From positions 1 through 64,000 of the forward strand of contig NZ_JARKMY010000004.1 of NCBI RefSeq assembly GCF_029360725.1: DNA of 64,000 bases, read 5' to 3'. Shown here in pieces: positions 1 to 64,000 of this stretch. The position numbers and the translations under genes were made by a program. The DNA comes from Chryseolinea sp. H1M3-3. Its GTDB lineage: Bacteria > Bacteroidota > Bacteroidia > Cytophagales > Cyclobacteriaceae. The notes beneath the pieces are model-generated. The model was not told where the DNA came from and made no database searches. It was given only the letters and a program-made list of their open reading frames with translations. How positions within the stretch are numbered: the stretch's first letter is position 1; each line of letters begins with the position of its first letter.

Positions 1-44
1 AGACCTAATTTCGTTTTGATTAACTTCGTTTCTGTTCTCATTTT

Positions 45-108
45 TCTGACAGTTTAAAGGGTTCAACTTTTGATAGTTTGCACTTCTAAGTTAACCCAAC
101 TGTCAGAT
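45..108. repeat. Imperfect hairpin at the window edge
   Basis: The arms TCTGACAGTT (45-54) and AACTGTCAGA (99-108) are perfect reverse complements. A second short pairing, GGGTT with AACCC, lies just inside them. The loop is about 30 nt and there is no T-run, so this is not a classic terminator. It lies downstream of the minus-strand DUF4268 gene and may mark its transcript end or a cassette edge. Confidence 0.4.
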
Positions 109-142
109 TAAGTCGAAACTACTTCACATTAACATAACGAAC

Positions 143-1105
143 TCATTTAGACGTTAGCGAACTATTCATTTGACCATTCATTTGCAGCAATGCTTTCCTA
201 AATGCGTCTTGAAATCTGATAGTATATTCTACAAGCCAATCTAACGCTTCTTCGATCTTTTTTTCATTGTCGAAATCTGTCACATGATGCAGAACAATTA
301 TTTTATCTCTGTTTTGGGGATTTGGATTCCATAATAATTTTTGGCCAATCATTTTTTCGATTTCCTCTTTTTTGGTTTCCAAGTACGGCAATATCGTATC
401 CACAACTTTATTACCGATATAAACCCGAACACCAACTGTATTTTGATCCGTATTACAAGTAATGGATAAATGGCAGTGCGCTCTTCCTAACGCGATGTTA
501 TACCAATATTGAGGTGCCGGAGATTGCAATGATGGGATTCTTTTTGTCTTTTCAAGTTTAGCGCGCAACTTTGTCCAAAAATCAAACTGAAATTTTTTAC
601 TGTCTGATAACTCTTCGCTTGATTTGGTTCGAGCGGCTTGGCGAACTGCTTCATTAGGTTTACTAAGCACTTGGAATTTCAGAGCTGGTTTGCTATCATC
701 GATTTGCCACAACTCTATTTGAACTCCGTAAAATGAAATGTCCTCAGTAGTGTGATCATTTAACCAATCCAGCGCTTTAATGTGCTCTTCTGTGAATTCA
801 GTTGCAATCCAAACTATTGTTGAAGCATCCAGCACTGATACATATGTTAGTGCTTTACCTAGATGATCGTGATCAGTTCTTTCAAGCTGATTTTCGATTA
901 CAACGTATTTTCCTGTGCCTGTATCCTTTGCCAGTATATCTGCCGCATAAGGGCCACAAGCCACCTCCATGTTTTCTACCTCTAATTCAACGCCTATTGC
1001 CTCGTTTAGTTGTTCAATATTTTGGAATAGCCAAGGTGTAAATTCCCTAGCTTCGCTTGTCCATTTTTGTCTAGCTGAAACAGCTCTTAATTCGCCTAAC
1101 TCCAT
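143..1105 (-). CDS. DUF4268 domain protein, PD-(D/E)XK nuclease-like N-terminus
   Basis: This is a 320-residue soluble protein with no signal peptide. The N-terminal half has a nuclease-like core: D56 followed by E71-N-Q73 on the next strand, which fits the D...ExQ variant of the PD-(D/E)XK fold, then a helix containing a conserved-looking DHLGKALTY segment. The C-terminal half, about residues 170-315, matches the DUF4268 family as I know it. Proteins of this architecture are frequent in accessory and defence islands, but I know no established reaction for them. It is transcribed away from the small genes at 1188-2135 and has its own promoter region. Nuclease activity is inferred from the motif only. 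Confidence 0.75.
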   Translation of the reverse strand: MELGELRAVSARQKWTSEAREFTPWLFQNIEQLNEAIGVELEVENMEVACGPYAADILAKDTGTGKYVVIENQLERTDHDHLGKALTYVSVLDASTIVWIATEFTEEHIKALDWLNDHTTEDISFYGVQIELWQIDDSKPALKFQVLSKPNEAVRQAARTKSSEELSDSKKFQFDFWTKLRAKLEKTKRIPSLQSPAPQYWYNIALGRAHCHLSITCNTDQNTVGVRVYIGNKVVDTILPYLETKKEEIEKMIGQKLLWNPNPQNRDKIIVLHHVTDFDNEKKIEEALDWLVEYTIRFQDAFRKALLQMNGQMNSSLTSK

Positions 1106-1187
1106 AACAGTTAAAATTGTTAAGACTTACAATCTACGGATATTGTCAGGAAAACCTGATTTACTTTAAAAGAAAAGCAATTAATAT

Positions 1188-1397
1188 TTGTCTAATAATT
1201 GTGTACTATGGTCAGAACCTCAATCAAATACCTATCTTATCAAGTCGGACAAAGAACTGTCAATTGATGAAATAAAACGGTTGCCTGAAGTTTCTGAAAT
1301 CATTGATCATCGAGACTATAAATTGACGCTTATTGATCATGGCATTTGGATCTTACAACTTTTTTCTGAAATTCATCTAAATAAAATGCAATTGTGA
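1188..1397 (+). CDS. Small hypothetical protein (69 aa)
   Basis: The frame opens with a TTG codon and has no internal ATG near the 5' end, so the start is uncertain. The stop codon TGA is followed directly by the ATG of the next gene, which argues for translational coupling and for this being a real gene. The sequence is hydrophilic, with an acidic first half and no membrane segment or motif that I recognise. It may be a small partner of the membrane-anchored protein encoded next. No function can be assigned. Confidence 0.5.
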   Translation: MSNNCVLWSEPQSNTYLIKSDKELSIDEIKRLPEVSEIIDHRDYKLTLIDHGIWILQLFSEIHLNKMQL

Positions 1398-2135
1398 ATG
1401 GAAGAAATCACAAAACTATTCACTGGTACACTACCTTTATTCGGGGTGTTTATTGGCTGGTTATTAACCCAGTGGGGTGAGCGCAACAAAGTTAATCGCG
1501 AAGATAGAAGAAAAATCAAACGAACTATATTCTATCTACTTGAAGTTAGACACGGTCTTGGTTTTTTATTTACACACGACGCCGAGATAGCCGCGTTTAT
1601 TGCCATCTTTAAAAAGAAATTCAGTCGCCTTTCTGATCAGTATGACAATTTTAATATTGGAGAGCTTCTAAACAAATACATTAAACAAGTAGCTAGCCAT
1701 AATCCATTGTTCAATGACAGTGACTTAAAAAATTTGAATAGCAAACTCAATGAGTGTATAGATACGTTAGCAGAAATTGATCCTACCCTTGCTTTCCGCC
1801 TTCATGGAAAGCAAAACATCCGAGAGGCGCTTAAAAGCATTTATGTCCAGTCTCATCCAATTGTAGGGGAACTAACAAACAATGTAAGCGATGTTGAGGA
1901 GTTCAAAAATGCCTTTAATAAAATAGAACCAAATCTTGTCAATGAGACAATATCTGATATCGACTACATTATACTTGAGTTGACACAAAAAATAGATCGC
2001 AAAACTGCTAAAAAAATAAAAGCAAGATTAGAAATCTTTAAATCACCTCCTGATTTGGCGGATATGGAATCTTTTTTGAACAAGATGTTTCGTGGAGTGT
2101 TTCCTGAAGCTAGTCAAGAGGCCGACGTTAAATAA
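1398..2135 (+). CDS. Hypothetical protein with one N-terminal membrane anchor (245 aa)
   Basis: About residues 8-25 form one hydrophobic segment ending in GWLLTQW. It is followed by a strongly charged helix (ERNKVNREDRRKIKR) and then a long, mostly helical soluble region. This layout, one membrane helix and a cytoplasmic helical domain, is common in uncharacterised accessory-region proteins and in small membrane effectors. The ATG directly abuts the stop of the 69-aa gene, so the two are probably one operon. I do not recognise the family. The downstream edge runs into a stretch without a convincing gene. Confidence 0.65.
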   Translation: MEEITKLFTGTLPLFGVFIGWLLTQWGERNKVNREDRRKIKRTIFYLLEVRHGLGFLFTHDAEIAAFIAIFKKKFSRLSDQYDNFNIGELLNKYIKQVASHNPLFNDSDLKNLNSKLNECIDTLAEIDPTLAFRLHGKQNIREALKSIYVQSHPIVGELTNNVSDVEEFKNAFNKIEPNLVNETISDIDYIILELTQKIDRKTAKKIKARLEIFKSPPDLADMESFLNKMFRGVFPEASQEADVK

Positions 2136-2620
2136 TTTTAAAACCCCCAGGATTGCGTATGACTTCGTGATCACCCTTTTGAAACGGATAAAAATAACGC
2201 ATCTTATCGGAATACAATGGAAATACGATGAATTCGAAACATCATCTGAATATCAAATATTCTCTCCTGGCCATACGGATTTCTCAAAGGAACTTCAACT
2301 CCATGACAGACGAAGGCTGGTTCAAACGGCGACTGATCAAAAAGGTCATCAGAGGTTCTCGCGGCTTGTAATCTGTTTTCTTCCTGGAAGAATTCAGATA
2401 CTTCACTTGTTTTACTCATATGGCGCACATCGCGGAAAACTGAACCCTGAAAACTCTTACAACAGTTATGTGCGATATGAATTAGGGCCGTCTATAGCGT
2501 CATGCAGAGAGTTGCATGACATGTCCTATCGGAACAGAATTCTGGTTGCAAATATCACAAGGTGTTTCAAAAAATCCAAGCTGGCTATTTCTGCCTATCT
2601 TTGAAATATTTAAAAATCAA
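2136..2620 (+). other. Gap without a convincing gene
   Basis: Open frames exist on both strands (a plus frame overlapping the previous gene, and a 74-codon minus frame at 2204-2428), but none has a plausible start, family resemblance or clean spacing. The minus frame has protein-like composition and could be a decayed gene. I cannot support more than that. Confidence 0.4.
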
Positions 2621-3016
2621 ATGATGCTGGAATGTTTCGTAATTGAAGATAACGGACACACTTTAATTTGTGAAGTGACAATTAGAGGCGAAAAGAAAAC
2701 GATTCCTTTTTATTGGAGCGACCATTACCACTACTTTCGCTCCGAAGAACTTATTTATGTTCAGATACCAGCCGGAGGAACACAAAGATCTTACGGATTT
2801 AGTGATTCACTCTACAATAACAAAGTGAGAACGGCATTCATGTTTATTCAAAAAATAAAAGGACAATACCATTGGATAACAGTATATAAAATCATGGACG
2901 GAGAAGGTCGCATTGCATCTTGGGTTGACAGCGAATGGGGGAAAAGATTGAAACATCTAGAAGCTTTGGACTCCGTTACTCCGTACGCCATATGGGTTGA
3001 GGAGACACCACAATAG
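2621..3016 (+). CDS. Hypothetical protein (131 aa)
   Basis: The open frame extends upstream to 2516, but the first stretch has poor composition, so I place the start at the double ATG (2621/2624). The protein begins MMLECFVIED and is rich in aromatic residues (FYWSDHYHYF) with alternating hydrophobic strands, which suggests a small beta-rich soluble domain. There is no signal peptide or membrane helix. It has no recognised family. It is the last gene before the IS21 element and lies alone on its strand. Confidence 0.5.
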   Translation: MMLECFVIEDNGHTLICEVTIRGEKKTIPFYWSDHYHYFRSEELIYVQIPAGGTQRSYGFSDSLYNNKVRTAFMFIQKIKGQYHWITVYKIMDGEGRIASWVDSEWGKRLKHLEALDSVTPYAIWVEETPQ

Positions 3017-3404
3017 ACTCAAGGTAGTCTATACTGATTCGGGAGATACAAGTTCGGGAGCGTGTATCTGTTAAATGAAAAATGCCTCCGGGGGTGTCCT
3101 AGAGTCATTTTTTGTAAATACTTTGTAATCCCGCTGGGATTAGAACTGCCTTATTATTTAAGTGAGTGCAAAGAGCCAATATGTCCGTAACTGCATCCAC
3201 AAAAAGAAGAATTTTTCTCGTAAATAATTGGCATTTTTTAAAAAAGAAAAAATCTGTAGCCCTGGCAGAGATCGTAAATATTTTCTAACGATTCATTTAC
3301 AAGAAGAAACAGAAGCGAAAAATCAAACTCACCTAAACGCTCACCAGTAAGTCAAATGAAGTAATCACGCGTCGTGTGATTCGTAGGTGAAACTTAGTAT
3401 AGAC
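3017..3404. other. Gap left of the IS element, with two palindromes
   Basis: No gene is visible. A hairpin AGATACA...TGTATCT lies at 3044-3069, just after the upstream gene. A palindrome TAATCCCGCTGGGATTA lies at 3126-3142 and has relatives at 41995-42060. The interval ends in the left copy of the IS target duplication. Confidence 0.5.
3398..3404. repeat. Left target-site duplication of the IS21 element
   Basis: The heptamer TATAGAC directly precedes the IS left end. The same heptamer follows the right end at 6113-6119. IS21-family elements are known to make short target duplications of 4-8 bp. Confidence 0.9.
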
Positions 3405-3515
3405 TGTAACTGGTAAATAACATTGTCCAGTTTTTGGCAAATAAGAGTGTACAGAAAATGGCAACAATAGTGTCCAGGTAATGGAGATTCGCAGGTTTAA
3501 AACCAGCGAATTAAA

Positions 3516-5075
3516 ATGAATGCACACTTAGCCAAATGGATCATGTATCATGAAGTACACCGAATGCACCGCGAGGGGTATTCTATCTCAAAAATCAACG
3601 ACTTATTAGGGCTTCACCGGAACACAATCCGCAACTATCTCTCCATGAGCGAAGCGGATTACGAGGCCCTGCTGATCAAACAAAGTGAACGAAGGAAAGA
3701 ACTGGATCCTTACGAAGAATTTGTAAGAGAACGCCTTAGGCTTTATCCTGAAACATCGGCTGCGCAGATGCACGATTGGTTGAAGGAACATCACCACTCG
3801 TTTCCTAGCGTTAATTCCAAAACCATATTCAACTTCGTGCACTGGGTCAGAAACAAATACAATATTCCGAAGCTATCGGTAAAACGTCAGCACCAGGTAG
3901 TTGAAGAATTACCTTATGGCCAGCAAGCTCAGGTTGACTTCGGACAATATAATATGCGAGCCTCGACAGGAAAACGCGTAAAAGTTTTCTTCTTCACCTT
4001 CGTGCTGTCCCGCTCGCGTTATAAGTACTTGTGGTTCACCGATCGGTATTTTACTACTGATCTGGCTATACAAGCTCATGAACTTGCCTTCAGCTACATC
4101 CACGGTGTGCCCGATGAAATTGTTTACGATCAGGACAAAGTCTTCATCGTCACCGAAAACAGTGGAGATATTATTCTCACCGATTTATTCCGAAGCTACA
4201 TCCGCGATAAGTCGTTCAGGTTGCACTTCTGTCGTAAGTCTGATCCTCAAAGTAAAGGTAAGGTTGAAAACGTTGTGAAGTATGTCAAGCAAAACTTCCT
4301 CTACAACCGCACCTACTACAACATAGAGACACTCAATGAGGAAGCATTGGGGTGGTTAGGCAGAACTGCCAATATGATCCCGCACAGCTTCACTCAGAAA
4401 GTTCCGCATAGTGAATGGGTAATAGAAAAGGCATTTCTGAAAACGCATACCGATCTTCCAAAAAAACCAGAAACAGTGCTGTATACCGTCCGGAAAGATA
4501 ACACCATCTCATTCAAGAGTAATCTTTATTCACTTCCGCTTGGCACCTATGCGGGCAGAGGAACACAAGTCTCCGTAACGATTTTAAATGATACATTGCA
4601 AATCTCATCATCTACCGGAGAGGCTATCTGCATGCACAGACTGGCATTGGGTAAAGGACTTAAAATTATCAATACCCACCATAAACGCGATAGGACAACG
4701 GCCATTGAAGAGTTGATTCAGGGCATATCCATGCTCACGCAAGTTCCTGATCAGGCCATAGAATGGCTTAAAACAATCTATGCAGCAAAACCCCGCTACG
4801 TAAGAGATCAGTTGCTCATGATCCGAAAAACGATTCAAGCTAATGACACTAACTTAATTACCCGGACCATTCAATACTGTCGTATTAACAAAATCGCAAG
4901 CGCAGTTGATTTTGATGCCATTATAAAACAGCATCACCGTACCAGTACTAATAATGATCAGAAAGTGGTTCCTCTAAATCCACTCTCAGGTAACCATTTA
5001 ACAAGTGCCATCATTGAACCTGAGAAGAGCTCGATAGCCGACTATCAGAATATTATCAAGAAAACATCAAAGTAA
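3516..5075 (+). CDS. istA: IS21-family transposase IstA
   Basis: This 519-residue protein catalyses strand cleavage and transfer during IS21 transposition. An N-terminal helix-turn-helix (about residues 15-45, with ISKINDLLGLHRNTIRNYL) binds the element ends. The integrase-like core shows the DDE triad: D141 in QVDFGQ, D205 in VYDQDK and E251 in GKVEN. The length is normal for the family. It starts 111 bp inside the left end, so its promoter probably lies in the terminal repeats. It acts with the downstream IstB ATPase. No frameshift or stop is visible. Confidence 0.95.
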   Translation: MNAHLAKWIMYHEVHRMHREGYSISKINDLLGLHRNTIRNYLSMSEADYEALLIKQSERRKELDPYEEFVRERLRLYPETSAAQMHDWLKEHHHSFPSVNSKTIFNFVHWVRNKYNIPKLSVKRQHQVVEELPYGQQAQVDFGQYNMRASTGKRVKVFFFTFVLSRSRYKYLWFTDRYFTTDLAIQAHELAFSYIHGVPDEIVYDQDKVFIVTENSGDIILTDLFRSYIRDKSFRLHFCRKSDPQSKGKVENVVKYVKQNFLYNRTYYNIETLNEEALGWLGRTANMIPHSFTQKVPHSEWVIEKAFLKTHTDLPKKPETVLYTVRKDNTISFKSNLYSLPLGTYAGRGTQVSVTILNDTLQISSSTGEAICMHRLALGKGLKIINTHHKRDRTTAIEELIQGISMLTQVPDQAIEWLKTIYAAKPRYVRDQLLMIRKTIQANDTNLITRTIQYCRINKIASAVDFDAIIKQHHRTSTNNDQKVVPLNPLSGNHLTSAIIEPEKSSIADYQNIIKKTSK

Positions 5076-5261
5076 AAAGGTTCACGTCCCGGTAAAAGGG
5101 AAAAGCAAATCAGCAACGCCTGAAAAGTTCGTAAGCAACCCAAATGCTTTTCGCTTTTATCGGGATGATACAAGCCAACTGCTCATCGTGATCAAGGTAT
5201 ATCCATCAGCATGGCGCCGTTAAGGAAACACAAAACTAATTTTTACAAACAAATAAAACCT

Positions 5262-6017
5262 ATGGAACACAACCAACAAATCAAAAATTACTGTCACCAA
5301 TTTAAGATTACCGGTGTCAGCACAAACATCGATCAGCTTGTAATCGCTGCGCAACAGCAGAATAAATCCTACCTGGATTTTATCATCAGCCTGTTTGAAG
5401 CTGAGACGCATCATCGACAGCAAAATGAATTTAAACGCAGGTTGAAAGCTGCACAACTTCCGCTCAACAGCAACCTGGATGCATATAACCATGGCGTGGA
5501 AAATGGATTGAGCAGAACGCAGTTTAATCAATTGCGCGACCTGGCATGGGTAGATCAGATATACAACCTTATGCTTATGGGTCCATCAGGAACAGGGAAA
5601 ACGTTTTTAGCTGCAGGTCTTTGTGCAGATGCCACAGCCCGAGGCTTCAAGGCCTACTTCAGAACAATGGAGGAAATTATCAACATGCTTAAACTCAAGG
5701 ATGTTACCCGGACTGCCATGAATGAACATAGACGACTCGCTAAAGCAAATCTGATTGTCATTGATGATATCATGCTCTTCCCGATGGAAAAAAATCTAGC
5801 AGTGAGCTTCTTTAACTTTGTCAACCAGGTTTATGAAAACACCTCCTTTATCATCACCACCAATAAAATGCCCGCTGACTGGGCTAAAACCCTTGACGAT
5901 GAAGTGCTCGCAACTGCCCTACTGGACAGGCTCCTGTTTAGGTGTGAGGTCGTTAATCTATCCGGCAAAAGTTATCGGATAAACAACCGCAAAACTATTT
6001 TTGAATCTGCCAATTAA
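5262..6017 (+). CDS. istB: IS21-family helper ATPase IstB
   Basis: IstB is an AAA+ ATPase of the DnaC type that selects target DNA and stimulates IstA. The Walker A motif GPSGTGKT lies at about residues 107-114 and a Walker B LIVIDD follows. I chose the ATG of MEHNQQIKN, which gives 251 aa. The frame is open upstream to 5211, but those 17 residues are lysine-rich and not family-like. Unlike many IS21 elements, istA and istB do not overlap here but are about 190 bp apart with this start. The gene is intact. Confidence 0.92.
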   Translation: MEHNQQIKNYCHQFKITGVSTNIDQLVIAAQQQNKSYLDFIISLFEAETHHRQQNEFKRRLKAAQLPLNSNLDAYNHGVENGLSRTQFNQLRDLAWVDQIYNLMLMGPSGTGKTFLAAGLCADATARGFKAYFRTMEEIINMLKLKDVTRTAMNEHRRLAKANLIVIDDIMLFPMEKNLAVSFFNFVNQVYENTSFIITTNKMPADWAKTLDDEVLATALLDRLLFRCEVVNLSGKSYRINNRKTIFESAN

Positions 6018-6112
6018 TCCCTTCCTTTAAACCTCCAAACTGGACAACCTTGTTGCCAAAAACTGGACAATCCTAATTGCCAATAATTGCACATTGTTGT
6101 TTACCGATTACA

Positions 6113-6119
6113 TATAGAC
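6113..6119. repeat. Right target-site duplication of the IS21 element
   Basis: TATAGAC directly follows the CA end of the element and matches the heptamer before its left end. Confidence 0.9.
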
Positions 6120-6184
6120 ATTAAATAAATAAGCAGCGGGATTAAATCTTTCATTAGAAGTAATATTTTGGCTTTCACATGAGC

Positions 6185-7639
6185 TTACCTTTCTTTGGCA
6201 ATCCCTTCAACATTAATTAGTCTTGTTAGTGGAACTACACTATTCCATGCCCCTGAGTAACCGTAGGATCGTTGCTCTGATGGTCTTGAGCTTAACTCAG
6301 AAAGTTTGGCCTTCAATTCATCTATGGTCGAAACGTTGAATACTGGCTTAACTTTATCAAAGTATCTCTTCGAGATTAATCGGTCAAATAAAGCGATCCG
6401 GCTTCTTTCAAGATAAATGTATGTCCATGGAAACCAATGATGCCCGGAAAGACTTGCAATATAGTGGCATAGCAAGTCGGCGGTTACTAACGTAACTCTT
6501 GATACGTTCGGATGCAGCCTTCGAATTATTATTTCCGCCCTTGGCGATATAAAGTTGCTATTAAATGTTTTTCGTATGTATGCATCGAAAGCGCTAATTG
6601 GCCTATTCAATTCTGTGAACGGCTGTGGCTGAGCTTCTCTTTCATATTTGTCTTGAAAAAAATACTTCGAATGGAACAAGTCTCCAAGTAAAATGTAATT
6701 TTCATTTTTAAGAGCAATGGCTACCGTGTAGAGAAAAAGTTCTTGATACATGAAGACGAAGTTGGAGAACGCTTCAGCAAACGAGCTTCCGCAACCATCT
6801 TGAGAGTCTTTCAGGAGAGTAAGTTTCTCAAAGAATCCTGCGATAATATCGAAGTCAATTGCTACAGGTGACTTTGAAATATAATCGACAAGCTTAATGT
6901 AATCGTCGCGAAGTGGCAAACATACTTGAATGTTATCATAAAGTTGCTTTCCTAACTCCATATATATCTTTGAGGGTTTCTCAATTATTCCCGAGTTAGA
7001 CAGAAGAGAATATAATTCTTCTAGAAAATCACGCGTAAGAACACCAAGCATAGAAGGATTCTTGGATGTGACCGTATCTATTTTTCGAAGTATTGCACTG
7101 GTGCGAAAATCATTTGGTAATTCTTCAAATAAATGAGCCGGTGGCTTCCCAAGTTGAGGCATTACATAAGTTGGTTGCTGAAAAATATTCCTCAGAATTT
7201 CATCGTATTCATCTTCGAATGTTTCGTCGCTTGACAAATCTCTATAAATGATTGTTTTTAGATAGGTAGGAATGAATGGGTTACCCTCATCGTCTCGTTG
7301 TGCAATGATCGGTATAAATTTTTCCTGCCTTATCTTATTATATATTTCGGCACTGATGATTTGTGTTTCCGTTCCGGCACCACCTCTTCGTTCATTTGCT
7401 TTTTCAGCATATTGTTGATCTAATATCATAAGTACTCGAAAAATAGTAGGGTCGTTTACCATCTGCTCCATGAAATGATATTTGTCGTGCCCTTCTTTGA
7501 GATGCCATTTGTCGATTATGACCTCGACAAAATCAGACCGGAGACGCTTGGCAAGATTAATGACCCAGTTAATATGGTCTTGATTGCTCCAGCTATAAGA
7601 GATGAATACTTTTGGTGGTGTTTGAGGTACTTGAGACAT
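6185..7639 (-). CDS. SEFIR/TIR-type domain protein, candidate anti-phage effector
   Basis: Residues 1-160 form a SEFIR domain, a TIR relative. It begins with KVFISYSWSNQDH, followed by DKWHLKEG, the helix MEQMVNDP, and a GGAGTETQIIS segment near residue 90 with KFIPI after it. SEFIR proteins of bacteria are an established single-gene anti-phage system that depletes NAD+ on infection. The remaining roughly 320 residues are helical and of unknown fold, probably the sensing or oligomerisation part. There is no signal peptide. The gene stands alone, its stop being about 70 bp from the IS21 right end. The defence role is inferred from the family. Another role for the TIR-like domain is possible. 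Confidence 0.8.
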   Translation of the reverse strand: MSQVPQTPPKVFISYSWSNQDHINWVINLAKRLRSDFVEVIIDKWHLKEGHDKYHFMEQMVNDPTIFRVLMILDQQYAEKANERRGGAGTETQIISAEIYNKIRQEKFIPIIAQRDDEGNPFIPTYLKTIIYRDLSSDETFEDEYDEILRNIFQQPTYVMPQLGKPPAHLFEELPNDFRTSAILRKIDTVTSKNPSMLGVLTRDFLEELYSLLSNSGIIEKPSKIYMELGKQLYDNIQVCLPLRDDYIKLVDYISKSPVAIDFDIIAGFFEKLTLLKDSQDGCGSSFAEAFSNFVFMYQELFLYTVAIALKNENYILLGDLFHSKYFFQDKYEREAQPQPFTELNRPISAFDAYIRKTFNSNFISPRAEIIIRRLHPNVSRVTLVTADLLCHYIASLSGHHWFPWTYIYLERSRIALFDRLISKRYFDKVKPVFNVSTIDELKAKLSELSSRPSEQRSYGYSGAWNSVVPLTRLINVEGIAKER

Positions 7640-8303
7640 CTTAAGTTTTATTTACGTTTACGAATTACCTGACCTAATTTATTCTTTTGCTGGGGATCTC
7701 CGAAATGAAATCTGTTCTGCAATCTCTTGTCAATAATAGTTTTATCAACACCAATATACTGATAGACACGGGCAATCAGTAAACCCAGCAATATCTGGCG
7801 CATTCACATAGTTCTGTATGCCCATCCCTCCGACTACCTATAGAGTGCCTACCGAGTGCCTAGCGATAAACATGCATCCAGGTATCATTCATGTATCATC
7901 GTTGATGCATTGTTCATGCATCCGGCATGCGATGGAGATGCATGGTGTTCAGATGTTGTATAGATGTTGTTCAGATGTGGTTCATAGCAGCCTTCATGCC
8001 AGGCATCGTTTCGCATGGCACTCGCCAGGCACTCTCTGGGCACACGCTCGGGATATGCAGTTCGTTGTGTTCATGCCTTGAATTGAACACCGAATAACGA
8101 ACACCGAACACCGAATGTCGAAGGGGCTTGCTATAGCGTAGTGTGTTTGTATTCCAGGTGTGTTACAGTATATAAAATAAATTTCGAAGGAACTTCCGAT
8201 CGGTGTTCAATATTCGAAAATTCATGATTCGATGTTCAACTCCCCAGAAACGAAGTGAACACCGAATATCGAACACCGAAAACCGAATTTCGAAGTGAAC
8301 CTG
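7640..8303. other. Repeat-rich gap between the SEFIR gene and the WYL regulator
   Basis: No gene is supported. Around 7900-7990 there are overlapping direct repeats of ATGCAT and of TTCAGATGTTGT-like units. From 8080 onward there are GAACACCGAA repeats, listed separately. An 87-codon plus frame at 7818-8081 is an artefact of this low-complexity sequence. Confidence 0.5.
8085..8280. repeat. Cluster of GAACACCGAA decamer repeats
   Basis: The decamer GAACACCGAA occurs at 8085, 8099, 8106 (overlapping), 8257 and 8271. A partial inverted copy (CGGTGTTC) lies at 8201-8208, and several CGAATnTCGAA-type variants lie between. The cluster sits directly downstream of the WYL-regulator stop. It could be a binding-site array or simply a sequence-slippage product. 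Confidence 0.6.
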
Positions 8304-9323
8304 CTACACATCAGACTCAACCGAATAAAGCTTCGTACTGCGGCTGATCATTTCTTTTACTTCTTGCTGGAGAGAAAGCGGCTTCAGCACTTTTACTTCC
8401 GCGCCAAAGGCGAGCAGGGTTTGTAGCAGTTCGTAGTTGGGAATGAGTTGCAGGCTGAGGACTAGGCCGGCTTCATCATCGCGTACGATTTGCTGCGTGG
8501 GGTGCAAGGGTTGTGTTTTAAAATAGTGGCCTTGCGATACGGAACACCACAACTGCACTTCTTTCACACCTCCAGGCCGCAAGGTGACGCCGATGGTGTG
8601 ATCAAAGTATTTCTGCAGGTCGATGCCAGTGTTGTCTTTGAAAGGTACCTTTTTGTTCGAGATGGTCTCGATGCGGTCCAGCGCCAGGATGATAATCTTT
8701 TTGCTGCGTTCGCTATAGCCTAATACATACCACAGGAATCTATATTCCTTTAGCAAGTAGGGATGGAAGACATGGTCGCGAACAGGTTGGTTAAATTTCC
8801 GGTAGGTCACCAGTACAGGTTGCTTGCGCGTTGTGGCGTGGTAGAGCTTATCGAAATGCTCAATGCCTTTGACGTACGGCACTTTTTCAAAATCGGCTAC
8901 AGGATGTTGTGGGTCCCTCCTCTCCCGCCTCGCCTGATGCATGACTACTTTATCGAGCTTGTCGAAGATACCGGCTACGCTGTTAAACACCGCTGCACCG
9001 CGAAAGCTTTTTAAGGATTCTACAATCAGGGCAAAGGCCTCGATTTCTCCGGGCGTCAACGGAAGGTTGTCGATGGTGTAGTCAGCGTCGGTGTAATGAT
9101 AGCCTCTGTTCCTGCGACAAAAAGCGATGGGTGCATTATAGCCTAATCGCCGGTCGTGACGCATGGCCTCCAGGTCTCTTTCAATGGACCGGGTGTCGAC
9201 CACGATGTCGTGTGTGGCGAGCGTTGATTTGATTTCCTCTAGTGAAGGATAAGGTTTCTGTTTATTAGTGAGACATGCGTTAATGATTTTGTAGCGCATG
9301 AACGGTTGCTTTCCAACAGGCAT
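8304..9323 (-). CDS. WYL-domain transcriptional regulator (YafY/DeoR-like)
   Basis: With the start at MPVGKQPFMRY the protein has 339 residues. The frame is open to 9491, but the extra 56 residues have no family resemblance. An N-terminal winged helix (about residues 5-65, with YPSLEEIKSTL and RSIERDLEAMR) is followed by a linker and a WYL domain, with YRFLWYVLGYSE near residue 205, then a C-terminal WCX-like region. WYL proteins sense a ligand, often nucleic acid or nucleotide, and several control defence systems. Here the SEFIR gene lies downstream on the same strand but 660 bp away, so direct control is speculative. Confidence 0.85.
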   Translation of the reverse strand: MPVGKQPFMRYKIINACLTNKQKPYPSLEEIKSTLATHDIVVDTRSIERDLEAMRHDRRLGYNAPIAFCRRNRGYHYTDADYTIDNLPLTPGEIEAFALIVESLKSFRGAAVFNSVAGIFDKLDKVVMHQARRERRDPQHPVADFEKVPYVKGIEHFDKLYHATTRKQPVLVTYRKFNQPVRDHVFHPYLLKEYRFLWYVLGYSERSKKIIILALDRIETISNKKVPFKDNTGIDLQKYFDHTIGVTLRPGGVKEVQLWCSVSQGHYFKTQPLHPTQQIVRDDEAGLVLSLQLIPNYELLQTLLAFGAEVKVLKPLSLQQEVKEMISRSTKLYSVESDV

Positions 9324-9585
9324 AGGTAAAGTGTAAAGGCTAAAAGCATAAACATCAAGGTAACTTCCGGATAATGACCCGATGTAAACTTTATCATTCA
9401 AGATAGTTCGCTTCGTGTAAAATTTCAAACGTGATTTTCCATTGATGCAACAAAACAGCGTCGTGTTCGCACACAGCCTTACATCTTCCATCCGGCACTA
9501 TCAGCACCTCCCTCCCCACAGAAAAAAAATCTCACTGTAACTCAACGAGTTAAAAAATATTTATCAATATCTCTCCCTTTATTTT

Positions 9586-9624
9586 CACTCCGACACTAGC
9601 TGGCGGAGTGACGCCATAGTTTTG
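9586..9624 (+). promoter_or_regulatory. Candidate promoter with inverted repeat upstream of the 186-aa gene
   Basis: TAGTTTTG (9617-9624) matches the Bacteroidota -7 box TAnnTTTG. Directly before it lies an inverted repeat, CACTCCG (9586-9592) and CGGAGTG (9604-9610), where the -33 element would sit. This suggests an operator overlapping the promoter of the gene starting at 9677. Confidence 0.4.
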
Positions 9625-9676
9625 TGTCATCACACTGCAGGTGGTAAAACTTAAACACTTAAACACTTAAAAAATT

Positions 9677-10237
9677 ATGGGAAAAATCGATGAAAACATT
9701 ATCACGAAAGGGTTTCGTGGTAAGTACAATGAAGACCTGGTATTTCGTAAGGTTGACAAGCAGACAATCTTTTCAAGGCGTTCGGTTAGTAGCAAGCCGC
9801 CAACGGAAAGTCAACTGGCAGCGCGGGCGCGCTTCAACAGCGCATCCATGTATGCCTCCAGTGCGATTGCACATCCGCAGCGAAGTCTGGACTACAAAGT
9901 GATGGCCGATCTCCAGGGATTAAAGAGCGCCTATCTCGCAGCGGTAACGGATTACCTCACCATGCCGGAGATTGGCAACGCATTCGCTGGCGAATACAAC
10001 GGCAACGCTGGTGATTTGATCACGATCATTGGAAAAGTAAAATTCAAGATCGTTGACCTGACGGTGACTATCCTTAGCGCAACAGGCGCGGTGATTGAAA
10101 CGGGCAAGGCTGTACCGTTTGAACTCAAGTGGCGGTATACCGCTACCACCCCTAATCCACAGGTACGCGGATCACGCCTTGTGCTTGTTGCCCGCGACAG
10201 GCAAGGAAAAGAGTCGACTGTTGATCAGGTATTGTAA
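9677..10237 (+). CDS. Conserved hypothetical protein (186 aa)
   Basis: This is a soluble protein without a signal peptide, beginning MGKIDENIITKGFRGKY. The N-terminal third is basic and contains a repeated Arg/Ala segment (QLAARARFNSAS). The C-terminal half has alternating beta-strand pattern (VDLTVTILSATGAVIETG, then KWRYTATTPNP) like a small beta-sandwich. I recall similar uncharacterised proteins in Bacteroidota but know no function. It has a candidate promoter of its own upstream and a strong terminator about 130 bp downstream, so it is a single-gene unit. Confidence 0.75.
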   Translation: MGKIDENIITKGFRGKYNEDLVFRKVDKQTIFSRRSVSSKPPTESQLAARARFNSASMYASSAIAHPQRSLDYKVMADLQGLKSAYLAAVTDYLTMPEIGNAFAGEYNGNAGDLITIIGKVKFKIVDLTVTILSATGAVIETGKAVPFELKWRYTATTPNPQVRGSRLVLVARDRQGKESTVDQVL

Positions 10238-10364
10238 ACCGTCTGTTGTCGACGTAAAACGGGAAATTATTATTAAACTTTAAACAAAAACTGCATGAAG
10301 AAAAAGAAGGACAAATAACGTATCACCATTAAATCAAAAACAACCTATGAGTCAATATGACTTT

Positions 10365-10398
10365 GCGTCCCGCCTGAAGTTGCGGGACGCTTTTTTTT
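10365..10398 (+). terminator. Rho-independent terminator
   Basis: A 9-bp stem GCGTCCCGC/GCGGGACGC with an 8-nt loop is followed by eight T residues. It closes the transcript of the 186-aa gene and separates it from the repeat array that begins right after. Confidence 0.9.
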
Positions 10399-10401
10399 GT
10401 T

Positions 10402-10694
10402 ATGAATACCTGCGGACTTCTTCCCCCTCAGAGTCACCGGCCTTACCTCCCTCTCAGAGTCACCGGCCTCCGGGACTCTGAGGAGTTCTGTGACGCTAAG
10501 GACCAACGTGAACCCTACCTGTTCAACTCCTTATAATGAACAACATCAAAATTTCCACGGTTACCCAATTCATAGAAGCCTGCACTTGAATGTCCTTCCC
10601 CCTCGATTCACCGGTCCTCGGGACTCTTTGCTACAACCGAGAGATTGTAGTGCTCAAAATCCTCAGAGTCCCGGAGACCGGTGACTCTGAGGGG
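10402..10694. repeat. Degenerate left part of the hairpin-repeat array
   Basis: Two left-type ends occur here. The first breaks off after ACCGGCC (10442). The second is a near-complete hairpin at 10452-10483, with arms TCTCAGAGTC/GACTCTGAGG. A third, decayed left end lies at about 10595-10627 and is fused to the CTACAACCGAGAG block that normally precedes a right end. A right-type hairpin follows at 10661-10692. The nested partial copies indicate repeated rearrangement. Confidence 0.8.
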
Positions 10695-10695
10695 G

Positions 10696-11330
10696 TACTA
10701 ACTCCTTGGAGTACTGTAAACAATTTTACATTCTACACCCCATAGCTATCAGGTGGAAATTAAACCGCAAAATGTAAAACGCTAACCCGATGGCTATCGG
10801 GTGTAAAATACAAAATGGATAGTTAATTCATTCTGGTCTTTGCTACAAACGAGAGATTGTGGTGCTCAGAATCCTCAGAGTCCCGGAGACCGGTGACCCT
10901 GAGGGGGTACTAACTCCTTGAAGTACTGGAAACAATTTTTACATTCTACACCCCATAGCTATCAGGTGGAAATTAAACCGCTAAATGTAAAACGCTAACC
11001 CGATAGCTATCGGGTATAAAATACAAAATGGATAGTTAATTCATTCTGGTCTTTGCTACAACCGAGAGATTGTAGTGCTCAAAATCCTCAGAGTCCCGGA
11101 GACCGGTGACTCTGAGGGGGTACTAACTCCTTGAAGTACTGTAAACAATTTTACATTCTACACCCCATAGCCATCGGGTGGAAATTAAACCGCAAAATGT
11201 AAAACGCTAACCCGATGGCTACCGAGTAAAATACAAAATGGATAGTTAATTCATTCTGGTCTTTGCTACAACCGAGAGATTGAGGTGCTCAGAATCCTCA
11301 AAGTCCCGGAGACCGGTGACTCTGAGGGGG
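10696..11330. repeat. Tandem array of three repeat units of about 212 bp
   Basis: The boundary GGGGG|TACTA recurs after 10695, 10907, 11120 and 11330, giving units of 212, 213 and 210 bp. Each unit contains a TTTACATTCTACACC block, a palindromic CCCGATrGCTATCGGG-like block, TTCATTCTGGTCTTTGCTAC, and a right-type hairpin (10873-10904, 11086-11117, 11296-11327). The units differ by scattered substitutions, for example in the hairpin arm at 10898 and 11301. No open frame is conserved between units, so they are not coding. Confidence 0.9.
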
Positions 11331-11335
11331 TACTA

Positions 11336-11401
11336 CGTAATCTGCTCGCTAGAATCACTTTGCGGTGGGCAAAATCGTACAGGGGATAAATGCACCACTT
11401 G
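11336..11401 (-). pseudogene. Internal fragment of glnS next to the repeat array
   Basis: About 66 bp match positions 36122-36188 inside the glutaminyl-tRNA synthetase gene of this window, with roughly 90% identity and one single-base indel. The matched piece encodes the region around YPMYDFAHGQSDS. The match begins within a few bases of the end of the last repeat unit (GGGGGTACTA) and stops before the kup gene end. It is too short to function. Confidence 0.8.
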
Positions 11402-11456
11402 ACGAAGGAAGAAAGAATCATTTAATCGTGCGGTGGCGCCATCAGTCCTCAGACTC

Positions 11457-13391
11457 CTAAACTCGCTTCAACTCCCACTTCTGATTCTTGTTATACACCA
11501 GCGGAATGTACTCCACTACCACATCACTCTTGTCTAGTCCAAAAGCGCGCTCATCATTTAAGCTCAGGGATTTTAGAAAGAAGTAGCTGTTCAACATCAA
11601 GCCTTCCTTCAATGAAAATTCGTTTTCCACCGAGATAAATTTCTCGATCACGACAAACTTGAAGTCAGGCTCGGGATTGTACTTTGTCGAGCCGTCCGGA
11701 CGAACATGAAGATTTAATTCTTTGTTCGCTACCAGTTGTTGCACGATCTTCTTGAAGAACATTTCTGATCTCGGCTGAATTCTGAAGCCGACTTTAATAT
11801 TAATTTTTATGACTTTGTCGTCGAGCAGTTCGGATACATCGTATGCTAGTGTGTAAGGCTCATCAGTTCGTTCAATGTGCAAGAACCAGTAGACATCGGC
11901 ACGTTTTGGTTTCTTTGAAAAAATTGACAGGATGATCTTTTCTTCGATTTGTTCACGGTGATTGGCTTTGGTTAAAAAGATCAGGTGTGTTGAAAACTTG
12001 GGGATGGCGTCATCTTCACTCAATTCATTGATGAGCGATGTGTATTTGCCAAGCTCAACGAATCGAACATGCTTGTTGTTAATTTTCCTCGCATAGTACC
12101 AGACATACATCACCGTAAAAATGAACAATTCGAAAAAGAGGAACATCCACCGCTCTTTTATCTTGACTGCGTTAGTGATGAAGAAAGAAAATTCAATGAT
12201 TCCAAACACCACGACAAACAGCACAACCCAGATGATGTTCCACTTCAATCTGTAAATCATGAAATATGAAAGCAGAATAGTGGTCATCATCATCGCGACA
12301 GTAATAGAAAATCCGTAGGCAGCTTCCATATGCGTGGAGCTCTTAAAATATAAGATCATGAGCACGCATCCCACCCAAAGGATAATATTCACACTCGGAA
12401 TGTAAATCTGTCCTTTCAGTTCTGTTGGCTGCCGCACAGTAACGCGCGGCCAGAAGTTCAGGCTCATGGCTTCGCTAATTAATGTATATGATCCGCTGAT
12501 TAATGCCTGCGACGCAATGATCGCTGCGCATGTAGCGATGACGATGCCGGGAATCAGAAACCAATGTGGCATCATTTCATAGAAGGGGTTTCGTCCACTC
12601 AGAAATTGATCTCCTTGATGCATCAGCCAGGCAGCTTGTCCCATATAATTTGTCATCAATGCTGCTTTTACAAACCCCCATGTTATCCTGATGTTTTTTC
12701 TTCCGCAATGGCCTAGATCTGAGTAAAGAGCCTCAGCTCCGGTAGTAGCCAGAAAGACAGCACCCAACAACCAAAAACCGTGAGGATAATTTACGAGCAG
12801 CTCGTACGCATAACGTGGACTCAGGGCTTTGATGATCTCAGGAAAGTGAATGATTTGACTAATGCCGATCACGAGCAACATCGTAAACCATATCATCATT
12901 ACCGGACCGAAGGTGATACCGACTTTCGCCGTCCCAAAACGTTGGAAGAAGAAAAGACCAGAGAGAATAATAATTACAATGGGCACAGTCGGAAGATCCG
13001 GAACCACTATCTCCAGCCCTTCAACAGCGGACGCTACCGAGATGGGCGGTGTAATGATTCCATCTGCCAGTAATGTTGTAGCTCCAAGTATTGTCGGGAT
13101 CACGAGGCCTTTCCTGAATCTTCTCACCAGCGCGTACAGAGAAAAAATTCCGCCTTCCCCTTCGTTGTCTGCCATCAACGTGATGATGATGTACTTAACT
13201 GTCGTCTGAAGCACAAGCGTCCAGAAGATGCAGGAAACTCCGCCAAGCACGAGTGTCTCTGTTATCTCGCGCTCACCGACAATTGCCTTGAGAACATACA
13301 ATGGACTTGTGCCAATATCTCCATAAATAATCCCAAGGGCTACGAGCAGTGAGGCAATAGTGATCCTGTTCGAATGATTATTCGATTTCAT
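11457..13391 (-). CDS. kup: Kup-type potassium uptake permease
   Basis: This 644-residue inner-membrane protein of the KUP/HAK/KT family imports K+, probably with protons. The family signature GIIYGDIGTSPLYV lies at residues 19-32. About 12 hydrophobic segments run to about residue 440, and a cytoplasmic C-terminal domain of about 200 residues follows. The length is close to the usual 620-640. The start is 22 bp after the kdpE-like gene, so the three genes kdpD-like, kdpE and kup very likely form one operon. This suggests the two-component system controls Kup instead of the usual KdpFABC pump. Confidence 0.95.
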   Translation of the reverse strand: MKSNNHSNRITIASLLVALGIIYGDIGTSPLYVLKAIVGEREITETLVLGGVSCIFWTLVLQTTVKYIIITLMADNEGEGGIFSLYALVRRFRKGLVIPTILGATTLLADGIITPPISVASAVEGLEIVVPDLPTVPIVIIILSGLFFFQRFGTAKVGITFGPVMMIWFTMLLVIGISQIIHFPEIIKALSPRYAYELLVNYPHGFWLLGAVFLATTGAEALYSDLGHCGRKNIRITWGFVKAALMTNYMGQAAWLMHQGDQFLSGRNPFYEMMPHWFLIPGIVIATCAAIIASQALISGSYTLISEAMSLNFWPRVTVRQPTELKGQIYIPSVNIILWVGCVLMILYFKSSTHMEAAYGFSITVAMMMTTILLSYFMIYRLKWNIIWVVLFVVVFGIIEFSFFITNAVKIKERWMFLFFELFIFTVMYVWYYARKINNKHVRFVELGKYTSLINELSEDDAIPKFSTHLIFLTKANHREQIEEKIILSIFSKKPKRADVYWFLHIERTDEPYTLAYDVSELLDDKVIKINIKVGFRIQPRSEMFFKKIVQQLVANKELNLHVRPDGSTKYNPEPDFKFVVIEKFISVENEFSLKEGLMLNSYFFLKSLSLNDERAFGLDKSDVVVEYIPLVYNKNQKWELKRV

Positions 13392-13413
13392 TTTTTATCA
13401 ATATTAGTGTTAG

Positions 13414-14097
13414 TTAATTACTGAGGAATCGGTACCCGACACCGGATTCCGTTACGATATGTGTTGGTCTGTTTACGTTCATTTCAATTTTCTTTCTTAG
13501 CTGTGCAACGAATACCCGCAGGTATTGCGACTCGTTGATGTAGGTCGGTCCCCACACCTGCTTAAGAAGATACTGATGTGTCAATACCTTACCTTCATTC
13601 TTTGCGAAAAGAATCAGAAGCGAGTATTCGGTCGATGTCAGCTTTAAGATTTGATTATTTCTTTTTACTGTTCGTGAAGCAAAGTCAATGGTGAGGTCTC
13701 CGAACTCGCTTGCATGCGCATTCTCCCGCTCAGAAGTTTTTCTGATGGCTGACCTTATTCTCGCCAGCAATTCACCCGTGCGGAACGGTTTCACCAAGTA
13801 GTCGTTCGCGCCACTGTCGAGCGCAGTCACGATTTCAGTCTCACTGGACTGGACAGATAGAATGATGATTGGATTCGAGTACCATTCGCGCAAATGGCGT
13901 AACACCTCCTGTCCATTTTGATCAGGCAACCCGAGGTCGAGAAGAATCAGATCAGGCGGATGGTTTGCAACCAGTGTAAGTGCTTCTTTGCCTGTCTCCG
14001 CTTCTATCACACGATATCCGCTTGACTGCAGGGTTATTGAAAGCATCTTCCTGATCTGCGGCTCATCATCAACTATCAGAATGTTGGCGTCATTCAT
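13414..14097 (-). CDS. kdpE: KdpE-like response regulator
   Basis: This is a 227-residue OmpR/KdpE-type regulator. The receiver domain holds the acidic pocket (VDDE at 9-12), phospho-acceptor D54 in ILLDLGLP and K103 in LVKPF. A winged-helix DNA-binding domain, about residues 130-225, includes LTSTEYSLL and the QYLRVFVAQLRKKIE recognition region. Its start overlaps the end of the sensor-kinase gene by 8 bp, which indicates coupled translation. It presumably activates the downstream kup gene when K+ is limiting. Naming as KdpE rests on similarity and on the KdpD-type partner. Confidence 0.9.
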   Translation of the reverse strand: MNDANILIVDDEPQIRKMLSITLQSSGYRVIEAETGKEALTLVANHPPDLILLDLGLPDQNGQEVLRHLREWYSNPIIILSVQSSETEIVTALDSGANDYLVKPFRTGELLARIRSAIRKTSERENAHASEFGDLTIDFASRTVKRNNQILKLTSTEYSLLILFAKNEGKVLTHQYLLKQVWGPTYINESQYLRVFVAQLRKKIEMNVNRPTHIVTESGVGYRFLSN

Positions 14098-15187
14098 TTT
14101 TGAGTCCGCTTAAATATGAAAACTCTGTTGGAATTCTGATTGTAAACTTGGCACCACAAACAGGAAGATTCCCTAACGTGATCGTCCCACCATGTGCTTC
14201 TACAAATCCTCTTGCGATAGAAAGGCCAAGTCCCGTTCCTCCGGGCTTCGCGCCCTGAAGTCGGTAAAACTTATCGAACACTTTATCGATCTCCTTTTGT
14301 GGAAATCCAGGTCCGTTATCTGCTACAATCAATACCATTTCATTCTGTTCGATCTCTGTTTGAATTGTGATCTTTGAATCCTCGGGTGTATGATTCACCG
14401 CATTGCTGACCAGGTTAAAAAGCACGTGCTCCATCAATCCATAATCGAGTTTACAGAGTGGAAAACTTTCAGGGATGTGAACAGCCACGTGGAAGTTTTG
14501 CAATGGAACGTCAAGCTGGTTTAATGTTTTGTAAATCAGGTCGTGCATGTCTACCCAATCTTTTTTCACTTGTAGGAACCCAGACTCAAGTCTCGACATA
14601 CTCAACAAATTTTCAACTTGCTGATTGAGCCGCAGTCCCGCCACGGAGATTTCGTTTATTAACTCTTTGCGATTTTCTGCCTTTAACTTGCCGTTCAATG
14701 CCTGAAGATTATCGGCAGCGCCAATGATAGTCGTGATGGGTGTTCGGAGCTCGTGTGATAACGAATTGAACAGCGCGTTGTAAAACTTTACGGCATTAGC
14801 CCTCGCCTCCTTTCTCCTTATCTCCTTTTGCATCTCTCGGATCTTGTAGGTAGCAACACCATTGATTAAGGCGATCACAAAATACATGATGAATAACAAA
14901 CGATCTTCCGCATCTCCTACCGTGAGCGTGAACCTTGGTGGAATAAAAAGAAAATTCCACAGCACTGCGCTCAGCGACGCAGCGACAAGAACAGGTACGA
15001 TATCGAGGAAGATGGCAACTACTGAAACCATTAGCATTAGTAATAATGCTATAACACGGTATCCAACGTAATCCCTGACCGCGAGTCCGAGCAATACTAC
15101 AAGGATTACTCCCCCAACACTGACAACGTACTGGGTTGCCTTGCCAGGTTTATGAAACAAGTAAACTTTCAATGCCCTGTGATCCAT
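14090..15187 (-). CDS. KdpD-like sensor histidine kinase lacking the KdpD N-terminal domain
   Basis: I start at the ATG of MDHRALKVY, preceded by a purine-rich stretch; a GTG at 15217 is the alternative. Residues 20-115 hold four membrane helices of the DUF4118 type found in KdpD (FIPPRFTLTV between them). They are followed by a coiled linker, the HisKA box SLSHELRTP with H145, and an ATPase domain with NLVSNAVNHT, DNGPGFP and GTGLGLSIA. Full KdpD proteins also carry about 350 N-terminal residues (KdpD and universal-stress domains), absent here. It heads the operon with kdpE and kup and probably senses K+ status or turgor through its membrane part. Confidence 0.88.
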   Translation of the reverse strand: MDHRALKVYLFHKPGKATQYVVSVGGVILVVLLGLAVRDYVGYRVIALLLMLMVSVVAIFLDIVPVLVAASLSAVLWNFLFIPPRFTLTVGDAEDRLLFIMYFVIALINGVATYKIREMQKEIRRKEARANAVKFYNALFNSLSHELRTPITTIIGAADNLQALNGKLKAENRKELINEISVAGLRLNQQVENLLSMSRLESGFLQVKKDWVDMHDLIYKTLNQLDVPLQNFHVAVHIPESFPLCKLDYGLMEHVLFNLVSNAVNHTPEDSKITIQTEIEQNEMVLIVADNGPGFPQKEIDKVFDKFYRLQGAKPGGTGLGLSIARGFVEAHGGTITLGNLPVCGAKFTIRIPTEFSYLSGLKNE

Positions 15188-15363
15188 TTCTTTCCCTTTG
15201 ACAAAACGAAGGTACACCTACGTTTATAAAGAAAATATTAAATCATTCAAGACCAGTATAAGGAATTTATAAAGATTGAAAAGCATGGCGTTGCAGCACA
15301 TAAAATAACCTCTGGGTTACCATCTTCCGTGAATGTTGTTTAAGACCTTAAAATGTTGTGTTT

Positions 15364-15547
15364 ATGATCAATAATATCGTATTGAAAGCAATCTTTTTGT
15401 TATCGCTCGCTTACCTGTTGACGAGCTGTTTCAGCTATGATCCCTCAGCGGATAAAGGACCAGATCAAGCGCTGATCAGGATGCACGTACCACCTGGATA
15501 TTATAACGATGATGCGTACCTGGTGATCACAGACATGGATGCCAATG
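15364..15547 (+). pseudogene. 5' fragment of a lipoprotein gene, cut by a repeat element
   Basis: The sequence 15358-15547 is about 94% identical to 24051-24240, the 5' end of the intact lipoprotein gene. It shares the same GTG-TTT-ATG start context, signal peptide and lipobox Cys. The match stops exactly after GATGCCAATG, where the left end of a hairpin repeat begins. The frame then runs on into repeat sequence and ends at 15588. Upstream sequence is also similar, more weakly, for about 55 bp. The residual frame could still make a short secreted peptide, but it lacks over 80% of the protein. Confidence 0.88.
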
Positions 15548-15749
15548 GACTTCTTCCCCCTCAGAGTCACCGGTCTACGGGACTCTGAGGACTGCTAACG
15601 TTAAGACTCTGAGGGGATACAAGATGTAAAGCGTGTAGCATAACGAGTTTATTTTTTCTGTACGATAATTCATTCTGGTCTTGGCTACAACCGAGAGATT
15701 GTGGCGCTCAGAATCCTCAGAGTCCCGGAGACCGGTGACTCTGAGGGGG
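15548..15749. repeat. Hairpin-repeat element B, flanked by two broken genes
   Basis: A left hairpin (15559-15590, arms CCTCAGAGTC/GACTCTGAGG) and a right hairpin of opposite orientation (15715-15746) bound about 125 bp. Between them lies an extra right-end fragment (GACTCTGAGGGG, about 15605-15616). A GTAAAGCGTGTAGCA block follows, which is otherwise seen only in the copy at 34.9 kb. The left side abuts the lipoprotein fragment and the right side abuts a hydrolase 3' remnant. Confidence 0.88.
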
Positions 15750-15950
15750 ACCGGAGTGAGGATCTTATAAAGCAGCAGCCAAACCAAAAGCATTGGTAAT
15801 CATGCCTGGTGAAGCGCACGTGGATTTATACGATAAATTGATGTCATCCCATTCAATAAGTTGGAGACATTTTTTAACGAAAACCTGAAAGTTGAGTCAA
15901 AAGTAAAGCAAGGGCAGAACCCACAAAAGGAAAATAAATCACCATATTAG
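15750..15950 (+). pseudogene. 3' remnant of an alpha/beta hydrolase gene
   Basis: Read with two frame changes, the sequence spells the C-terminus of an alpha/beta hydrolase: SEDL, then AAAKPKALVIMPGEAHVD, then IDVIPFNKLETFFNENL, ending at the TAG at 15948. Single-base losses lie near 15765 (after GAGGATCTT) and near 15838 (after TACGATAAA). The pieces resemble the active-site His region and last helix of the intact hydrolase at 61224-62276 (DGATHIQ, LTDFFNKNL). The 5' part is missing and repeat sequence takes its place. It directly precedes the alcohol dehydrogenase gene, so it was probably once the first gene of that operon. Confidence 0.75.
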
Positions 15951-15974
15951 TCGAAGGTTTAACAAAAATTTAAG

Positions 15975-17069
15975 ATGGAAGCAGTAAAAACAACGGCAGA
16001 AGGAGCGACAAAAATTGCTACGAAAAATGTAAAAGCGTATGGAACAGCAGCGGCAAACGCGGACCTGAACCAACTGAATATTCAACGGAGAAAGCCAACA
16101 CCACATGATGTGGAAATTGAAATTTTGTACTGTGGTGTTTGTCATTCCGATCTTCATACCGCCCGAAACGAATGGCACGGAACGATTTACCCGTGTGTGC
16201 CCGGCCATGAAATTGTGGGGCGAATCGTAAGCGTGGGTAGCCATGTAAAGAAATTTAAAGTCGGTGATGTCGGTGCAGTAGGTTGTCTTGTCGATAGCTG
16301 TCGGGAATGTCAATATTGTAATGACGGTTTGGAGCAGTATTGTGAAGCGGGCCAGGTGCAAACATATAATTCTGTCGATCCGTATCTCGGGACAGCAACC
16401 TACGGTGGCTATTCAGAAAGTATCGTTGTGCATGAAGACTTCGTATTGCGCGTACCTGAGAACCTCGATCTCGCAGCCGTAGCACCGCTACTTTGTGCAG
16501 GTATAACCACCTATTCTCCGTTGAAGCATTGGAATGTCGGCAAAGGAAAAAAAGTTGGTGTGGTTGGTCTCGGTGGACTAGGTCATATGGGTGTTAAACT
16601 CGCAAAAGCGATGGGTGCAGAGGTGATCGTTTTCACTACCTCTTCCTCCAAAATAGAAGACGCGAAGCGTTTAGGCGCGGATGATGTTGTGCTGTCAAAG
16701 GATGAAAAACAAATGGCGCGTTATGCAGGGAAGCTCCACTTTGTATTGGATGCGGTTTCCGCACAGCACGACATCAATGAATATCTCAGCCTCTTGCGCG
16801 TCGATGGTTCACTCACGCTGGTGGGCGCTCCTGAGCATCCACTCCCGGTAGCACCCTTTAGCCTGATACCGATGAGAAGAAGTTTCGCGGGATCAATGAT
16901 CGGAGGCATTCCGGAAACACAGGAAATGCTGGAGTTCTGCGGAAAACATAATATTGTTTCCGACATTGAAATGATCAACATACAACAGATCAACGAGGCC
17001 TATGCGCGGTTATTAAAAGGCGACGTAAAATATCGGTTCGTCATTGATATGGCTTCTATAAAAAAATAA
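15975..17069 (+). CDS. Zinc-dependent NAD(P)-linked alcohol dehydrogenase (CAD/YahK type)
   Basis: This 364-residue medium-chain dehydrogenase reduces aldehydes or oxidises alcohols, probably with NADPH. The catalytic zinc site shows C53-x-x-C-H (CGVCHSD), G77-H-E and C174. The structural zinc site shows C109, C112, C115 and C123. The Rossmann motif GLGGLGH spans 198-204. The length fits the YahK/AdhA group, apart from a basic N-terminal extension of about 20 residues before KAYG. It is the first intact gene of an operon with the cyclophilin-like and cupin lipoprotein genes, behind a degraded hydrolase. Confidence 0.93.
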   Translation: MEAVKTTAEGATKIATKNVKAYGTAAANADLNQLNIQRRKPTPHDVEIEILYCGVCHSDLHTARNEWHGTIYPCVPGHEIVGRIVSVGSHVKKFKVGDVGAVGCLVDSCRECQYCNDGLEQYCEAGQVQTYNSVDPYLGTATYGGYSESIVVHEDFVLRVPENLDLAAVAPLLCAGITTYSPLKHWNVGKGKKVGVVGLGGLGHMGVKLAKAMGAEVIVFTTSSSKIEDAKRLGADDVVLSKDEKQMARYAGKLHFVLDAVSAQHDINEYLSLLRVDGSLTLVGAPEHPLPVAPFSLIPMRRSFAGSMIGGIPETQEMLEFCGKHNIVSDIEMINIQQINEAYARLLKGDVKYRFVIDMASIKK

Positions 17070-17077
17070 AGTAAACT

Positions 17078-17554
17078 GTGAAAAGCACCAGTGTTGTCGT
17101 CCTGTTCTTTTTTCCTTTTCTGATGGGAGCTGCATGTGATCAGTATACACCAATGCCGACAAATGACAAGCAACATGCGAGCATCGAAAATCTTAACGCG
17201 ATGAACGATACACTCCTACTTAAAATCGGCGATAAGGAATTTACAGCTACACTCCTTCATAATCCGACAACAGCTGCATTCAAAGCGCTGCTGCCATTAA
17301 CGGTCAACATGGTGGAGTTAAATAGAAACGAAAAATACTTTCGTCTTTCAAGGAGCCTGCCGACGAATGAGTCGACCCCTGGAACAATCAACACCGGTGA
17401 CTTGATGCTTTACGGCTCGAATACATTTGTACTTTTTTACGAAGGTTTTTCAACCTCATATCGCTACACGAAGCTTGGAAGAATCAACGAGTCTACGGGC
17501 TTGGCCGCAGCCGTAGGGAAAGGGAACGTAACCGTTACGATCAGTGTAAAATAA
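17078..17554 (+). CDS. Cyclophilin-like-fold lipoprotein
   Basis: The gene starts with GTG only 8 bp after the dehydrogenase stop. The signal peptide ends in the lipobox LMGAAC (Cys20), so the mature protein is a lipoprotein. The mature domain (about residues 40-158) matches the small cyclophilin-like family: LLLKIGDKEFTATL near the start, LPLTVNMVELN in the middle, GDLMLYGSNTFVLFYE, and a C-terminal GKGNVTVTI strand. Members of that family have a cyclophilin fold, but I know of no demonstrated isomerase activity. The operon context suggests envelope redox or small-molecule metabolism, though the substrate is unknown. Confidence 0.8.
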   Translation: MKSTSVVVLFFFPFLMGAACDQYTPMPTNDKQHASIENLNAMNDTLLLKIGDKEFTATLLHNPTTAAFKALLPLTVNMVELNRNEKYFRLSRSLPTNESTPGTINTGDLMLYGSNTFVLFYEGFSTSYRYTKLGRINESTGLAAAVGKGNVTVTISVK

Positions 17555-17574
17555 TACGCTTAAACAACTATGTC

Positions 17575-18054
17575 ATGAAAAACGCTATGCATGTTTCAAT
17601 CTTAGCATTATGCTTGTCCACGCTCTTTTTGCAATGTGGTACTGAAAATGCGGACATCAACGAACATTCGATATTTCCTAAAGGCGAACCTGGGGCAAAG
17701 GAAAATTTTACCGGGAATGCGTATAACTTCAGTTTGGTTCCTTCGGATTCAACGTACAATACGCTTGTCGGTAATGTGTACTTCGAGAAAAGCGCACGAT
17801 CAAACTGGCACGTGCATCCTAGTGGACAAATTCTTATCGTACTTGATGGTGAGGGATATCATCAACTAGAGGGACAGCCCAGGCAAACGATGAGGAAAGG
17901 TGATGTGATCAAGTGCCCACCGACCGTAAAGCATTGGCACGGGGCAACGGAAAACAGCAGTCTTACCCAACTGTATATTTTACCAAAAACAGAAAACGGA
18001 ATTGTAACATGGCTGGAGCCTGTGACAGACGAGCAGTATAAATCCAGCAACTAA
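17575..18054 (+). CDS. Cupin-domain lipoprotein
   Basis: This 159-residue protein has a signal peptide and lipobox LFLQC (Cys21), followed by one cupin barrel. Likely metal ligands are H79 and H81 in WHVHPSGQ with Q85, and H120 or H122 in KHWHG. The segment GDVIKCPPTVKHWHG is characteristic of cupins found beside carboxymuconolactone-decarboxylase-like and short-chain hydrolase genes. A paralogue of the same length class lies at 62306. It is the last gene of the dehydrogenase operon. Its 3' third, together with 160 bp downstream, is duplicated at 21717-22014. The substrate is unknown. Confidence 0.88.
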   Translation: MKNAMHVSILALCLSTLFLQCGTENADINEHSIFPKGEPGAKENFTGNAYNFSLVPSDSTYNTLVGNVYFEKSARSNWHVHPSGQILIVLDGEGYHQLEGQPRQTMRKGDVIKCPPTVKHWHGATENSSLTQLYILPKTENGIVTWLEPVTDEQYKSSN

Positions 18055-18786
18055 AAAGAATGGGAAATTATTTAAATTAGGTTTTAACCAACCGACAACG
18101 GCCTTAGATTGATTACGGATCTGTTCGCATTAAGTATTTGTTTCCAACTAAATAGACATGCACACGCTGGCGCAGTTCTTATAATGTTGAGCCTGAGTCA
18201 CGAACTGCTTGGCATATCCTTTGTTTATACGACATCCCATCATTATCAAAAAATCGAATTTCAATTTCTTCTCGATAATCGATCCCCTATATGTCTGAGT
18301 CAACTTATTTCTGACAACCGCCACAAATCTCCGCGAAAAATTTAAAATCCGGCCCGCCTGGCAGAAGTTGCCGGTTTCAGCAGCAACTTACCTCAGCCTT
18401 AGCAAAATAATTTTTCCACTCGGGTAGCGTATAAGTTTTGAATTCAAAAAAAAATTAAGCGCAGGGAGATTCGTCTAATGGGAAATAAATCGAGTACAAT
18501 AAAAGAAATGCAGCATCCAGTTACGATGCCTGACAATAAGAAAATATCAACAGAAGATTGATTCTGATAGCCGAAAAGGAAATCCAACATTCCGTTAAAA
18601 AGGTCGCCTTCGAGAATTTTCTTATCAAAAAACAAAAAAACAAATCGAAATCTTCACCAACGATAACTTTCATTACATCCATCCCTTGTTTACGGCACCG
18701 ACAAAATTTCCTTGTATTGCCCGAAGTTGGCATCTTTATTTATTCGTGATTGTGACGTTGCATTTAACATATAATCATCCTAACGC
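18055..18786. other. Long gap after the cupin gene
   Basis: The first 160 bp (to 18216) are duplicated at about 21853-22014 as part of the cupin fragment. The rest shows no convincing gene. A short plus-strand reading near 18350-18400 (ARLAEVAGFSSN) faintly resembles an AraC helix-turn-helix and could be a relic, with low confidence. Sequence from 18420 to 18780 is AT-rich with no recognisable element. Confidence 0.45.
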
Positions 18787-21336
18787 ATGTTCAGAGTTCC
18801 TGCTATCCTGATTCTCGTTTTTATTGTAAGCACTTCCTACTCGCAAAACATACCTTGTAAAAGCTATCCGATGGGCGGATACCACGGGAATTGTGGTTTG
18901 ACGTCTGCACTTTCTGCAGATCGAAAATATTTGTACACGTCTGACCGTGTGACACTAAAAAAATGGGACATCGCGACGAGCAAAGTTGTGGAAGAGATCC
19001 CTGGGTTCATGCATCCTCTTGCGGGCGGAACAGACAACCCGCGGTTGGTGAGAGTAATACGCGAGTCAGGTGTACAGATACAAGGGAACAATGACCTTTA
19101 TGATCTCGGGCGTAAGAGTCTGGTTGTTAACCCTGAGATAGCGTTTCTTAATTTGCTCTCCGAGGACAAGCGAAAGGCATTTCGGAAAGTTCTAAGCGCC
19201 TCAAGTTTTAATATCTATTTCAATGCAGATTCTACCTTCGCGGCACTCGCTGAAACCGTCGGAAAAATTTATCAGGTGGAGGTAACTACCGGCAAGATGA
19301 AGTTGATCTCTGAAGGAAGTACGGGCCCTTTCATTAACGAACTCAATACACTTGTCGTATTCGGTCCCAAGGACAAAAAGTACCTGGTCAATTTTGTAAC
19401 GGGTGAGAAAATGCAGTTTACCGCAACTGGCGGTTTTGAGGCATCGATCGTAACGCCTGATAAAAAGTATATCGTATTCTCTGGCCGGGACGGACTATCT
19501 TTTGTAGATCGCAAAACTGGAAACGAAGTATTTAAACACTACGGCGGCCGTGTGTTTTTTAAGTCGGATCTGTCGATGTTTTATGTGTTTAGTATTGCAT
19601 GGGAGAACGATGGGACATACAGTGTTCATCATGCGCTGACGTTTGGATATCCTGACTTTAAAAAACTGGAACGGATTGATACACGATGGACTGGTTTCGC
19701 AAGCCCGCACAGCCTTAATTTCGACCCTGATAAAGGCGTCTTCTATAGCGCTGGCGGAGGCCGGGATATCAAAACGCATGAGATCAAAGTCCCGATTTCA
19801 GTTGCCTATGTTCCGTCCCAGGAAGATTTGAATGCAGAGGTATCAGATCGCGAGCGCAATGTGAAAATCGGCAATGAAGCGCTGGAGAAGCTAAGCACGA
19901 TGAAGACGCCGCCTATCGTTAACGTTATAGAGCCCTATATCACACACAAGATATCAAGCTACTCGGACAACGGAAAGGTTGTCGTGTATTCGAAATACGG
20001 AGATGGCGGTTCTGTGATTGTCTGGTCATTCCCGGAAGGCATGCCGATAGCCGCCTTTCGTGACCAACTAAGTTCAGCGCGCGGCGCGTCAGAATCGGCA
20101 GTTCTTGTTCCCGGAAATATTCAGAAAGCCTCTATTAGTCCTGGGGGAAAAGTTATCGCCCTGGAAACAAATGGGGCTTTGTTGTTTTATGCAGGTGAGG
20201 TTCAGACATCTGTATTTGCAAAGCGGATTTTACTGGGATTACTAGACAATGCTGCCTTGTTAAGCGACTATAATTACAAGGATGTGATTGTCGTTGATCC
20301 AGCTACAGGAAAAACAATAGGCAAGGTTAAGACTAAGGGTGAAAGAGATGCAGTAGGCGCAGATCCCCGGATAAATCCAGGCGTGTTCACCATCAAAGAA
20401 AAAGAACGGATCGGAATAATCGATCCTGCTTCTCCATCCGAAATCAGGTATACTCCTATCACTCAGCTTCCGGAGAGTGATGCGGCTAGATACGACTTGA
20501 AACGCTGGACCTTAGTAGACAATGCCACTGGAAATGAAACAGTGTTACCCGGAATCAAACCATTGACAGGGGTAGATGAATCAAAGGTTCAATCGAACTT
20601 TCTGATTGCGTTTTACTTTAACGAAGGCTATTATATTTATGACCTGAAACAGAAAAAGACAATTAATGAAAAACCAATTTATCCTGGTTGGATGACCGAC
20701 AACCACGTAATATTTTTACCAGGAATCAATAAGCTTTTGGTATGGACTTCGGTGCCGGTCTTCACACGGCCCAACGCAACGGAAAACGACCCGGGTGCCT
20801 CTGCATTTACCATTGACGTGAAAACCGGGGAGATCACTCCATATCTGATGTCCGAACCAAGATCCGCATACATCGAGAAGGAAAATGCAGAAAAAGCGGC
20901 GGCGTTCAAGTACGCGTCACTCCCATGTGAGGAGAAGAAAAGGTCTTATGGCCCGGGTGACAATATTGGATCGGCAAGTCACCCAGCGTCGATTGTGCTT
21001 GGATACGATTGCGATCGAAAAGCTTACGTAGTGGCTAGACGCTCACTTCTTTACCCAGGAACTAATAGCATGGTACAGGTAAGTCGGCTTTTTCCCATTA
21101 CAGAAGAAGAGCTTTCTTCCCAGGGATATATCAAAGTTAAAAAGTCGCATGCAGTCTGTCCGTTGTGCCACGGCTATCCGATGGAGTTTTCGAAACAGAC
21201 AACATCAGGCTGGTCGGATTGGGAACAGAAGAGTCTGAATATCTATTTGTACACACGCGAGTGGGAAACAAAAACGGAGACTATCGGGACACGTTGCAGT
21301 ACTTGCAAGGGAGATGCCTGGATAAAGCTGGATTGA
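18787..21336 (+). CDS. Large secreted protein, propeller-like, with C-terminal Cys pairs
   Basis: This 849-residue protein begins with a signal peptide (MFRVPAILILVFIVSTSYSQ). Residues 30-700 contain many loosely repeated strands of WD40/PQQ-propeller character, such as LSADRKYLYTSDRVTLKKWD, IVTPDKKYIVFSGRDGL and GKVVVYSKYGDGGSVIVWSFPEG. The last 60 residues carry two Cys pairs, CPLCHG near residue 791 and CSTCKGD near 836, resembling a DnaJ-type zinc-binding ribbon. That is unusual for an exported protein. I do not recognise the full family. It is transcribed alone. A mosaic of repeat and gene fragments begins about 60 bp after its stop. Confidence 0.8.
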   Translation: MFRVPAILILVFIVSTSYSQNIPCKSYPMGGYHGNCGLTSALSADRKYLYTSDRVTLKKWDIATSKVVEEIPGFMHPLAGGTDNPRLVRVIRESGVQIQGNNDLYDLGRKSLVVNPEIAFLNLLSEDKRKAFRKVLSASSFNIYFNADSTFAALAETVGKIYQVEVTTGKMKLISEGSTGPFINELNTLVVFGPKDKKYLVNFVTGEKMQFTATGGFEASIVTPDKKYIVFSGRDGLSFVDRKTGNEVFKHYGGRVFFKSDLSMFYVFSIAWENDGTYSVHHALTFGYPDFKKLERIDTRWTGFASPHSLNFDPDKGVFYSAGGGRDIKTHEIKVPISVAYVPSQEDLNAEVSDRERNVKIGNEALEKLSTMKTPPIVNVIEPYITHKISSYSDNGKVVVYSKYGDGGSVIVWSFPEGMPIAAFRDQLSSARGASESAVLVPGNIQKASISPGGKVIALETNGALLFYAGEVQTSVFAKRILLGLLDNAALLSDYNYKDVIVVDPATGKTIGKVKTKGERDAVGADPRINPGVFTIKEKERIGIIDPASPSEIRYTPITQLPESDAARYDLKRWTLVDNATGNETVLPGIKPLTGVDESKVQSNFLIAFYFNEGYYIYDLKQKKTINEKPIYPGWMTDNHVIFLPGINKLLVWTSVPVFTRPNATENDPGASAFTIDVKTGEITPYLMSEPRSAYIEKENAEKAAAFKYASLPCEEKKRSYGPGDNIGSASHPASIVLGYDCDRKAYVVARRSLLYPGTNSMVQVSRLFPITEEELSSQGYIKVKKSHAVCPLCHGYPMEFSKQTTSGWSDWEQKSLNIYLYTREWETKTETIGTRCSTCKGDAWIKLD

Positions 21337-21395
21337 AAGATAACCATAAAGACGGCGAAAGCACTGCTCCTACCTGCCCGCAAAGATTCAGAAAT

Positions 21396-21474
21396 CTAAC
21401 AACCGAAGGTCGTTTACTCATTCCTGAGTTTATCTACCGGGTTGGCTATTGCCGCGTTGAATGATTTCATGCAT
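21396..21474 (-). pseudogene. 3' fragment of the FtsX permease gene, cut by a repeat element
   Basis: These 79 bp match 25294-25372, the end of the permease gene at 25312, with a single visible difference. They include its stop codon and the code for its last 20 residues. The match stops where the left end of repeat C begins (TTCTTCCCCC). Weaker similarity to the same downstream sequence continues leftward to about 21376. Near identity points to a recent event. Confidence 0.88.
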
Positions 21475-21716
21475 TTCTTCCCCCTCAGAGTCACCGGCCT
21501 CCGGGACTCTGAGAATTGCTAACGTTAAGCCTATTGGTTCAACTCCTTGAAGTACTGGAAACCAATTTTACATTTTTCGTCCGATAGATTCTGGTGGATA
21601 TGAAACCGCAAAATGTAAAACTCTAATTAATTCATTCTGGTCCTTCCTACAACCGAGAGATTGTAGTGCTCAGAATCCTCAGAGTCCCGGAGACCGGTGA
21701 CTCTGAGGGGGTACTA
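21475..21716. repeat. Hairpin-repeat element C, complete copy
   Basis: The left hairpin lies at 21483-21514 and the right hairpin, in opposite orientation, at 21677-21708, followed by GGGGTACTA. The 160-bp interior reads TGCTAACGTTAAGCC, a TTTTACATTTTTCGTCCGATAG block, AAACCGCAAAATGTAAAACTC and TTCATTCTGGTCC. This is the clearest full-length copy in the window. Its left neighbour is a permease 3' fragment and its right neighbour a cupin 3' fragment. Confidence 0.9.
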
Positions 21717-22014
21717 AAGTGCCCACCGACCGTAAAGCATTGGCACGGGGCAACAGAAAACAGCAGTCTACCCAACTGTATATTTACCGAAAACAGAAAA
21801 CGGAATTGTAACATGGCTGGAGCCTGTGACAGACGAGCAATCCAGCAAGTAAAAAGAATGGGGAATTATTTAAATTAGGTTCTAACCAACCGACAACGGC
21901 CTTAGATTGATTACGGATCTGTTCGCATTAAGTATTTGTTCCCAACAAAATAGACATGGACACGCTGGAGCAGCTCTCGTAACGTTGAGCCTGAGGCACG
22001 AACTGCCTGGCATA
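21717..22014 (+). pseudogene. 3' fragment of the cupin gene and its downstream sequence
   Basis: The sequence matches 17911-18216 with over 90% identity. It starts inside the cupin gene (AAGTGCCCACCG) and extends 160 bp past its stop. Several single-base deletions and one small deletion near the end of the frame destroy the reading frame. The match begins exactly at the end of repeat element C and stops at GGCATA. Sequence from 22015 to 22261 is unrelated and holds the leader of the next gene. Confidence 0.88.
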
Positions 22015-22261
22015 CACCTCCTCTTGAGGAGATTTACCGAGGTATTCAGAAATATTCGCCGGCACATGGCGTTTAGCGCCTTACATCTTCCATCGAAAAT
22101 CTCACCAATTACGGTACGATAGGAAGGATATTTTTAAAACATGTAATGAATATCAAACAAGCTACAGAAAAGGTGATTCATCGACAATATTTACATCAAT
22201 GATTGTCGTATAGTAAGCTTTTTGCTACTTGACCTTACATTAACTTTATAAACGTTACCTG

Positions 22262-23473
22262 ATGTATCGCATTTGTATTGCTCTTTTCTCCGTTTTCATT
22301 TCATTTTCAACCTCCGCACAGAAATATTTTCAGAAAGGCTACTTCATCGACAATGAAGGAACACGAACGGAATGTTATATCAATGACAAAGAATGGTCCC
22401 AAGATCCCAAGATATTTAGTTACAAGCTAACCGAAGGAAAGGCCATGCTGGGTTCGATCAGAACCGTAAGGGAAATTGGCATTGGCGAGACACGATATCT
22501 TCGATTTGACGTGCAGGTTGATAAGTCTTCAAGCAATCCTGATAGCATCAAAGAAAATTCATCGCCGCAATGGACGCGCGACACGCTCTTCCTATCCGTC
22601 CTGGTGGATAGTAAAGCTGACTTGTTTTACTGCAAACGAAAGGGTGAAGACAGGTTTTTCTTCAGGGTTGATGATGGGCCAGTTACACAACTTGTCCATA
22701 AACTTTACCGGGTTCCTAGAGGTAACACGCAGGAACCGCGCATTGCGACAAATAACACCTATAGAAATCAGCTAAAAAATGAGGTCAATTGCCGGGGTTT
22801 TTCGGATGAAAGATTGAAAGGTCTCCACTATAACATCGGTGTGCTGATAACTTTTTTTAAACAACAAAACGAATGTTGGGGAAGTGAAGTATCGTCTATT
22901 GATGCCACAGACCGCGGGATCCTCCATATTAAATTGACACCTGGTCTTAGCTTTGCCCATGCTGAAGGATATGCTGCAGGTAAAAAATACCAGGATTATG
23001 ACCCAGGTACAGGTTTGAGATTAGGTGCTGACTTTGAATTTTCGTTACCGTTTCATCGTAAGGAATGGGCGCTGCTGCTAGAGCCGGCCATCCAATCCTA
23101 TTCGTCGAAAGGTCACGTCGATGAGAAACTCACTGTAAAATACACCTCCATTGAACTGGCGATGGGACTACGGTACTATTTCATCCGGAATAAAAAAACC
23201 AGCATTTTTATAAACGGTGCTGCAGTACTCGACGTACCGACTGAGTATCTATCAAGCTATCAGGAAAGCTCCAACAGGATGGAGACAACTTCCATCTGTG
23301 CTGCAGCAGGGCTGGGTGGAACCTTCAAACGATTTTCTGTTGAAGCCCGCTATTACACCACTCGAACCACTGACGGCCGGGCAGATATTTCTACTCCAAA
23401 TGAGACCATCTTTATTCCGTTGAGTAATGACTATCAGAAAATGTCAATCATTTTTGGCTATAGGTTATTTTAA
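22262..23473 (+). CDS. Outer-membrane beta-barrel-like protein (403 aa)
   Basis: A signal peptide (MYRICIALFSVFISFSTSAQ) is followed by a domain of about 130 residues with KGYFIDNEGTRTECYI, a pattern common in Bacteroidota envelope proteins. The second half, about residues 220-403, consists of amphipathic strands with alternating aromatic residues (LTPGLSFAHAEGY, LGADFEFSLPF, MGLRYYFI, SVEARYYTT) and ends in an aromatic residue (YRLF), as in PorT-like barrels. The function is unknown. It stands alone between two repeat clusters. Confidence 0.8.
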   Translation: MYRICIALFSVFISFSTSAQKYFQKGYFIDNEGTRTECYINDKEWSQDPKIFSYKLTEGKAMLGSIRTVREIGIGETRYLRFDVQVDKSSSNPDSIKENSSPQWTRDTLFLSVLVDSKADLFYCKRKGEDRFFFRVDDGPVTQLVHKLYRVPRGNTQEPRIATNNTYRNQLKNEVNCRGFSDERLKGLHYNIGVLITFFKQQNECWGSEVSSIDATDRGILHIKLTPGLSFAHAEGYAAGKKYQDYDPGTGLRLGADFEFSLPFHRKEWALLLEPAIQSYSSKGHVDEKLTVKYTSIELAMGLRYYFIRNKKTSIFINGAAVLDVPTEYLSSYQESSNRMETTSICAAAGLGGTFKRFSVEARYYTTRTTDGRADISTPNETIFIPLSNDYQKMSIIFGYRLF

Positions 23474-23522
23474 CGTCGGAATAAAGGCGGTTTCCCGCAA
23501 AGCTTCAGGAATGTAACATCCT

Positions 23523-23708
23523 TTCTTCCCCCTCAGAGTCACCGGCCTCCGGGACTCTGAGAATTGCTAACGTTAAGCCTATTGGTTCAGCTCCTTGAAG
23601 TACTGGAAACCAATTTTACATTTTTCGTCCGATAGCTTTGGGTGGATATGAAACCGCAAAATGTAAAACTCTGGTTAATTCATTCTGGTCCTTCCTACAA
23701 CCGAGAGA
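23523..23708. repeat. Hairpin-repeat element D, right end missing
   Basis: The left hairpin lies at 23531-23562 and the interior closely matches element C as far as CTACAACCGAGAGA. There the copy breaks off and the next copy begins. The sequence left of it (about 23495-23520) resembles the stretch at 21378-21405 that precedes the permease fragment. Confidence 0.88.
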
Positions 23709-23968
23709 CTTGAATACCTGCAGACCTCTTCCCCCTCAGAGTCACCGGCCTCCGGGACTCTGAGGACTACCAACGTTAAGCCTACCTGTTCAACTCCTTG
23801 AAGTACTGTAAACAATTTTATATTTTTCCACCCGATAGCTTCGGCTGGATATGAAACCAGCAAAATGTAAAACTCTAGTTAAGTCATTCTGGTCTTTGCC
23901 ACAACCGAGAGATTGTAATGCTCAGAATTCTCAGAGTCCCGGAGACCGGTGACTCTGAGGGGGTACTA
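23709..23968. repeat. Hairpin-repeat element E, complete copy behind D
   Basis: It begins with TTGAATACCTGCAGACC, a flank also present at 10402, then the left hairpin (23734-23765), the standard interior, and the right hairpin (23929-23960, one arm base changed) ending GGGGGTACTAA. It lies 90 bp upstream of the lipoprotein gene and may affect its transcription. Confidence 0.88.
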
Positions 23969-24056
23969 AAGGACAATGTCAGCATCAAATTTTTTAAATA
24001 ATCTCCTGGTTACTATCTTCTGGCAATTTTGATTAAGACCTAAAAATGTTGTGTTT

Positions 24057-25256
24057 ATGATCAATAATATCGCATTGAAAGCAATCTTTTTGTTATCGCT
24101 CGCTTGCCTGTTGACGAGCTGTTCCAGCGATGATCCCGCACCGGATAAAGGACCAGATCAAGCGCTGATCAGGATGCACGTGACACCTGGATATTATAAC
24201 GGTGATGCGTACGTGGTGATCACGGACATGGATGCCAATGTACTTTGCGCCCAAAAAATCATTAATGGCACAGATACTTCGTATTATGCAACGGACGACT
24301 ATGCGGGCGAGACAATCAACCTCTATGTGGTCAATCAGACGCCGCCTTATTATCATACTTCTGCCTATCTCAATATAAAGCGCGGAAGCGATTGGGGCCC
24401 TCCGTCAACCGAGGGTTTACGTGGTGTTAAGAATCCAATAAAAATTAAACTATTAAACATCCCGAGCTTCTCGTACCTGACTTATGGAACGAACTACGTT
24501 TCGTGGACAGCGAGCAATATCAGTGATACTACCGGGAGAACCAGCTTTAATTATATTGAGGCCGGGAAAGCTTACGCGCAAGTCATCCACAACGGGGAAG
24601 GCAAACATGGTTTCTTTGATATCGATGAAACTAACCATAGCGCAACCGTTGACCTTTCATCATTGCAGTCATCTGTGAAGAAAAATGTTGTCGCACCAAT
24701 TTCTGGTGTATTGAGCGGCCACTTCTTTCTTTGGGGCTTCGAGACAGTTGGAGGTTATGAATCAAACTATTTGTTTATGGAAAGATCCTATATTGGTGCT
24801 GGATTAGATGTTTTCTATCCATCAAAGTCATTCTCAAGATACAGAAGTTCCTTCTCTTACTACACGGATACACACCAATACATCGAAGTCAGGGACGGAT
24901 CTCTTAATCTGGACTATCAGCCGATCGACTTCAATGCTGAAATCGTAAATCCAAACCCAGCTAACTTTAGCGCAACCTTTACCGGTAAGTTTGATTATTT
25001 CTATGCGTATTACACGACCGCAGATAACAAAACATTCATACATGTTTACGGCGCTGAGAACACCAACAATTTTTCGATACCCGATTTTTCTGGCGTAGTT
25101 CCTATGCCAAAACTCGACTTGTCAGCTTTCACATTAAAATATTTTCAGCTTAACGATCTGGACGGCTTCGAGGAAGCAGGCAATTACTTTAAATACTACT
25201 CTACAAAACCGTTGGTCACGAGCGCTCGTCAACGAATAGTCAACGTTTTAAAGTAG
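24057..25256 (+). CDS. Lipoprotein of unknown function (399 aa)
   Basis: I start at the ATG of MINNIALK; an in-frame GTG lies 6 bp upstream. The signal peptide ends in the lipobox LLTSC, followed by a flexible acidic SSDDPAPDKG segment that resembles a surface-export tag of Bacteroidota lipoproteins. The mature part is beta-rich: ALIRMHVTPGYYNGDAYVVITDMDAN, then a tyrosine-rich centre (YLFMERSYIGAG). No catalytic motif is seen. Its first 180 bp are duplicated as a fragment at 15364. The next gene is on the opposite strand, with convergent stops 55 bp apart. Confidence 0.8.
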   Translation: MINNIALKAIFLLSLACLLTSCSSDDPAPDKGPDQALIRMHVTPGYYNGDAYVVITDMDANVLCAQKIINGTDTSYYATDDYAGETINLYVVNQTPPYYHTSAYLNIKRGSDWGPPSTEGLRGVKNPIKIKLLNIPSFSYLTYGTNYVSWTASNISDTTGRTSFNYIEAGKAYAQVIHNGEGKHGFFDIDETNHSATVDLSSLQSSVKKNVVAPISGVLSGHFFLWGFETVGGYESNYLFMERSYIGAGLDVFYPSKSFSRYRSSFSYYTDTHQYIEVRDGSLNLDYQPIDFNAEIVNPNPANFSATFTGKFDYFYAYYTTADNKTFIHVYGAENTNNFSIPDFSGVVPMPKLDLSAFTLKYFQLNDLDGFEEAGNYFKYYSTKPLVTSARQRIVNVLK

Positions 25257-25311
25257 ATTGCAGGTCCAATCGAATCCCGCTGATTGAAAGCGTCTAACAT
25301 CCGAAGGTCGT

Positions 25312-27966
25312 TTACTCATTCCTGAGTTTATCTACCGGGTTGGCTATTGCCGCGTTGAATGATTTCATGCATACTACTGCCAGCGCGATGGCCAATACGA
25401 TAGCACCCGGTGCAGCAAATAACCACCATTGCACATCGATGTGGTTCTCGAAATTCATTAGCCATTCATTGACTCCGTACCAGGCAATCGGAACCGCCAA
25501 CGCGAATGATACCGTTATCAGTACAATATATTCACGCGAAAACATTACGATAATATTAGCGACACTTGCGCCAAGTGTTTTTCGTACTGCAATCTCCTTC
25601 CCTTTTCTGTTCGCTACAAATGTGATCAGGCCATACAAACCCAAACATCCAATAAGAACGAACATCGTTGAAAAGACCTGGAACAGCCGGGAGTACTTCA
25701 ATTCCTGTTCATAGAACATCGCGATGTTATCATCCAAAAAACGAAACTGAAACACATGTTCCGGATAAATCGATTTCCATGTCTGTTCCAACTGGGTCAG
25801 CACATCGGTCATGTTCTGACCGGCGGCAAGATTGAGCCTGACGCTCACCTGCCGATAACGATCAGCGTTAGCGTCCAGCGCAATGTTGTCGACGCGTTCC
25901 TTTAAAGAATTCCCGTAGTAGTCGTTGATCACACCAACCACATGAACCAGACCGTCACCGCCCAACTTTAGTTCTGCACCAACGATATCCTGCGGATTGG
26001 TGTATCCTAAATTTTTCATCAGCGCCTCGTTCACAAGAATATTTTTGCTGGAATCAGCCGGCGTGAGATTTCGTCCAGCGATCAATCGGATCCCGTACAG
26101 GTCAAGAAAATTTTCGTCAATTGCGGAGTACTCGTAGTTCTGAAAATCCTGCACATCATTCGCCTCTGGTTTACCAATGTTGCGCGAATTTCTATTGCGG
26201 TCTACACCGGAAGGCAACGTAAAGCTTTTAGCAACGTTCTCTACAAAAGGAAGTCTTCTTAGTTCAGATTCGAATGAACTGAGTGAAGCTTGATCGTTGT
26301 TCAACAGCCTGATGGTAACTACAGCGGCGTTTCGATCGAAGCCCATGTCAACGTTCCTGAAAAAATCCATTTGCGCGACAACAATAAAAGTCGCAACCGC
26401 CAGGACCTGCGTTGCTGTGAATTGAAAAACAACCAGCGTTTTCCTAAGACTGATTCCAGCAACACGTCCCGCAGCAAACCGATTTTTGATAGCCGTGAGC
26501 GGATTGAATCTCGAGATCAATAATGCCGGATACAGTCCCGCGGAAATCGTAACGATCGCGATGATCAATGCTAGCGTAATCCAAAGGAAGGGGTCGGAGA
26601 AATTGATGCTTACCTGCAGGCCAAGCATGGCAGCAAGCGATGGCATGAACACGGCGACGAGTCCGAGCGCTGCGAATGATGCAACAAGAACAATGATCAA
26701 CGTCTCCGCGAGAAACTGCAGGATCAAATTTCCCTGCGTGCTTCCCATGATCTTGCGCATGCCGATCTCCTTCGAGCGCATCGTCGAATGTGCTGTTGAC
26801 AGATTTACGTAGTTAATACAACCCACTGCCAATAGGCAAAGTACGATCAACTTCAATGCTAAAATAGTTTCATGTGTGATGGTTCGTCTGCTGAATGTTC
26901 CAAACTTCGGATCAAAGTGCACTTCACGAAGCGGCTGGAGGAAATAATGACGATACTCCGCCAAATCTTTTCCAACGTTGGCCGCATGTATTTTTGCAAT
27001 TTGTGCTTCCACATCCTTCACTTCCACGCCGTCATGAAGCACAACGTACACCGCATGTCCATCATTCACGCTCACCCAGTCCGACATACGGTCTTTAAAC
27101 AACAACGGCATCGATGCATACGACACCAGCATCCTGAACGGAAAATCTGTATTCGATGGAAAATCCTCGATGACTCCTGTAATTTTAAAATCGAAGACTT
27201 TTTGAAAACGAAGTGTTCTGCCAATGGGACTTTCGTCGCCGAAATATTTCTTCGCAACGGTACGGGTAATCACAAGACTGCTGGGCTCACGCAGCGATGT
27301 CTTTGGATCTCCGGAAATCCATTTTATCGGACTGCCTGCAAAATCAATAACATCGAAGAATTCCGGCTCGACCGTTACCACACCCTCTTCTTCAATGAAC
27401 TGTCTTTCGAATTTACCATCGGCACTAAGAACATCGACACTGGCGCCGCGCAGGTATTCCAGCTTCGTCATTTTCTTGATGGAAGAAATATCTTTCATCG
27501 CAGGTGTGATGGCATAAGGGACGCCCGTGCGAAATTCGGAAAGGTCGGCACCGCTTACCCTCACGAGTCTGTAAATGTTCTGATGATCGGTGTGAAATGT
27601 GTCGAAGCTCAGTTCGAATCGGATGATAGAAATAATCGCTAGTGCCGATGCGATTCCGATCACCAATCCAAGAACATTAATGGTGGTTGTACCTTTGTTG
27701 GCGAGCAGGCTTCGCTTCGCCATCTTAAAATAGTTTCCGGTCATATTTTGCGTTTGATAAGTTGGTCCTTTCCAAAAAAATGTTTTACCAAGAAAACCAA
27801 TCACGCGCCATGCATATCTTCGTCGCGCGTTGCGTTCATTGAAACGTTTCATATCCGTTAAAAACATCTCGTACAGATCGCCTTTGATCTCTTCAGCGAG
27901 ATGTTCAGGAGCCAGACGTTCGATAAGCGTCTCAGCCCATTTCGGAGGTTGCGGATAAGTCGCCAT
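25312..27966 (-). CDS. FtsX/MacB-type ABC transporter permease with cytoplasmic prefix domain
   Basis: This is an 884-residue inner-membrane protein. The first 80 residues form the cytoplasmic prefix found in PadR-linked permeases (PPKWAETLIERLAPEHLAEEIKGDLYEMF). The first membrane helix is at about 98-118, a large periplasmic MacB-like domain lies at about 120-370, three helices at about 375-510, and a second periplasmic domain at about 515-750. The final helices carry FVANRKGKEIAVRKTLGAS. No ATPase is encoded nearby, so the motor must come from elsewhere, or the protein works as in MacB-like efflux or stress-sensing systems. Its start overlaps the stop of the PadR gene upstream. Confidence 0.92.
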   Translation of the reverse strand: MATYPQPPKWAETLIERLAPEHLAEEIKGDLYEMFLTDMKRFNERNARRRYAWRVIGFLGKTFFWKGPTYQTQNMTGNYFKMAKRSLLANKGTTTINVLGLVIGIASALAIISIIRFELSFDTFHTDHQNIYRLVRVSGADLSEFRTGVPYAITPAMKDISSIKKMTKLEYLRGASVDVLSADGKFERQFIEEEGVVTVEPEFFDVIDFAGSPIKWISGDPKTSLREPSSLVITRTVAKKYFGDESPIGRTLRFQKVFDFKITGVIEDFPSNTDFPFRMLVSYASMPLLFKDRMSDWVSVNDGHAVYVVLHDGVEVKDVEAQIAKIHAANVGKDLAEYRHYFLQPLREVHFDPKFGTFSRRTITHETILALKLIVLCLLAVGCINYVNLSTAHSTMRSKEIGMRKIMGSTQGNLILQFLAETLIIVLVASFAALGLVAVFMPSLAAMLGLQVSINFSDPFLWITLALIIAIVTISAGLYPALLISRFNPLTAIKNRFAAGRVAGISLRKTLVVFQFTATQVLAVATFIVVAQMDFFRNVDMGFDRNAAVVTIRLLNNDQASLSSFESELRRLPFVENVAKSFTLPSGVDRNRNSRNIGKPEANDVQDFQNYEYSAIDENFLDLYGIRLIAGRNLTPADSSKNILVNEALMKNLGYTNPQDIVGAELKLGGDGLVHVVGVINDYYGNSLKERVDNIALDANADRYRQVSVRLNLAAGQNMTDVLTQLEQTWKSIYPEHVFQFRFLDDNIAMFYEQELKYSRLFQVFSTMFVLIGCLGLYGLITFVANRKGKEIAVRKTLGASVANIIVMFSREYIVLITVSFALAVPIAWYGVNEWLMNFENHIDVQWWLFAAPGAIVLAIALAVVCMKSFNAAIANPVDKLRNE

Positions 27967-28286
27967 CAGGTATTTAGTATTTGCGTCCAGATCATATTGC
28001 GCACATCACGAAGTTCCTCCAATGTCTGGCGACCGTATGCTGTGATTTGAAACAACCTCTTTCGTCGTCCGCCACGCTCCATCGAAGCACCTCCCATTTT
28101 CGATTTGACAAATCCTTTTTCTTCCAGTCTGTGCAGCGCAGCGTGCACGGCGCTAATGGAAATCACGCGGCCAGTTTGCGCTTCCAGCGCTGCTGTGATC
28201 GAAACTCCATAGGCCTCCTTATCGATGAGGGCGACCATTAATAAAATGAGTTCTTCTAGTTCGCCAAGGTAAATGCGTCCGGACAT
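27966..28286 (-). CDS. PadR-family transcriptional regulator
   Basis: This is a 106-residue winged-helix protein. Residues 5-85 hold the PadR fold: GELEELILLMVALIDKEAYGVSI, then AVHAALHRLEEKGFVKSKM as the recognition helix and wing, then GRRKRLFQITAYG. The C-terminal helix is short. It overlaps the permease start by one base, so both are one transcript. PadR proteins usually repress their own operon and release on binding a small hydrophobic compound. The ligand is unknown here. Confidence 0.92.
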   Translation of the reverse strand: MSGRIYLGELEELILLMVALIDKEAYGVSITAALEAQTGRVISISAVHAALHRLEEKGFVKSKMGGASMERGGRRKRLFQITAYGRQTLEELRDVRNMIWTQILNT

Positions 28287-28658
28287 GCGTTATTATTTCA
28301 ACATTTGTAGACCAAATAGCAGGCCGATGCAAAATCAGCGGATTTTAAAGGAAATCAGAAGCCTTTGTGTACGAAAAAATAACGGCAGGTGGACGGTAGT
28401 GAACAGTTGGAAGGTTTTGCGTTTTAACATTGCATTGGGATGCGGGGTTGCCTATGATAACGAGTGAAGGCTACCGCGAACAAAGAAATGGGAATAATCA
28501 AAAACTTGGCTGTGTTACTGGCACTATTCCAACGGATGACCTATTGGGTAATATTTTCTGGAAGTTTTGTATCGGAAGTAGTTGTCTGACCTTGTTTGTG
28601 GCTTCTTGCTTTTAGTCTGAAATCAAACGTCTTCCTGTAGATGCCTAACTCAATCCGT
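28287..28658. other. Gap between two PadR-permease operons
   Basis: No gene is supported. The part nearest 28286 must hold the promoter of the PadR gene on the minus strand. The remaining 300 bp show only short chance frames. Confidence 0.5.
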
Positions 28659-31352
28659 TTACTCCGACCTTAATATCTTCACTGGATTTACAACTGCAGC
28701 CTTGATCGCCTGGTAGCTCACGGTTAGTAAAGCAATCCCTGTTGCAATAACACCTGCGAGGGCGAAGATCCACCATTCAATATCGATATGGTAGGCGTAC
28801 TCCTGAAGCCATCGGCTTGCACCAAGCCATGCAACCGGAAATGCAATGCAGCAGGCAATCAGAACCAGCTTAACGAAGTCTTTCGACAGCAATGCCATAA
28901 TACTTAACATACTCGCACCTAACACCTTTCGCATACCGATTTCTTTCAACCGCTGTTCAGCGGAATAGGTGGCAAGCCCAAAGAGGCCAAGGCATGCAAT
29001 CACGACGCTGGCAATTGCCACCCAACCAAGAATAGTTTGGCTCCGCTGATCTTCAATGTAGAACAAGGCAAGCTGGTCGTCAAGAAAGTGATATTCAAAC
29101 GGCTCGTGCTCATCATTGACCACCATGATCGCCTTCAGTTTGTCGAGCGTTGCCTGGATGTTGTGCGGGTGGATCTTCACAGAGTAATAATCAATCGGAA
29201 AGATCGGGTTGGAATGATACGTGAGGATCAAAGGTTCTATCTTCGCACGCAGCGATTGGAAGTGAAAATCTTTCACGATTCCTACGACCCGTGGGTTAAA
29301 TGAAGCATTCGCGTCATCATAGATTGGCGTAAAGAATTGATTTCGCGCCACCTGCGGTATCATTACTTCATCGGAAACATCGGTGATGCCAAGGATCCCC
29401 GCAGCAGCTTCGTTGATAATGACAGACATCGTATCTGTATCATTTTGGAAATTTCGCCCCTTGAGTAACTCGATTTCATAGGTGCTGAGAAAATCCCTAT
29501 CAGCTGCAATGGTATAGGCCGTTTGCAGTTCACGGACGCTCCCCTCCTTTTTCAATTTGATCCTCGGTATAGATTTCCACTCTCCTGGCACGCGCGATGT
29601 TGCTGAAACATGCTTCACGGCGCTTACCCTGGACATCTCATTCTTTACCCACTCGAAGTTTGAACGCGCCTTTGCAACATTCACATCGATCACCACCATC
29701 AGATCTTTGTCGAAGCCAAGTTCGCTGTCGTTCAGAAAACGAACTTGCATGAACAGCACGATTGTACCAATGATCATGACTGTAGAAATGGTAAACTGCA
29801 GAACGACCAGAGCTTTTCTCACCGAGAAATCGCCTCCTGACTTCAACTTCAAACCCTTCAACAACGAAACGGGATTGAAGCGCGAAAGTAAAATCGCTGC
29901 ATACCCTCCCGACAACAATCCAATGGCAATGATAAGCGCTACGGCAGCACTCCAGAACTGAAAGCCAACAGAGGTGAAAAGCTCAAACTTCTTGTGGACG
30001 AAATCATTGAACACCGGCAATAAAAGGGCAACAATCAGTACAGAAAAAAAGAAAGCAATCACCGTTGTGATCAGCGATTCAACCAGGAACTGTTTAACCA
30101 AGTTACCACGAACCGCACCAATTGCCTTTCGCACACCAATTTCTTTTAGCCTGCTCGATGCCCTTGCGGTTGTGAGGTTTGTATAGTTGATTCCAGCGAT
30201 GAGTAGAACAAAAATTGCTGTAAAAGAGAACACGGTGATATAGACAGGGTTTCCCTGCGGGATGCTATCAACATTTGAATTGCGGGCGCCATCAGCGATC
30301 CCCGCCGACTTGAGGTGTATGTCCTTTAATGGTTGCATTGAATGTGAAAGGATTGCCCCCGGCTCCAGCGTTGCATTGGCGTGTACGAGCCGGGTGATCT
30401 TTCGCGAAACAGAATCGGGATTAGCGTTGGGACGTAGCAAGGCAAAGACCGTGAAGCCCGTGGAAGCCCAATCGCTCTGTACTTCGCGTTTGAAATCCTC
30501 ATCGTTTAACCACGTTGCTATAGACATCACGCTCGTAAATGAAAAGCTTGAGTTCTGCGGGTGATCCTTCAAAACTGCAGTAATCTTTAGCGGAGTTTGC
30601 GAGTAGTCAAACTGAACATATTTGTTGATTACATCCTTCCGCCCAAAGATTCGCATGGCAAGGTCCTCTGTGATGACAATAGTATTAGGTTCCTTCAAGG
30701 CATTCCGTCTGTCGCCTTCAAGAACTGGAAAATCAAATACCATCAGGAAGTTTTCATCGGCGACGGTAACCGTCTCCTGCACGTGAACAGGATTTTCAGG
30801 ATCAATGAGATTGCTTCTGCCTGATCTCTGCATCCTCGTTGTCATCTCTACTTCCGGCAACGCCTGTGGCGCTTCTTCCGCGAGCATATATCCGGCGGCC
30901 GCAACGGTAGTGGCTTCGTTATTCGGATTCTTCTCATGTGTGATCACCCGATAGATTCTATGTCCTTTCTGATGCTGCGTGTCAAAGTTCAGTTCATCAT
31001 AAACGTAAAGGCCTATCAATAGGAAGCAGACCATCCCGAATGTAAGGCCGAGTACGTTAAGTGTAGAATACAGTTTGCTTTTCCAGAGGTTTCTCCACCC
31101 CATTACAAAATAACTTTTGAACATACCGTTATTGGCTAGTGGTTGATCGAATGTTGCGGACCTGAGAATTCCGGGTCTGCATAGTAAGATGACGTCTTTA
31201 TACAGGCGCAAATTCGCCTGGCTTCGGCCGAGTTCTGCTACTCTCCTGTCATAGATCTCAAGCAAATCGCCTTCAATGTCAGCGTGATACTCCGGTTTAC
31301 AAAACCATTTCAGGAAGCGCATGATAAAACGCGGTGGATCGGCTCTTCTCAT
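28659..31352 (-). CDS. FtsX/MacB-type ABC transporter permease with cytoplasmic prefix domain
   Basis: An 897-residue protein of the same architecture as the permease at 25312: a cytoplasmic prefix (about residues 1-85), one helix at about 103-123, a periplasmic MacB-like domain, three central helices around 380-510 with RASSRLKEIGVRKAIGA between them, a second periplasmic domain, and final helices with YSAEQRLKEIGMRKVLGAS. The two permeases are clearly diverged paralogues rather than recent copies. It lies 5 bp behind its PadR gene. No ATP-binding partner is visible in the window. Confidence 0.92.
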   Translation of the reverse strand: MRRADPPRFIMRFLKWFCKPEYHADIEGDLLEIYDRRVAELGRSQANLRLYKDVILLCRPGILRSATFDQPLANNGMFKSYFVMGWRNLWKSKLYSTLNVLGLTFGMVCFLLIGLYVYDELNFDTQHQKGHRIYRVITHEKNPNNEATTVAAAGYMLAEEAPQALPEVEMTTRMQRSGRSNLIDPENPVHVQETVTVADENFLMVFDFPVLEGDRRNALKEPNTIVITEDLAMRIFGRKDVINKYVQFDYSQTPLKITAVLKDHPQNSSFSFTSVMSIATWLNDEDFKREVQSDWASTGFTVFALLRPNANPDSVSRKITRLVHANATLEPGAILSHSMQPLKDIHLKSAGIADGARNSNVDSIPQGNPVYITVFSFTAIFVLLIAGINYTNLTTARASSRLKEIGVRKAIGAVRGNLVKQFLVESLITTVIAFFFSVLIVALLLPVFNDFVHKKFELFTSVGFQFWSAAVALIIAIGLLSGGYAAILLSRFNPVSLLKGLKLKSGGDFSVRKALVVLQFTISTVMIIGTIVLFMQVRFLNDSELGFDKDLMVVIDVNVAKARSNFEWVKNEMSRVSAVKHVSATSRVPGEWKSIPRIKLKKEGSVRELQTAYTIAADRDFLSTYEIELLKGRNFQNDTDTMSVIINEAAAGILGITDVSDEVMIPQVARNQFFTPIYDDANASFNPRVVGIVKDFHFQSLRAKIEPLILTYHSNPIFPIDYYSVKIHPHNIQATLDKLKAIMVVNDEHEPFEYHFLDDQLALFYIEDQRSQTILGWVAIASVVIACLGLFGLATYSAEQRLKEIGMRKVLGASMLSIMALLSKDFVKLVLIACCIAFPVAWLGASRWLQEYAYHIDIEWWIFALAGVIATGIALLTVSYQAIKAAVVNPVKILRSE

Positions 31353-31357
31353 TGCAG

Positions 31358-31690
31358 TTATTTAAGCTTCAACACCAGTTTAGGAAGCGCCTTCCAAAGT
31401 TCATCTCGTGATTCCTTGCTATAGTCAAGCGCTTTCTTTCCATACGCAGTGATTTCAAAAAAAAGCTTCGGACGGCCGCGTCTTGCTTCATTTGTATCTC
31501 CCTGCTTTGACTTTAGAAAACCCTTCGACTCCAGCCTTCGCAATGTGACCTGCAACGCACCGATGGCTACCTCGCGATCCAATCGTTGTTCGATCTCATC
31601 TTTGATAGTCACCCCAAACGCGTTGCCGTGAAGAATCCCTACAGTCAACAGGACGATCTCTTCAAATTCACCTAGTTGAATACGTTTCAT
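31358..31690 (-). CDS. PadR-family transcriptional regulator
   Basis: A 110-residue winged-helix regulator with LGEFEEIVLLTVGILHGNAFGVTI as the first helices, ALQVTLRRLESKGFLKSK as the recognition part, and the wing GRPKLFFEITAYG. It is the first gene of a two-gene operon with the 897-aa permease. Two palindromic 15-mers lie directly upstream of its start and are candidate autoregulatory sites. Confidence 0.92.
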   Translation of the reverse strand: MKRIQLGEFEEIVLLTVGILHGNAFGVTIKDEIEQRLDREVAIGALQVTLRRLESKGFLKSKQGDTNEARRGRPKLFFEITAYGKKALDYSKESRDELWKALPKLVLKLK

Positions 31691-31700
31691 CTGTGAATAA

Positions 31701-31754
31701 TACTATTTTGAAGTAATAATAGTCAGAGTTTGGACTAAATACTACTTTGTAGTA
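31701..31754 (-). promoter_or_regulatory. Candidate double PadR operator
   Basis: TACTACTTTGTAGTA (31740-31754) is a perfect 6+3+6 palindrome. TACTATTTTGAAGTA (31701-31715) is its imperfect relative, 39 bp away. Both lie 10-65 bp upstream of the PadR start. Spacing of about four helical turns would allow two dimers on the same DNA face. Confidence 0.55.
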
Positions 31755-32451
31755 AATAATATCAAACTTTATCATATTATAATGCATCAGTAACGTTTTG
31801 CGATCAGCAATTCGCGAAAACAGATTGAGACGAATAGTGATTTAAGAATACAAGGAGGCGGAGAACGATTGTTGCAAAAATGTAGCGGAGGTTCACTGCC
31901 TCCACTGATCAACTTAGACGGCCTCGCCTCACTCCGTTACCTTTGCATCGCGTAACAGAACACTCAAAAAATCTTTACGCATGTTTACATATGTTAAGTG
32001 TTTTCTTGGTAATTCTTGTTACCATTTTGTTACTCACAGTACGCAAGGTACTGGCGTTCAATGAAGGGCACATTTTGTATCGGCAAGTAATTGATCATCG
32101 AGTATTATACTCATTTATTTCTTTCACAATGCGTTAGCATGAATAGATCTGGAATGCTTAGGCATTCTTATGGCAGGTCTAGGCAATTTTTGTTACATGT
32201 TGTTACTCGAAATCCGGAAGCGGTGAGTAACAAAAAAGTTGCGACACGGAGGAATGATGGCACACGTAGTCACTTGCTGACGCAGCAAGGCAGAAACAGA
32301 CACGTAAAGAAACGGGACCAATGGCCGCCACCGAACACCAAACCTCGCAACTGAACGGTAAATCTTCAAAATACCTTAATACATCCAGTAATTGCAAGTT
32401 TTACACACTGGCCCGAAAATGGCAAAAGCATCGGAACCCTTAACCTGACTT
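31755..32451. other. Gap upstream of the third permease
   Basis: About 700 bp without a supported gene. Two plus frames of 64 and 87 codons (31943-32137, 32091-32354) overlap each other and have no family resemblance. A promoter for the permease at 32452 should be here, but I see no clear -7 box. Confidence 0.45.
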
Positions 32452-34869
32452 ATGATCATCAACTATTTAAATATCTCGCTTCGCAATCTGGTCAAGAACA
32501 AATATTACAGTCTCATCAACATTCTGGGACTTGCGTTGGGTATTACATGTGTGTTCCTCATCATCCAATATCTTAGCAGAGAGCTTGCGTACGATAAATT
32601 TCATGAAGGTTCAGAAAATATCTATCGCGTTATCTGGGAAAACGATAATCCACAAACACGAACTCCTCATCCGCTCGCACAGGCTATGGTGCATGACTTT
32701 CCTGAAGTAGAAAATGCCGTAAGCCTTTCTCCTCTCTGGGGCCCTGGCCTTACACGCGAAACGTTCTCCATCCGCAACCCACAGAAAAATATTCAATACG
32801 ATGAAACCGGTGTGCTGGCAGTTGACACCACATTTTTCAAAGTTTTTTCATTTCCGATCGTAAAAGGTGATCCCGACAAGGCGCTGAAAAAAATGGGCGG
32901 CTTGCTGATATCCGAAAAAGCCGCACACAAATACTTCGGTGATGAAAATCCTATCGGGAAATTTCTCTCGGTCAATGACGACAAAACGCTTACCGAGGTA
33001 GTAGCGGTATTCAAAGATGTTCCTGAGCTTTCGCATTTTCATTTCGACTTCCTCGTTTCCTATGTTCTTGAAAAAGCTGACGAAGATCCGCAAAGTCAGT
33101 ACTACACCTGGGCAGATTTCGGACACTATAATTATGTAAGACTGAAGCCTGGAGCAGATGCAAAAAAACTTGAAAGTCAGTTAATGCCCTGGCTCAAAAA
33201 TTATGTGGATTGGTCAGCTGAAGATTTCAAATACTTTGAGGACAATCACTATGGACTGAAACTTCAACCCATTACGGATATTCACCTCAAATCAAATGTT
33301 CGCTGGGAACTGGAGGGCAATGGCAACATCGATTATGTTTATATGATGATTGCTGCTGCAATTCTGATTCTTGTTATCGCGTGCATCAACTTTATTAATC
33401 TTACGACCGCACAATCAGCAGAGCGCGCAAAGGAGATTGGTATACGCAAATCACTTGGCGCTTTAAGAAGGCAACTCATCATTCAGTTCACCGGTGAATC
33501 GGTGCTGGTGGCTTTGGCAGCGATGCTCGTGTCGCTTGTTATGATTCAGACACTGGTTCCAATGTTCAACTTTATGACGGAAAGTGCAATTCAGTTTTCG
33601 ATGATCTCATTGATCGCGATTTTGATAGCCATCGGAATAGTGGTTGGACTTGTTGCCGGTATTTATCCGTCACTTTACTTATCGTCAGTAAAACCAACCG
33701 CAGTGCTGAAAGGAAAATTTCTGCAAAGTCCAAAGGGAATTTTGGTACGCAAAGCTTTTACTGTTTTTCAGTTCAGTGCATCGATGGTACTGATTTGTGC
33801 GGCAGTCGTTATCTTCAATCAGCTTCAGGCAGTTCAAAACAGATCCGTTGGTTTTAACAAAGAAGAAGTGATCGTCATACCAGTAAAAAATCAGGATGCA
33901 TTGAGAGATCGCTTCGCACACGTTCAGACAGAATTCAGGCAACTTGCCGGTGTGAAGGAAGTTTCAGCCGCATCTAGCATTCCGGGTCGATCATTCAATC
34001 AAAATGAAATTTTTGAATCGACTCATCCTGAAAATGACATTGATGCTTCCGAACTCGTTGTTGATCACGATTTTCTTAAAGTATTAAACATTTCGCTGGC
34101 GGAAGGACGTGATTTTCTAAGGGAGAATCCTGCAGATGCAGACAATGCATTTCTGATTAACGAAACTACGGCGCGCAATCTTCATCTCGATCATCCGGTT
34201 GGAAAGCAAATTACCTGGGAGCGAGACGGCGATGCCCTGAAGGCGACTGTGATCGGTGTTGTGAAAGATTTTAATTTTCAATCCCTGCATCACACAGTAA
34301 AACCATTGTTGATCAAATTGGGAAATAATGGTTTCAATTACATCGTTCTAAAACTCAACACCAATGATTTCAACAAAACGATTAAGGAAATAGAGGGGAC
34401 CTGGAAAAAATTCGACAACAGGTTTACGTTCGAGTTCTTTTTTCTGGCTGATAATCTTAACCAGCAATATCGCAATGAGCAAAATATCAATCGCGTTATC
34501 ATTGCATTCTCCGGAGTAGCCATTTTGATTGCCTGCTTTGGACTGCTGGGAATCGCAGCGCTCACATTCCGCAACAAGACTAAAGAAATCAGTGTGAGAA
34601 AAGTTCTCGGTGCTGAGTTCCATAATCTCGTGGTTTTGTTGCTTAAGGATTTTACTATGCTGATTTTGATTGCCGTAATCATCGCTACACCCGTTGTAAT
34701 CTGGATCATGCAAAACTGGCTTCAGAATTTTGCGTATCGCGTTACGTTGAATCCAATCACTTTCATTGGCGCGGGAATGTTTTTGATTTTACTTTCATGG
34801 ATTACATTAGGCTACCTCACGCTGACATTGGCAAGAATCAACCCGGCCACTACGTTGAAGAGCGAGTAG
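32452..34869 (+). CDS. FtsX/MacB-type ABC transporter permease
   Basis: This 805-residue inner-membrane protein lacks the PadR-linked prefix domain. It starts directly with the first helix (YYSLINILGLALGITCVFLIIQY). A MacB-like periplasmic domain, about residues 45-285, follows. Then come three helices with SAERAKEIGIRKSLGA, a second periplasmic domain, and terminal helices with FRNKTKEISVRKVLGAE. It is transcribed alone and divergently from the PadR operon, with no regulator or ATPase next to it. Family members act in efflux, lipoprotein release or cell-wall signalling. Which applies here is not visible. Confidence 0.92.
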   Translation: MIINYLNISLRNLVKNKYYSLINILGLALGITCVFLIIQYLSRELAYDKFHEGSENIYRVIWENDNPQTRTPHPLAQAMVHDFPEVENAVSLSPLWGPGLTRETFSIRNPQKNIQYDETGVLAVDTTFFKVFSFPIVKGDPDKALKKMGGLLISEKAAHKYFGDENPIGKFLSVNDDKTLTEVVAVFKDVPELSHFHFDFLVSYVLEKADEDPQSQYYTWADFGHYNYVRLKPGADAKKLESQLMPWLKNYVDWSAEDFKYFEDNHYGLKLQPITDIHLKSNVRWELEGNGNIDYVYMMIAAAILILVIACINFINLTTAQSAERAKEIGIRKSLGALRRQLIIQFTGESVLVALAAMLVSLVMIQTLVPMFNFMTESAIQFSMISLIAILIAIGIVVGLVAGIYPSLYLSSVKPTAVLKGKFLQSPKGILVRKAFTVFQFSASMVLICAAVVIFNQLQAVQNRSVGFNKEEVIVIPVKNQDALRDRFAHVQTEFRQLAGVKEVSAASSIPGRSFNQNEIFESTHPENDIDASELVVDHDFLKVLNISLAEGRDFLRENPADADNAFLINETTARNLHLDHPVGKQITWERDGDALKATVIGVVKDFNFQSLHHTVKPLLIKLGNNGFNYIVLKLNTNDFNKTIKEIEGTWKKFDNRFTFEFFFLADNLNQQYRNEQNINRVIIAFSGVAILIACFGLLGIAALTFRNKTKEISVRKVLGAEFHNLVVLLLKDFTMLILIAVIIATPVVIWIMQNWLQNFAYRVTLNPITFIGAGMFLILLSWITLGYLTLTLARINPATTLKSE

Positions 34870-34899
34870 TCTTTAAGGTGATATAGAACCAGAAACACT

Positions 34900-35124
34900 T
34901 GGTATGTAAAGCGCGTAGCACAACGGGTTTATTTTTTCTGGAAGTTAATTCATGCTGGTCTTTCCTACAACCGAGAGATTGTAGTCCTCAGAGTCCCGGA
35001 GACCGGTGACTCTGAGGGGGGAAAGGGTGTGCGGTATGGAAACAATTTCACATTTTACAACCGATAACTATCGGTTGGATATTCAAACCGTAAAATGTAA
35101 ACCTCTAACCCGATAGCTATCGGG
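34900..35124. repeat. Hairpin-repeat element F, between the permease and glnS
   Basis: A right-type hairpin (34986-35017) is preceded by the GTAAAGCGCGTAGCACAAC block shared with element B. It is followed by a TTTCACATTTTACAACCGATAAC block and the perfect 16-nt palindrome CCCGATAGCTATCGGG (35109-35124). The order, hairpin then TTTACA block then palindrome, is that of the tandem array at 10.7-11.3 kb. No left end is present. It sits at the convergent 3' ends of two genes. Confidence 0.85.
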
Positions 35125-35134
35125 AGTAAAAGAA

Positions 35135-36790
35135 TTACTTCCCCGCCCCTTTCGTCCACGTATCCCTTAACGTCACGGTACGGTTAAAGATCAACTTATT
35201 CGAAGTAGCATCAGCGTCGAGGCAAAAATATCCCATGCGCAAAAACTGGAAATGTTCACCTGGTCTTGATTTGGCAAGCTCGGGTTCAGCATACACAGTT
35301 TTCAAAATTTGCAGTGAGTTGGGATTAAGGTGATTTGTGAAATCATCTTCGATAGCATTCATGTCCTCTGTTAAGAAAAGGCGATCATACAAGCGAATTT
35401 CCGCTGGTACTGCGTGCTGCGCGCTCACCCAATGAATGACGCCCTTCACATTAATTCCCGACGTATCGGAACCGCTACGGCTTTCGGGCACGTAAGTACA
35501 ACGCAGCTCTGTTACCGTTCCATTCGCGTCTTTGATGAAATCTTCGCACTTGATAATGAACGCGCTCTTTAAACGCACCATTTGCCCTGGCGCAAGGCGG
35601 AAATATTTTTTCGCTGGCACCTCCATAAAGTCCTCACGTTCAATCCACAGTTCTCGCCCAAAGGGAAGCTCGCGGGTGGAATCTCCTTCCGGCAAATTCT
35701 CGCTCCGTAATAACTCAGATTTCCCTTCGGGATAATTAGTGATTACTACTTTCAATGGATCGAACACTACCATTCGCCGCTCGGCAATTTTATTCAGGTG
35801 TTCTCGCAGACAGAATTCAAGCAAACCGATATCAATCAGATTGTCGCGTTTGGCCACCCCAATCCGATCGCAAAATTCGCGGATAGCCTCGGGCGTGTAG
35901 CCCCTCCGACGTGCAGCACTTAACGTTGGCATGCGAGGATCATCCCAGCCATTGACATGCTTCTCATTCACCAGTTGCAAAAGTTTGCGCTTACTCATCA
36001 TGGTATACGTCATGTTGAGTCTGGCGAACTCATACTGATGGGAAGGGTATATCTCGAGTTTGGCTATAAACCAGTCATACAATTCGCGATGGGGAACAAA
36101 CTCCAGGGTGCAAATGCTGTGCGTAATCTGCTCGATAGAATCACTTTGGCCGTGTGCAAAATCGTACATCGGATAAATGCACCACTTGTCACCTGTTCGG
36201 TGATGATGGGCATGTTTGACGCGATACATCACGGGATCGCGCATCAGCATATTGGTGTGCGACATGTCTATTTTGGCGCGAAGAACTTTTGACCCATCCG
36301 GGTATTTACCATCCTTCATCTCGGCGAAAAGCCTTTTGTTTTCCTCAATCGATCGCCGGCGATAAGGGCTGTCTGTTCCTGGCTGCGTAGGCGTTCCTTT
36401 CTGAGCTGCCATCTCTTCGCTTGTGCTGTCATCTACATAGGCCAGTCCCTTGTCGATCAAAATGTTAGCATAGGTGTACAGTTGGTCGAAGTAGTCGGAG
36501 GCATATAATTCTTCAGCCCAATTAAATCCCAACCACTGAATGTCCTTTTTAATGCTCTCCACATACTCGGTTTCTTCTGTTACCGGGTTAGTGTCATCAA
36601 AACGCAGATTTGTTTTGCCGCCATACTTCAACGCCAGACCAAAGTTCAGGCAAATGCTTTTGGCGTGGCCCAAATGCAGGTAGCCATTGGGTTCCGGCGG
36701 AAACCGCGTAGCAATGTTCTTATATTTTCCATTCTTCAAGTCAGACTCAACGATCTCTTCCAGGAAGTTCAAACTCTTTTCTTCGGCCAT
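35135..36790 (-). CDS. glnS: Glutaminyl-tRNA synthetase
   Basis: This cytoplasmic class I synthetase charges tRNA-Gln with glutamine. The HIGH motif appears as HLGH at residues 39-42 after RFPPEPNGY. The KMSKS-type motif MMSKRKL lies near residue 264. WCIYPMYDFAHGQSDS marks the GlnRS/GluRS catalytic core. The C-terminal anticodon-binding barrels are present. At 551 residues it matches the usual length (554 in E. coli). It is intact and transcribed alone. A 67-bp internal piece is duplicated beside the repeat array at 11.3 kb, and repeat F lies 10 bp past its stop. Confidence 0.97.
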   Translation of the reverse strand: MAEEKSLNFLEEIVESDLKNGKYKNIATRFPPEPNGYLHLGHAKSICLNFGLALKYGGKTNLRFDDTNPVTEETEYVESIKKDIQWLGFNWAEELYASDYFDQLYTYANILIDKGLAYVDDSTSEEMAAQKGTPTQPGTDSPYRRRSIEENKRLFAEMKDGKYPDGSKVLRAKIDMSHTNMLMRDPVMYRVKHAHHHRTGDKWCIYPMYDFAHGQSDSIEQITHSICTLEFVPHRELYDWFIAKLEIYPSHQYEFARLNMTYTMMSKRKLLQLVNEKHVNGWDDPRMPTLSAARRRGYTPEAIREFCDRIGVAKRDNLIDIGLLEFCLREHLNKIAERRMVVFDPLKVVITNYPEGKSELLRSENLPEGDSTRELPFGRELWIEREDFMEVPAKKYFRLAPGQMVRLKSAFIIKCEDFIKDANGTVTELRCTYVPESRSGSDTSGINVKGVIHWVSAQHAVPAEIRLYDRLFLTEDMNAIEDDFTNHLNPNSLQILKTVYAEPELAKSRPGEHFQFLRMGYFCLDADATSNKLIFNRTVTLRDTWTKGAGK

Positions 36791-37098
36791 ATTGAATTTT
36801 AAAAGAGCGTAAAGATAAAATATTGTGCCTTCATTAAACAGGCAGGGCTACGTAACCTGGGATTTTTTTTATCTGTGGCCCTGTGCAGTTTTGAAAATGC
36901 GCTGAGACTCCTGGAGATGTCGCACGCGATATCTGAACTTACATAGAATTGACGAGAAGTTTCTCTTCGTAGACTCCCGAATTCCTCGCACAACGCCGGC
37001 GGCAAATGCATCAGCGGCTTGTCTTGCTCCTTCTGGGCTCGTTTCTTCCCAAATGGGATGAGGGTTGAAATGAAAGTTGTACCTTGTCTCCAGCGAAC
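36791..37098. other. Gap between glnS and the sigma-factor gene
   Basis: No complete gene is seen. A minus-strand frame (36869-37102) directly after the sigma-factor stop contains EGARQAADAFAAGVVRGI, which reads like the last helix of an enzyme and could be a gene remnant. I cannot name the family. Confidence 0.4.
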
Positions 37099-37944
37099 TC
37101 AATCAAGATTAAACGTCTTCCGAATTGTCTCCGATGACAACAGGGTTTGGATGGATTCCTGTACCTCCTTCGGTTTGAGAAATGGGTGTTGAGCAAATAA
37201 AGTCCTGTACTCTGACAGAACATCATTAGAATAGGTTTCAACCTTATCAGGAGAGACGCTGTCAATTGTGGCAATGGCATCTCTTTGAAAATGCAGACTG
37301 ACGGGATCAACAAAACCTAGTTTAATATAACTGGCAGTTTTACGCGCACAACGACACGGATTCTTTTTGTTGATCAAACCGCATTTGTTGTTCATAAAAT
37401 TATAAAGCTGCTGCTTCGCGCGGTGTAATTTAATCCTGAAGTTTTCTTTGGAGATCTCCATGACTTCACTGCCAACAGAATCAGGAAACTCAAACAACTC
37501 CCCTAAAATAAAGATTAGTCTTTGCTCCCTGTCCAGACAAAGCAGCATGGCTTTCATGCAGCCGAGTTTCGCTTCCTGAACTAAAAGATTTTCTTCTACC
37601 TCATATTTATGCCCTGGAAATTCTTCATCTGGTATTTCATCAAGATCTCGGGCAAAAGAATCGAATGTCATGGAATACATTTCATACCGACGCCGCTTCA
37701 TGTTAAGAAAATGATTCTTAACGATCCGATAAACCCACGTCTTAAAATCACTTTCTTGTCTGAACGTACTAAGCTTAGTCATGATCTTCACCAAAACCTC
37801 TTGCGTGATATCCGCGGCATCTTCCCTATGTGCAATAAAGGATAATGCCACGTTAAATATCCAGTCCCGATATCGCTCGAGAAGGTTTTCAAGTGCTTTT
37901 CTATCCCCTTCTATTGCTCGATTGATTAATTCGCTATCCTCCAT
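37099..37944 (-). CDS. ECF-type RNA polymerase sigma factor with C-terminal extension
   Basis: The 281-residue protein directs RNA polymerase to a specific promoter set. Region sigma-2 (about residues 8-80) includes DAADITQEVLVKI and FKTWVYRIVKNHFLN. Region sigma-4 (about 125-185) includes REQRLIFILGELFEF and the recognition helix ISKENFRIKLHRAKQQL. About 95 extra residues follow, with a Cys cluster C188, C197 and C199 that may bind metal or sense redox. Typical ECF factors are about 190 residues, so the extension may replace a separate anti-sigma factor, none of which is seen nearby. It lies close behind the SnoaL-like gene on the same strand. Confidence 0.88.
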   Translation of the reverse strand: MEDSELINRAIEGDRKALENLLERYRDWIFNVALSFIAHREDAADITQEVLVKIMTKLSTFRQESDFKTWVYRIVKNHFLNMKRRRYEMYSMTFDSFARDLDEIPDEEFPGHKYEVEENLLVQEAKLGCMKAMLLCLDREQRLIFILGELFEFPDSVGSEVMEISKENFRIKLHRAKQQLYNFMNNKCGLINKKNPCRCARKTASYIKLGFVDPVSLHFQRDAIATIDSVSPDKVETYSNDVLSEYRTLFAQHPFLKPKEVQESIQTLLSSETIRKTFNLD

Positions 37945-38002
37945 AAACTTATAGTTAAGAACCTTCTGCCAGATTGCAAGGCTGACAGAAGTCTCCGATT
38001 GT

Positions 38003-38512
38003 TTAACGTTGATCCAACAAGTGTTGTCCGAATGGATTATCGAAAACCATTAACCATTTTCCATTTACCTGTTTCCTCAGCACGACTACGGAGAGTCCAG
38101 ATTGTTTGATCTCATTTCCATCAGGCGTCTTACCTGTCATTATCCATGGAGCAAAGTGCATAGCGAGACTTCCATTCAGAAATACTTCATGGCCGGAATA
38201 CTCGAATTTTGGATTTACAGCGAAGAACCCTTTAAAACCTTCGCTGATAGCGTCTATTCCTGAAGAAGGCTTTTCCGGGTCAAAGACAATTACGGCATTT
38301 GGCTCATAGCTTGCCAGTACGCTTTTGAGATCTTTCTTGTGAAACGCATCAGTCATATTGAGGATGACTTCCATGACTTCATTTTGTTCCGGGGTGAATG
38401 TTCTTACTTTTTCCATAGTGTTTTTTGTTTGAGCGTTAATGACTAGGCAAGCCATTAGCGAGCCGGCCGTTAATAGCACGAATTTTAAATTCATAATTGT
38501 TCCGTTTTTCAT
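38003..38512 (-). CDS. Secreted SnoaL/NTF2-like (DUF4440-type) protein
   Basis: The protein has 169 residues, with an alternative ATG six codons downstream at MNLKFVL. A signal peptide ends near VINAQ. The mature domain is an NTF2-like cone: MTDAFHKKDLKSVLASYEPNAVIVFDP, then HEVFLNGSLAMHFAPWIMTG and LRKQVNGKWLMVFDNPFG. Members range from small-molecule isomerases to ligand-binding proteins. No catalytic pair is obvious. It is about 60 bp upstream of the sigma-factor gene and probably cotranscribed, so it may be a regulatory partner, which is an inference. Confidence 0.85.
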   Translation of the reverse strand: MKNGTIMNLKFVLLTAGSLMACLVINAQTKNTMEKVRTFTPEQNEVMEVILNMTDAFHKKDLKSVLASYEPNAVIVFDPEKPSSGIDAISEGFKGFFAVNPKFEYSGHEVFLNGSLAMHFAPWIMTGKTPDGNEIKQSGLSVVVLRKQVNGKWLMVFDNPFGQHLLDQR

Positions 38513-38685
38513 TTAGACACCTTCCAAACACGACTGTTACAGTTGAATTCGCTTTAAAAAGTATTTCGCAGACCCTCAGCTAAATTAGCATAAGGATCAT
38601 GGCCCGACCTGCAGGAAAAAAGCCACTGTCCCTCCCGCCCAGTCTATTGTCCATTTAGCCAAGTAATGTACAATACGTATCCAGA

Positions 38686-38693
38686 TAAATTTG
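38686..38693 (+). promoter_or_regulatory. Candidate -7 promoter box
   Basis: TAAATTTG matches the Bacteroidota consensus TAnnTTTG and lies 18 bp before the ATG of the SnoaL-globin gene. A clear -33 TTTG was not found at ideal spacing. Confidence 0.4.
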
Positions 38694-38711
38694 CCTTGTT
38701 AATAATCGTAT

Positions 38712-39947
38712 ATGAAATCATTTACAACGTACTCGTTGCTGGCGCTGCTCTTTATCAGTTTCGAAAGTGAAAGCGCCGACTCTAGAAATGACTTTAAACC
38801 ACGCAAAATGAAAACGAACAAAGAAAAAGCAATTGCAATCAACAAAGCAGTTCAAAGCGGCGACGCGGAAAGCGCGGCGGCTTTGGTGACAGAGAATTAT
38901 ATTCAACACACCCCGAATGTTCCTGATGGAAAAGGTGGATTACGAATACTTGTAACCAAAATCAAGAACAAGGAAATTCCTGCTCCGAAAATCAACAATG
39001 TAAGAGTCTTCGAAGATGGCGAATTTGTAATACTCCACCACGACGTCAATTGGCCAAACAGGAAAGCTATGTTTGAAATTTACAGATTTGAAAATGGCCT
39101 GGCTGCGGAGCACTGGAGTGGCATCGCTGACCACCCCGAAACAACAGTCAATGGACATTCAATGGTCGACGGTCCAACAGAAGTTGCCGATAAGAATCTT
39201 ACTCAAAAGAATAAGGAATTTGCAGCTTCCTGTATGCAAACTGTATTGATCAATAGCCAATTTGATAAACTATCAGAATTTTATCATCCGGATATTATTC
39301 AGCACAATCCATTCATTGACAACACGGTGCCTGGTTTATTGAAGGGAGTCGAAGAACTGCAAAAGAAAGGTATCTCAATCGAAATAAAGAAGATCTTTAA
39401 AGTGTTTGGCGAAGGCAATTTTACATTGGTTTGCTCTGAAGGAAAATTCGCGGGCAAGCATACGGCATTCTTTGATCTGTTCCGCATAGAGGATGGCGTC
39501 ATTGTAGAACACTGGGATGTGTTACAGGAAATGCCTGAAAAAATGGCCCACGAAAACGGCTTCTTCAAGGCATCCCTCTACAAGAGAATTGGCGGTTATG
39601 ATGCCATTGCGGGATTTGTAGACCTGGCATTTCCACGTGTATCTGTGCATCCTCAACTTCAGAAGTATTTTATTGGTCACGCTGACAATAGCAAATACCG
39701 TCAAAGACAATTGATCATTGATAAATTAGTAAGTACTCTTGAAGGTCCCACGATATACCTTGGCAGACCACTGGATGCCGTGCACAAAGGGCTAAATATT
39801 ACCGCTGAGGAATGGAATGTCTTTATGCAAATCCTGACGCATGCAATGGATGAGAGAGGGATTGCAGGTGATGTCAAGCAAGACTTTGTGGAAACATTTC
39901 AAAATGTGTTTCGAAGCGTGACGGTTGAATCGGAGATGAGCAAGTAA
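38712..39947 (+). CDS. Secreted fusion: two SnoaL-like domains plus truncated hemoglobin
   Basis: This 411-residue protein has a probable signal peptide (residues 1-22). SnoaL-like domain 1 spans about 37-150 (AAALVTENYIQHTPNVPDG), and SnoaL-like domain 2 spans about 165-283 (LSEFYHPDIIQHNPFIDN). A group-1 truncated globin occupies about 287-400: SLYKRIGGYDAIAGFVD, KYFIGH, and proximal heme ligand H358 in DAVHKGLNIT. The position that is often Tyr at B10 reads Pro (AFPRV), as in one globin subfamily I know. Joining a heme protein to SnoaL cones suggests oxygen- or NO-dependent chemistry or sensing in the periplasm. The start is supported by the -7 box. Confidence 0.88.
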   Translation: MKSFTTYSLLALLFISFESESADSRNDFKPRKMKTNKEKAIAINKAVQSGDAESAAALVTENYIQHTPNVPDGKGGLRILVTKIKNKEIPAPKINNVRVFEDGEFVILHHDVNWPNRKAMFEIYRFENGLAAEHWSGIADHPETTVNGHSMVDGPTEVADKNLTQKNKEFAASCMQTVLINSQFDKLSEFYHPDIIQHNPFIDNTVPGLLKGVEELQKKGISIEIKKIFKVFGEGNFTLVCSEGKFAGKHTAFFDLFRIEDGVIVEHWDVLQEMPEKMAHENGFFKASLYKRIGGYDAIAGFVDLAFPRVSVHPQLQKYFIGHADNSKYRQRQLIIDKLVSTLEGPTIYLGRPLDAVHKGLNITAEEWNVFMQILTHAMDERGIAGDVKQDFVETFQNVFRSVTVESEMSK

Positions 39948-40022
39948 TAATTTTACCTACAATACGCGATAGCCTTGTGACTACATAATTGCGAGGCTAT
40001 CTTGTTCATAAAATAATGCACT

Positions 40023-40988
40023 ATGAAAGTCGGACTTTTGGCTTATGATGGATGCACACCCTCAATGATCGCAGGCGTACTCGATATATTATCCTTTGCG
40101 AACGATCGCTATCAAGCTAACAAAAAGGAAGATTTGTTTGATATTTCCATTATCACTGAAACCGGACAACCAGCGAATGGGTTCAGTAAGTTTCCCATCC
40201 AAGCGCAGCGGAGTATTAAAACTAAATCCGAATTTGATCTCATATATATTCCAGGATTTGTTGGTGACCTGGAAAGCATAATAATCCAACAAAAAAAATT
40301 GATTGACTGGGTAAAAAAACAGTATCAAAAAGGCGTAACGCTGGCTGCTGCCTGCAATGGCAATTTCTTACTTGCTGAAACGGGTGCACTCGATAAACGA
40401 AAAGCCACCACACATTGGAGCTTGGTTAACACGTTTAAGCAGCGTTACAAAAAGATTACTGTAGAACCTGAAAAAATCGTGATCGACAATGGTCCAGTAC
40501 TGTCAGCCGCTGGCGTCACAGCCTATTTTAACCTTGCGATTTCTTTGGTAGAACGATATGGATCCAAAGAATTGGCTCTTGCTAGTGCAAAAGTTTTTCT
40601 TGTCGACTCCGGGCGAAAAATTCAAACACCTTATCAAATGTTTCATGTAACAAAAAATCATGGCGATGAAGAAGTTATACAAGTGCAGGAATGGCTGGAG
40701 GCAAATTACACGAAGATCGTTACACTCGAAAAAATGACGCAGGTTTGCAACCTTACCAAGAAAACTTTGACGAGACGGTTCAAAAAAGTAACAGGGGACT
40801 CGCCCATGTCATATCTCCAAAAGCTAAGAGTGGAAAATGCAAAACGCATGCTCGAATCAAAAAAGGTAGCGTTTAATGAAATTACCTGGAGAGTGGGTTA
40901 CAATGATATAAGTTCCTTCCACAAAGTTTTTAAATCAGAGACAGGACTAACCCCGATAGAATACAGGTCAAAGTTTTCACTTGTTTAA
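40023..40988 (+). CDS. GlxA-family transcriptional regulator (DJ-1/PfpI plus AraC domains)
   Basis: A 321-residue protein. Residues 1-190 are a DJ-1/PfpI-like domain, with the elbow region TLAAACNGNFLLAETGALDKRKATTHW where class members bind ligand or are inactive amidases. Residues 215-320 are an AraC-type double helix-turn-helix (MTQVCNLTKKTLTRRFKK and FNEITWRVGYNDISSFHKVFKSETGLTP). It follows the SnoaL-globin gene on the same strand after 75 bp and may regulate it or be cotranscribed. The next gene is convergent, with stops 1 bp apart. Confidence 0.92.
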   Translation: MKVGLLAYDGCTPSMIAGVLDILSFANDRYQANKKEDLFDISIITETGQPANGFSKFPIQAQRSIKTKSEFDLIYIPGFVGDLESIIIQQKKLIDWVKKQYQKGVTLAAACNGNFLLAETGALDKRKATTHWSLVNTFKQRYKKITVEPEKIVIDNGPVLSAAGVTAYFNLAISLVERYGSKELALASAKVFLVDSGRKIQTPYQMFHVTKNHGDEEVIQVQEWLEANYTKIVTLEKMTQVCNLTKKTLTRRFKKVTGDSPMSYLQKLRVENAKRMLESKKVAFNEITWRVGYNDISSFHKVFKSETGLTPIEYRSKFSLV

Positions 40989-40989
40989 G

Positions 40990-41397
40990 TTACTTCACCT
41001 TATTTTTTAATACCTTACTTAATTCTCGAACAACAGCGGCTTTATCTTTTTTGATTTTCTGTCCCAATTCCTTTCTAGGGCAATTCTTATTATACTTTGC
41101 CCCCCAGTCCATCAGTTCAATTATTACTGGCATTAAGTCCGCGCCCTTTTGGGTAAGACTATAAATGTATTTTGACTTATTCGCAGGCGCCACTTCTCTA
41201 ACTAATATGTCTTCATCTTCAAGGATGGCCAGCCGGCTGACAAGAATATTTGTAGCAATTCCTTCTTCTGACTTCAAAAACTCACTGTAAGACATTTTCC
41301 CTCTCAGCATAACATCCCTGATAATCAAAAGCGACCATTTGTCCCCAATGACATCAAGGGAACAGCTTATTGGGCAATCAGATCTTTTTTTGTCCAT
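40990..41397 (-). CDS. HxlR-family transcriptional regulator
   Basis: A 135-residue winged-helix protein with the family core CPISCSLDVIGDKWSLLIIRD, the recognition part ATNILVSRLAILEDEDILVRE, and the wing KSKYIYSLTQKG. Conserved Cys residues near 8 and 12 could serve redox or electrophile sensing, as in some HxlR members. It is divergent from the NTF2-like gene at 41482. The shared 84-bp spacer carries a perfect inverted repeat that is a strong operator candidate. Confidence 0.93.
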   Translation of the reverse strand: MDKKRSDCPISCSLDVIGDKWSLLIIRDVMLRGKMSYSEFLKSEEGIATNILVSRLAILEDEDILVREVAPANKSKYIYSLTQKGADLMPVIIELMDWGAKYNKNCPRKELGQKIKKDKAAVVRELSKVLKNKVK

Positions 41398-41410
41398 ATT
41401 TACAAAGTTA

Positions 41411-41455
41411 TTGCAAAATGCAATAACTTCCTATATTTGTACTTGCATTTTGCAA
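41411..41455. promoter_or_regulatory. Inverted-repeat operator in the HxlR divergent promoter
   Basis: TTGCAAAATGCAA (41411-41423) and TTGCATTTTGCAA (41443-41455) are perfect 13-bp inverted copies 32 bp apart. Each arm is itself nearly palindromic. They bracket the -7 box TATATTTG (41432-41439), with the left arm covering the -33 position, so binding would block transcription toward 41482. On the minus strand a TAACTTTG box (41410-41403) lies directly before the HxlR start and would be blocked too. Confidence 0.7.
41432..41439 (+). promoter_or_regulatory. -7 promoter box of the NTF2-like gene
   Basis: TATATTTG fits TAnnTTTG and lies 42 bp before the ATG at 41482. An ATTG at 41410-41413 is at suitable distance for the -33 element. 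Confidence 0.55.
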
Positions 41456-41481
41456 CAACAAATAATTAAAACTCTATATCT

Positions 41482-41859
41482 ATGGAAAATCGAGCAATCA
41501 CAAAGCAACTTCTCGAGAGCTATTACAAAGGTTTTGCTGCCAAGAGCAATTGGGAAGACACTATCGCCGATGACTTTCAGTATGTAGGCGGTGACATGAC
41601 TAATACAAAGCCAGTAGTCGGAAAACAAGCATACATTGAAATCATAAAACGTTTTTCACAAAGGTTCGAATCAATGCGAGTAAAGCAAATGGTCGTCGAC
41701 GAAGACAAGGCAAGCGTAATTGGCAATTATGATTTTCAGTTTCCGAACGGCCAGAAAATTAATGGTAACGTCTCTGAGAATTGGACGGTTAAAAATGGAA
41801 AGCTTCAATCACTGACGTTGTACTTCGACACACTAACTTTCATGTCGAATTTAAAGTAA
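41482..41859 (+). CDS. Cytoplasmic SnoaL/NTF2-like protein
   Basis: A 125-residue single-domain protein without a signal peptide. It has the NTF2 cone pattern: LLESYYKGFAAKSNWEDTIADDFQYVGGDM, then YIEIIKRFSQRFESMRVKQMVVDEDKASVIGNYDF and a last strand LQSLTLYFDT. Genes of this kind beside HxlR regulators often respond to electrophiles or quinones. It is almost certainly controlled by the adjacent HxlR protein. The substrate is unknown. Confidence 0.88.
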   Translation: MENRAITKQLLESYYKGFAAKSNWEDTIADDFQYVGGDMTNTKPVVGKQAYIEIIKRFSQRFESMRVKQMVVDEDKASVIGNYDFQFPNGQKINGNVSENWTVKNGKLQSLTLYFDTLTFMSNLK

Positions 41860-42236
41860 ATTGAAATGCCTTATAGCACCTGCTTACCAGTCAGAGCACA
41901 TCGGTCACATGGTATCATGCATTGGGAAACAGAATGAGATAGAGCAGCAAGGAAAATTACATTCCCAATGCTAATTTTTTTGTGATCTTCATAAGTCCCG
42001 TTAGGGACGACATATCGGTAGAAAAAATATTTCTGTGCGCCTCGTAATCCCGTTAGGGATGTTATATTTTTTGCGTGTTAAATGTATTTACAATTTAGTC
42101 CAGCATTGTGACCTTCATTTAACTTATCGCTACTAAAAGAACGATTCAATTTTAAATCTTCTGGAACAATGGAATATCACCAAAATACAAATAGAATGAA
42201 TCTCTTTTAATCCGACAGAAGTTAGTAGCATGGGAA
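41860..42236. other. Gap with TCCCGTTAGGGA palindromes
   Basis: No gene is seen. GTCCCGTTAGGGAC (41995-42008) and TAATCCCGTTAGGGAT (42045-42060) are related palindromes 50 bp apart. A third relative lies at 3126-3142. Such short palindromes are common between genes in Bacteroidota. Their function is not known to me. Confidence 0.6.
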
Positions 42237-43298
42237 TTATGCTAGATCTTTTTGAAGGTTGCTTCTTTCGAAGTCAATCAGCCATTTTTTCCTTGCAAGA
42301 CCACCCCCATAACCTGTAAGGTCTCCATTCTGCCCAATCACCCGGTGACATGGTATAATGATTGATATTCTGTTGCATCCATTGGCCGAGGCAACTGCTC
42401 TTACCTTTTGAAGTTGATTCATTTTAATCGCTTGTTCTTTATACGATATTGTTTCTCCATATGGAATAGTACGCAAGGAATTCCAAACGGTATGTTGAAA
42501 ATCAGTGCCAGGCATAAAAACTTGAACGCTGAACGCTATGCGTTTGCCTTCAAAATATTCATCAAGTTCCTTTTGCGTTTGAACAATGTGATGATTACTT
42601 CCTGGTAGAATTACCGCATTTAATCTTTTTGTTAAATCTTTAAATTCGGTTTCAAGCATCTTACGATCTGTAAATTCCAGCAAGCACAAACCCTCTGATG
42701 TTGCACAAGCAAACATTGGTCCCAGCGGCGTAGTGAATCTCGCAATATGAATTACGGCCTTCCTTTTAGAATGTGTTGGAGCATTGCCAAACACAGAACG
42801 ATAACGTTCATTAAACCCACTCATTGAATTATACCCTACATCAAAAGCTGCTGTGGTAACAGCGTCACCTACCGAAATTCTTTGGTAGGCCGAGTTTATG
42901 CGAAGTAATCTTTGATACGAATGAAAGCTCATTTTATGATTTTTTTGAAACCATCTCCTCAATTGACTCGGCTCAATATTCCGATTTTTCAAATCCAAAT
43001 CGCTTATTCGTAAATAGGGGTCTATCAAAAGTTCGTGCATCAAGTCCTGGATATGTTTTGGGGTTTCGTTGGCTTTCTCCAATGGTTTGCAAACTTGGCA
43101 AGGCCGATATCCATTCTGTAATGCTTCCTGGGTTGAGTCATAAAATATAACGTTCTCAGGCTTCGGCTTTCTTGCCGCACACACCGGGCGGCAAAAAATT
43201 CCAGTAGTCTTAACAGCGGTAACAAAAACGCCTTCGAAGGACGCATCCCTATTTAGCATCGCTTTATATTTCTCCTCAAAAGACAAATTACTTTTCAT
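42237..43298 (-). CDS. ada: Ada: bifunctional DNA methylation-damage repair protein and AraC-type activator
   Basis: This 353-residue protein follows the Ada layout. The N-terminal phosphotriester-repair domain has zinc/methyl-acceptor Cys C36, C40, C67 and C70 (GIFCRPVC and RPCQVC). An AraC-type helix-turn-helix covers about residues 85-178. The C-terminal O6-alkylguanine transferase has PCHRV with acceptor C317 and a preceding NGCN turn. It removes methyl groups from DNA and, once methylated, activates the alkylation response. It lies 7 bp behind the 166-aa envelope gene on the same strand and is probably cotranscribed with it. Confidence 0.96.
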   Translation of the reverse strand: MKSNLSFEEKYKAMLNRDASFEGVFVTAVKTTGIFCRPVCAARKPKPENVIFYDSTQEALQNGYRPCQVCKPLEKANETPKHIQDLMHELLIDPYLRISDLDLKNRNIEPSQLRRWFQKNHKMSFHSYQRLLRINSAYQRISVGDAVTTAAFDVGYNSMSGFNERYRSVFGNAPTHSKRKAVIHIARFTTPLGPMFACATSEGLCLLEFTDRKMLETEFKDLTKRLNAVILPGSNHHIVQTQKELDEYFEGKRIAFSVQVFMPGTDFQHTVWNSLRTIPYGETISYKEQAIKMNQLQKVRAVASANGCNRISIIIPCHRVIGQNGDLTGYGGGLARKKWLIDFERSNLQKDLA

Positions 43299-43305
43299 GT
43301 AATAG

Positions 43306-43806
43306 CTATTTTATAAGGGGGATGGAGTAATTGATTATTAGTCGGGTGTTAACGCTGGTCGTATGCTCATTAAATCCAGCTCCTACTGTTAAGGCTATGG
43401 CAAAGGTACTGAAAGAAATCGGCCGAACTAGTACAGGACTGATTCCGAACGTGTAAGTCCATGAATCAGGAAGTTCAGCTTGTTGCGGAAAAAACAAAAT
43501 TTCACTAAACCAATTTGTAACAAATGTCCACTGCTGGTCAATTGCTTTACTATATACCGGCGATCCAAGATAAGTGTAATACCCATATGAATCCCCTTCA
43601 TCTATATACGCACCCACATCAGCGAAATAGTTTCCCATTTTAATTGTCAGCCCTGAGGAAATAATAGGTGAATACGACGCAGTTTCATTTGTGAAATTGT
43701 AATTTACTACATGGGGCAAGCGAACGAAGTAATCTACTTTTACCTCCTGGCCGGAAACTTGTTTAAAAAACATTAAAGCAAGCATTAGCGTGACGATCTT
43801 TTTCAT
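43306..43806 (-). CDS. Secreted beta-rich protein (166 aa), probably an outer-membrane barrel
   Basis: The signal peptide (MKKIVTLMLALMFFKQVSG) is followed by amphipathic strands such as VKVDYFVRLPHVVNY, SSGLTIKMGNYFADVGAYID, WTYTFGISPVLVRPI and STFAIALTVGAGF. This pattern suits a small barrel or surface sheet. No family is recognised. Its position directly upstream of ada suggests coexpression, but I see no functional link. Confidence 0.72.
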   Translation of the reverse strand: MKKIVTLMLALMFFKQVSGQEVKVDYFVRLPHVVNYNFTNETASYSPIISSGLTIKMGNYFADVGAYIDEGDSYGYYTYLGSPVYSKAIDQQWTFVTNWFSEILFFPQQAELPDSWTYTFGISPVLVRPISFSTFAIALTVGAGFNEHTTSVNTRLIINYSIPLIK

Positions 43807-44198
43807 TGATTAAAATTATACTGCAATGAAAGGGAATCGCGATGGCAGTCGCTACCGAAAAATTAACACACATTTTTTTTGTAAACTGATTATTAAAACG
43901 ACCGTTGAAATAAAATGAAACAGGAATACGTGTTGTCAACATTCGATCGGGCAGATCACCAGATTCACGTGTGGTGCGTCATTCATATAAATAGAATTTT
44001 CATTTAATGTGAGATCTTTATTCCTGAAATGACTCCTTATTTCAATTTAAAAAGCAATGCTAACTTGAAAAGAGTGTTTCCTGAATGCTCAACGCGAAAT
44101 TGTGCAGGCAAATATTTGAAAGAAAATATGGAACGTCCAACAAATAAGCAAGGGAACCAAATTTGATTCCCTTGCTGCAATACGTTGATCGCCTAAAA
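43807..44198. other. Gap between the beta-rich protein and the lipoprotein
   Basis: AT-rich, without a supported gene. The left part should carry the promoter of the minus-strand gene ending at 43306. A 66-codon minus frame overlapping the lipoprotein 3' end is a shadow. Confidence 0.5.
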
Positions 44199-46286
44199 CT
44201 ATTCCTTAACCGCTCCCTGTATATTCGAAACGAATGCATTCGAAGTTTTGAAATCGCCATTCATCGTCGCACCGGATTCTTTCACCAATCCCCAGCCACC
44301 GCTGTTAGCAACCGTTGAATTTTTAAGAATCAATTTCGCAGAATTGTCTCCATCGAGACCCAGGTTTGCCTTCGTGTTGGATAAACCTGTTAAGAATACG
44401 CTACCTCCATAAGCAACATCAACAAAATCAAATTCATTACGATCATCGTTTGAAATGATTGCTATTCCTCCCCAGTAACCTTGGGTCTTGTTCACACCCG
44501 TGAAGACGATCCTTTTAGTGGCATTACCCTTAGCAATGATATAAGAGTTGTTGATTCTTTGCACGATGAAAGTTTTATCGGCAGCGAATTCAAACACCGC
44601 CCCCGGATCGATCACTACGCCGGATCTGATCTCAACGTTTCCACTGACATAGTATTTTGTCCCATCGGCGAACGCTTTCCATCTTACCTCCGCCGCACGT
44701 TGTAGTACCGAGCCGAGGATCTCCACTGTCTTTGTAGTATTGCCATTTGAGAAAAGCGAAGCAGGGTCAAGTTTACCGACTTCGTTGGCCGGCAACGCAA
44801 GCGGAGCACCATCGATGTTCTTGATCTCATTGTTAGAGAACGATGCTATCACTGAACCTAATTCGGCGTAAAGTCCATAACCCTTCCCATCTGTAATCAC
44901 GCTGTTCTTGATAGAGAGACTTGTTACATTTCCTCCATCGAGGCCTATACTGCCCGTGATGCCTGGAATGTTCGGCAAAGTTCCGCTGCCAGCATTTGAT
45001 ATTTCGACGAACTCAAGAGCGTTCAGAACATTGCTTGACGAAATTGAAATTCCGCGCCAGAATCCTTTCGTATGTGTTCGGCCTGAAAACGTAATCTTCT
45101 TATCAGCAGTACCCACTGCGTTGATGTAGGCAGCAGCATCCAAAACATTCAGACCCTTTTCCGCTGCAAATTCAATATTAACACCCGCCTGAATCTTTAA
45201 ACCTGACCGAATATCGAGATTGCCCGAAATGTAGTACGGAGTTCCATCGTGGAACGCATGCCAAACTACTTCATTCTGATGCAACGTTAACGAACCTATT
45301 ATTTCCACAGCGTCATATCCGTTGTTACCTGTGAAACTGTTGTCAGACTGAAGGTTTCCAATTTGATTAATCGGCAAAGCGATACTTGTTCCTGCGTTAC
45401 CACTAATTGTTACGTGACTTGCCTCGGAGAGCGATGCGTAATTTTCAACGTAGATACCATAGCCACCACCGTCGGCGATCGTTGTGTTTTTAACTTTCAT
45501 CACCGAGTTGTTGCCTCCGTCGATAGCAAGACTTGCAGAAAGATTGGTAAGTCCTTCCAGTAAACCACTGCCTGCCTGGTGTATTTCTACAAAATCGAAT
45601 TCATTTTCCGTGCTCGGTGAGTTCACAATTATCCCGGTCCAGCTTGGCGCAGTTGATTGACCTCCATTGAAGATAATGTGGTTTTGTTCGTTTCCAATAG
45701 CTATGAATTTGCCTGTGTAATCTACGGTAAGCTGACTTCCTGCGGCCATCTGCACGACGACGCCAGGCTCAACCGTCAGGCCCGCACGAATGTGTATAGA
45801 CTTCGTTACAATGTAATCGGTTCCGCCTGGTGTTGGATTAATATTTTTCCAGACAACATCGGCGTTGACATGTTCGGAGATCGTCACCGGGAATTGTACG
45901 TCGGGGGCCGTCGCAGTAATGGTAACCTCAACGCTTGACGTGTTCTCTCCATCGGATACTGTGAGTTTCAGTTTGTATGAGCCTGCATGTGTTGGTTTAA
46001 AAGTAATCTTGTCGGTGGTGGTATTGGTAAGAACAACAGTGCTTCCCTGGGGCTGCGAAAGAATCTCCCATTTGAATGTTAGTGTTTCTTTTTCAGGATC
46101 GCTGGAACCTGATCCATCAAGTACAACATCGTCCCCAACTTTAACAGAAAGATTTGATGGGGTTCCCACCACCTTTGCACTTGGGCTTTGATTAACAACT
46201 GGTTTTGGTTCGTCCTCATCATCTTTGCACGAGGCGATGAAGGCAACAATAAATACAAATAGTAAGGGCTTAAGAAAGTTTGTCAT
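44199..46286 (-). CDS. Surface lipoprotein with PKD-like domain and right-handed beta-helix repeats
   Basis: This 695-residue lipoprotein has a lipobox ending in Cys20 (FIASC) and an acidic KDDEDEPKP tag typical of surface export in this phylum. Residues 30-130 form a PKD-like domain (VLDGSGSSDPEKETLTFKWEI, then TVSDGENTSSVEVTI). Three similar blocks of about 185 residues follow. Each starts with VVWxxxxxGTxYYVSGxxxIRSG and contains NxLxFVxIxxAGSG and a GGGYGIY-like turn, as in beta-helix proteins. Such folds bind or cleave polysaccharides, but no catalytic motif is evident. It is transcribed alone. Confidence 0.85.
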   Translation of the reverse strand: MTNFLKPLLFVFIVAFIASCKDDEDEPKPVVNQSPSAKVVGTPSNLSVKVGDDVVLDGSGSSDPEKETLTFKWEILSQPQGSTVVLTNTTTDKITFKPTHAGSYKLKLTVSDGENTSSVEVTITATAPDVQFPVTISEHVNADVVWKNINPTPGGTDYIVTKSIHIRAGLTVEPGVVVQMAAGSQLTVDYTGKFIAIGNEQNHIIFNGGQSTAPSWTGIIVNSPSTENEFDFVEIHQAGSGLLEGLTNLSASLAIDGGNNSVMKVKNTTIADGGGYGIYVENYASLSEASHVTISGNAGTSIALPINQIGNLQSDNSFTGNNGYDAVEIIGSLTLHQNEVVWHAFHDGTPYYISGNLDIRSGLKIQAGVNIEFAAEKGLNVLDAAAYINAVGTADKKITFSGRTHTKGFWRGISISSSNVLNALEFVEISNAGSGTLPNIPGITGSIGLDGGNVTSLSIKNSVITDGKGYGLYAELGSVIASFSNNEIKNIDGAPLALPANEVGKLDPASLFSNGNTTKTVEILGSVLQRAAEVRWKAFADGTKYYVSGNVEIRSGVVIDPGAVFEFAADKTFIVQRINNSYIIAKGNATKRIVFTGVNKTQGYWGGIAIISNDDRNEFDFVDVAYGGSVFLTGLSNTKANLGLDGDNSAKLILKNSTVANSGGWGLVKESGATMNGDFKTSNAFVSNIQGAVKE

Positions 46287-46966
46287 ATGGTTTAAAAAGA
46301 TTTAAATGTTTCAACATGGTGAAGGCGAGTTACGGACGCCACGGGACCGTCACCCACCCAAGCTTTGAGGTTCACATTTTTTGAGGCTTACACGAAAAGG
46401 CTTGACTACGGGACCTACGTTAAAAGGAGAAAAAACTACGCGAAACGATTTATTATATGCATGTGGCTTAAAATTGTGGCGCTCATTCCATAAGTCGCGT
46501 CACCTAGCAAAGTGTAGAGGAAAAAAGTTATATAACTTTTTAATTGCAATTGCGCGATAGCAAAAAACTTGCACAGCAACAAACAGTGGATAGATGAAAC
46601 GAGGCCTTGAGGATATCTGTCTCTGCCCTGTGATGTACAGTTATTATTACAATGGTTTTATTTCTGGCGACTTGTTTCCACATCAACTTACATAACTTTC
46701 AAGGGCGCGAATAATTACAGGAAAAAATATGCATAGGACACAACTATTCAAGAAGGCTCCATTATTCCATTATGTACTGGGCAGTCTTTAGCTGTGGACT
46801 TTTAGTGCATAACATGAAAAGACGGCGCGCAGAATTCCAACGACCGAACGGATATATCGACACCAGTGGTAATGTGCCATTTCTTCTATCGCCACATCGG
46901 CTCAAGGCCAGAACACCCGTTATTCACAGAGGAGATCATAAACCGTTTGAACGAATGGATGCAAAA
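46287..46966. other. Long gap upstream of the lipoprotein
   Basis: No gene is supported in 680 bp. The stretch nearest 46286 must hold the promoter and leader of the lipoprotein gene. A plus-strand reading near 46850-46960 has protein-like composition but overlaps the 3' end of the next gene and has no start. Confidence 0.45.
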
Positions 46967-47989
46967 TTACCGCCAGCCTAATCCGGGTGCGACATGCTTT
47001 AAAATGGACGACAATACGTGAACATTATAATCAACCCCTAACGTATTGGGTATGGTCAAGAGTAGTGTATCCGCTTCCTGGATCGCCTCATCCGTTGATA
47101 ACTCTTTTATGAGCTGATCAGGTTCGGCAGCATAGCTTCTTCCGAAAATAGCACGTTTGTCACTTTCGATATAACCGATTTGATCTGCGCGGTTCCTTTC
47201 CTGTCCAAAGAGATACTTGTCCTGATCGTTTACCAAGGCAAAGATGGATCGGCTTACAGAAACCCTTGCCTCACGCTGATGCCCTGCCTTTTTCCATGCC
47301 TCTTTGTACATTCTGATTTGCTCTGCCTGCTGTACATGAAAAGGTTTGCCGCTTTCATCAAATTTCAATGTAGAACTTTGCAGATACATTCCATTTTCGG
47401 CTGCCCACACTGCGGTAGCATTCGATGCAGCACCCCACCAGATCCGGTCGCGCAAGCCTTCAGAGTGAGGTTCTAATCTCAGCAACCCCGGAGGATTTGG
47501 AAACATCGGATTTGGATTGGGCTGGGCGAATCCAATACCCTTTAACTTAGCCAGGAATTGTATTGCATTCCTGCGTCCCATGTCCGCATCCGTTTCGCCT
47601 GCCGCGGGTTCATAACCGAAGTGGCGCCATCCATCAATGACCTGTTCGGGCGAACCTCTGCTGATGCCCAGCTGCAGCCTGCCTCCTGATATGAGATCAG
47701 CAGCTCCCGCATCTTCTACCATGTACAGCGGATTTTCATAGCGCATATCAATCACAGCAGTTCCGATCTCTATCTTCTTTGTCTTCGCGCCGATGGCTGA
47801 CAATAAAGGAAACGGTGACGCTAGCTGCGCAGCAAAATGATGCACCCGGAAATACGCGCCATCCAATCCAATTTCTTCAGCAGCTACTGCAAGGTCGATA
47901 GACTGAAGCAATGCATCGCTTGCCGTACGCGTTTGATAACCCTGGTGGTTAGCCCAATGTCCAAAAGACAAAAATCCAATTTTCTTCAT
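46967..47989 (-). CDS. LLM-class flavin-dependent oxidoreductase
   Basis: A 340-residue TIM-barrel protein of the bacterial luciferase-like monooxygenase family, using FMN or F420. Visible family features are the start KKIGFLSFGHW, the strand with GLDGAYFRVHHFA, PFPLLSAIGAKTKKIEIGTAVIDMRYENPLYMVEDAGAAD read as two strands and a helix, and LISGGRLQLGISRGSPE. The length is normal. It oxidises an unknown small substrate in the cytoplasm. It is transcribed alone. The neighbouring hydrolase genes at 48.3 kb are on the same strand but 290 bp away. Confidence 0.92.
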   Translation of the reverse strand: MKKIGFLSFGHWANHQGYQTRTASDALLQSIDLAVAAEEIGLDGAYFRVHHFAAQLASPFPLLSAIGAKTKKIEIGTAVIDMRYENPLYMVEDAGAADLISGGRLQLGISRGSPEQVIDGWRHFGYEPAAGETDADMGRRNAIQFLAKLKGIGFAQPNPNPMFPNPPGLLRLEPHSEGLRDRIWWGAASNATAVWAAENGMYLQSSTLKFDESGKPFHVQQAEQIRMYKEAWKKAGHQREARVSVSRSIFALVNDQDKYLFGQERNRADQIGYIESDKRAIFGRSYAAEPDQLIKELSTDEAIQEADTLLLTIPNTLGVDYNVHVLSSILKHVAPGLGWR

Positions 47990-48281
47990 AATGAATGCTC
48001 CGGTCTATAACAGCGGGCAAAGATAAAAATTTGCGCGTAAAGTGGCGGGTTACCAAACACAGCGCCTTTATCTAGTCGCTAAAAAAATTAAAATCCGTTT
48101 GTTCTTGCAGGATGGCGGCTGAGAGAATGAAAATGTTATGCAGCATCCAATCAAGTAATGATTTTGTTGGATAATGATCCATGATCGCCTTACAGTTTAG
48201 TAATGGATATAGACGCAATTCGTACCTATATGGAAAAAGGATAGTAAGGTTCAATGCTATTCGTAGCAGTAACGTCAAATG

Positions 48282-49205
48282 TTACCTTATCATTTTTGAG
48301 TTTTTCATCCATTCAAAGAGTGGCTCCATCCAGCCTTGATGTTTGAAAATAAATCCATGACCTCCCGCGGGATAAATATGCATCTCTACCGGAACCCTAT
48401 GATGTCTAAGCTTTTGAAAATAAACAATGCTGTTATCAACATCGACCAACTTATCATCAGCAGCATGTGTAATATATGCCGGAGGGGTATGCTCATCAAC
48501 ACGAAGCTCGCTTGAAAATCTATCTATCAGTTCTTTGTCAGCATTTGTTCCTAAAAGATTCCTCCTTGAATCCAGGTGCGTTAAACTATCCTGCATACTA
48601 ATGACGGGGTAAACTAATATTTGAAAGTCGGGACGAAGCGAGGTACCGCTCTTATTTTCAATCCATGTTTCCTTATACATCGTTGCCGCGGTCGACGCCA
48701 GGTGACCCCCAGCAGAGAAACCCATTATTCCAATTTTATGGACATCAAGTCCCCATCGCGCTGCATTTGTCCTTACTATCTTAATTGCTTGTAGTGCATC
48801 CTGAAGAGGCCCTATTTTCTTATCCACAAGCATAGAATCTTCCGGAAGACGATATTTTAAAACAAATGCGGCAATACCCCTTTTAGCCAACTCCTTTGCT
48901 GTAGAAACACCTTCGCCTTGAAAAACAATTACCTTATAACTACCCCCGGGGCAAATAATCACCGCAGTACCAGTCGATTTTTCCTTTTCAGGAAGATAAA
49001 CTTCCAGCGTTGGGATAATTACTTTTCGGACTAGCCCGGCAGTTGGTTCCTTCTCCGAATCTTTCGCTTTTGGAGATTTCGAATTTGGGATATCTCCCGG
49101 ATATAGATTAATGATTTCCTGCGCTGATGCAACACCGGAATACGTTAAAAAGAAAGCAATAAAAATTACGATTGTTTTCAACAACCGAGGTGAATTCGGC
49201 TTCAT
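48282..49205 (-). CDS. Secreted alpha/beta hydrolase, acetyl-esterase-like
   Basis: A 307-residue protein with a signal peptide ending near GVASAQ. The core has VIICPGGSYKV (oxyanion region), the nucleophile elbow GFSAGGHLAS with its Ser, an Asp in HAADDKLVD, and the catalytic His in AGGHGF. This is the layout of BD-FAE/acetylxylan-esterase-like enzymes. It is the last gene of a minus-strand operon with four other secreted enzymes or accessory proteins, 15 bp after the previous gene. It probably removes acetyl or related groups from plant polysaccharide, inferred from context. Confidence 0.88.
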   Translation of the reverse strand: MKPNSPRLLKTIVIFIAFFLTYSGVASAQEIINLYPGDIPNSKSPKAKDSEKEPTAGLVRKVIIPTLEVYLPEKEKSTGTAVIICPGGSYKVIVFQGEGVSTAKELAKRGIAAFVLKYRLPEDSMLVDKKIGPLQDALQAIKIVRTNAARWGLDVHKIGIMGFSAGGHLASTAATMYKETWIENKSGTSLRPDFQILVYPVISMQDSLTHLDSRRNLLGTNADKELIDRFSSELRVDEHTPPAYITHAADDKLVDVDNSIVYFQKLRHHRVPVEMHIYPAGGHGFIFKHQGWMEPLFEWMKNSKMIR

Positions 49206-49220
49206 AATTTTATTTTGTTG

Positions 49221-50483
<1,263 letters not shown>

Positions 50484-50548
50484 CTATATCCTTGCTCGAT
50501 GATAATTACTTGCATTTGATATCAAGAAGGCGATCATGCTTTTTGTTG

Positions 50549-51466
50549 TTATTTGAAATTTTTGCTATCCACTTTCCAGTTAGGATTTTTTGAAAGACCG
50601 CTGGGATTTCCAGTGAACATTTTGCCGGCACCTTTATCATTCTTCAGCTGCCACTGAAACCATGCTGTGGCAACTTTGGCAAATTCTCCTCCGTGAGGTT
50701 GCCCGTATGTTCCTCCGTGTCCTACATCCATATTGGCTACAAAAACAGGAACTTGGTTAATGCGATTAAAATCATCCATACCATTTGCATAGGCGATATC
50801 TTTTTCTCCACCTAAAAGATAAAGTGTTGGTGTATGGATCTTAGACAATTGATCCTTCGTCAGCGGTGGCATACCGGGCATTCCACCTCCTGGGTTAGCC
50901 AGAATACCGCTGTTACAAATAACTGTCGTCGTGACGCGTGGGTCGGGAGCAGTCTCCAGCGCCTGGAGTCCGCCACATGACATCCCACTTACTGCAATTT
51001 CTTTGACATCTAACTTGCCATAATAAGGACTTGCTTTATCACTGTTTTGAGCGATAGCCCAATTGATAGCATCTGTCATTTGAGATGATGTCGAACGATC
51101 GCGAGTGCGCTCACCTTCCTTCGGCATAGGTCCAATCGCGATTACCATAAAGCCGTAAGATGCTACTTCAGATAAAAAGTTTACATGCTCCCACGGTGAA
51201 TTGGCGCAGGCACCATTGCCCCACACAATGATTGGAAGTTTGCCTTTCTTTGTTGCAGCAGTTAAGTCTGCGGGTTTAAAAACCGTATGCGTCGGAAGAG
51301 AATTTTCTGAAACCATAATGGCTTTGAAAGGTCCTGTTCCACCGTCCTCTATAACTCTTGATGTAACGGCTGCGGTAGGCGCAGAATTCTGTGCCGAAAC
51401 AGGATTCATAAAATAAAATCCGGTGCCTATCAGTAAAAGAACTAGCATGCTAATTTTTTTCATCAT
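50549..51466 (-). CDS. Secreted alpha/beta hydrolase (chlorophyllase/cutinase-like group)
   Basis: A 305-residue protein with a signal peptide ending PVSAQ. The start is the first ATG, after a TTG codon. The nucleophile elbow reads GMSCGGLQAL, with Ser followed by Cys. The acid lies near GGEKDIAYAN and the His is in DVGHGGTYG. The substrate class is open: similar enzymes cleave polysaccharide esters or other bulky esters. It is the third gene of the operon, about 150 bp from the next, which may indicate an internal promoter. Confidence 0.85.
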   Translation of the reverse strand: MMKKISMLVLLLIGTGFYFMNPVSAQNSAPTAAVTSRVIEDGGTGPFKAIMVSENSLPTHTVFKPADLTAATKKGKLPIIVWGNGACANSPWEHVNFLSEVASYGFMVIAIGPMPKEGERTRDRSTSSQMTDAINWAIAQNSDKASPYYGKLDVKEIAVSGMSCGGLQALETAPDPRVTTTVICNSGILANPGGGMPGMPPLTKDQLSKIHTPTLYLLGGEKDIAYANGMDDFNRINQVPVFVANMDVGHGGTYGQPHGGEFAKVATAWFQWQLKNDKGAGKMFTGNPSGLSKNPNWKVDSKNFK

Positions 51467-51514
51467 CAAATTATTGTTTTGTGGTTATGTCAGATCTACA
51501 TCGTGTGAATTTTT

Positions 51515-52954
51515 TCAAGGGGCTTTAAAATTCCATTTCGAGTTGTCACTGTTCACATCAAATTTTGCAAGGGTCGGTGTGCTATCACCGGAAGATACCA
51601 GCGCTAATTTCTCTTTTGAATTGGGAACTTCCTTAGGCATTATTCTATATGTTCCATCGGTCAATTGATCAATTCGCCATAGTTGTTCAGGGGCACCGGT
51701 AAATGCTGGAACTGTTATAACACGTGCATCTGCTGTTGCAGCCAATGCCCTATCGGTTCCAGCGACAACTATCTTATAATACGGAGCGCCTAAATATCCG
51801 CTTGAATCAGGGGCAGGCGTAATGGTCCATTTTTGATTCGGGCGGGCCATATAATCGCCTATTCTTGCGTCAATGTTTCCGGTAGGCCAGGTGTTGATGA
51901 CATCCGCTAATTCCTGTGATGGAACTGGTTTTATTGGTTCGTTATTGTCACGGCCGAATCGCATACCACCAGGCATTCTTACTAAATCAACGGCCAGTTC
52001 CAACCCATATCCTCTTCGCTCAGATTCAATTTCATAAGTTCCTGCTTTAACATTGTCGCCTGCAACAGGCCATCCATTTTTCCATACCAACGGACGGATG
52101 CCTAGAACGCTGCGGCCGCTCTGATCCAGATCTGCTTCATAATGGAAAGACATTTTTTCAATTCCATCCTCCAGCATAATCCGTCCAAAATGGCCAGGTC
52201 CAATAAGTCTTCCGCTGGTTGCAGCAACCATTTTGCCACCACCTTGGATCATGTCTCTTCCCACATTATCTATGAAAGGGCCGGTCACGTTTTTAGAACG
52301 ACCCACGACAATGTTATAGGTGGAATTGGCGCCATCGCAGCAGCTGCCATGCGTGGCAAGAAGATAGTACCATCCATCGTGATAAGTTAAAACAGCAGCT
52401 TCGCAGACAATGGCTACATCAACATGTTCGTTCCCTTTTACCCGCTCGCCTGTTTTAGGATCTAACTCTACAATGCGAATGAATCCAAAATAGGTACCAT
52501 AGGCGAGCCAAAGTCGGCCGGTAGTGGGATCCAGCATAAGGCCGGGGTCGATGGCATCGCATTCCTCATAGCCATCGGATGTAGCAACCACCACAGGTTC
52601 TGTGTATTTAAAATCGGGAGAAGTTGGGTCAAGCGTCTTGTTCCACATGGTAAGGATGGCACCCTTATGATTGCTACTACCACCCGTTGCGCCATACACG
52701 ACAAGGTAGCGGTCACCAATTTTCATGGCATCCGGAGCCGCGCCACCACCAGGTCTTACACCACCGCCTGTCCATTTCCATCCGTCTTCGGATATCAATC
52801 CACCGCCACCAGTACCAAACGTGTAATACTTTCCTTCACATTCAACAACCGTTGAGGGGTCATGGATAAATGGCTTTCCGATCTGCGCTGTTGTTGTCTG
52901 TGTTATCAATATTGCTAACAAGGCCGTCATGCCGACTATTTTCATTCGTATCAT
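51515..52954 (-). CDS. Glycoside hydrolase family 43 enzyme, arabinosidase-like
   Basis: I start at MIRMKIVG, which gives a signal peptide ending TTTAQ; the frame opens 9 codons earlier. The five-blade GH43 propeller occupies about residues 25-320, with catalytic Asp in FIHDPST, the pKa-modulating Asp in DAIDPGLM, and a candidate general acid Glu in VCEAAVL. Residues 330-478 form a C-terminal beta domain with two YxIxP/W repeats like a ricin-type module. GH43 enzymes release arabinose or xylose from side chains or arabinan. It is the second gene of the operon. Confidence 0.92.
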   Translation of the reverse strand: MIRMKIVGMTALLAILITQTTTAQIGKPFIHDPSTVVECEGKYYTFGTGGGGLISEDGWKWTGGGVRPGGGAAPDAMKIGDRYLVVYGATGGSSNHKGAILTMWNKTLDPTSPDFKYTEPVVVATSDGYEECDAIDPGLMLDPTTGRLWLAYGTYFGFIRIVELDPKTGERVKGNEHVDVAIVCEAAVLTYHDGWYYLLATHGSCCDGANSTYNIVVGRSKNVTGPFIDNVGRDMIQGGGKMVAATSGRLIGPGHFGRIMLEDGIEKMSFHYEADLDQSGRSVLGIRPLVWKNGWPVAGDNVKAGTYEIESERRGYGLELAVDLVRMPGGMRFGRDNNEPIKPVPSQELADVINTWPTGNIDARIGDYMARPNQKWTITPAPDSSGYLGAPYYKIVVAGTDRALAATADARVITVPAFTGAPEQLWRIDQLTDGTYRIMPKEVPNSKEKLALVSSGDSTPTLAKFDVNSDNSKWNFKAP

Positions 52955-53004
52955 AAATGCTTTTATTTCAGAATAATTCATACCTTAAATAGACCCGTAA
53001 ATTT

Positions 53005-53763
53005 TTATTCGTAACTGATGCTGAAGTTTTTTACCGGCGATCCTTTTTCATCCAAAAAACGAACAGAGAAGTTACACATACCCGGTCCGTTGATTACCGC
53101 CCCACGGACGATGTTCTTTCCTTTTTTAAGCGTTAAAAGTGGAGAGGTAACATTATCAACGATCATGTCTCTGTCACCGGAAAGTATCAGGGCTTCCTTG
53201 CCATTCAACCAAAACATGCCTCCCGAATTAACGCCTGCAGTCATTCTCACATTTTTGATTTCTTCCGGGCAATCAATGACCGTGACAAGCCAGAAGAGGA
53301 CACCGTATGGCGGCTTATTTATCGCATACGTAAAATGATATAAATTAAAGTTGTATGTCTTGCTGTCCAGCGCATACCATTTTAGTTCCTGTCCTCCCAC
53401 CTTTACTTTTTTGCCATTTTTAGGAACGACAGTAAAATCGGTGGAAAAATTATCGGCGGAAAAGGTTGTCCGCAGATATTTTTCCGTGAGTATATTATTT
53501 CGGACAATTTCTTTCCTGATGGGTTCAAGCACCAGCCAACGTTGAATGAATCCATTGTCGTCCGGAGTTTTCTTAACGTTGGAAGCCTGAACAAAATGTT
53601 TCGTTAGGGTATGTGTCGTATCGCCCTTGATGGGTATGGGAGGCAATACTACCCGTGGTCGTCCACCAGGCGGCTGGCCTAAAGCTGTATTGGCATCTAC
53701 CAGTAATACTGATAAAACGACAAAAGCCAAAGCGGGCATTAGGGATTGGTTTTTTCTGTTCAT
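53005..53763 (-). CDS. Secreted beta-sandwich protein of unknown function (252 aa)
   Basis: The start is at MNRKNQSLM, with a signal peptide ending ALGQ; the frame opens 15 codons further. A Pro-rich linker (PPGGRPRVVLPPIP) leads to a beta-rich region. The C-terminal half resembles a jelly-roll accessory domain: GGMFWLNGKEALILSGD, LLTLKKGKNIVRGAVINGPGM, FSVRFLDEKG. I see no catalytic motif. Similar domains accompany glycoside hydrolases and esterases. It is the first gene of the operon, so the promoter should lie between 53764 and 53870. Confidence 0.75.
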   Translation of the reverse strand: MNRKNQSLMPALAFVVLSVLLVDANTALGQPPGGRPRVVLPPIPIKGDTTHTLTKHFVQASNVKKTPDDNGFIQRWLVLEPIRKEIVRNNILTEKYLRTTFSADNFSTDFTVVPKNGKKVKVGGQELKWYALDSKTYNFNLYHFTYAINKPPYGVLFWLVTVIDCPEEIKNVRMTAGVNSGGMFWLNGKEALILSGDRDMIVDNVTSPLLTLKKGKNIVRGAVINGPGMCNFSVRFLDEKGSPVKNFSISYE

Positions 53764-54125
53764 CGAAGATTCTTTTGAAGTGATTATCTGTTTTGAAAAG
53801 GGGATCATGTTAAGAGCCGGGTTGCCACTACTCTTTCGTTTTTGAACAAATGTATAAATTACACTAATACAACGCTAACGTAAAAGCTGAGTGAATGAGG
53901 CGTGAAATATTGTCGCTAGAGACGATCACGCATTGCTTCATTACTTGACTGGCGCCAGAGTCGAATATTAGGTTGCTTCGATCGATAAAATGAGGACGAT
54001 GGTCTAGTAAACTTTCATTTGTTTTCAAGTATTCACGGTTTACGATAGTTTGAGCGAAATTCCAGGATATGCTAATCGTCCTGAAATGGTTATCGTTCGT
54101 TATTAACACTTAAAAAATCAAGACC

Positions 54126-54482
54126 ATGAAGAAGATTTTGTCTGCAATTATTTTATTGGTAGCCGCAATTCCCACTTACGCGGCGGGTATAGAAGGAACC
54201 TGGAAAGCGAAAATGCAAGGACCCGATGGCGACATGGAATTGACATTCGTATTCAAACTGACAGACGGAAAATTGAGTGGTGTCGTCCGAACACCGAACG
54301 GTGATACTGAAATTACAAACACCAACGTGAATGGTAAAGAATTTTCATTTGATGTTTCCTTCAACGATATGACAATCAAGCATCATTGTACCTTACAAGA
54401 GGACGATACCATCAGCATGAAAGCTACCGGAACGCCTATGGGCGATACGGCATTGACATTGAAGCGGGACGCTACCAAATAG
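54126..54482 (+). CDS. Small secreted protein (118 aa)
   Basis: The signal peptide MKKILSAIILLVAAIPTYA is followed by one small beta-barrel-like domain: GTWKAKMQGPDGDMELTFVFKL, then LSGVVRTPNGD and FSFDVSFNDMTIKHHC. Proteins of this type are frequent beside glycoside hydrolases in Bacteroidota, but I know of no proven role. It is divergent from the enzyme operon and convergent with the FG-GAP gene, with stops 3 bp apart. Confidence 0.82.
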   Translation: MKKILSAIILLVAAIPTYAAGIEGTWKAKMQGPDGDMELTFVFKLTDGKLSGVVRTPNGDTEITNTNVNGKEFSFDVSFNDMTIKHHCTLQEDDTISMKATGTPMGDTALTLKRDATK

Positions 54483-54485
54483 ATT

Positions 54486-55700
54486 TTATTTTTTTCCGAG
54501 CAATAAACGGACCTGCGACCCCCAGCCACCAATCATCAAATCCAGCACAGCGTCGCCGTTTACATCTCCCACAGCAATGCCCCAGCCGCGAGATACGGTG
54601 GTGCCTGGAATTACTTTGCTGGTCACGTTGTTAAATACGCCATTGCCATCATTTTGCAAAGCTTGCACCTGCGCGGCTTCGAACGGTGGTGTTTTAACTG
54701 CACTTAAAATAATATCCGAGTAACCGTCGTGATTAAAATCTACAATCGTACCCGAATAGCTGGATAATTTCTGCGCCGGAATTCTTTTTTCTGTTTCGTC
54801 TTTAAAACTTCCCTTGCCATCATTGATCAGCAAACGGGCTGTTGGATCTTTATCCCATGGGCCGCCGTTACTGGTAAGGTTTATAAATAAAATATCTGTA
54901 TGTCCATCGCGGTTAGCATCAAACGCCAACACATCACGGGTGTGCAACGGTACCAATAGTTCAAGTTTTTCGGAATGCTCTTTAAATTTTCCGTTTCCAT
55001 CGTTAAAAAACAAACGATTTGGCGGCGCTTCATTGCCTACCACCACATCCAGCTTATAGTCACCATTTAAATCAACGAGTTTTATGGCTTGCGTTTGGTC
55101 TTCATTAGCCGGCAGACCAGCCGTTGTATAATCGATAAAGTAGCCGGGTTTTTCGGAATTGTTGATCCATAAAAAGTCCTGCGCATTAGAACCGGAGTTG
55201 CCGATAATAATATCAGGTAGTCCGTCACCGTTCACATCACCGACGTCAAGACCATTACCCTCGCTTTTAGCAGGCAGGCGGTCGCTTACGTCAGTAAACG
55301 TGCCATTGGCTTTGCCAATGTAATATTCGTGCGTTTGGTCGTCTTCCGCTACGAAAATAATGTCGGCTATATTATCGTTGTTAAAATCTGCAATACGTAC
55401 ATGTTCTGAATCGTGATCCTTCTTTGGAAAAGCGCCTTTTTTCCATGTGAATTTTCCTTTACCATCGTTCAGGTATAAGCGATTGGGTTCCGATTCCAGT
55501 GCCAGTATCGCATCCAGGTCACGATCACTATCCACGTCCAGTAAAACCACATCGAGCGCATGTTCTCTGCCATCGACGGGCACGTGCGTTGTTGTTACAT
55601 CTTTAAACCAGGCAGTTTCATTTTGCTGTGCTTGTACCAGGGTTGCAGCACACAACACACAACTAGACAATGCCGTCAACAGATTTCTAACCATGGCCAA
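54486..55700 (-). CDS. Secreted FG-GAP/VCBS repeat protein
   Basis: A 404-residue protein with a signal peptide ending LVQAQ. The mature part is a seven-blade propeller in which each blade carries a Ca2+-binding loop of the form DxNxDxxxD: DVDSDRDLD, DFNNDNIAD, DVNGDGLPD, DLNGDYKLD, DANRDGHTD, DFNHDGYSD and DVNGDAVLD. Integrin-like propellers of this kind mediate binding to proteins or glycans on the cell surface. No enzymatic domain is fused. It is transcribed alone. Confidence 0.9.
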   Translation of the reverse strand: MAMVRNLLTALSSCVLCAATLVQAQQNETAWFKDVTTTHVPVDGREHALDVVLLDVDSDRDLDAILALESEPNRLYLNDGKGKFTWKKGAFPKKDHDSEHVRIADFNNDNIADIIFVAEDDQTHEYYIGKANGTFTDVSDRLPAKSEGNGLDVGDVNGDGLPDIIIGNSGSNAQDFLWINNSEKPGYFIDYTTAGLPANEDQTQAIKLVDLNGDYKLDVVVGNEAPPNRLFFNDGNGKFKEHSEKLELLVPLHTRDVLAFDANRDGHTDILFINLTSNGGPWDKDPTARLLINDGKGSFKDETEKRIPAQKLSSYSGTIVDFNHDGYSDIILSAVKTPPFEAAQVQALQNDGNGVFNNVTSKVIPGTTVSRGWGIAVGDVNGDAVLDLMIGGWGSQVRLLLGKK

Positions 55701-55723
55701 AAGTAACGGACAATTCGGATTTA

Positions 55724-56884
55724 GTGAAACAAATTGACCGGGACCATTGCCCCGTCGGATGCTTTTCTTCTACCTTGAAAATCCTTAAGTTTGATTTACC
55801 AAAAACGCTGCCTGCTTTGGAAATACTGGAAACATTACAGAACGAGTTCGCCGACTTTTTTTCCATAAAGGGAATCGTCGACCTCATTCGTTCAGGCGAC
55901 TACGACTCGCTGCGCACCTGGAAAGGAATTACAACAGTTCTTTCGCCCCTGATTCCATTCATTGTTATGATAGAGATCCTGCTGGCGTTTGCACATAAAA
56001 ATTTTAACAGAGCGGAGTATAAGATCCCTTTCTTCATTTACGTGTTCAATCGGATTATTGGAAAATTTATTTCGTTTGGGATAGTCGCTTATTGTGTAGG
56101 CCTGTTCTCGCCGTACGCATTGGTGCCGGTTTCCCTTACGTGGTACTGGTTTATCTATGGATACATCGTCTGGGAGTTTGCACATTTCATCTATCATTAC
56201 CTTGCCCATAAGGTGAGATTGTTCTGGTGCCTCCACTCCTCTCACCACGCGCCGGAGCAAATGAATCTATCCGTTACGTATGCTCATTTTTTCCTGGAAG
56301 GCCCATACGCCGATTTTATCCGGACATCCATTTGCATGCTGGCAGGTGTTCCTCCCGTGATGCTGTTCGCCATTATGTTTATTGATGGCACATGGGGCGG
56401 ATTTATTCACGTTGGTGAAAACTTCATGAAGAATGCGCGTTTTGGTTTCCTCGGAAAATTCATCCTCACACCCTCGCACCACCGCGTACACCACGCGCGC
56501 AACGCCTTGTACATGGACACCAATTTCTGCAACCTGCTGAATATCTGGGACCGCGTTTTCAAGACTTATCAACCGGAACAGGATAACATCAAGATCCAAT
56601 ATGGTATCACCCGGAACATCAACGCGGGAAATTTTTTCGATGTATACTTTGGCGAATTTTATTACCTGGTAAAAGATGTCATCCGGGCTCCCGGCATAAA
56701 GAATAAATTCCTGTATCTGATCATGCCACCTGGTTGGGATCACACCGGCAATCATAAGCTGGCGAAAGACATCCGGCAGCAGTACATCAAAGAGCATACA
56801 GGCCAGCCATTGGTCGACCCAGTATCCGACGACCAGCTCAATCCCGAACACCCGGCGACTTCTTCGCCAGGGTCAATTGTTTGA
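55724..56884 (+). CDS. Sterol-desaturase/fatty-acid-hydroxylase family membrane enzyme
   Basis: The gene starts with GTG and encodes 386 residues. About four membrane helices occur between residues 75 and 230. The diiron histidine boxes are present: HFIYHYLAH, then HSSHH, and near the C-terminus HHRVHHA with a later HTG-like position. Members hydroxylate or desaturate lipids using oxygen and iron at the membrane. The substrate could be a carotenoid, hopanoid or fatty acid. The C-terminal 90 residues after the last box are hydrophilic. It is divergent from the FG-GAP gene with only 23 bp between starts, which is tight for two promoters. Confidence 0.92.
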   Translation: MKQIDRDHCPVGCFSSTLKILKFDLPKTLPALEILETLQNEFADFFSIKGIVDLIRSGDYDSLRTWKGITTVLSPLIPFIVMIEILLAFAHKNFNRAEYKIPFFIYVFNRIIGKFISFGIVAYCVGLFSPYALVPVSLTWYWFIYGYIVWEFAHFIYHYLAHKVRLFWCLHSSHHAPEQMNLSVTYAHFFLEGPYADFIRTSICMLAGVPPVMLFAIMFIDGTWGGFIHVGENFMKNARFGFLGKFILTPSHHRVHHARNALYMDTNFCNLLNIWDRVFKTYQPEQDNIKIQYGITRNINAGNFFDVYFGEFYYLVKDVIRAPGIKNKFLYLIMPPGWDHTGNHKLAKDIRQQYIKEHTGQPLVDPVSDDQLNPEHPATSSPGSIV

Positions 56885-56898
56885 TAACTTTACTTTGG

Positions 56899-57993
56899 CT
56901 ATCCGAGGAAGTTGATTAGTTCTTGCGCATACACATCGGGTACTTCCAACGCTGCAAAGTGTCCACCTTTTTTCATCACCGCAAAGTTTGCAACATTAAC
57001 CTTTCTGTCGGCCCATGCTTTTGGAAACTGAGCTTCTTTAGGAAACAACGATATGCCTGTTGGTACCTCAACGCGTTGAGATGATTTTAATCCGCCACTA
57101 TAACTGGCTCGTGCATTTTCGGCGTATACCCTAATTGATGAATTGATCGACTGACTAACCCAATATATCATAATGTTCGTGATCAATTCATCTTTCGTGA
57201 TGCAGCTTTCGATGTTGCCATCATGATCACTCCACGAATAAAACTTCTCAAGGATCCAGGAAGCAAGCCCCACCGGACTATCATTCAAACCATATCCCAA
57301 TGTCTGTGGTTTCGTAGACTGTATCATATTAAACGCACCTTCCGCGAAAAACCAGTGTTGGATCTGCTGTCCGAATGCCTGTTCTTCGGGTGTCATTGTA
57401 CTCCAGTCTTCAGTGCCGTTGGGATAACCCACATCTGTTAAATGTATGGCTTGAATATTTTCCGGGTATTGCACCGCGAGTGACTTGGTCACATCTGCAC
57501 CCATATCTCCGCCGGCTGCAACATACTTCTGATAGCCCAATACCTTTGTCATGAGCTTGTTGAACAACACTGCAACGCGGTCAATATCCATCGCAGTTTG
57601 TTGAGAGAAACCAAAGCCTGGTATTGAAGGGATTACAAGATCGAAAGAGTCTTGAAGCATGGGAATAACTTTCAGAAAGCGGTAGAAGGAATCGGGCCAT
57701 CCATGGGTTAGCAAAAGCGGTATTGTCGCCTGCCCTTTTCCTTTGACATGTATAAAATGGATGGTAACACCGTCAATATCGACTTTGAATTGTGGATGTT
57801 TATTGATCTCAGTTTCGTGTTTTCGCCAGTCATATTCATTCTGCCAGTAACTCACTAGTTCGCGTAAATAATTCGGGTCAGTGCCATAACTCCAGCCAGC
57901 ATTTTCGGGCTCGTCTGTCCAGCGGGTCTGCTTCAATCGGGTTGACAAATCGTTTAATACTTCCTGGGGCACTTCGACTTTAAATGGTTTCAT
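56899..57993 (-). CDS. Epoxide hydrolase with EHN domain
   Basis: I use the ATG of MKPFKVEVPQEVL, which matches the family start and gives 364 residues; the frame opens 13 codons earlier. The N-terminal EHN domain has LSTRLKQTRWTDEPENAGWSYGTD. The hydrolase core has HGWPDSFYRF as oxyanion motif, the nucleophile Asp in AAGGDMGAD, ring-opening Tyr candidates in the cap, and the catalytic His in KKGGHFAALE. The enzyme converts epoxides to diols in the cytoplasm. Its stop is 14 bp from the convergent hydroxylase gene. Confidence 0.93.
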   Translation of the reverse strand: MKPFKVEVPQEVLNDLSTRLKQTRWTDEPENAGWSYGTDPNYLRELVSYWQNEYDWRKHETEINKHPQFKVDIDGVTIHFIHVKGKGQATIPLLLTHGWPDSFYRFLKVIPMLQDSFDLVIPSIPGFGFSQQTAMDIDRVAVLFNKLMTKVLGYQKYVAAGGDMGADVTKSLAVQYPENIQAIHLTDVGYPNGTEDWSTMTPEEQAFGQQIQHWFFAEGAFNMIQSTKPQTLGYGLNDSPVGLASWILEKFYSWSDHDGNIESCITKDELITNIMIYWVSQSINSSIRVYAENARASYSGGLKSSQRVEVPTGISLFPKEAQFPKAWADRKVNVANFAVMKKGGHFAALEVPDVYAQELINFLG

Positions 57994-58116
57994 AGTTTGA
58001 TTCGTTTTGTTTGATGAATCAAAGCTACACATGGGGTTACCGCTGTCATTGTAAAAAATTTACCTGGCGCAATTCATCCTACAGCTACATGTAGCGCTTT
58101 AAGTACCGATAATAAT

Positions 58117-58947
58117 TCAGGAAGGAAGATTTAAAATAACATCCGACACAAGCCTGTTTTCTTCTATTGCTATCTGAGACCTTATGTAATCTGTCGGACT
58201 GATACCCGAGAAATGCGAAAAATCTTTGATCAGGTGTGCCTGGTCATAATAGCCATGGCGTTGCACGATCGAAAACCAATCGACCTTGTTTTTTCCGGTT
58301 TGCAGCTCCTTCACAATACCGTGGAACCGTGACAGTCGTTGAAGATATTTAGGTGAAAAGCCTGTATGTTTTTTAAGAACGTGAATCACATGTTTTTGTG
58401 AATAGCCAGATTTATGAATTAGCCAATCAATAGGCTTTCCGATATTCTTATCGATGAACCGTACAATGTCCTGTTCCATCGAGTCTTCCATCTTATATTG
58501 CAGAAAGTAATTTTCAAGTAAAGCAAACATTTCCAAAACACACGGAGCGTTGATTATTTTTTGATACAAATGGCGAAACGACGCGCCGAGCAAATCTTCC
58601 GCTTCAATGCCGACGTGGTCGATGCTTGTTATCGGTATTTTGGTAAGGCAAAAAAAACCACCGGTTGTAAACCTGACGCTGATGATCGTTGAATCGATGT
58701 TGTTCTTATATACGATGGCCTGTTTCTGTAAACCGGAGATCCATGCCCTTTTTACTTCTTGTTTTTTCTGCAATCCTTCGTCAGGATAAATAGTATTGAC
58801 GGTACGATCATTAAGTTCGATTACAAGATTGACGCCGCCATCTGGTAATTCCTTGAGAAAGGGAATGGGCAAAGATCCGCTCACGAAGACCATGTGTTCA
58901 ATAAAATTTGACAACGGAAATGGTGGAACGTGCTTTTGTACTTTCAT
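58117..58947 (-). CDS. AraC-family transcriptional regulator
   Basis: A 276-residue protein. The N-terminal domain (about residues 1-130) is a beta-rich sensor of the DUF6597 type, with FLKELPDGGVNLVIEL. The C-terminal double helix-turn-helix (about 165-262) includes IDWLIHKSGYSQKHVIHVLKKHTGFSP and VQRHGYYDQAHLIKDFSHFSGISP. It lies about 85 bp downstream of the epoxide hydrolase start, in the same direction. It may control that gene or act elsewhere. Confidence 0.92.
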   Translation of the reverse strand: MKVQKHVPPFPLSNFIEHMVFVSGSLPIPFLKELPDGGVNLVIELNDRTVNTIYPDEGLQKKQEVKRAWISGLQKQAIVYKNNIDSTIISVRFTTGGFFCLTKIPITSIDHVGIEAEDLLGASFRHLYQKIINAPCVLEMFALLENYFLQYKMEDSMEQDIVRFIDKNIGKPIDWLIHKSGYSQKHVIHVLKKHTGFSPKYLQRLSRFHGIVKELQTGKNKVDWFSIVQRHGYYDQAHLIKDFSHFSGISPTDYIRSQIAIEENRLVSDVILNLPS

Positions 58948-59145
58948 TCTTCCATTTGTTTTGTTTGCAACAAAATTAATTCACGGAAGTACAATGTACG
59001 GAAAGGTATTTTTTATTTTAAAATTATTTATCTCTTAAGACGAAAACCTATTTCCCAGACGATCTCGCAATCTGTAATAAATCAGAAAGCCATGGAGATC
59101 AAATGGAGTACCATCGTTGGATAGCATTAATCCATTGATACAAGT

Positions 59146-60042
59146 TTAATTCATCGAACTCCGATATTCTAAAGGCGTTACCCCTACATGCTGCTTAAAC
59201 ACCCGCGTGAAGTGCTGCGGATATTTAAATCCTAACTCATAAGCAATCTCGCTCACAGATTTTGTCGAATCGAAGATTTTCTCCTTTGCTACATCAATGA
59301 GTTTGAGGTGTATGTACTCGTTGGCTGACTTCCCGGTTTCTTTTTTTATCAGGTCTCCGAAATAATTAGCAGAAAGATTCAATTCACTTGCGCAGTATGC
59401 GACAGACGGCAAACCAACTTCTTGTGGTTTTTCTGATGCGAAGAAATTTTTTAGCAATGTTTCGAAGCGTTCGAGAATTCCTTTGTTAGTGTTGTCGCGC
59501 GTGATGAACTGGCGATCGTAGAATCGAACACAATAATTTAAGAACAATTCGATATTGGACACGATCAACGTCTTGCTGTGCTTATCGACAGCATGCTCCA
59601 GCTCGAATTTGATTTTGGAAAAGCAATCCAGAATGATTTGTCTTTCACGTTCCGACAGGTGCAGTGCTTCATTCGTGGTGTAAGAGAAAAAAGTGTAATC
59701 GTTGATATGGCGACCCAATGAAGTGCCGTGAATAAGATCAGCATGAAATACCAATGCCAGACCCTTTGGTTGATACCACTCTTCACCTTGCGACCCAATG
59801 ACTTGACCAGGTGCTAAAAAGACGAGTGTCCCCTCTTCATAATCATAGTTGCTGATACCGTACTTAAGATCACCACACTTAATCTCTTTTAAGAATACTA
59901 CATAAAATCCATAGCTCATCTTTCTTAGCTGCCGGGGTGCTGCTTTTGAAAGATCAACAACGCTAACAAGTGGGTGAAGCGTCTCATTTTTGTTGAAGGC
60001 ATTGTACTGACTGACCGTATCAAATTTCAATATCTCTTCCAT
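59146..60042 (-). CDS. AraC-family transcriptional regulator
   Basis: A 298-residue protein with an N-terminal cupin-like sensor (KCGDLKYGISNYDYEEGTLVFLAPGQVIG, about residues 50-90). The C-terminal AraC DNA-binding domain (about 195-295) includes YCASELNLSANYFGDLIKKETGKS and VSEIAYELGFKYPQHFTRVFKQHVGVTP. It is divergent from the aldo-keto reductase gene across 170 bp and is the most likely activator of that cluster, a common pairing in Bacteroidota. Confidence 0.94.
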   Translation of the reverse strand: MEEILKFDTVSQYNAFNKNETLHPLVSVVDLSKAAPRQLRKMSYGFYVVFLKEIKCGDLKYGISNYDYEEGTLVFLAPGQVIGSQGEEWYQPKGLALVFHADLIHGTSLGRHINDYTFFSYTTNEALHLSERERQIILDCFSKIKFELEHAVDKHSKTLIVSNIELFLNYCVRFYDRQFITRDNTNKGILERFETLLKNFFASEKPQEVGLPSVAYCASELNLSANYFGDLIKKETGKSANEYIHLKLIDVAKEKIFDSTKSVSEIAYELGFKYPQHFTRVFKQHVGVTPLEYRSSMN

Positions 60043-60109
60043 AGCTGGCTTTCATTTCTTGCTCAAAATTACACGTTCCCCGGCCATTTTCTACAGCAAC
60101 AAGCGCTAA

Positions 60110-61195
<1,086 letters not shown>

Positions 61196-61223
61196 ACTTT
61201 TTATTTACGAGTAAAGAACAATC

Positions 61224-62276
61224 ATGAAGTATTTAATAATGACATTATCACTCTTATCAAATATCAACAATATCACTGCTCAAGAGAATCGAAAAGACAC
61301 TAAACAAAACCCCTACACATTAGTGTATGAGGGCGCCATTACTGGCAATGTCGAAGGTAAAGTGAACATGCATCCAGTGACTTACACGTTGAATGGAATT
61401 AATATCGCTGCAAATGTTTATACTCCTCCAAATTACGATGCATCAAAAAAATATCCGGCGGTAGTAGTCGCTCATCCTAATGGCGGCGTGAAAGAGCAAG
61501 CATCTGGATTATATGCGCAACGTTTGGCCGAAACTGGTTTTATTACAATCGCTGCGGATGCTGCCTATCAGGGAGCAAGTGGTGGAGCGCCGCGACACAC
61601 TGATAAACCTGCTTACCGGGTTGACGACATCCGTGGTATGGCTGACTTTATCACGCGTTACACTGGAGTTGACCCAAACCGCCTTGGTGTGCTCGGCATT
61701 TGTGGTGGTGGCGGTTATACAATAAAAGCAGCCCAATCGGATAAACGATTCAAGGCCGTCTCGACGCTGAGTATGTTCAATACAGGTGAAGTAAGACGCA
61801 ATGGATTTCAGAACTCGCAGTTGGCTACCATCCAGGAGCGTTTGAAGAAAGCATCGGATGCACGTGCACAAGAAGCTGCAGGTGGTGAGATCATCTATGC
61901 GGGGGTTGCAAGTGTTACCGACGAAGATATTGCAAAAACGCCAACAGATTTATATCGGGAGGGGTATGTGTATTACTACAGAACTCATGCACATCCGAAT
62001 TCTACTTTTCTATATACGATGAGCAGTCTACTGGATTTAATGACTTGGGACGCTACTACCAATATGGACCTATTGACTCAACCACTGTTGATGATTGCCG
62101 GAAGCAAAGCCGACACCAAGTATATGACTGATGATGCGTTCAGCAAAGCTACCAGTGCGACGAGTAAGGAGCTGTTTGTTCTTGACGGCGCGACGCATAT
62201 CCAAAGTTACTGGAAGCCGGAGTATGTGAATAAAGCAGTTAGAAAACTGACAGATTTCTTTAATAAAAATCTTTGA
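61224..62276 (+). CDS. Secreted alpha/beta hydrolase (dienelactone-hydrolase-related)
   Basis: The 350-residue protein has a short N-terminal signal peptide (NNITAQ). The core has VAHPNGGVKEQ as oxyanion region and a nucleophile elbow LGICGGGGYT, where Cys takes the usual Ser place as in dienelactone hydrolases. The acid lies near AGSKADTKYM and the His is in DGATHIQSYW. Its C-terminal region resembles the decayed hydrolase piece at 15750-15950. It is clustered with the aldo-keto reductase and cupin genes. The substrate is unknown. Confidence 0.9.
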   Translation: MKYLIMTLSLLSNINNITAQENRKDTKQNPYTLVYEGAITGNVEGKVNMHPVTYTLNGINIAANVYTPPNYDASKKYPAVVVAHPNGGVKEQASGLYAQRLAETGFITIAADAAYQGASGGAPRHTDKPAYRVDDIRGMADFITRYTGVDPNRLGVLGICGGGGYTIKAAQSDKRFKAVSTLSMFNTGEVRRNGFQNSQLATIQERLKKASDARAQEAAGGEIIYAGVASVTDEDIAKTPTDLYREGYVYYYRTHAHPNSTFLYTMSSLLDLMTWDATTNMDLLTQPLLMIAGSKADTKYMTDDAFSKATSATSKELFVLDGATHIQSYWKPEYVNKAVRKLTDFFNKNL

Positions 62277-62305
62277 TAAGAAAACTAAACATTAGATAAC
62301 AAGCC

Positions 62306-62773
62306 ATGAAAAATATTCTGACACTGGTTTTCTTTTGCACAGTGATTTTCTCCTCGTGCGCACAACAACGCGGCAATAAACGGTCTGACGCGAACACCAT
62401 TTTTCCCAAAGGTAATAAAATCAATAACGACAATTTTAAGGGCACCGCATATCTCAAGACGCTGATGGAAGCAGACAGTCTCAACCCCACTTCCGTTGGC
62501 AACGTGACTTTCGAAGCTGGTGCCCGCACCAAGTGGCACAAACATCCAGGCGGACAAATTCTATTGGTAACGGATGGAGTGGGTTATTATCAAGAGCAAG
62601 GGCAAGCTAAAAAAATACTTCGAAAAGGTGATGTAATCAAGTGCCCTTCAAACGTGCCTCACTGGCATGGTGCGAGCGTTAACACAGCATTCGTTCAGGT
62701 CGCAATAACAAATCGTCACCTTGGTGAAACCGTCTGGCTACACGAAGTAACTGAGGAAGAATATATAAAGTAA
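62306..62773 (+). CDS. Cupin-domain lipoprotein, paralogue of the one at 17575
   Basis: A 155-residue protein with a signal peptide and lipobox FSSC (Cys19). The cupin barrel shows metal ligands in KWHKHPGGQ and PHWHGAS, and the shared segment LRKGDVIKCPSNVPHWHG. It has the same length and layout as the cupin at 17575, with about half the residues identical by eye. Both follow a hydrolase, intact here and decayed there. It lies 29 bp after the hydrolase gene. Confidence 0.9.
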   Translation: MKNILTLVFFCTVIFSSCAQQRGNKRSDANTIFPKGNKINNDNFKGTAYLKTLMEADSLNPTSVGNVTFEAGARTKWHKHPGGQILLVTDGVGYYQEQGQAKKILRKGDVIKCPSNVPHWHGASVNTAFVQVAITNRHLGETVWLHEVTEEEYIK

Positions 62774-62819
62774 TACCGACTGCTTTCCGGCAATGGCAGC
62801 TATCGGGATGAAACTATAA

Positions 62820-63896
62820 ATGAATATGAAGCATAACAGAAATAAGGTATTTGTGAGTGCATTAATATTATTGAGCACTTGCTTTAGCTACGGGCAAACG
62901 AAACAACCAATTATCATTCAGGATCAAGGAAGCTTCGCAGTTGGTGGTACGGTAAAAACTAACCCGGGGACATTCGATCCGATTAAGCGTACTCCAGAAG
63001 GGCAGACATTTCATGGCGATCACGCTTATGTGTTCTATCAAATACCTGTTAATTCAAAGAAGCTTCCGCTTGTGTTCTGGCACGGCATCGGTCAATTTTC
63101 GAAAACATGGGAGACAACACCCGATGGCCGTGAAGGTTATCAGAACATATTTTTAAGACGAGGCTTTGGCGTTTACCTGATTGATCAGCCGAGAAGAGGC
63201 CGTGCTAGTCGCAGTACCGACTCCGTTACAATTGTTCCGACACCTGATGAGCAGATGTGGTTTGGAACATTTCGTCTTGGGATTTGGCCGGATTACTTTC
63301 CGGGAGTCCAATTCGCAAAGGATCCTGAAACGCTCAATCAATATTTTAGACAGATGGCGCCTAACGTAGGGGGATTTGATCCCGACGTAATCTCCGATGC
63401 AACTTCAAAATTGTTCGACAAGATTGGTGAAGGAATCCTTGTCAGTCACTCCCACGCTGGTGGATTCGGATGGCTCTCTGCAATTAAGAATAACAAAATA
63501 AAAGCAATTGTCTCCTACGAGCCCGGCAGCGGTTTCATCTTTCCCGAAGGAAAGGTTCCGCCACCAATCGCAAGTTCTTCCGGTCCGGTTGCCGCTGTCG
63601 GTAAACCCATGGAGGACTTTTTGAAGCTTACGAAAATTCCGATCATCATCTATTATGGAGACAATATTCCATCCAAGCCCGATCCGAATCCAGGCGCTGA
63701 TGGCTGGCGCGCACGACTTGAAATGGCGAGACTCTGGCGTGACACAGTCAATCGTCATGGTGGTGATGTAACCCTTGTTCACTTGCCCGAAGTCGGTCTA
63801 AAAGGTAACACACATTTCCCTTTTTCCGATTTAAATAATCTTGAAGTCGCTGATTTAATGTCGAAGTGGTTAAAGGAAAAGAAATTAGACAAGTAA
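62820..63896 (+). CDS. Secreted alpha/beta hydrolase
   Basis: A 358-residue protein with a signal peptide ending near FSYGQ. It has LVFWHGIGQFSKTWE as oxyanion region, YLIDQPRRGRASRS as a conserved strand-loop, and the nucleophile elbow VSHSHAGGFG with Ser. The acid is probably in YYGDNIPSKP and the His in LKGNTHFPF. Family members of this type occur in clusters with cupins and reductases, but I know no proven substrate. It lies 46 bp behind the cupin and belongs to the same cluster. Confidence 0.9.
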   Translation: MNMKHNRNKVFVSALILLSTCFSYGQTKQPIIIQDQGSFAVGGTVKTNPGTFDPIKRTPEGQTFHGDHAYVFYQIPVNSKKLPLVFWHGIGQFSKTWETTPDGREGYQNIFLRRGFGVYLIDQPRRGRASRSTDSVTIVPTPDEQMWFGTFRLGIWPDYFPGVQFAKDPETLNQYFRQMAPNVGGFDPDVISDATSKLFDKIGEGILVSHSHAGGFGWLSAIKNNKIKAIVSYEPGSGFIFPEGKVPPPIASSSGPVAAVGKPMEDFLKLTKIPIIIYYGDNIPSKPDPNPGADGWRARLEMARLWRDTVNRHGGDVTLVHLPEVGLKGNTHFPFSDLNNLEVADLMSKWLKEKKLDK

Positions 63897-63919
63897 CAAC
63901 CAAACAATTTATACACGCT

Positions 63920-64000
63920 ATGAAAAAATCAATATTTGGGCTCTTCTTATTTGTATTGACGTTGGCAGTCAACGCTCAAACACCGAACACTGCAACCTTA
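63920..64000 (+). CDS. Start of a secreted protein, cut by the window end
   Basis: Only 27 codons are visible. They form a signal peptide (MKKSIFGLFLFVLTLAVNAQ) followed by TPNTATL. It starts 23 bp after the hydrolase stop, so it continues the same operon. The product cannot be named. Confidence 0.8.
   Translation, partial: MKKSIFGLFLFVLTLAVNAQTPNTATL

Follow-up and report, generated by a model that had tools for sequence, protein, structure and literature searches.

REP edges coincide with the ends of local duplications in Chryseolinea sp. H1M3-3 and at several other RAYT loci

The edges of REP elements coincide with the ends of local duplications, both in a 64-kb stretch of the Chryseolinea sp. 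H1M3-3 genome (the window, positions 1 to 64,000 of contig NZ_JARKMY010000004.1) and also at several further RAYT loci. In the window each of the four non-repeat duplicate pairs has one copy, and just one, that stops at a REP edge, against a mean of 0.07 in rotations, and at 17 other RAYT loci 10 of 33 pairs reach such an edge, in seven loci (rotation mean 1.4); not one of 5000 rotations equalled the count in the window, nor did any of 5000 equal that in the other loci. The test took pairs of at least 50 bp with a tolerance of 10 bp, comprised 37 pairs in 18 loci, omitting 44 of 62 loci without REP segments or pairs, and accepted as a REP segment any stretch with at least three self-matches, hairpin presence not being a criterion. 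It supersedes an earlier, looser edge count with a 20-bp tolerance (15 of 62 pairs, the expectation being no more than 3.58). On balance, we are inclined to see in the broken gene pieces of the window the remains of local tandem duplications whose seams held a REP or REPIN and which subsequently decayed.

The hairpin family and its RAYT-like gene

The sequence CCTCAGAGTC has 29 matches in the window with at most one mismatch, against 2.07 expected, and 13 hairpins (at most one mismatch per arm) are grouped in six clusters, in line with the preliminary description, which had counted at least six. The paired ends of opposite orientation that it had ascribed to the clusters are found in B, C and E (15560/15716, 21484/21678 and 23735/23930), where two inverted REPs with a short spacer make up the REPIN layout, present also as four copies in the genome G020; D is without a right end, F has a single hairpin and A contains a tandem array with a period of about 212 bp (10.4-11.3 kb). 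Single-stranded DNA folds of four of the 13 hairpins have energies of -12.8 to -14.6 kcal/mol, a one-base bulge and z of -4.15 to -5.22. The search of the whole genome with the hairpin pattern (at most three mismatches), proposed in the preliminary description, gave 25 copies in three places; REPs usually exceed 100 copies per genome (PMC2817692), a copy number that these 25 hairpins do not reach.

On another contig of the same genome, C12, there is a 187-aa RAYT-like gene (L028 10484-11047) with the same hairpin in opposite orientation on both sides, the arrangement that the preliminary description had proposed to look for. GTAG stands one base ahead of the stem in all eight hairpins of the C12 5' array and, as a foot on the 5' side of the bulged stem, at window hairpins 34987 and 23735; in the remaining 11 window hairpins and the three C12 3' hairpins it is shifted by about 10 nt or degenerate. 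The gene was located by reading the DNA around the C12 hairpins, and a genome search with Pfam Y1_Tnp found two other Y1 genes and not this one. Its product has HFH at residue 58, Tyr 142 and a YIHHNP motif, and among 21 aligned sequences H1 and Y are conserved in all and H2 in 20. The named relatives of the protein point to Bacteroidota as the probable host phylum. It matches NCBIfam NF047646 with E 6.7e-19 and 68.2 bits, below the cut-off of 80, and Pfam Y1_Tnp with 13.7 bits, below the cut-off of 23; a PDB sequence search returned noise alone (RecF at E 0.2). Integron attC sites had been considered for the GTT-like cores and were dropped when the RAYT was discovered.

The window repeats appear to be REPs and REPINs belonging to this RAYT, which is likely the cognate of the family. 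Between the inverted hairpins, the window REPINs have the RAYT 3'-flank joined to the RAYT 5'-flank, and they therefore look like copies of the RAYT locus with an internal deletion. The right half of REPIN B matches the RAYT 5' end with its upstream region, and the left part of cluster F the RAYT 5' end (87% to L028 10335-10504). On C12 itself a RAYT 3' piece is repeated in tandem (L028 10897-11113 and 11117-11333, 98.6%), with a hairpin end joined to the gene interior, and in cluster A the interior edge of the inverted RAYT fragment adjoins a degenerate hairpin at about 10594-10625; two distinct RAYT breakpoints are seen, L028 10897 and 10969. The flank of the C12 locus is pieced together from two stretches of the window and one of C7: the inverted copy of 10121..10400 stands directly outside the RAYT hairpins and is adjacent to the copy of 7815..8109, with about 2 kb between them missing.

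Among genomes of the family, 10 of the 16 that have a close RAYT also carry the exact-arm hairpin, against 6 of 102 others (Fisher p 4.8e-7), and the hairpin is present in 14 of 84 genera; two genomes, G054 and G078, also have the RAYT gene flanked by opposite hairpins. This family-wide co-occurrence, together with the bracketed C12 gene, bears out the earlier proposal of a REP/BIME-like element tied to a RAYT-type HUH protein. All five congeners lack the exact-arm hairpin. DNA synteny with them (with up to 40 first-look candidates scored in each genome) revealed no empty sites, the genomes being too diverged, with the exception of the hydrolase region in G004.

Gene pieces at the repeat edges

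Features of the window that bear on the repeat edges (positions are those of the window; L028 is the C12 locus)
Feature	Position	Strand	Description
Second window piece in C12 flank	7815..8109		88% to L028 11859-12167
3' end and downstream hairpin of gene 9677-10237	10121..10400	+	inverted copy at L028 11474-11862
Cluster A	10402..11335		minus hairpin (10453), RAYT 3'-end remnant, degenerate hairpin, tandem array with four plus hairpins
RAYT 3'-end fragment, inverted, with hairpin	10442..10593	-	91% identity to L028 10969-11120
glnS internal piece, cluster A right edge	11336..11401	+	parent 36122-36188
Lipoprotein 5' piece and upstream region, REPIN B left edge	15303..15552	+	parent 23996-24245
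REPIN B	15553..15749		hairpins 15560-15589 minus, 15716-15745 plus
Hydrolase 3' remnant, native	15750..15950	+	5' part lost at REPIN B edge; full gene in G004
Cupin piece parent	17911..18216	+	3' part of intact cupin 17575-18054 and start of decayed second cupin
Permease 3'-end piece, REPIN C left edge	21395..21474	+	parent 25293-25372
REPIN C	21475..21716		hairpins 21484-21513 minus, 21678-21707 plus; putative tandem-duplication join
Cupin 3' piece, then decayed second cupin	21717..22040	+	right of REPIN C
REPIN D	23519..23709		without right end (element at 23532); 97% identity to left part of C
REPIN E	23710..23970		directly upstream of intact lipoprotein gene 24051-25256
Cluster F	34901..35131		one hairpin, GTAG foot, adjoins glnS 3' end

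The preliminary description had five edges running into truncated genes; four of them are duplicate edges and the fifth, that of the hydrolase, is a truncation of a native gene. For the four, alignments uphold its statement that a full copy lies in the window and that the break falls in the gene interior: the repeat lies against the broken end of the truncated copy, whereas the corresponding position of the full parent gene showed no repeat, REPIN or scar in any of the four window alignments. Simple insertion, already judged unfit there, is rejected since the other half of the gene does not lie across the repeat. The pieces differ from their parents by 5 substitutions in 66 plus one gap (glnS), 22 in 250 (lipoprotein), 1 in 80 (permease, 79/80 identical) and 15 in 298 plus gaps (cupin, 21717-22014 against 17911-18216); at two sites the glnS piece is nearer to glnS of the congener G003. 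By eye, the alignments of duplicate pairs revealed no common motif at the far-side breakpoints. To a modest degree, the decayed second cupin right of REPIN C seems to extend slightly past the end of the parent copy: its match to a C7 cupin is four residues longer, reaching 22025 (E 3e-4, for the parent 0.05), and another match of 19 bp (E 0.002) lies within the copy, for which reason the latter may not be a 306-bp insert.

No second copy of the hydrolase remnant was found among the matches at E up to 1e-5, with 40 of 63 first-look candidates scored. The congener G004 has the full hydrolase, a 395-aa gene (Pfam Peptidase_S15, L081 10100-11287, minus strand) immediately followed by an ortholog of the next window gene (92% aa). 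The G004 DNA match extends into the window remnant, which is therefore native.

Origin of the seams

An element between the copies of a direct duplication is found in two cases. In a Mucilaginibacter MAG (L080) 113-bp direct repeats inside a RAYT gene enclose a REP of about 57 bp, of which the locus has two further copies; an automatic search for duplicates around REPs had given 13 candidates, among which, with some uninspected, this one alone was judged clean. In cluster C the arrangement is recognised by both flanks, the middles being unmatched: the left one is a direct copy of downstream permease DNA and the right one a direct copy of upstream cupin DNA, their parents are intact genes on the outer sides, and their divergence is similar (1/80 against 15/298, p 0.21). 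A left flank copied from downstream and a right flank copied from upstream is the layout of a duplication join. A tandem duplication that ends inside two genes leaves the outer genes whole and both truncated pieces at the join; what is unusual is the presence of a REPIN at this join, yet of none at either parent breakpoint. The earlier verdict that simple events fail to explain interior breakpoints thus gives way for cluster C, which a tandem duplication fits, and retains its force as to the REPIN. At another locus (L093) a hairpin end is fused to DNA lying just ahead of an epimerase gene.

By the reading we favour, the duplications would have spanned hundreds of bp to about 7 kb in a Dup-REPIN-Dup layout, with whole outer copies and both truncated ends facing the REPIN, and later loss would have stripped most of each redundant copy. 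A single-stranded REP may have been nicked or transferred by RAYT, the broken end may then have joined the sister copy at some arbitrary point close by, and the element would have remained in the seam. Several observations sit uneasily with it. The glnS parent, 24.8 kb downstream, is on the wrong side for a tandem duplication. Since the full-hydrolase parent is missing, a further deletion must be assumed for cluster B, and since self-comparison of the window detected no homology between the middle parts of the proposed cluster C duplication, complementary loss must be assumed there. The patchwork C12 flank and the below-cut-off RAYT profile scores also count against it, as do the lack of a visible common motif at the far-side breakpoints, the complete G020 REPINs with no local duplicate at their outer edges, and the definition of REP segments in the rotation test by self-matches alone.

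Template switching at the hairpins, whereby a stalled replication fork would fill the REP seams with short inserts templated by nearby genes, we regard as rather unlikely. It agrees with the direct orientation of all four window pieces and their distance of at most 25 kb from the parents, as well as with the patchwork C12 flank, and it accounts better for the 67-bp glnS piece, cut at both ends; it is opposed by the layout of cluster C as one duplication, by joins that sit about 7-10 nt past the hairpin and, modestly, by the apparent excess length of the cupin copy. We hold it improbable that ordinary duplications and deletions occurred with REPINs as substrates of homologous recombination only, the REPINs having entered genes and recombined and the outer ones having later been precisely excised. 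IS200/IS605-like excision is scarless, which counts for this view. In Pseudomonas, REP clusters are also described as hot spots of recombination (PMC11708052). Such recombination within the parent genes is nevertheless disfavoured because no REPIN lies at the matching point of any parent; moreover, two insertions, an exchange and two excisions would be required for cluster C by itself.

One-ended rolling-circle capture, proposed for ISCR elements or Helitrons, would have RAYT carry a REPIN with adjoining gene DNA of variable length, and the two RAYT breakpoints do fit pieces whose hairpin end is constant while the opposite end varies. We consider it very unlikely, as cluster C has pieces on both sides of the REPIN, the hydrolase piece is native, and the four complete G020 REPINs have no local duplicate within 19.5 kb at any of their eight outer edges. 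These G020 edges also indicate that a target is not, as a rule, duplicated by insertion on its own.

Returning to tandem duplication with a REPIN at the seam, we may tentatively suggest, with considerable doubt, that RAYT-driven REP/REPIN insertion has a mode making tandem duplications of arbitrary length, in which the sister copy would receive the outer end of the element at an upstream position and the element would in this way arrive as Dup-REPIN-Dup. If so, REPINs would be a local duplication engine besides passive miniature transposons. To our knowledge, the movement of REPs or REPINs has never been directly watched; the few copies, the likely cognate RAYT, the conserved hairpin and the base-level seams would make RAYT-made duplications testable here, and a simple rule is obtained for interpreting gene debris at REP edges.

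Comparison with known systems

Shyamala et al. in 1990 reportedly described tandem duplications with REP join-points, both ends lying in REPs; a REP stands at the join in both cases, whereas the far end here is inside a gene. The REPtron, that is TnpAREP/RAYT with its REPs and REPINs (PMC3116915, PMC2817692, PMC6006769, PMC8266576), shares with our system an HUH-Tyr protein bracketed by inverted REPs, the GTAG foot, the bulged stem and the pairing of REPs as REPINs; in contrast, our family numbers just 25 hairpins at three locations and is linked with local duplications and gene pieces. RAYT/TnpAREP proteins are characterised by cleavage of single-stranded REP at CT close to the hairpin. Subclass 2.4 of TnpAREP, or RAYT group 4, is abundant in Bacteroidetes and Cyanobacteria, has GT[AG]G REPs and, like L080, is described with RAYT genes into which REPs have inserted, although a duplication around the inserted REP is not described in the available part of that source (PMC6006769). 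Our RAYT (NHFH, YIHHNP) matches exactly neither the 2.4 (YIxNNP) nor the 2.6 (NH[LIV]H, YIH[QN]NP) consensus given there. GTAG repeats are listed for Proteobacteria, Cyanobacteria, Chloroflexi and the PVC group in PMC3733652, which also describes large clusters with REPs reiterated in tandem with flanking DNA segments of variable length; tandem REPs and flanking DNA are common to both, whereas gene pieces and duplication seams do not figure in the available part of that account. In the Dup-IS481-Dup and IS5-deletion events of Ngan et al. 2024 (PMC11708052) a mobile element likewise stands at a tandem-duplication join without target-site duplication, and the Dup-IS481-Dup event is thought to begin in a REP cluster; that system concerns a 1.3-kb IS and a 60-kb laboratory duplication, ours REPINs and decayed duplications.

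The hairpin family and its probable RAYT gene

A dispersed hairpin-repeat family in at least six clusters, as claimed in the preliminary description, was borne out: the arm CCTCAGAGTC has 29 matches in the window against 2.07 expected from shuffles (one mismatch allowed), and 13 full hairpins are spread over clusters A-F; four were folded as single-stranded DNA, and these form a bulged stem (z -4.15 to -5.22). Searching the source genome (6.88 Mb, 19 contigs; up to three mismatches), as had been proposed, located 25 copies in three places only, the window and contigs C12 and C7, and a backwards control pattern gave zero matches across this genome.

A RAYT-like gene (RAYT, REP-associated HUH-Tyr transposase) of the sort that was to be looked for, with the same hairpin in both flanks, is found on C12, where an array of eight hairpins (spacing ~125 bp) is followed by the gene and by three hairpins in the opposite orientation. 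Its 187-aa product matches the NCBIfam REP-associated tyrosine transposase (E 6.7e-19; 68.2 bits, under the cut-off of 80) and, weakly, Pfam Y1_Tnp, and its HFH and YIHHNP motifs are conserved among its own sequence and 20 relatives (H1 and Y in 21/21, H2 in 20/21). The named relatives of this RAYT suggest that the genome belongs to Bacteroidota. GTAG, a motif described as required by the E. coli TnpAREP (PMC8266576), stands one base ahead of the stem in all eight hairpins of the 5' array. The window REPINs (pairs of inverted REPs, the single hairpin repeats, with a short spacer) look, by alignment, like deleted RAYT loci, their left half corresponding to the RAYT 3' end and flank and their right half to its 5' end and upstream region. 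The 3' piece of the C12 gene is tandemly duplicated (98.6% identity), the gene interior at L028 10897 being joined to a hairpin end; cluster A, with a 91% RAYT 3' remnant inside, repeats this join at a different breakpoint, L028 10969.

The C7 hairpin adjoins a second, divergent RAYT, next to a 279-bp array whose sequence differs from the hairpin family. This array starts within the listed ORF and upstream of the part matching other RAYTs (ending at L029 9324), so that it could include gene sequence or none. Two more Y1 transposase genes, both above the Pfam Y1_Tnp cut-off, each adjoin a tandem array of other repeats (periods 162 and 212 bp), and a short ~45-50 bp repeat near 8.1 kb of the window, with copies on C1, C2 and C6, is unrelated to the hairpin family.

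Among 118 family genomes, 62 have a RAYT match (E no higher than 1e-8) and 16 the exact-arm hairpin, which is absent from all five congeners. A close RAYT (E below 1e-45, a threshold set once the list had been seen) is present in 16 genomes; 10 of these have the hairpin, against 6 of the remaining 102 (Fisher p 4.8e-7, relatedness uncorrected). Genome G020 has four ~155-bp REPINs in 2 kb, whose sharp ends lie 7-8 nt past each of the hairpins; inspection by eye shows no target-site duplication, and the set is well suited to defining REPIN ends. A Chitinophagaceae MAG carries its whole RAYT locus twice (98.5% over 782 bp, ~1 kb apart), and this stands despite the statement that REPtrons do not move as a unit (PMC6006769).

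Coordinates of hairpin sites, gene pieces and other repeats (in the window unless a contig or locus is named; L028, C12 RAYT locus; L029, second RAYT locus)
Feature	Location	Counterpart or count
Hairpins, window		13
Hairpins, C12	847.5-849.6 kb	11
Hairpin, C7	216.7 kb	1
Cluster A	10402-11335
REPIN B	15553-15749
REPIN C	21475-21716
Clusters D, E, F	23519-23709, 23710-23970, 34901-35131
glnS piece	11336-11401	36122-36188
Lipoprotein piece	15303-15552	23996-24245
Permease piece	21395-21474	25293-25372
Cupin piece	21717-22014	17911-18216
Hydrolase piece	15750-15950
C12 RAYT gene	L028 10484-11047
REPIN left half	23799-23728	L028 11030-11116, 77%
REPIN right half	15749-15624	L028 10384-10501, 82%
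REPIN right half	35067-34901	L028 10335-10504, 87%
Decayed second cupins	18080-18216, 21839-22040	intact C7 cupin, L150 7517-7963
Cupin-like match	62435-62770
279-bp array	L029 9448-11524	7.4 units
Y1 genes	L030 5555-6112 (C6), L031 5735-6208 (C12)
Short repeat	8080-8295
G020 REPINs	L147 6561-8554	4
Double RAYT locus	L076 5827-6608, 6853-7633	2

Gene pieces at REP edges

Of five edges said to run into broken genes, four duplicated pieces and their full copies in the window were confirmed base by base; the hydrolase piece at cluster B is native, since in congener G004 the same dehydrogenase-like gene follows a full hydrolase. Pfam identifies three parents (E/Q-type tRNA synthetase, MacB/FtsX permease, cupin); no Pfam family matches the fourth, for which "lipoprotein" is the name from the preliminary description.

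In all four non-repeat duplicate pairs passing filters in the window, one copy and not the other ends at a REP edge (rotation mean 0.07); the same holds for 10 of 33 pairs, over seven loci, in 17 other loci (rotation mean 1.4), and neither figure was reached in 5000 rotations. Altogether 62 loci were examined, 44 being without REP segments or pairs, and since any stretch with at least three self-matches counted as a REP segment, not all of them need be REPs. Elsewhere, the sequence joined to a hairpin end lies immediately upstream of an epimerase gene (G054), and an 89% copy of a gene 5' region (RHS-like by eye, without Pfam match) is cut at a REP beside a RAYT (G105).

Proposed local duplication and known systems

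REPIN C has a direct copy of permease sequence on its left and one of cupin sequence on its right, while the intact genes stand the other way round, permease right and cupin left; this layout would follow from a single tandem duplication spanning 17911-25372 and having the REPIN at its seam. The flanks show no difference in divergence (1/80 vs 15/298 differences, p 0.21). Compared with the C7 cupin, both window copies continue into a decayed second cupin, and the copy right of REPIN C matches it four residues beyond the parent's reach (to 22025; E 3.4e-4 vs 0.051), with an additional 19-bp match farther on (E 0.002); there is thus modest evidence that the cupin piece is not a short insert ending at 22014. 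At cluster B the parent of the lipoprotein piece sits downstream, as expected from duplication.

Contrary to this reading, the parent of the glnS piece is downstream of cluster A, a position not produced by tandem duplication; this piece looks old, since it has in common with congener G003 two bases that were lost from the intact window glnS. The C12 flank, too, is a mosaic, made up of two pieces from the window and one from C7. None of the eight outer edges of the four complete G020 REPINs has a local copy within 19.5 kb, so insertion does not generally bring duplication with it. Taken together, the hairpins are largely explained as a RAYT-associated REPIN family located at seams of local duplications, which agrees with the earlier suggestion of a REP/BIME-like element with a RAYT-type HUH protein; RAYT action may have led to the local duplication.

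In a Mucilaginibacter MAG a ~57-bp REP, with two further copies in the same locus, lies between 113-bp direct repeats (96%) within the RAYT gene; subclass 2.4 is known to have REPs in its RAYT genes (PMC6006769). Tandem reiteration of REPs together with flanking DNA has also been described (PMC3733652). In literature covered mostly by titles and beginnings of abstracts, with subscription journals thinly represented, we found no work that connects REPINs and broken gene pieces at the seams of duplications. The window resembles the laboratory case of IS481 in a REP cluster, in which a mobile element was reported to lie at the seam of a duplication (PMC11708052), the element here being a REPIN; the kind of family is already known, and the REPIN seam layout appears to be new.
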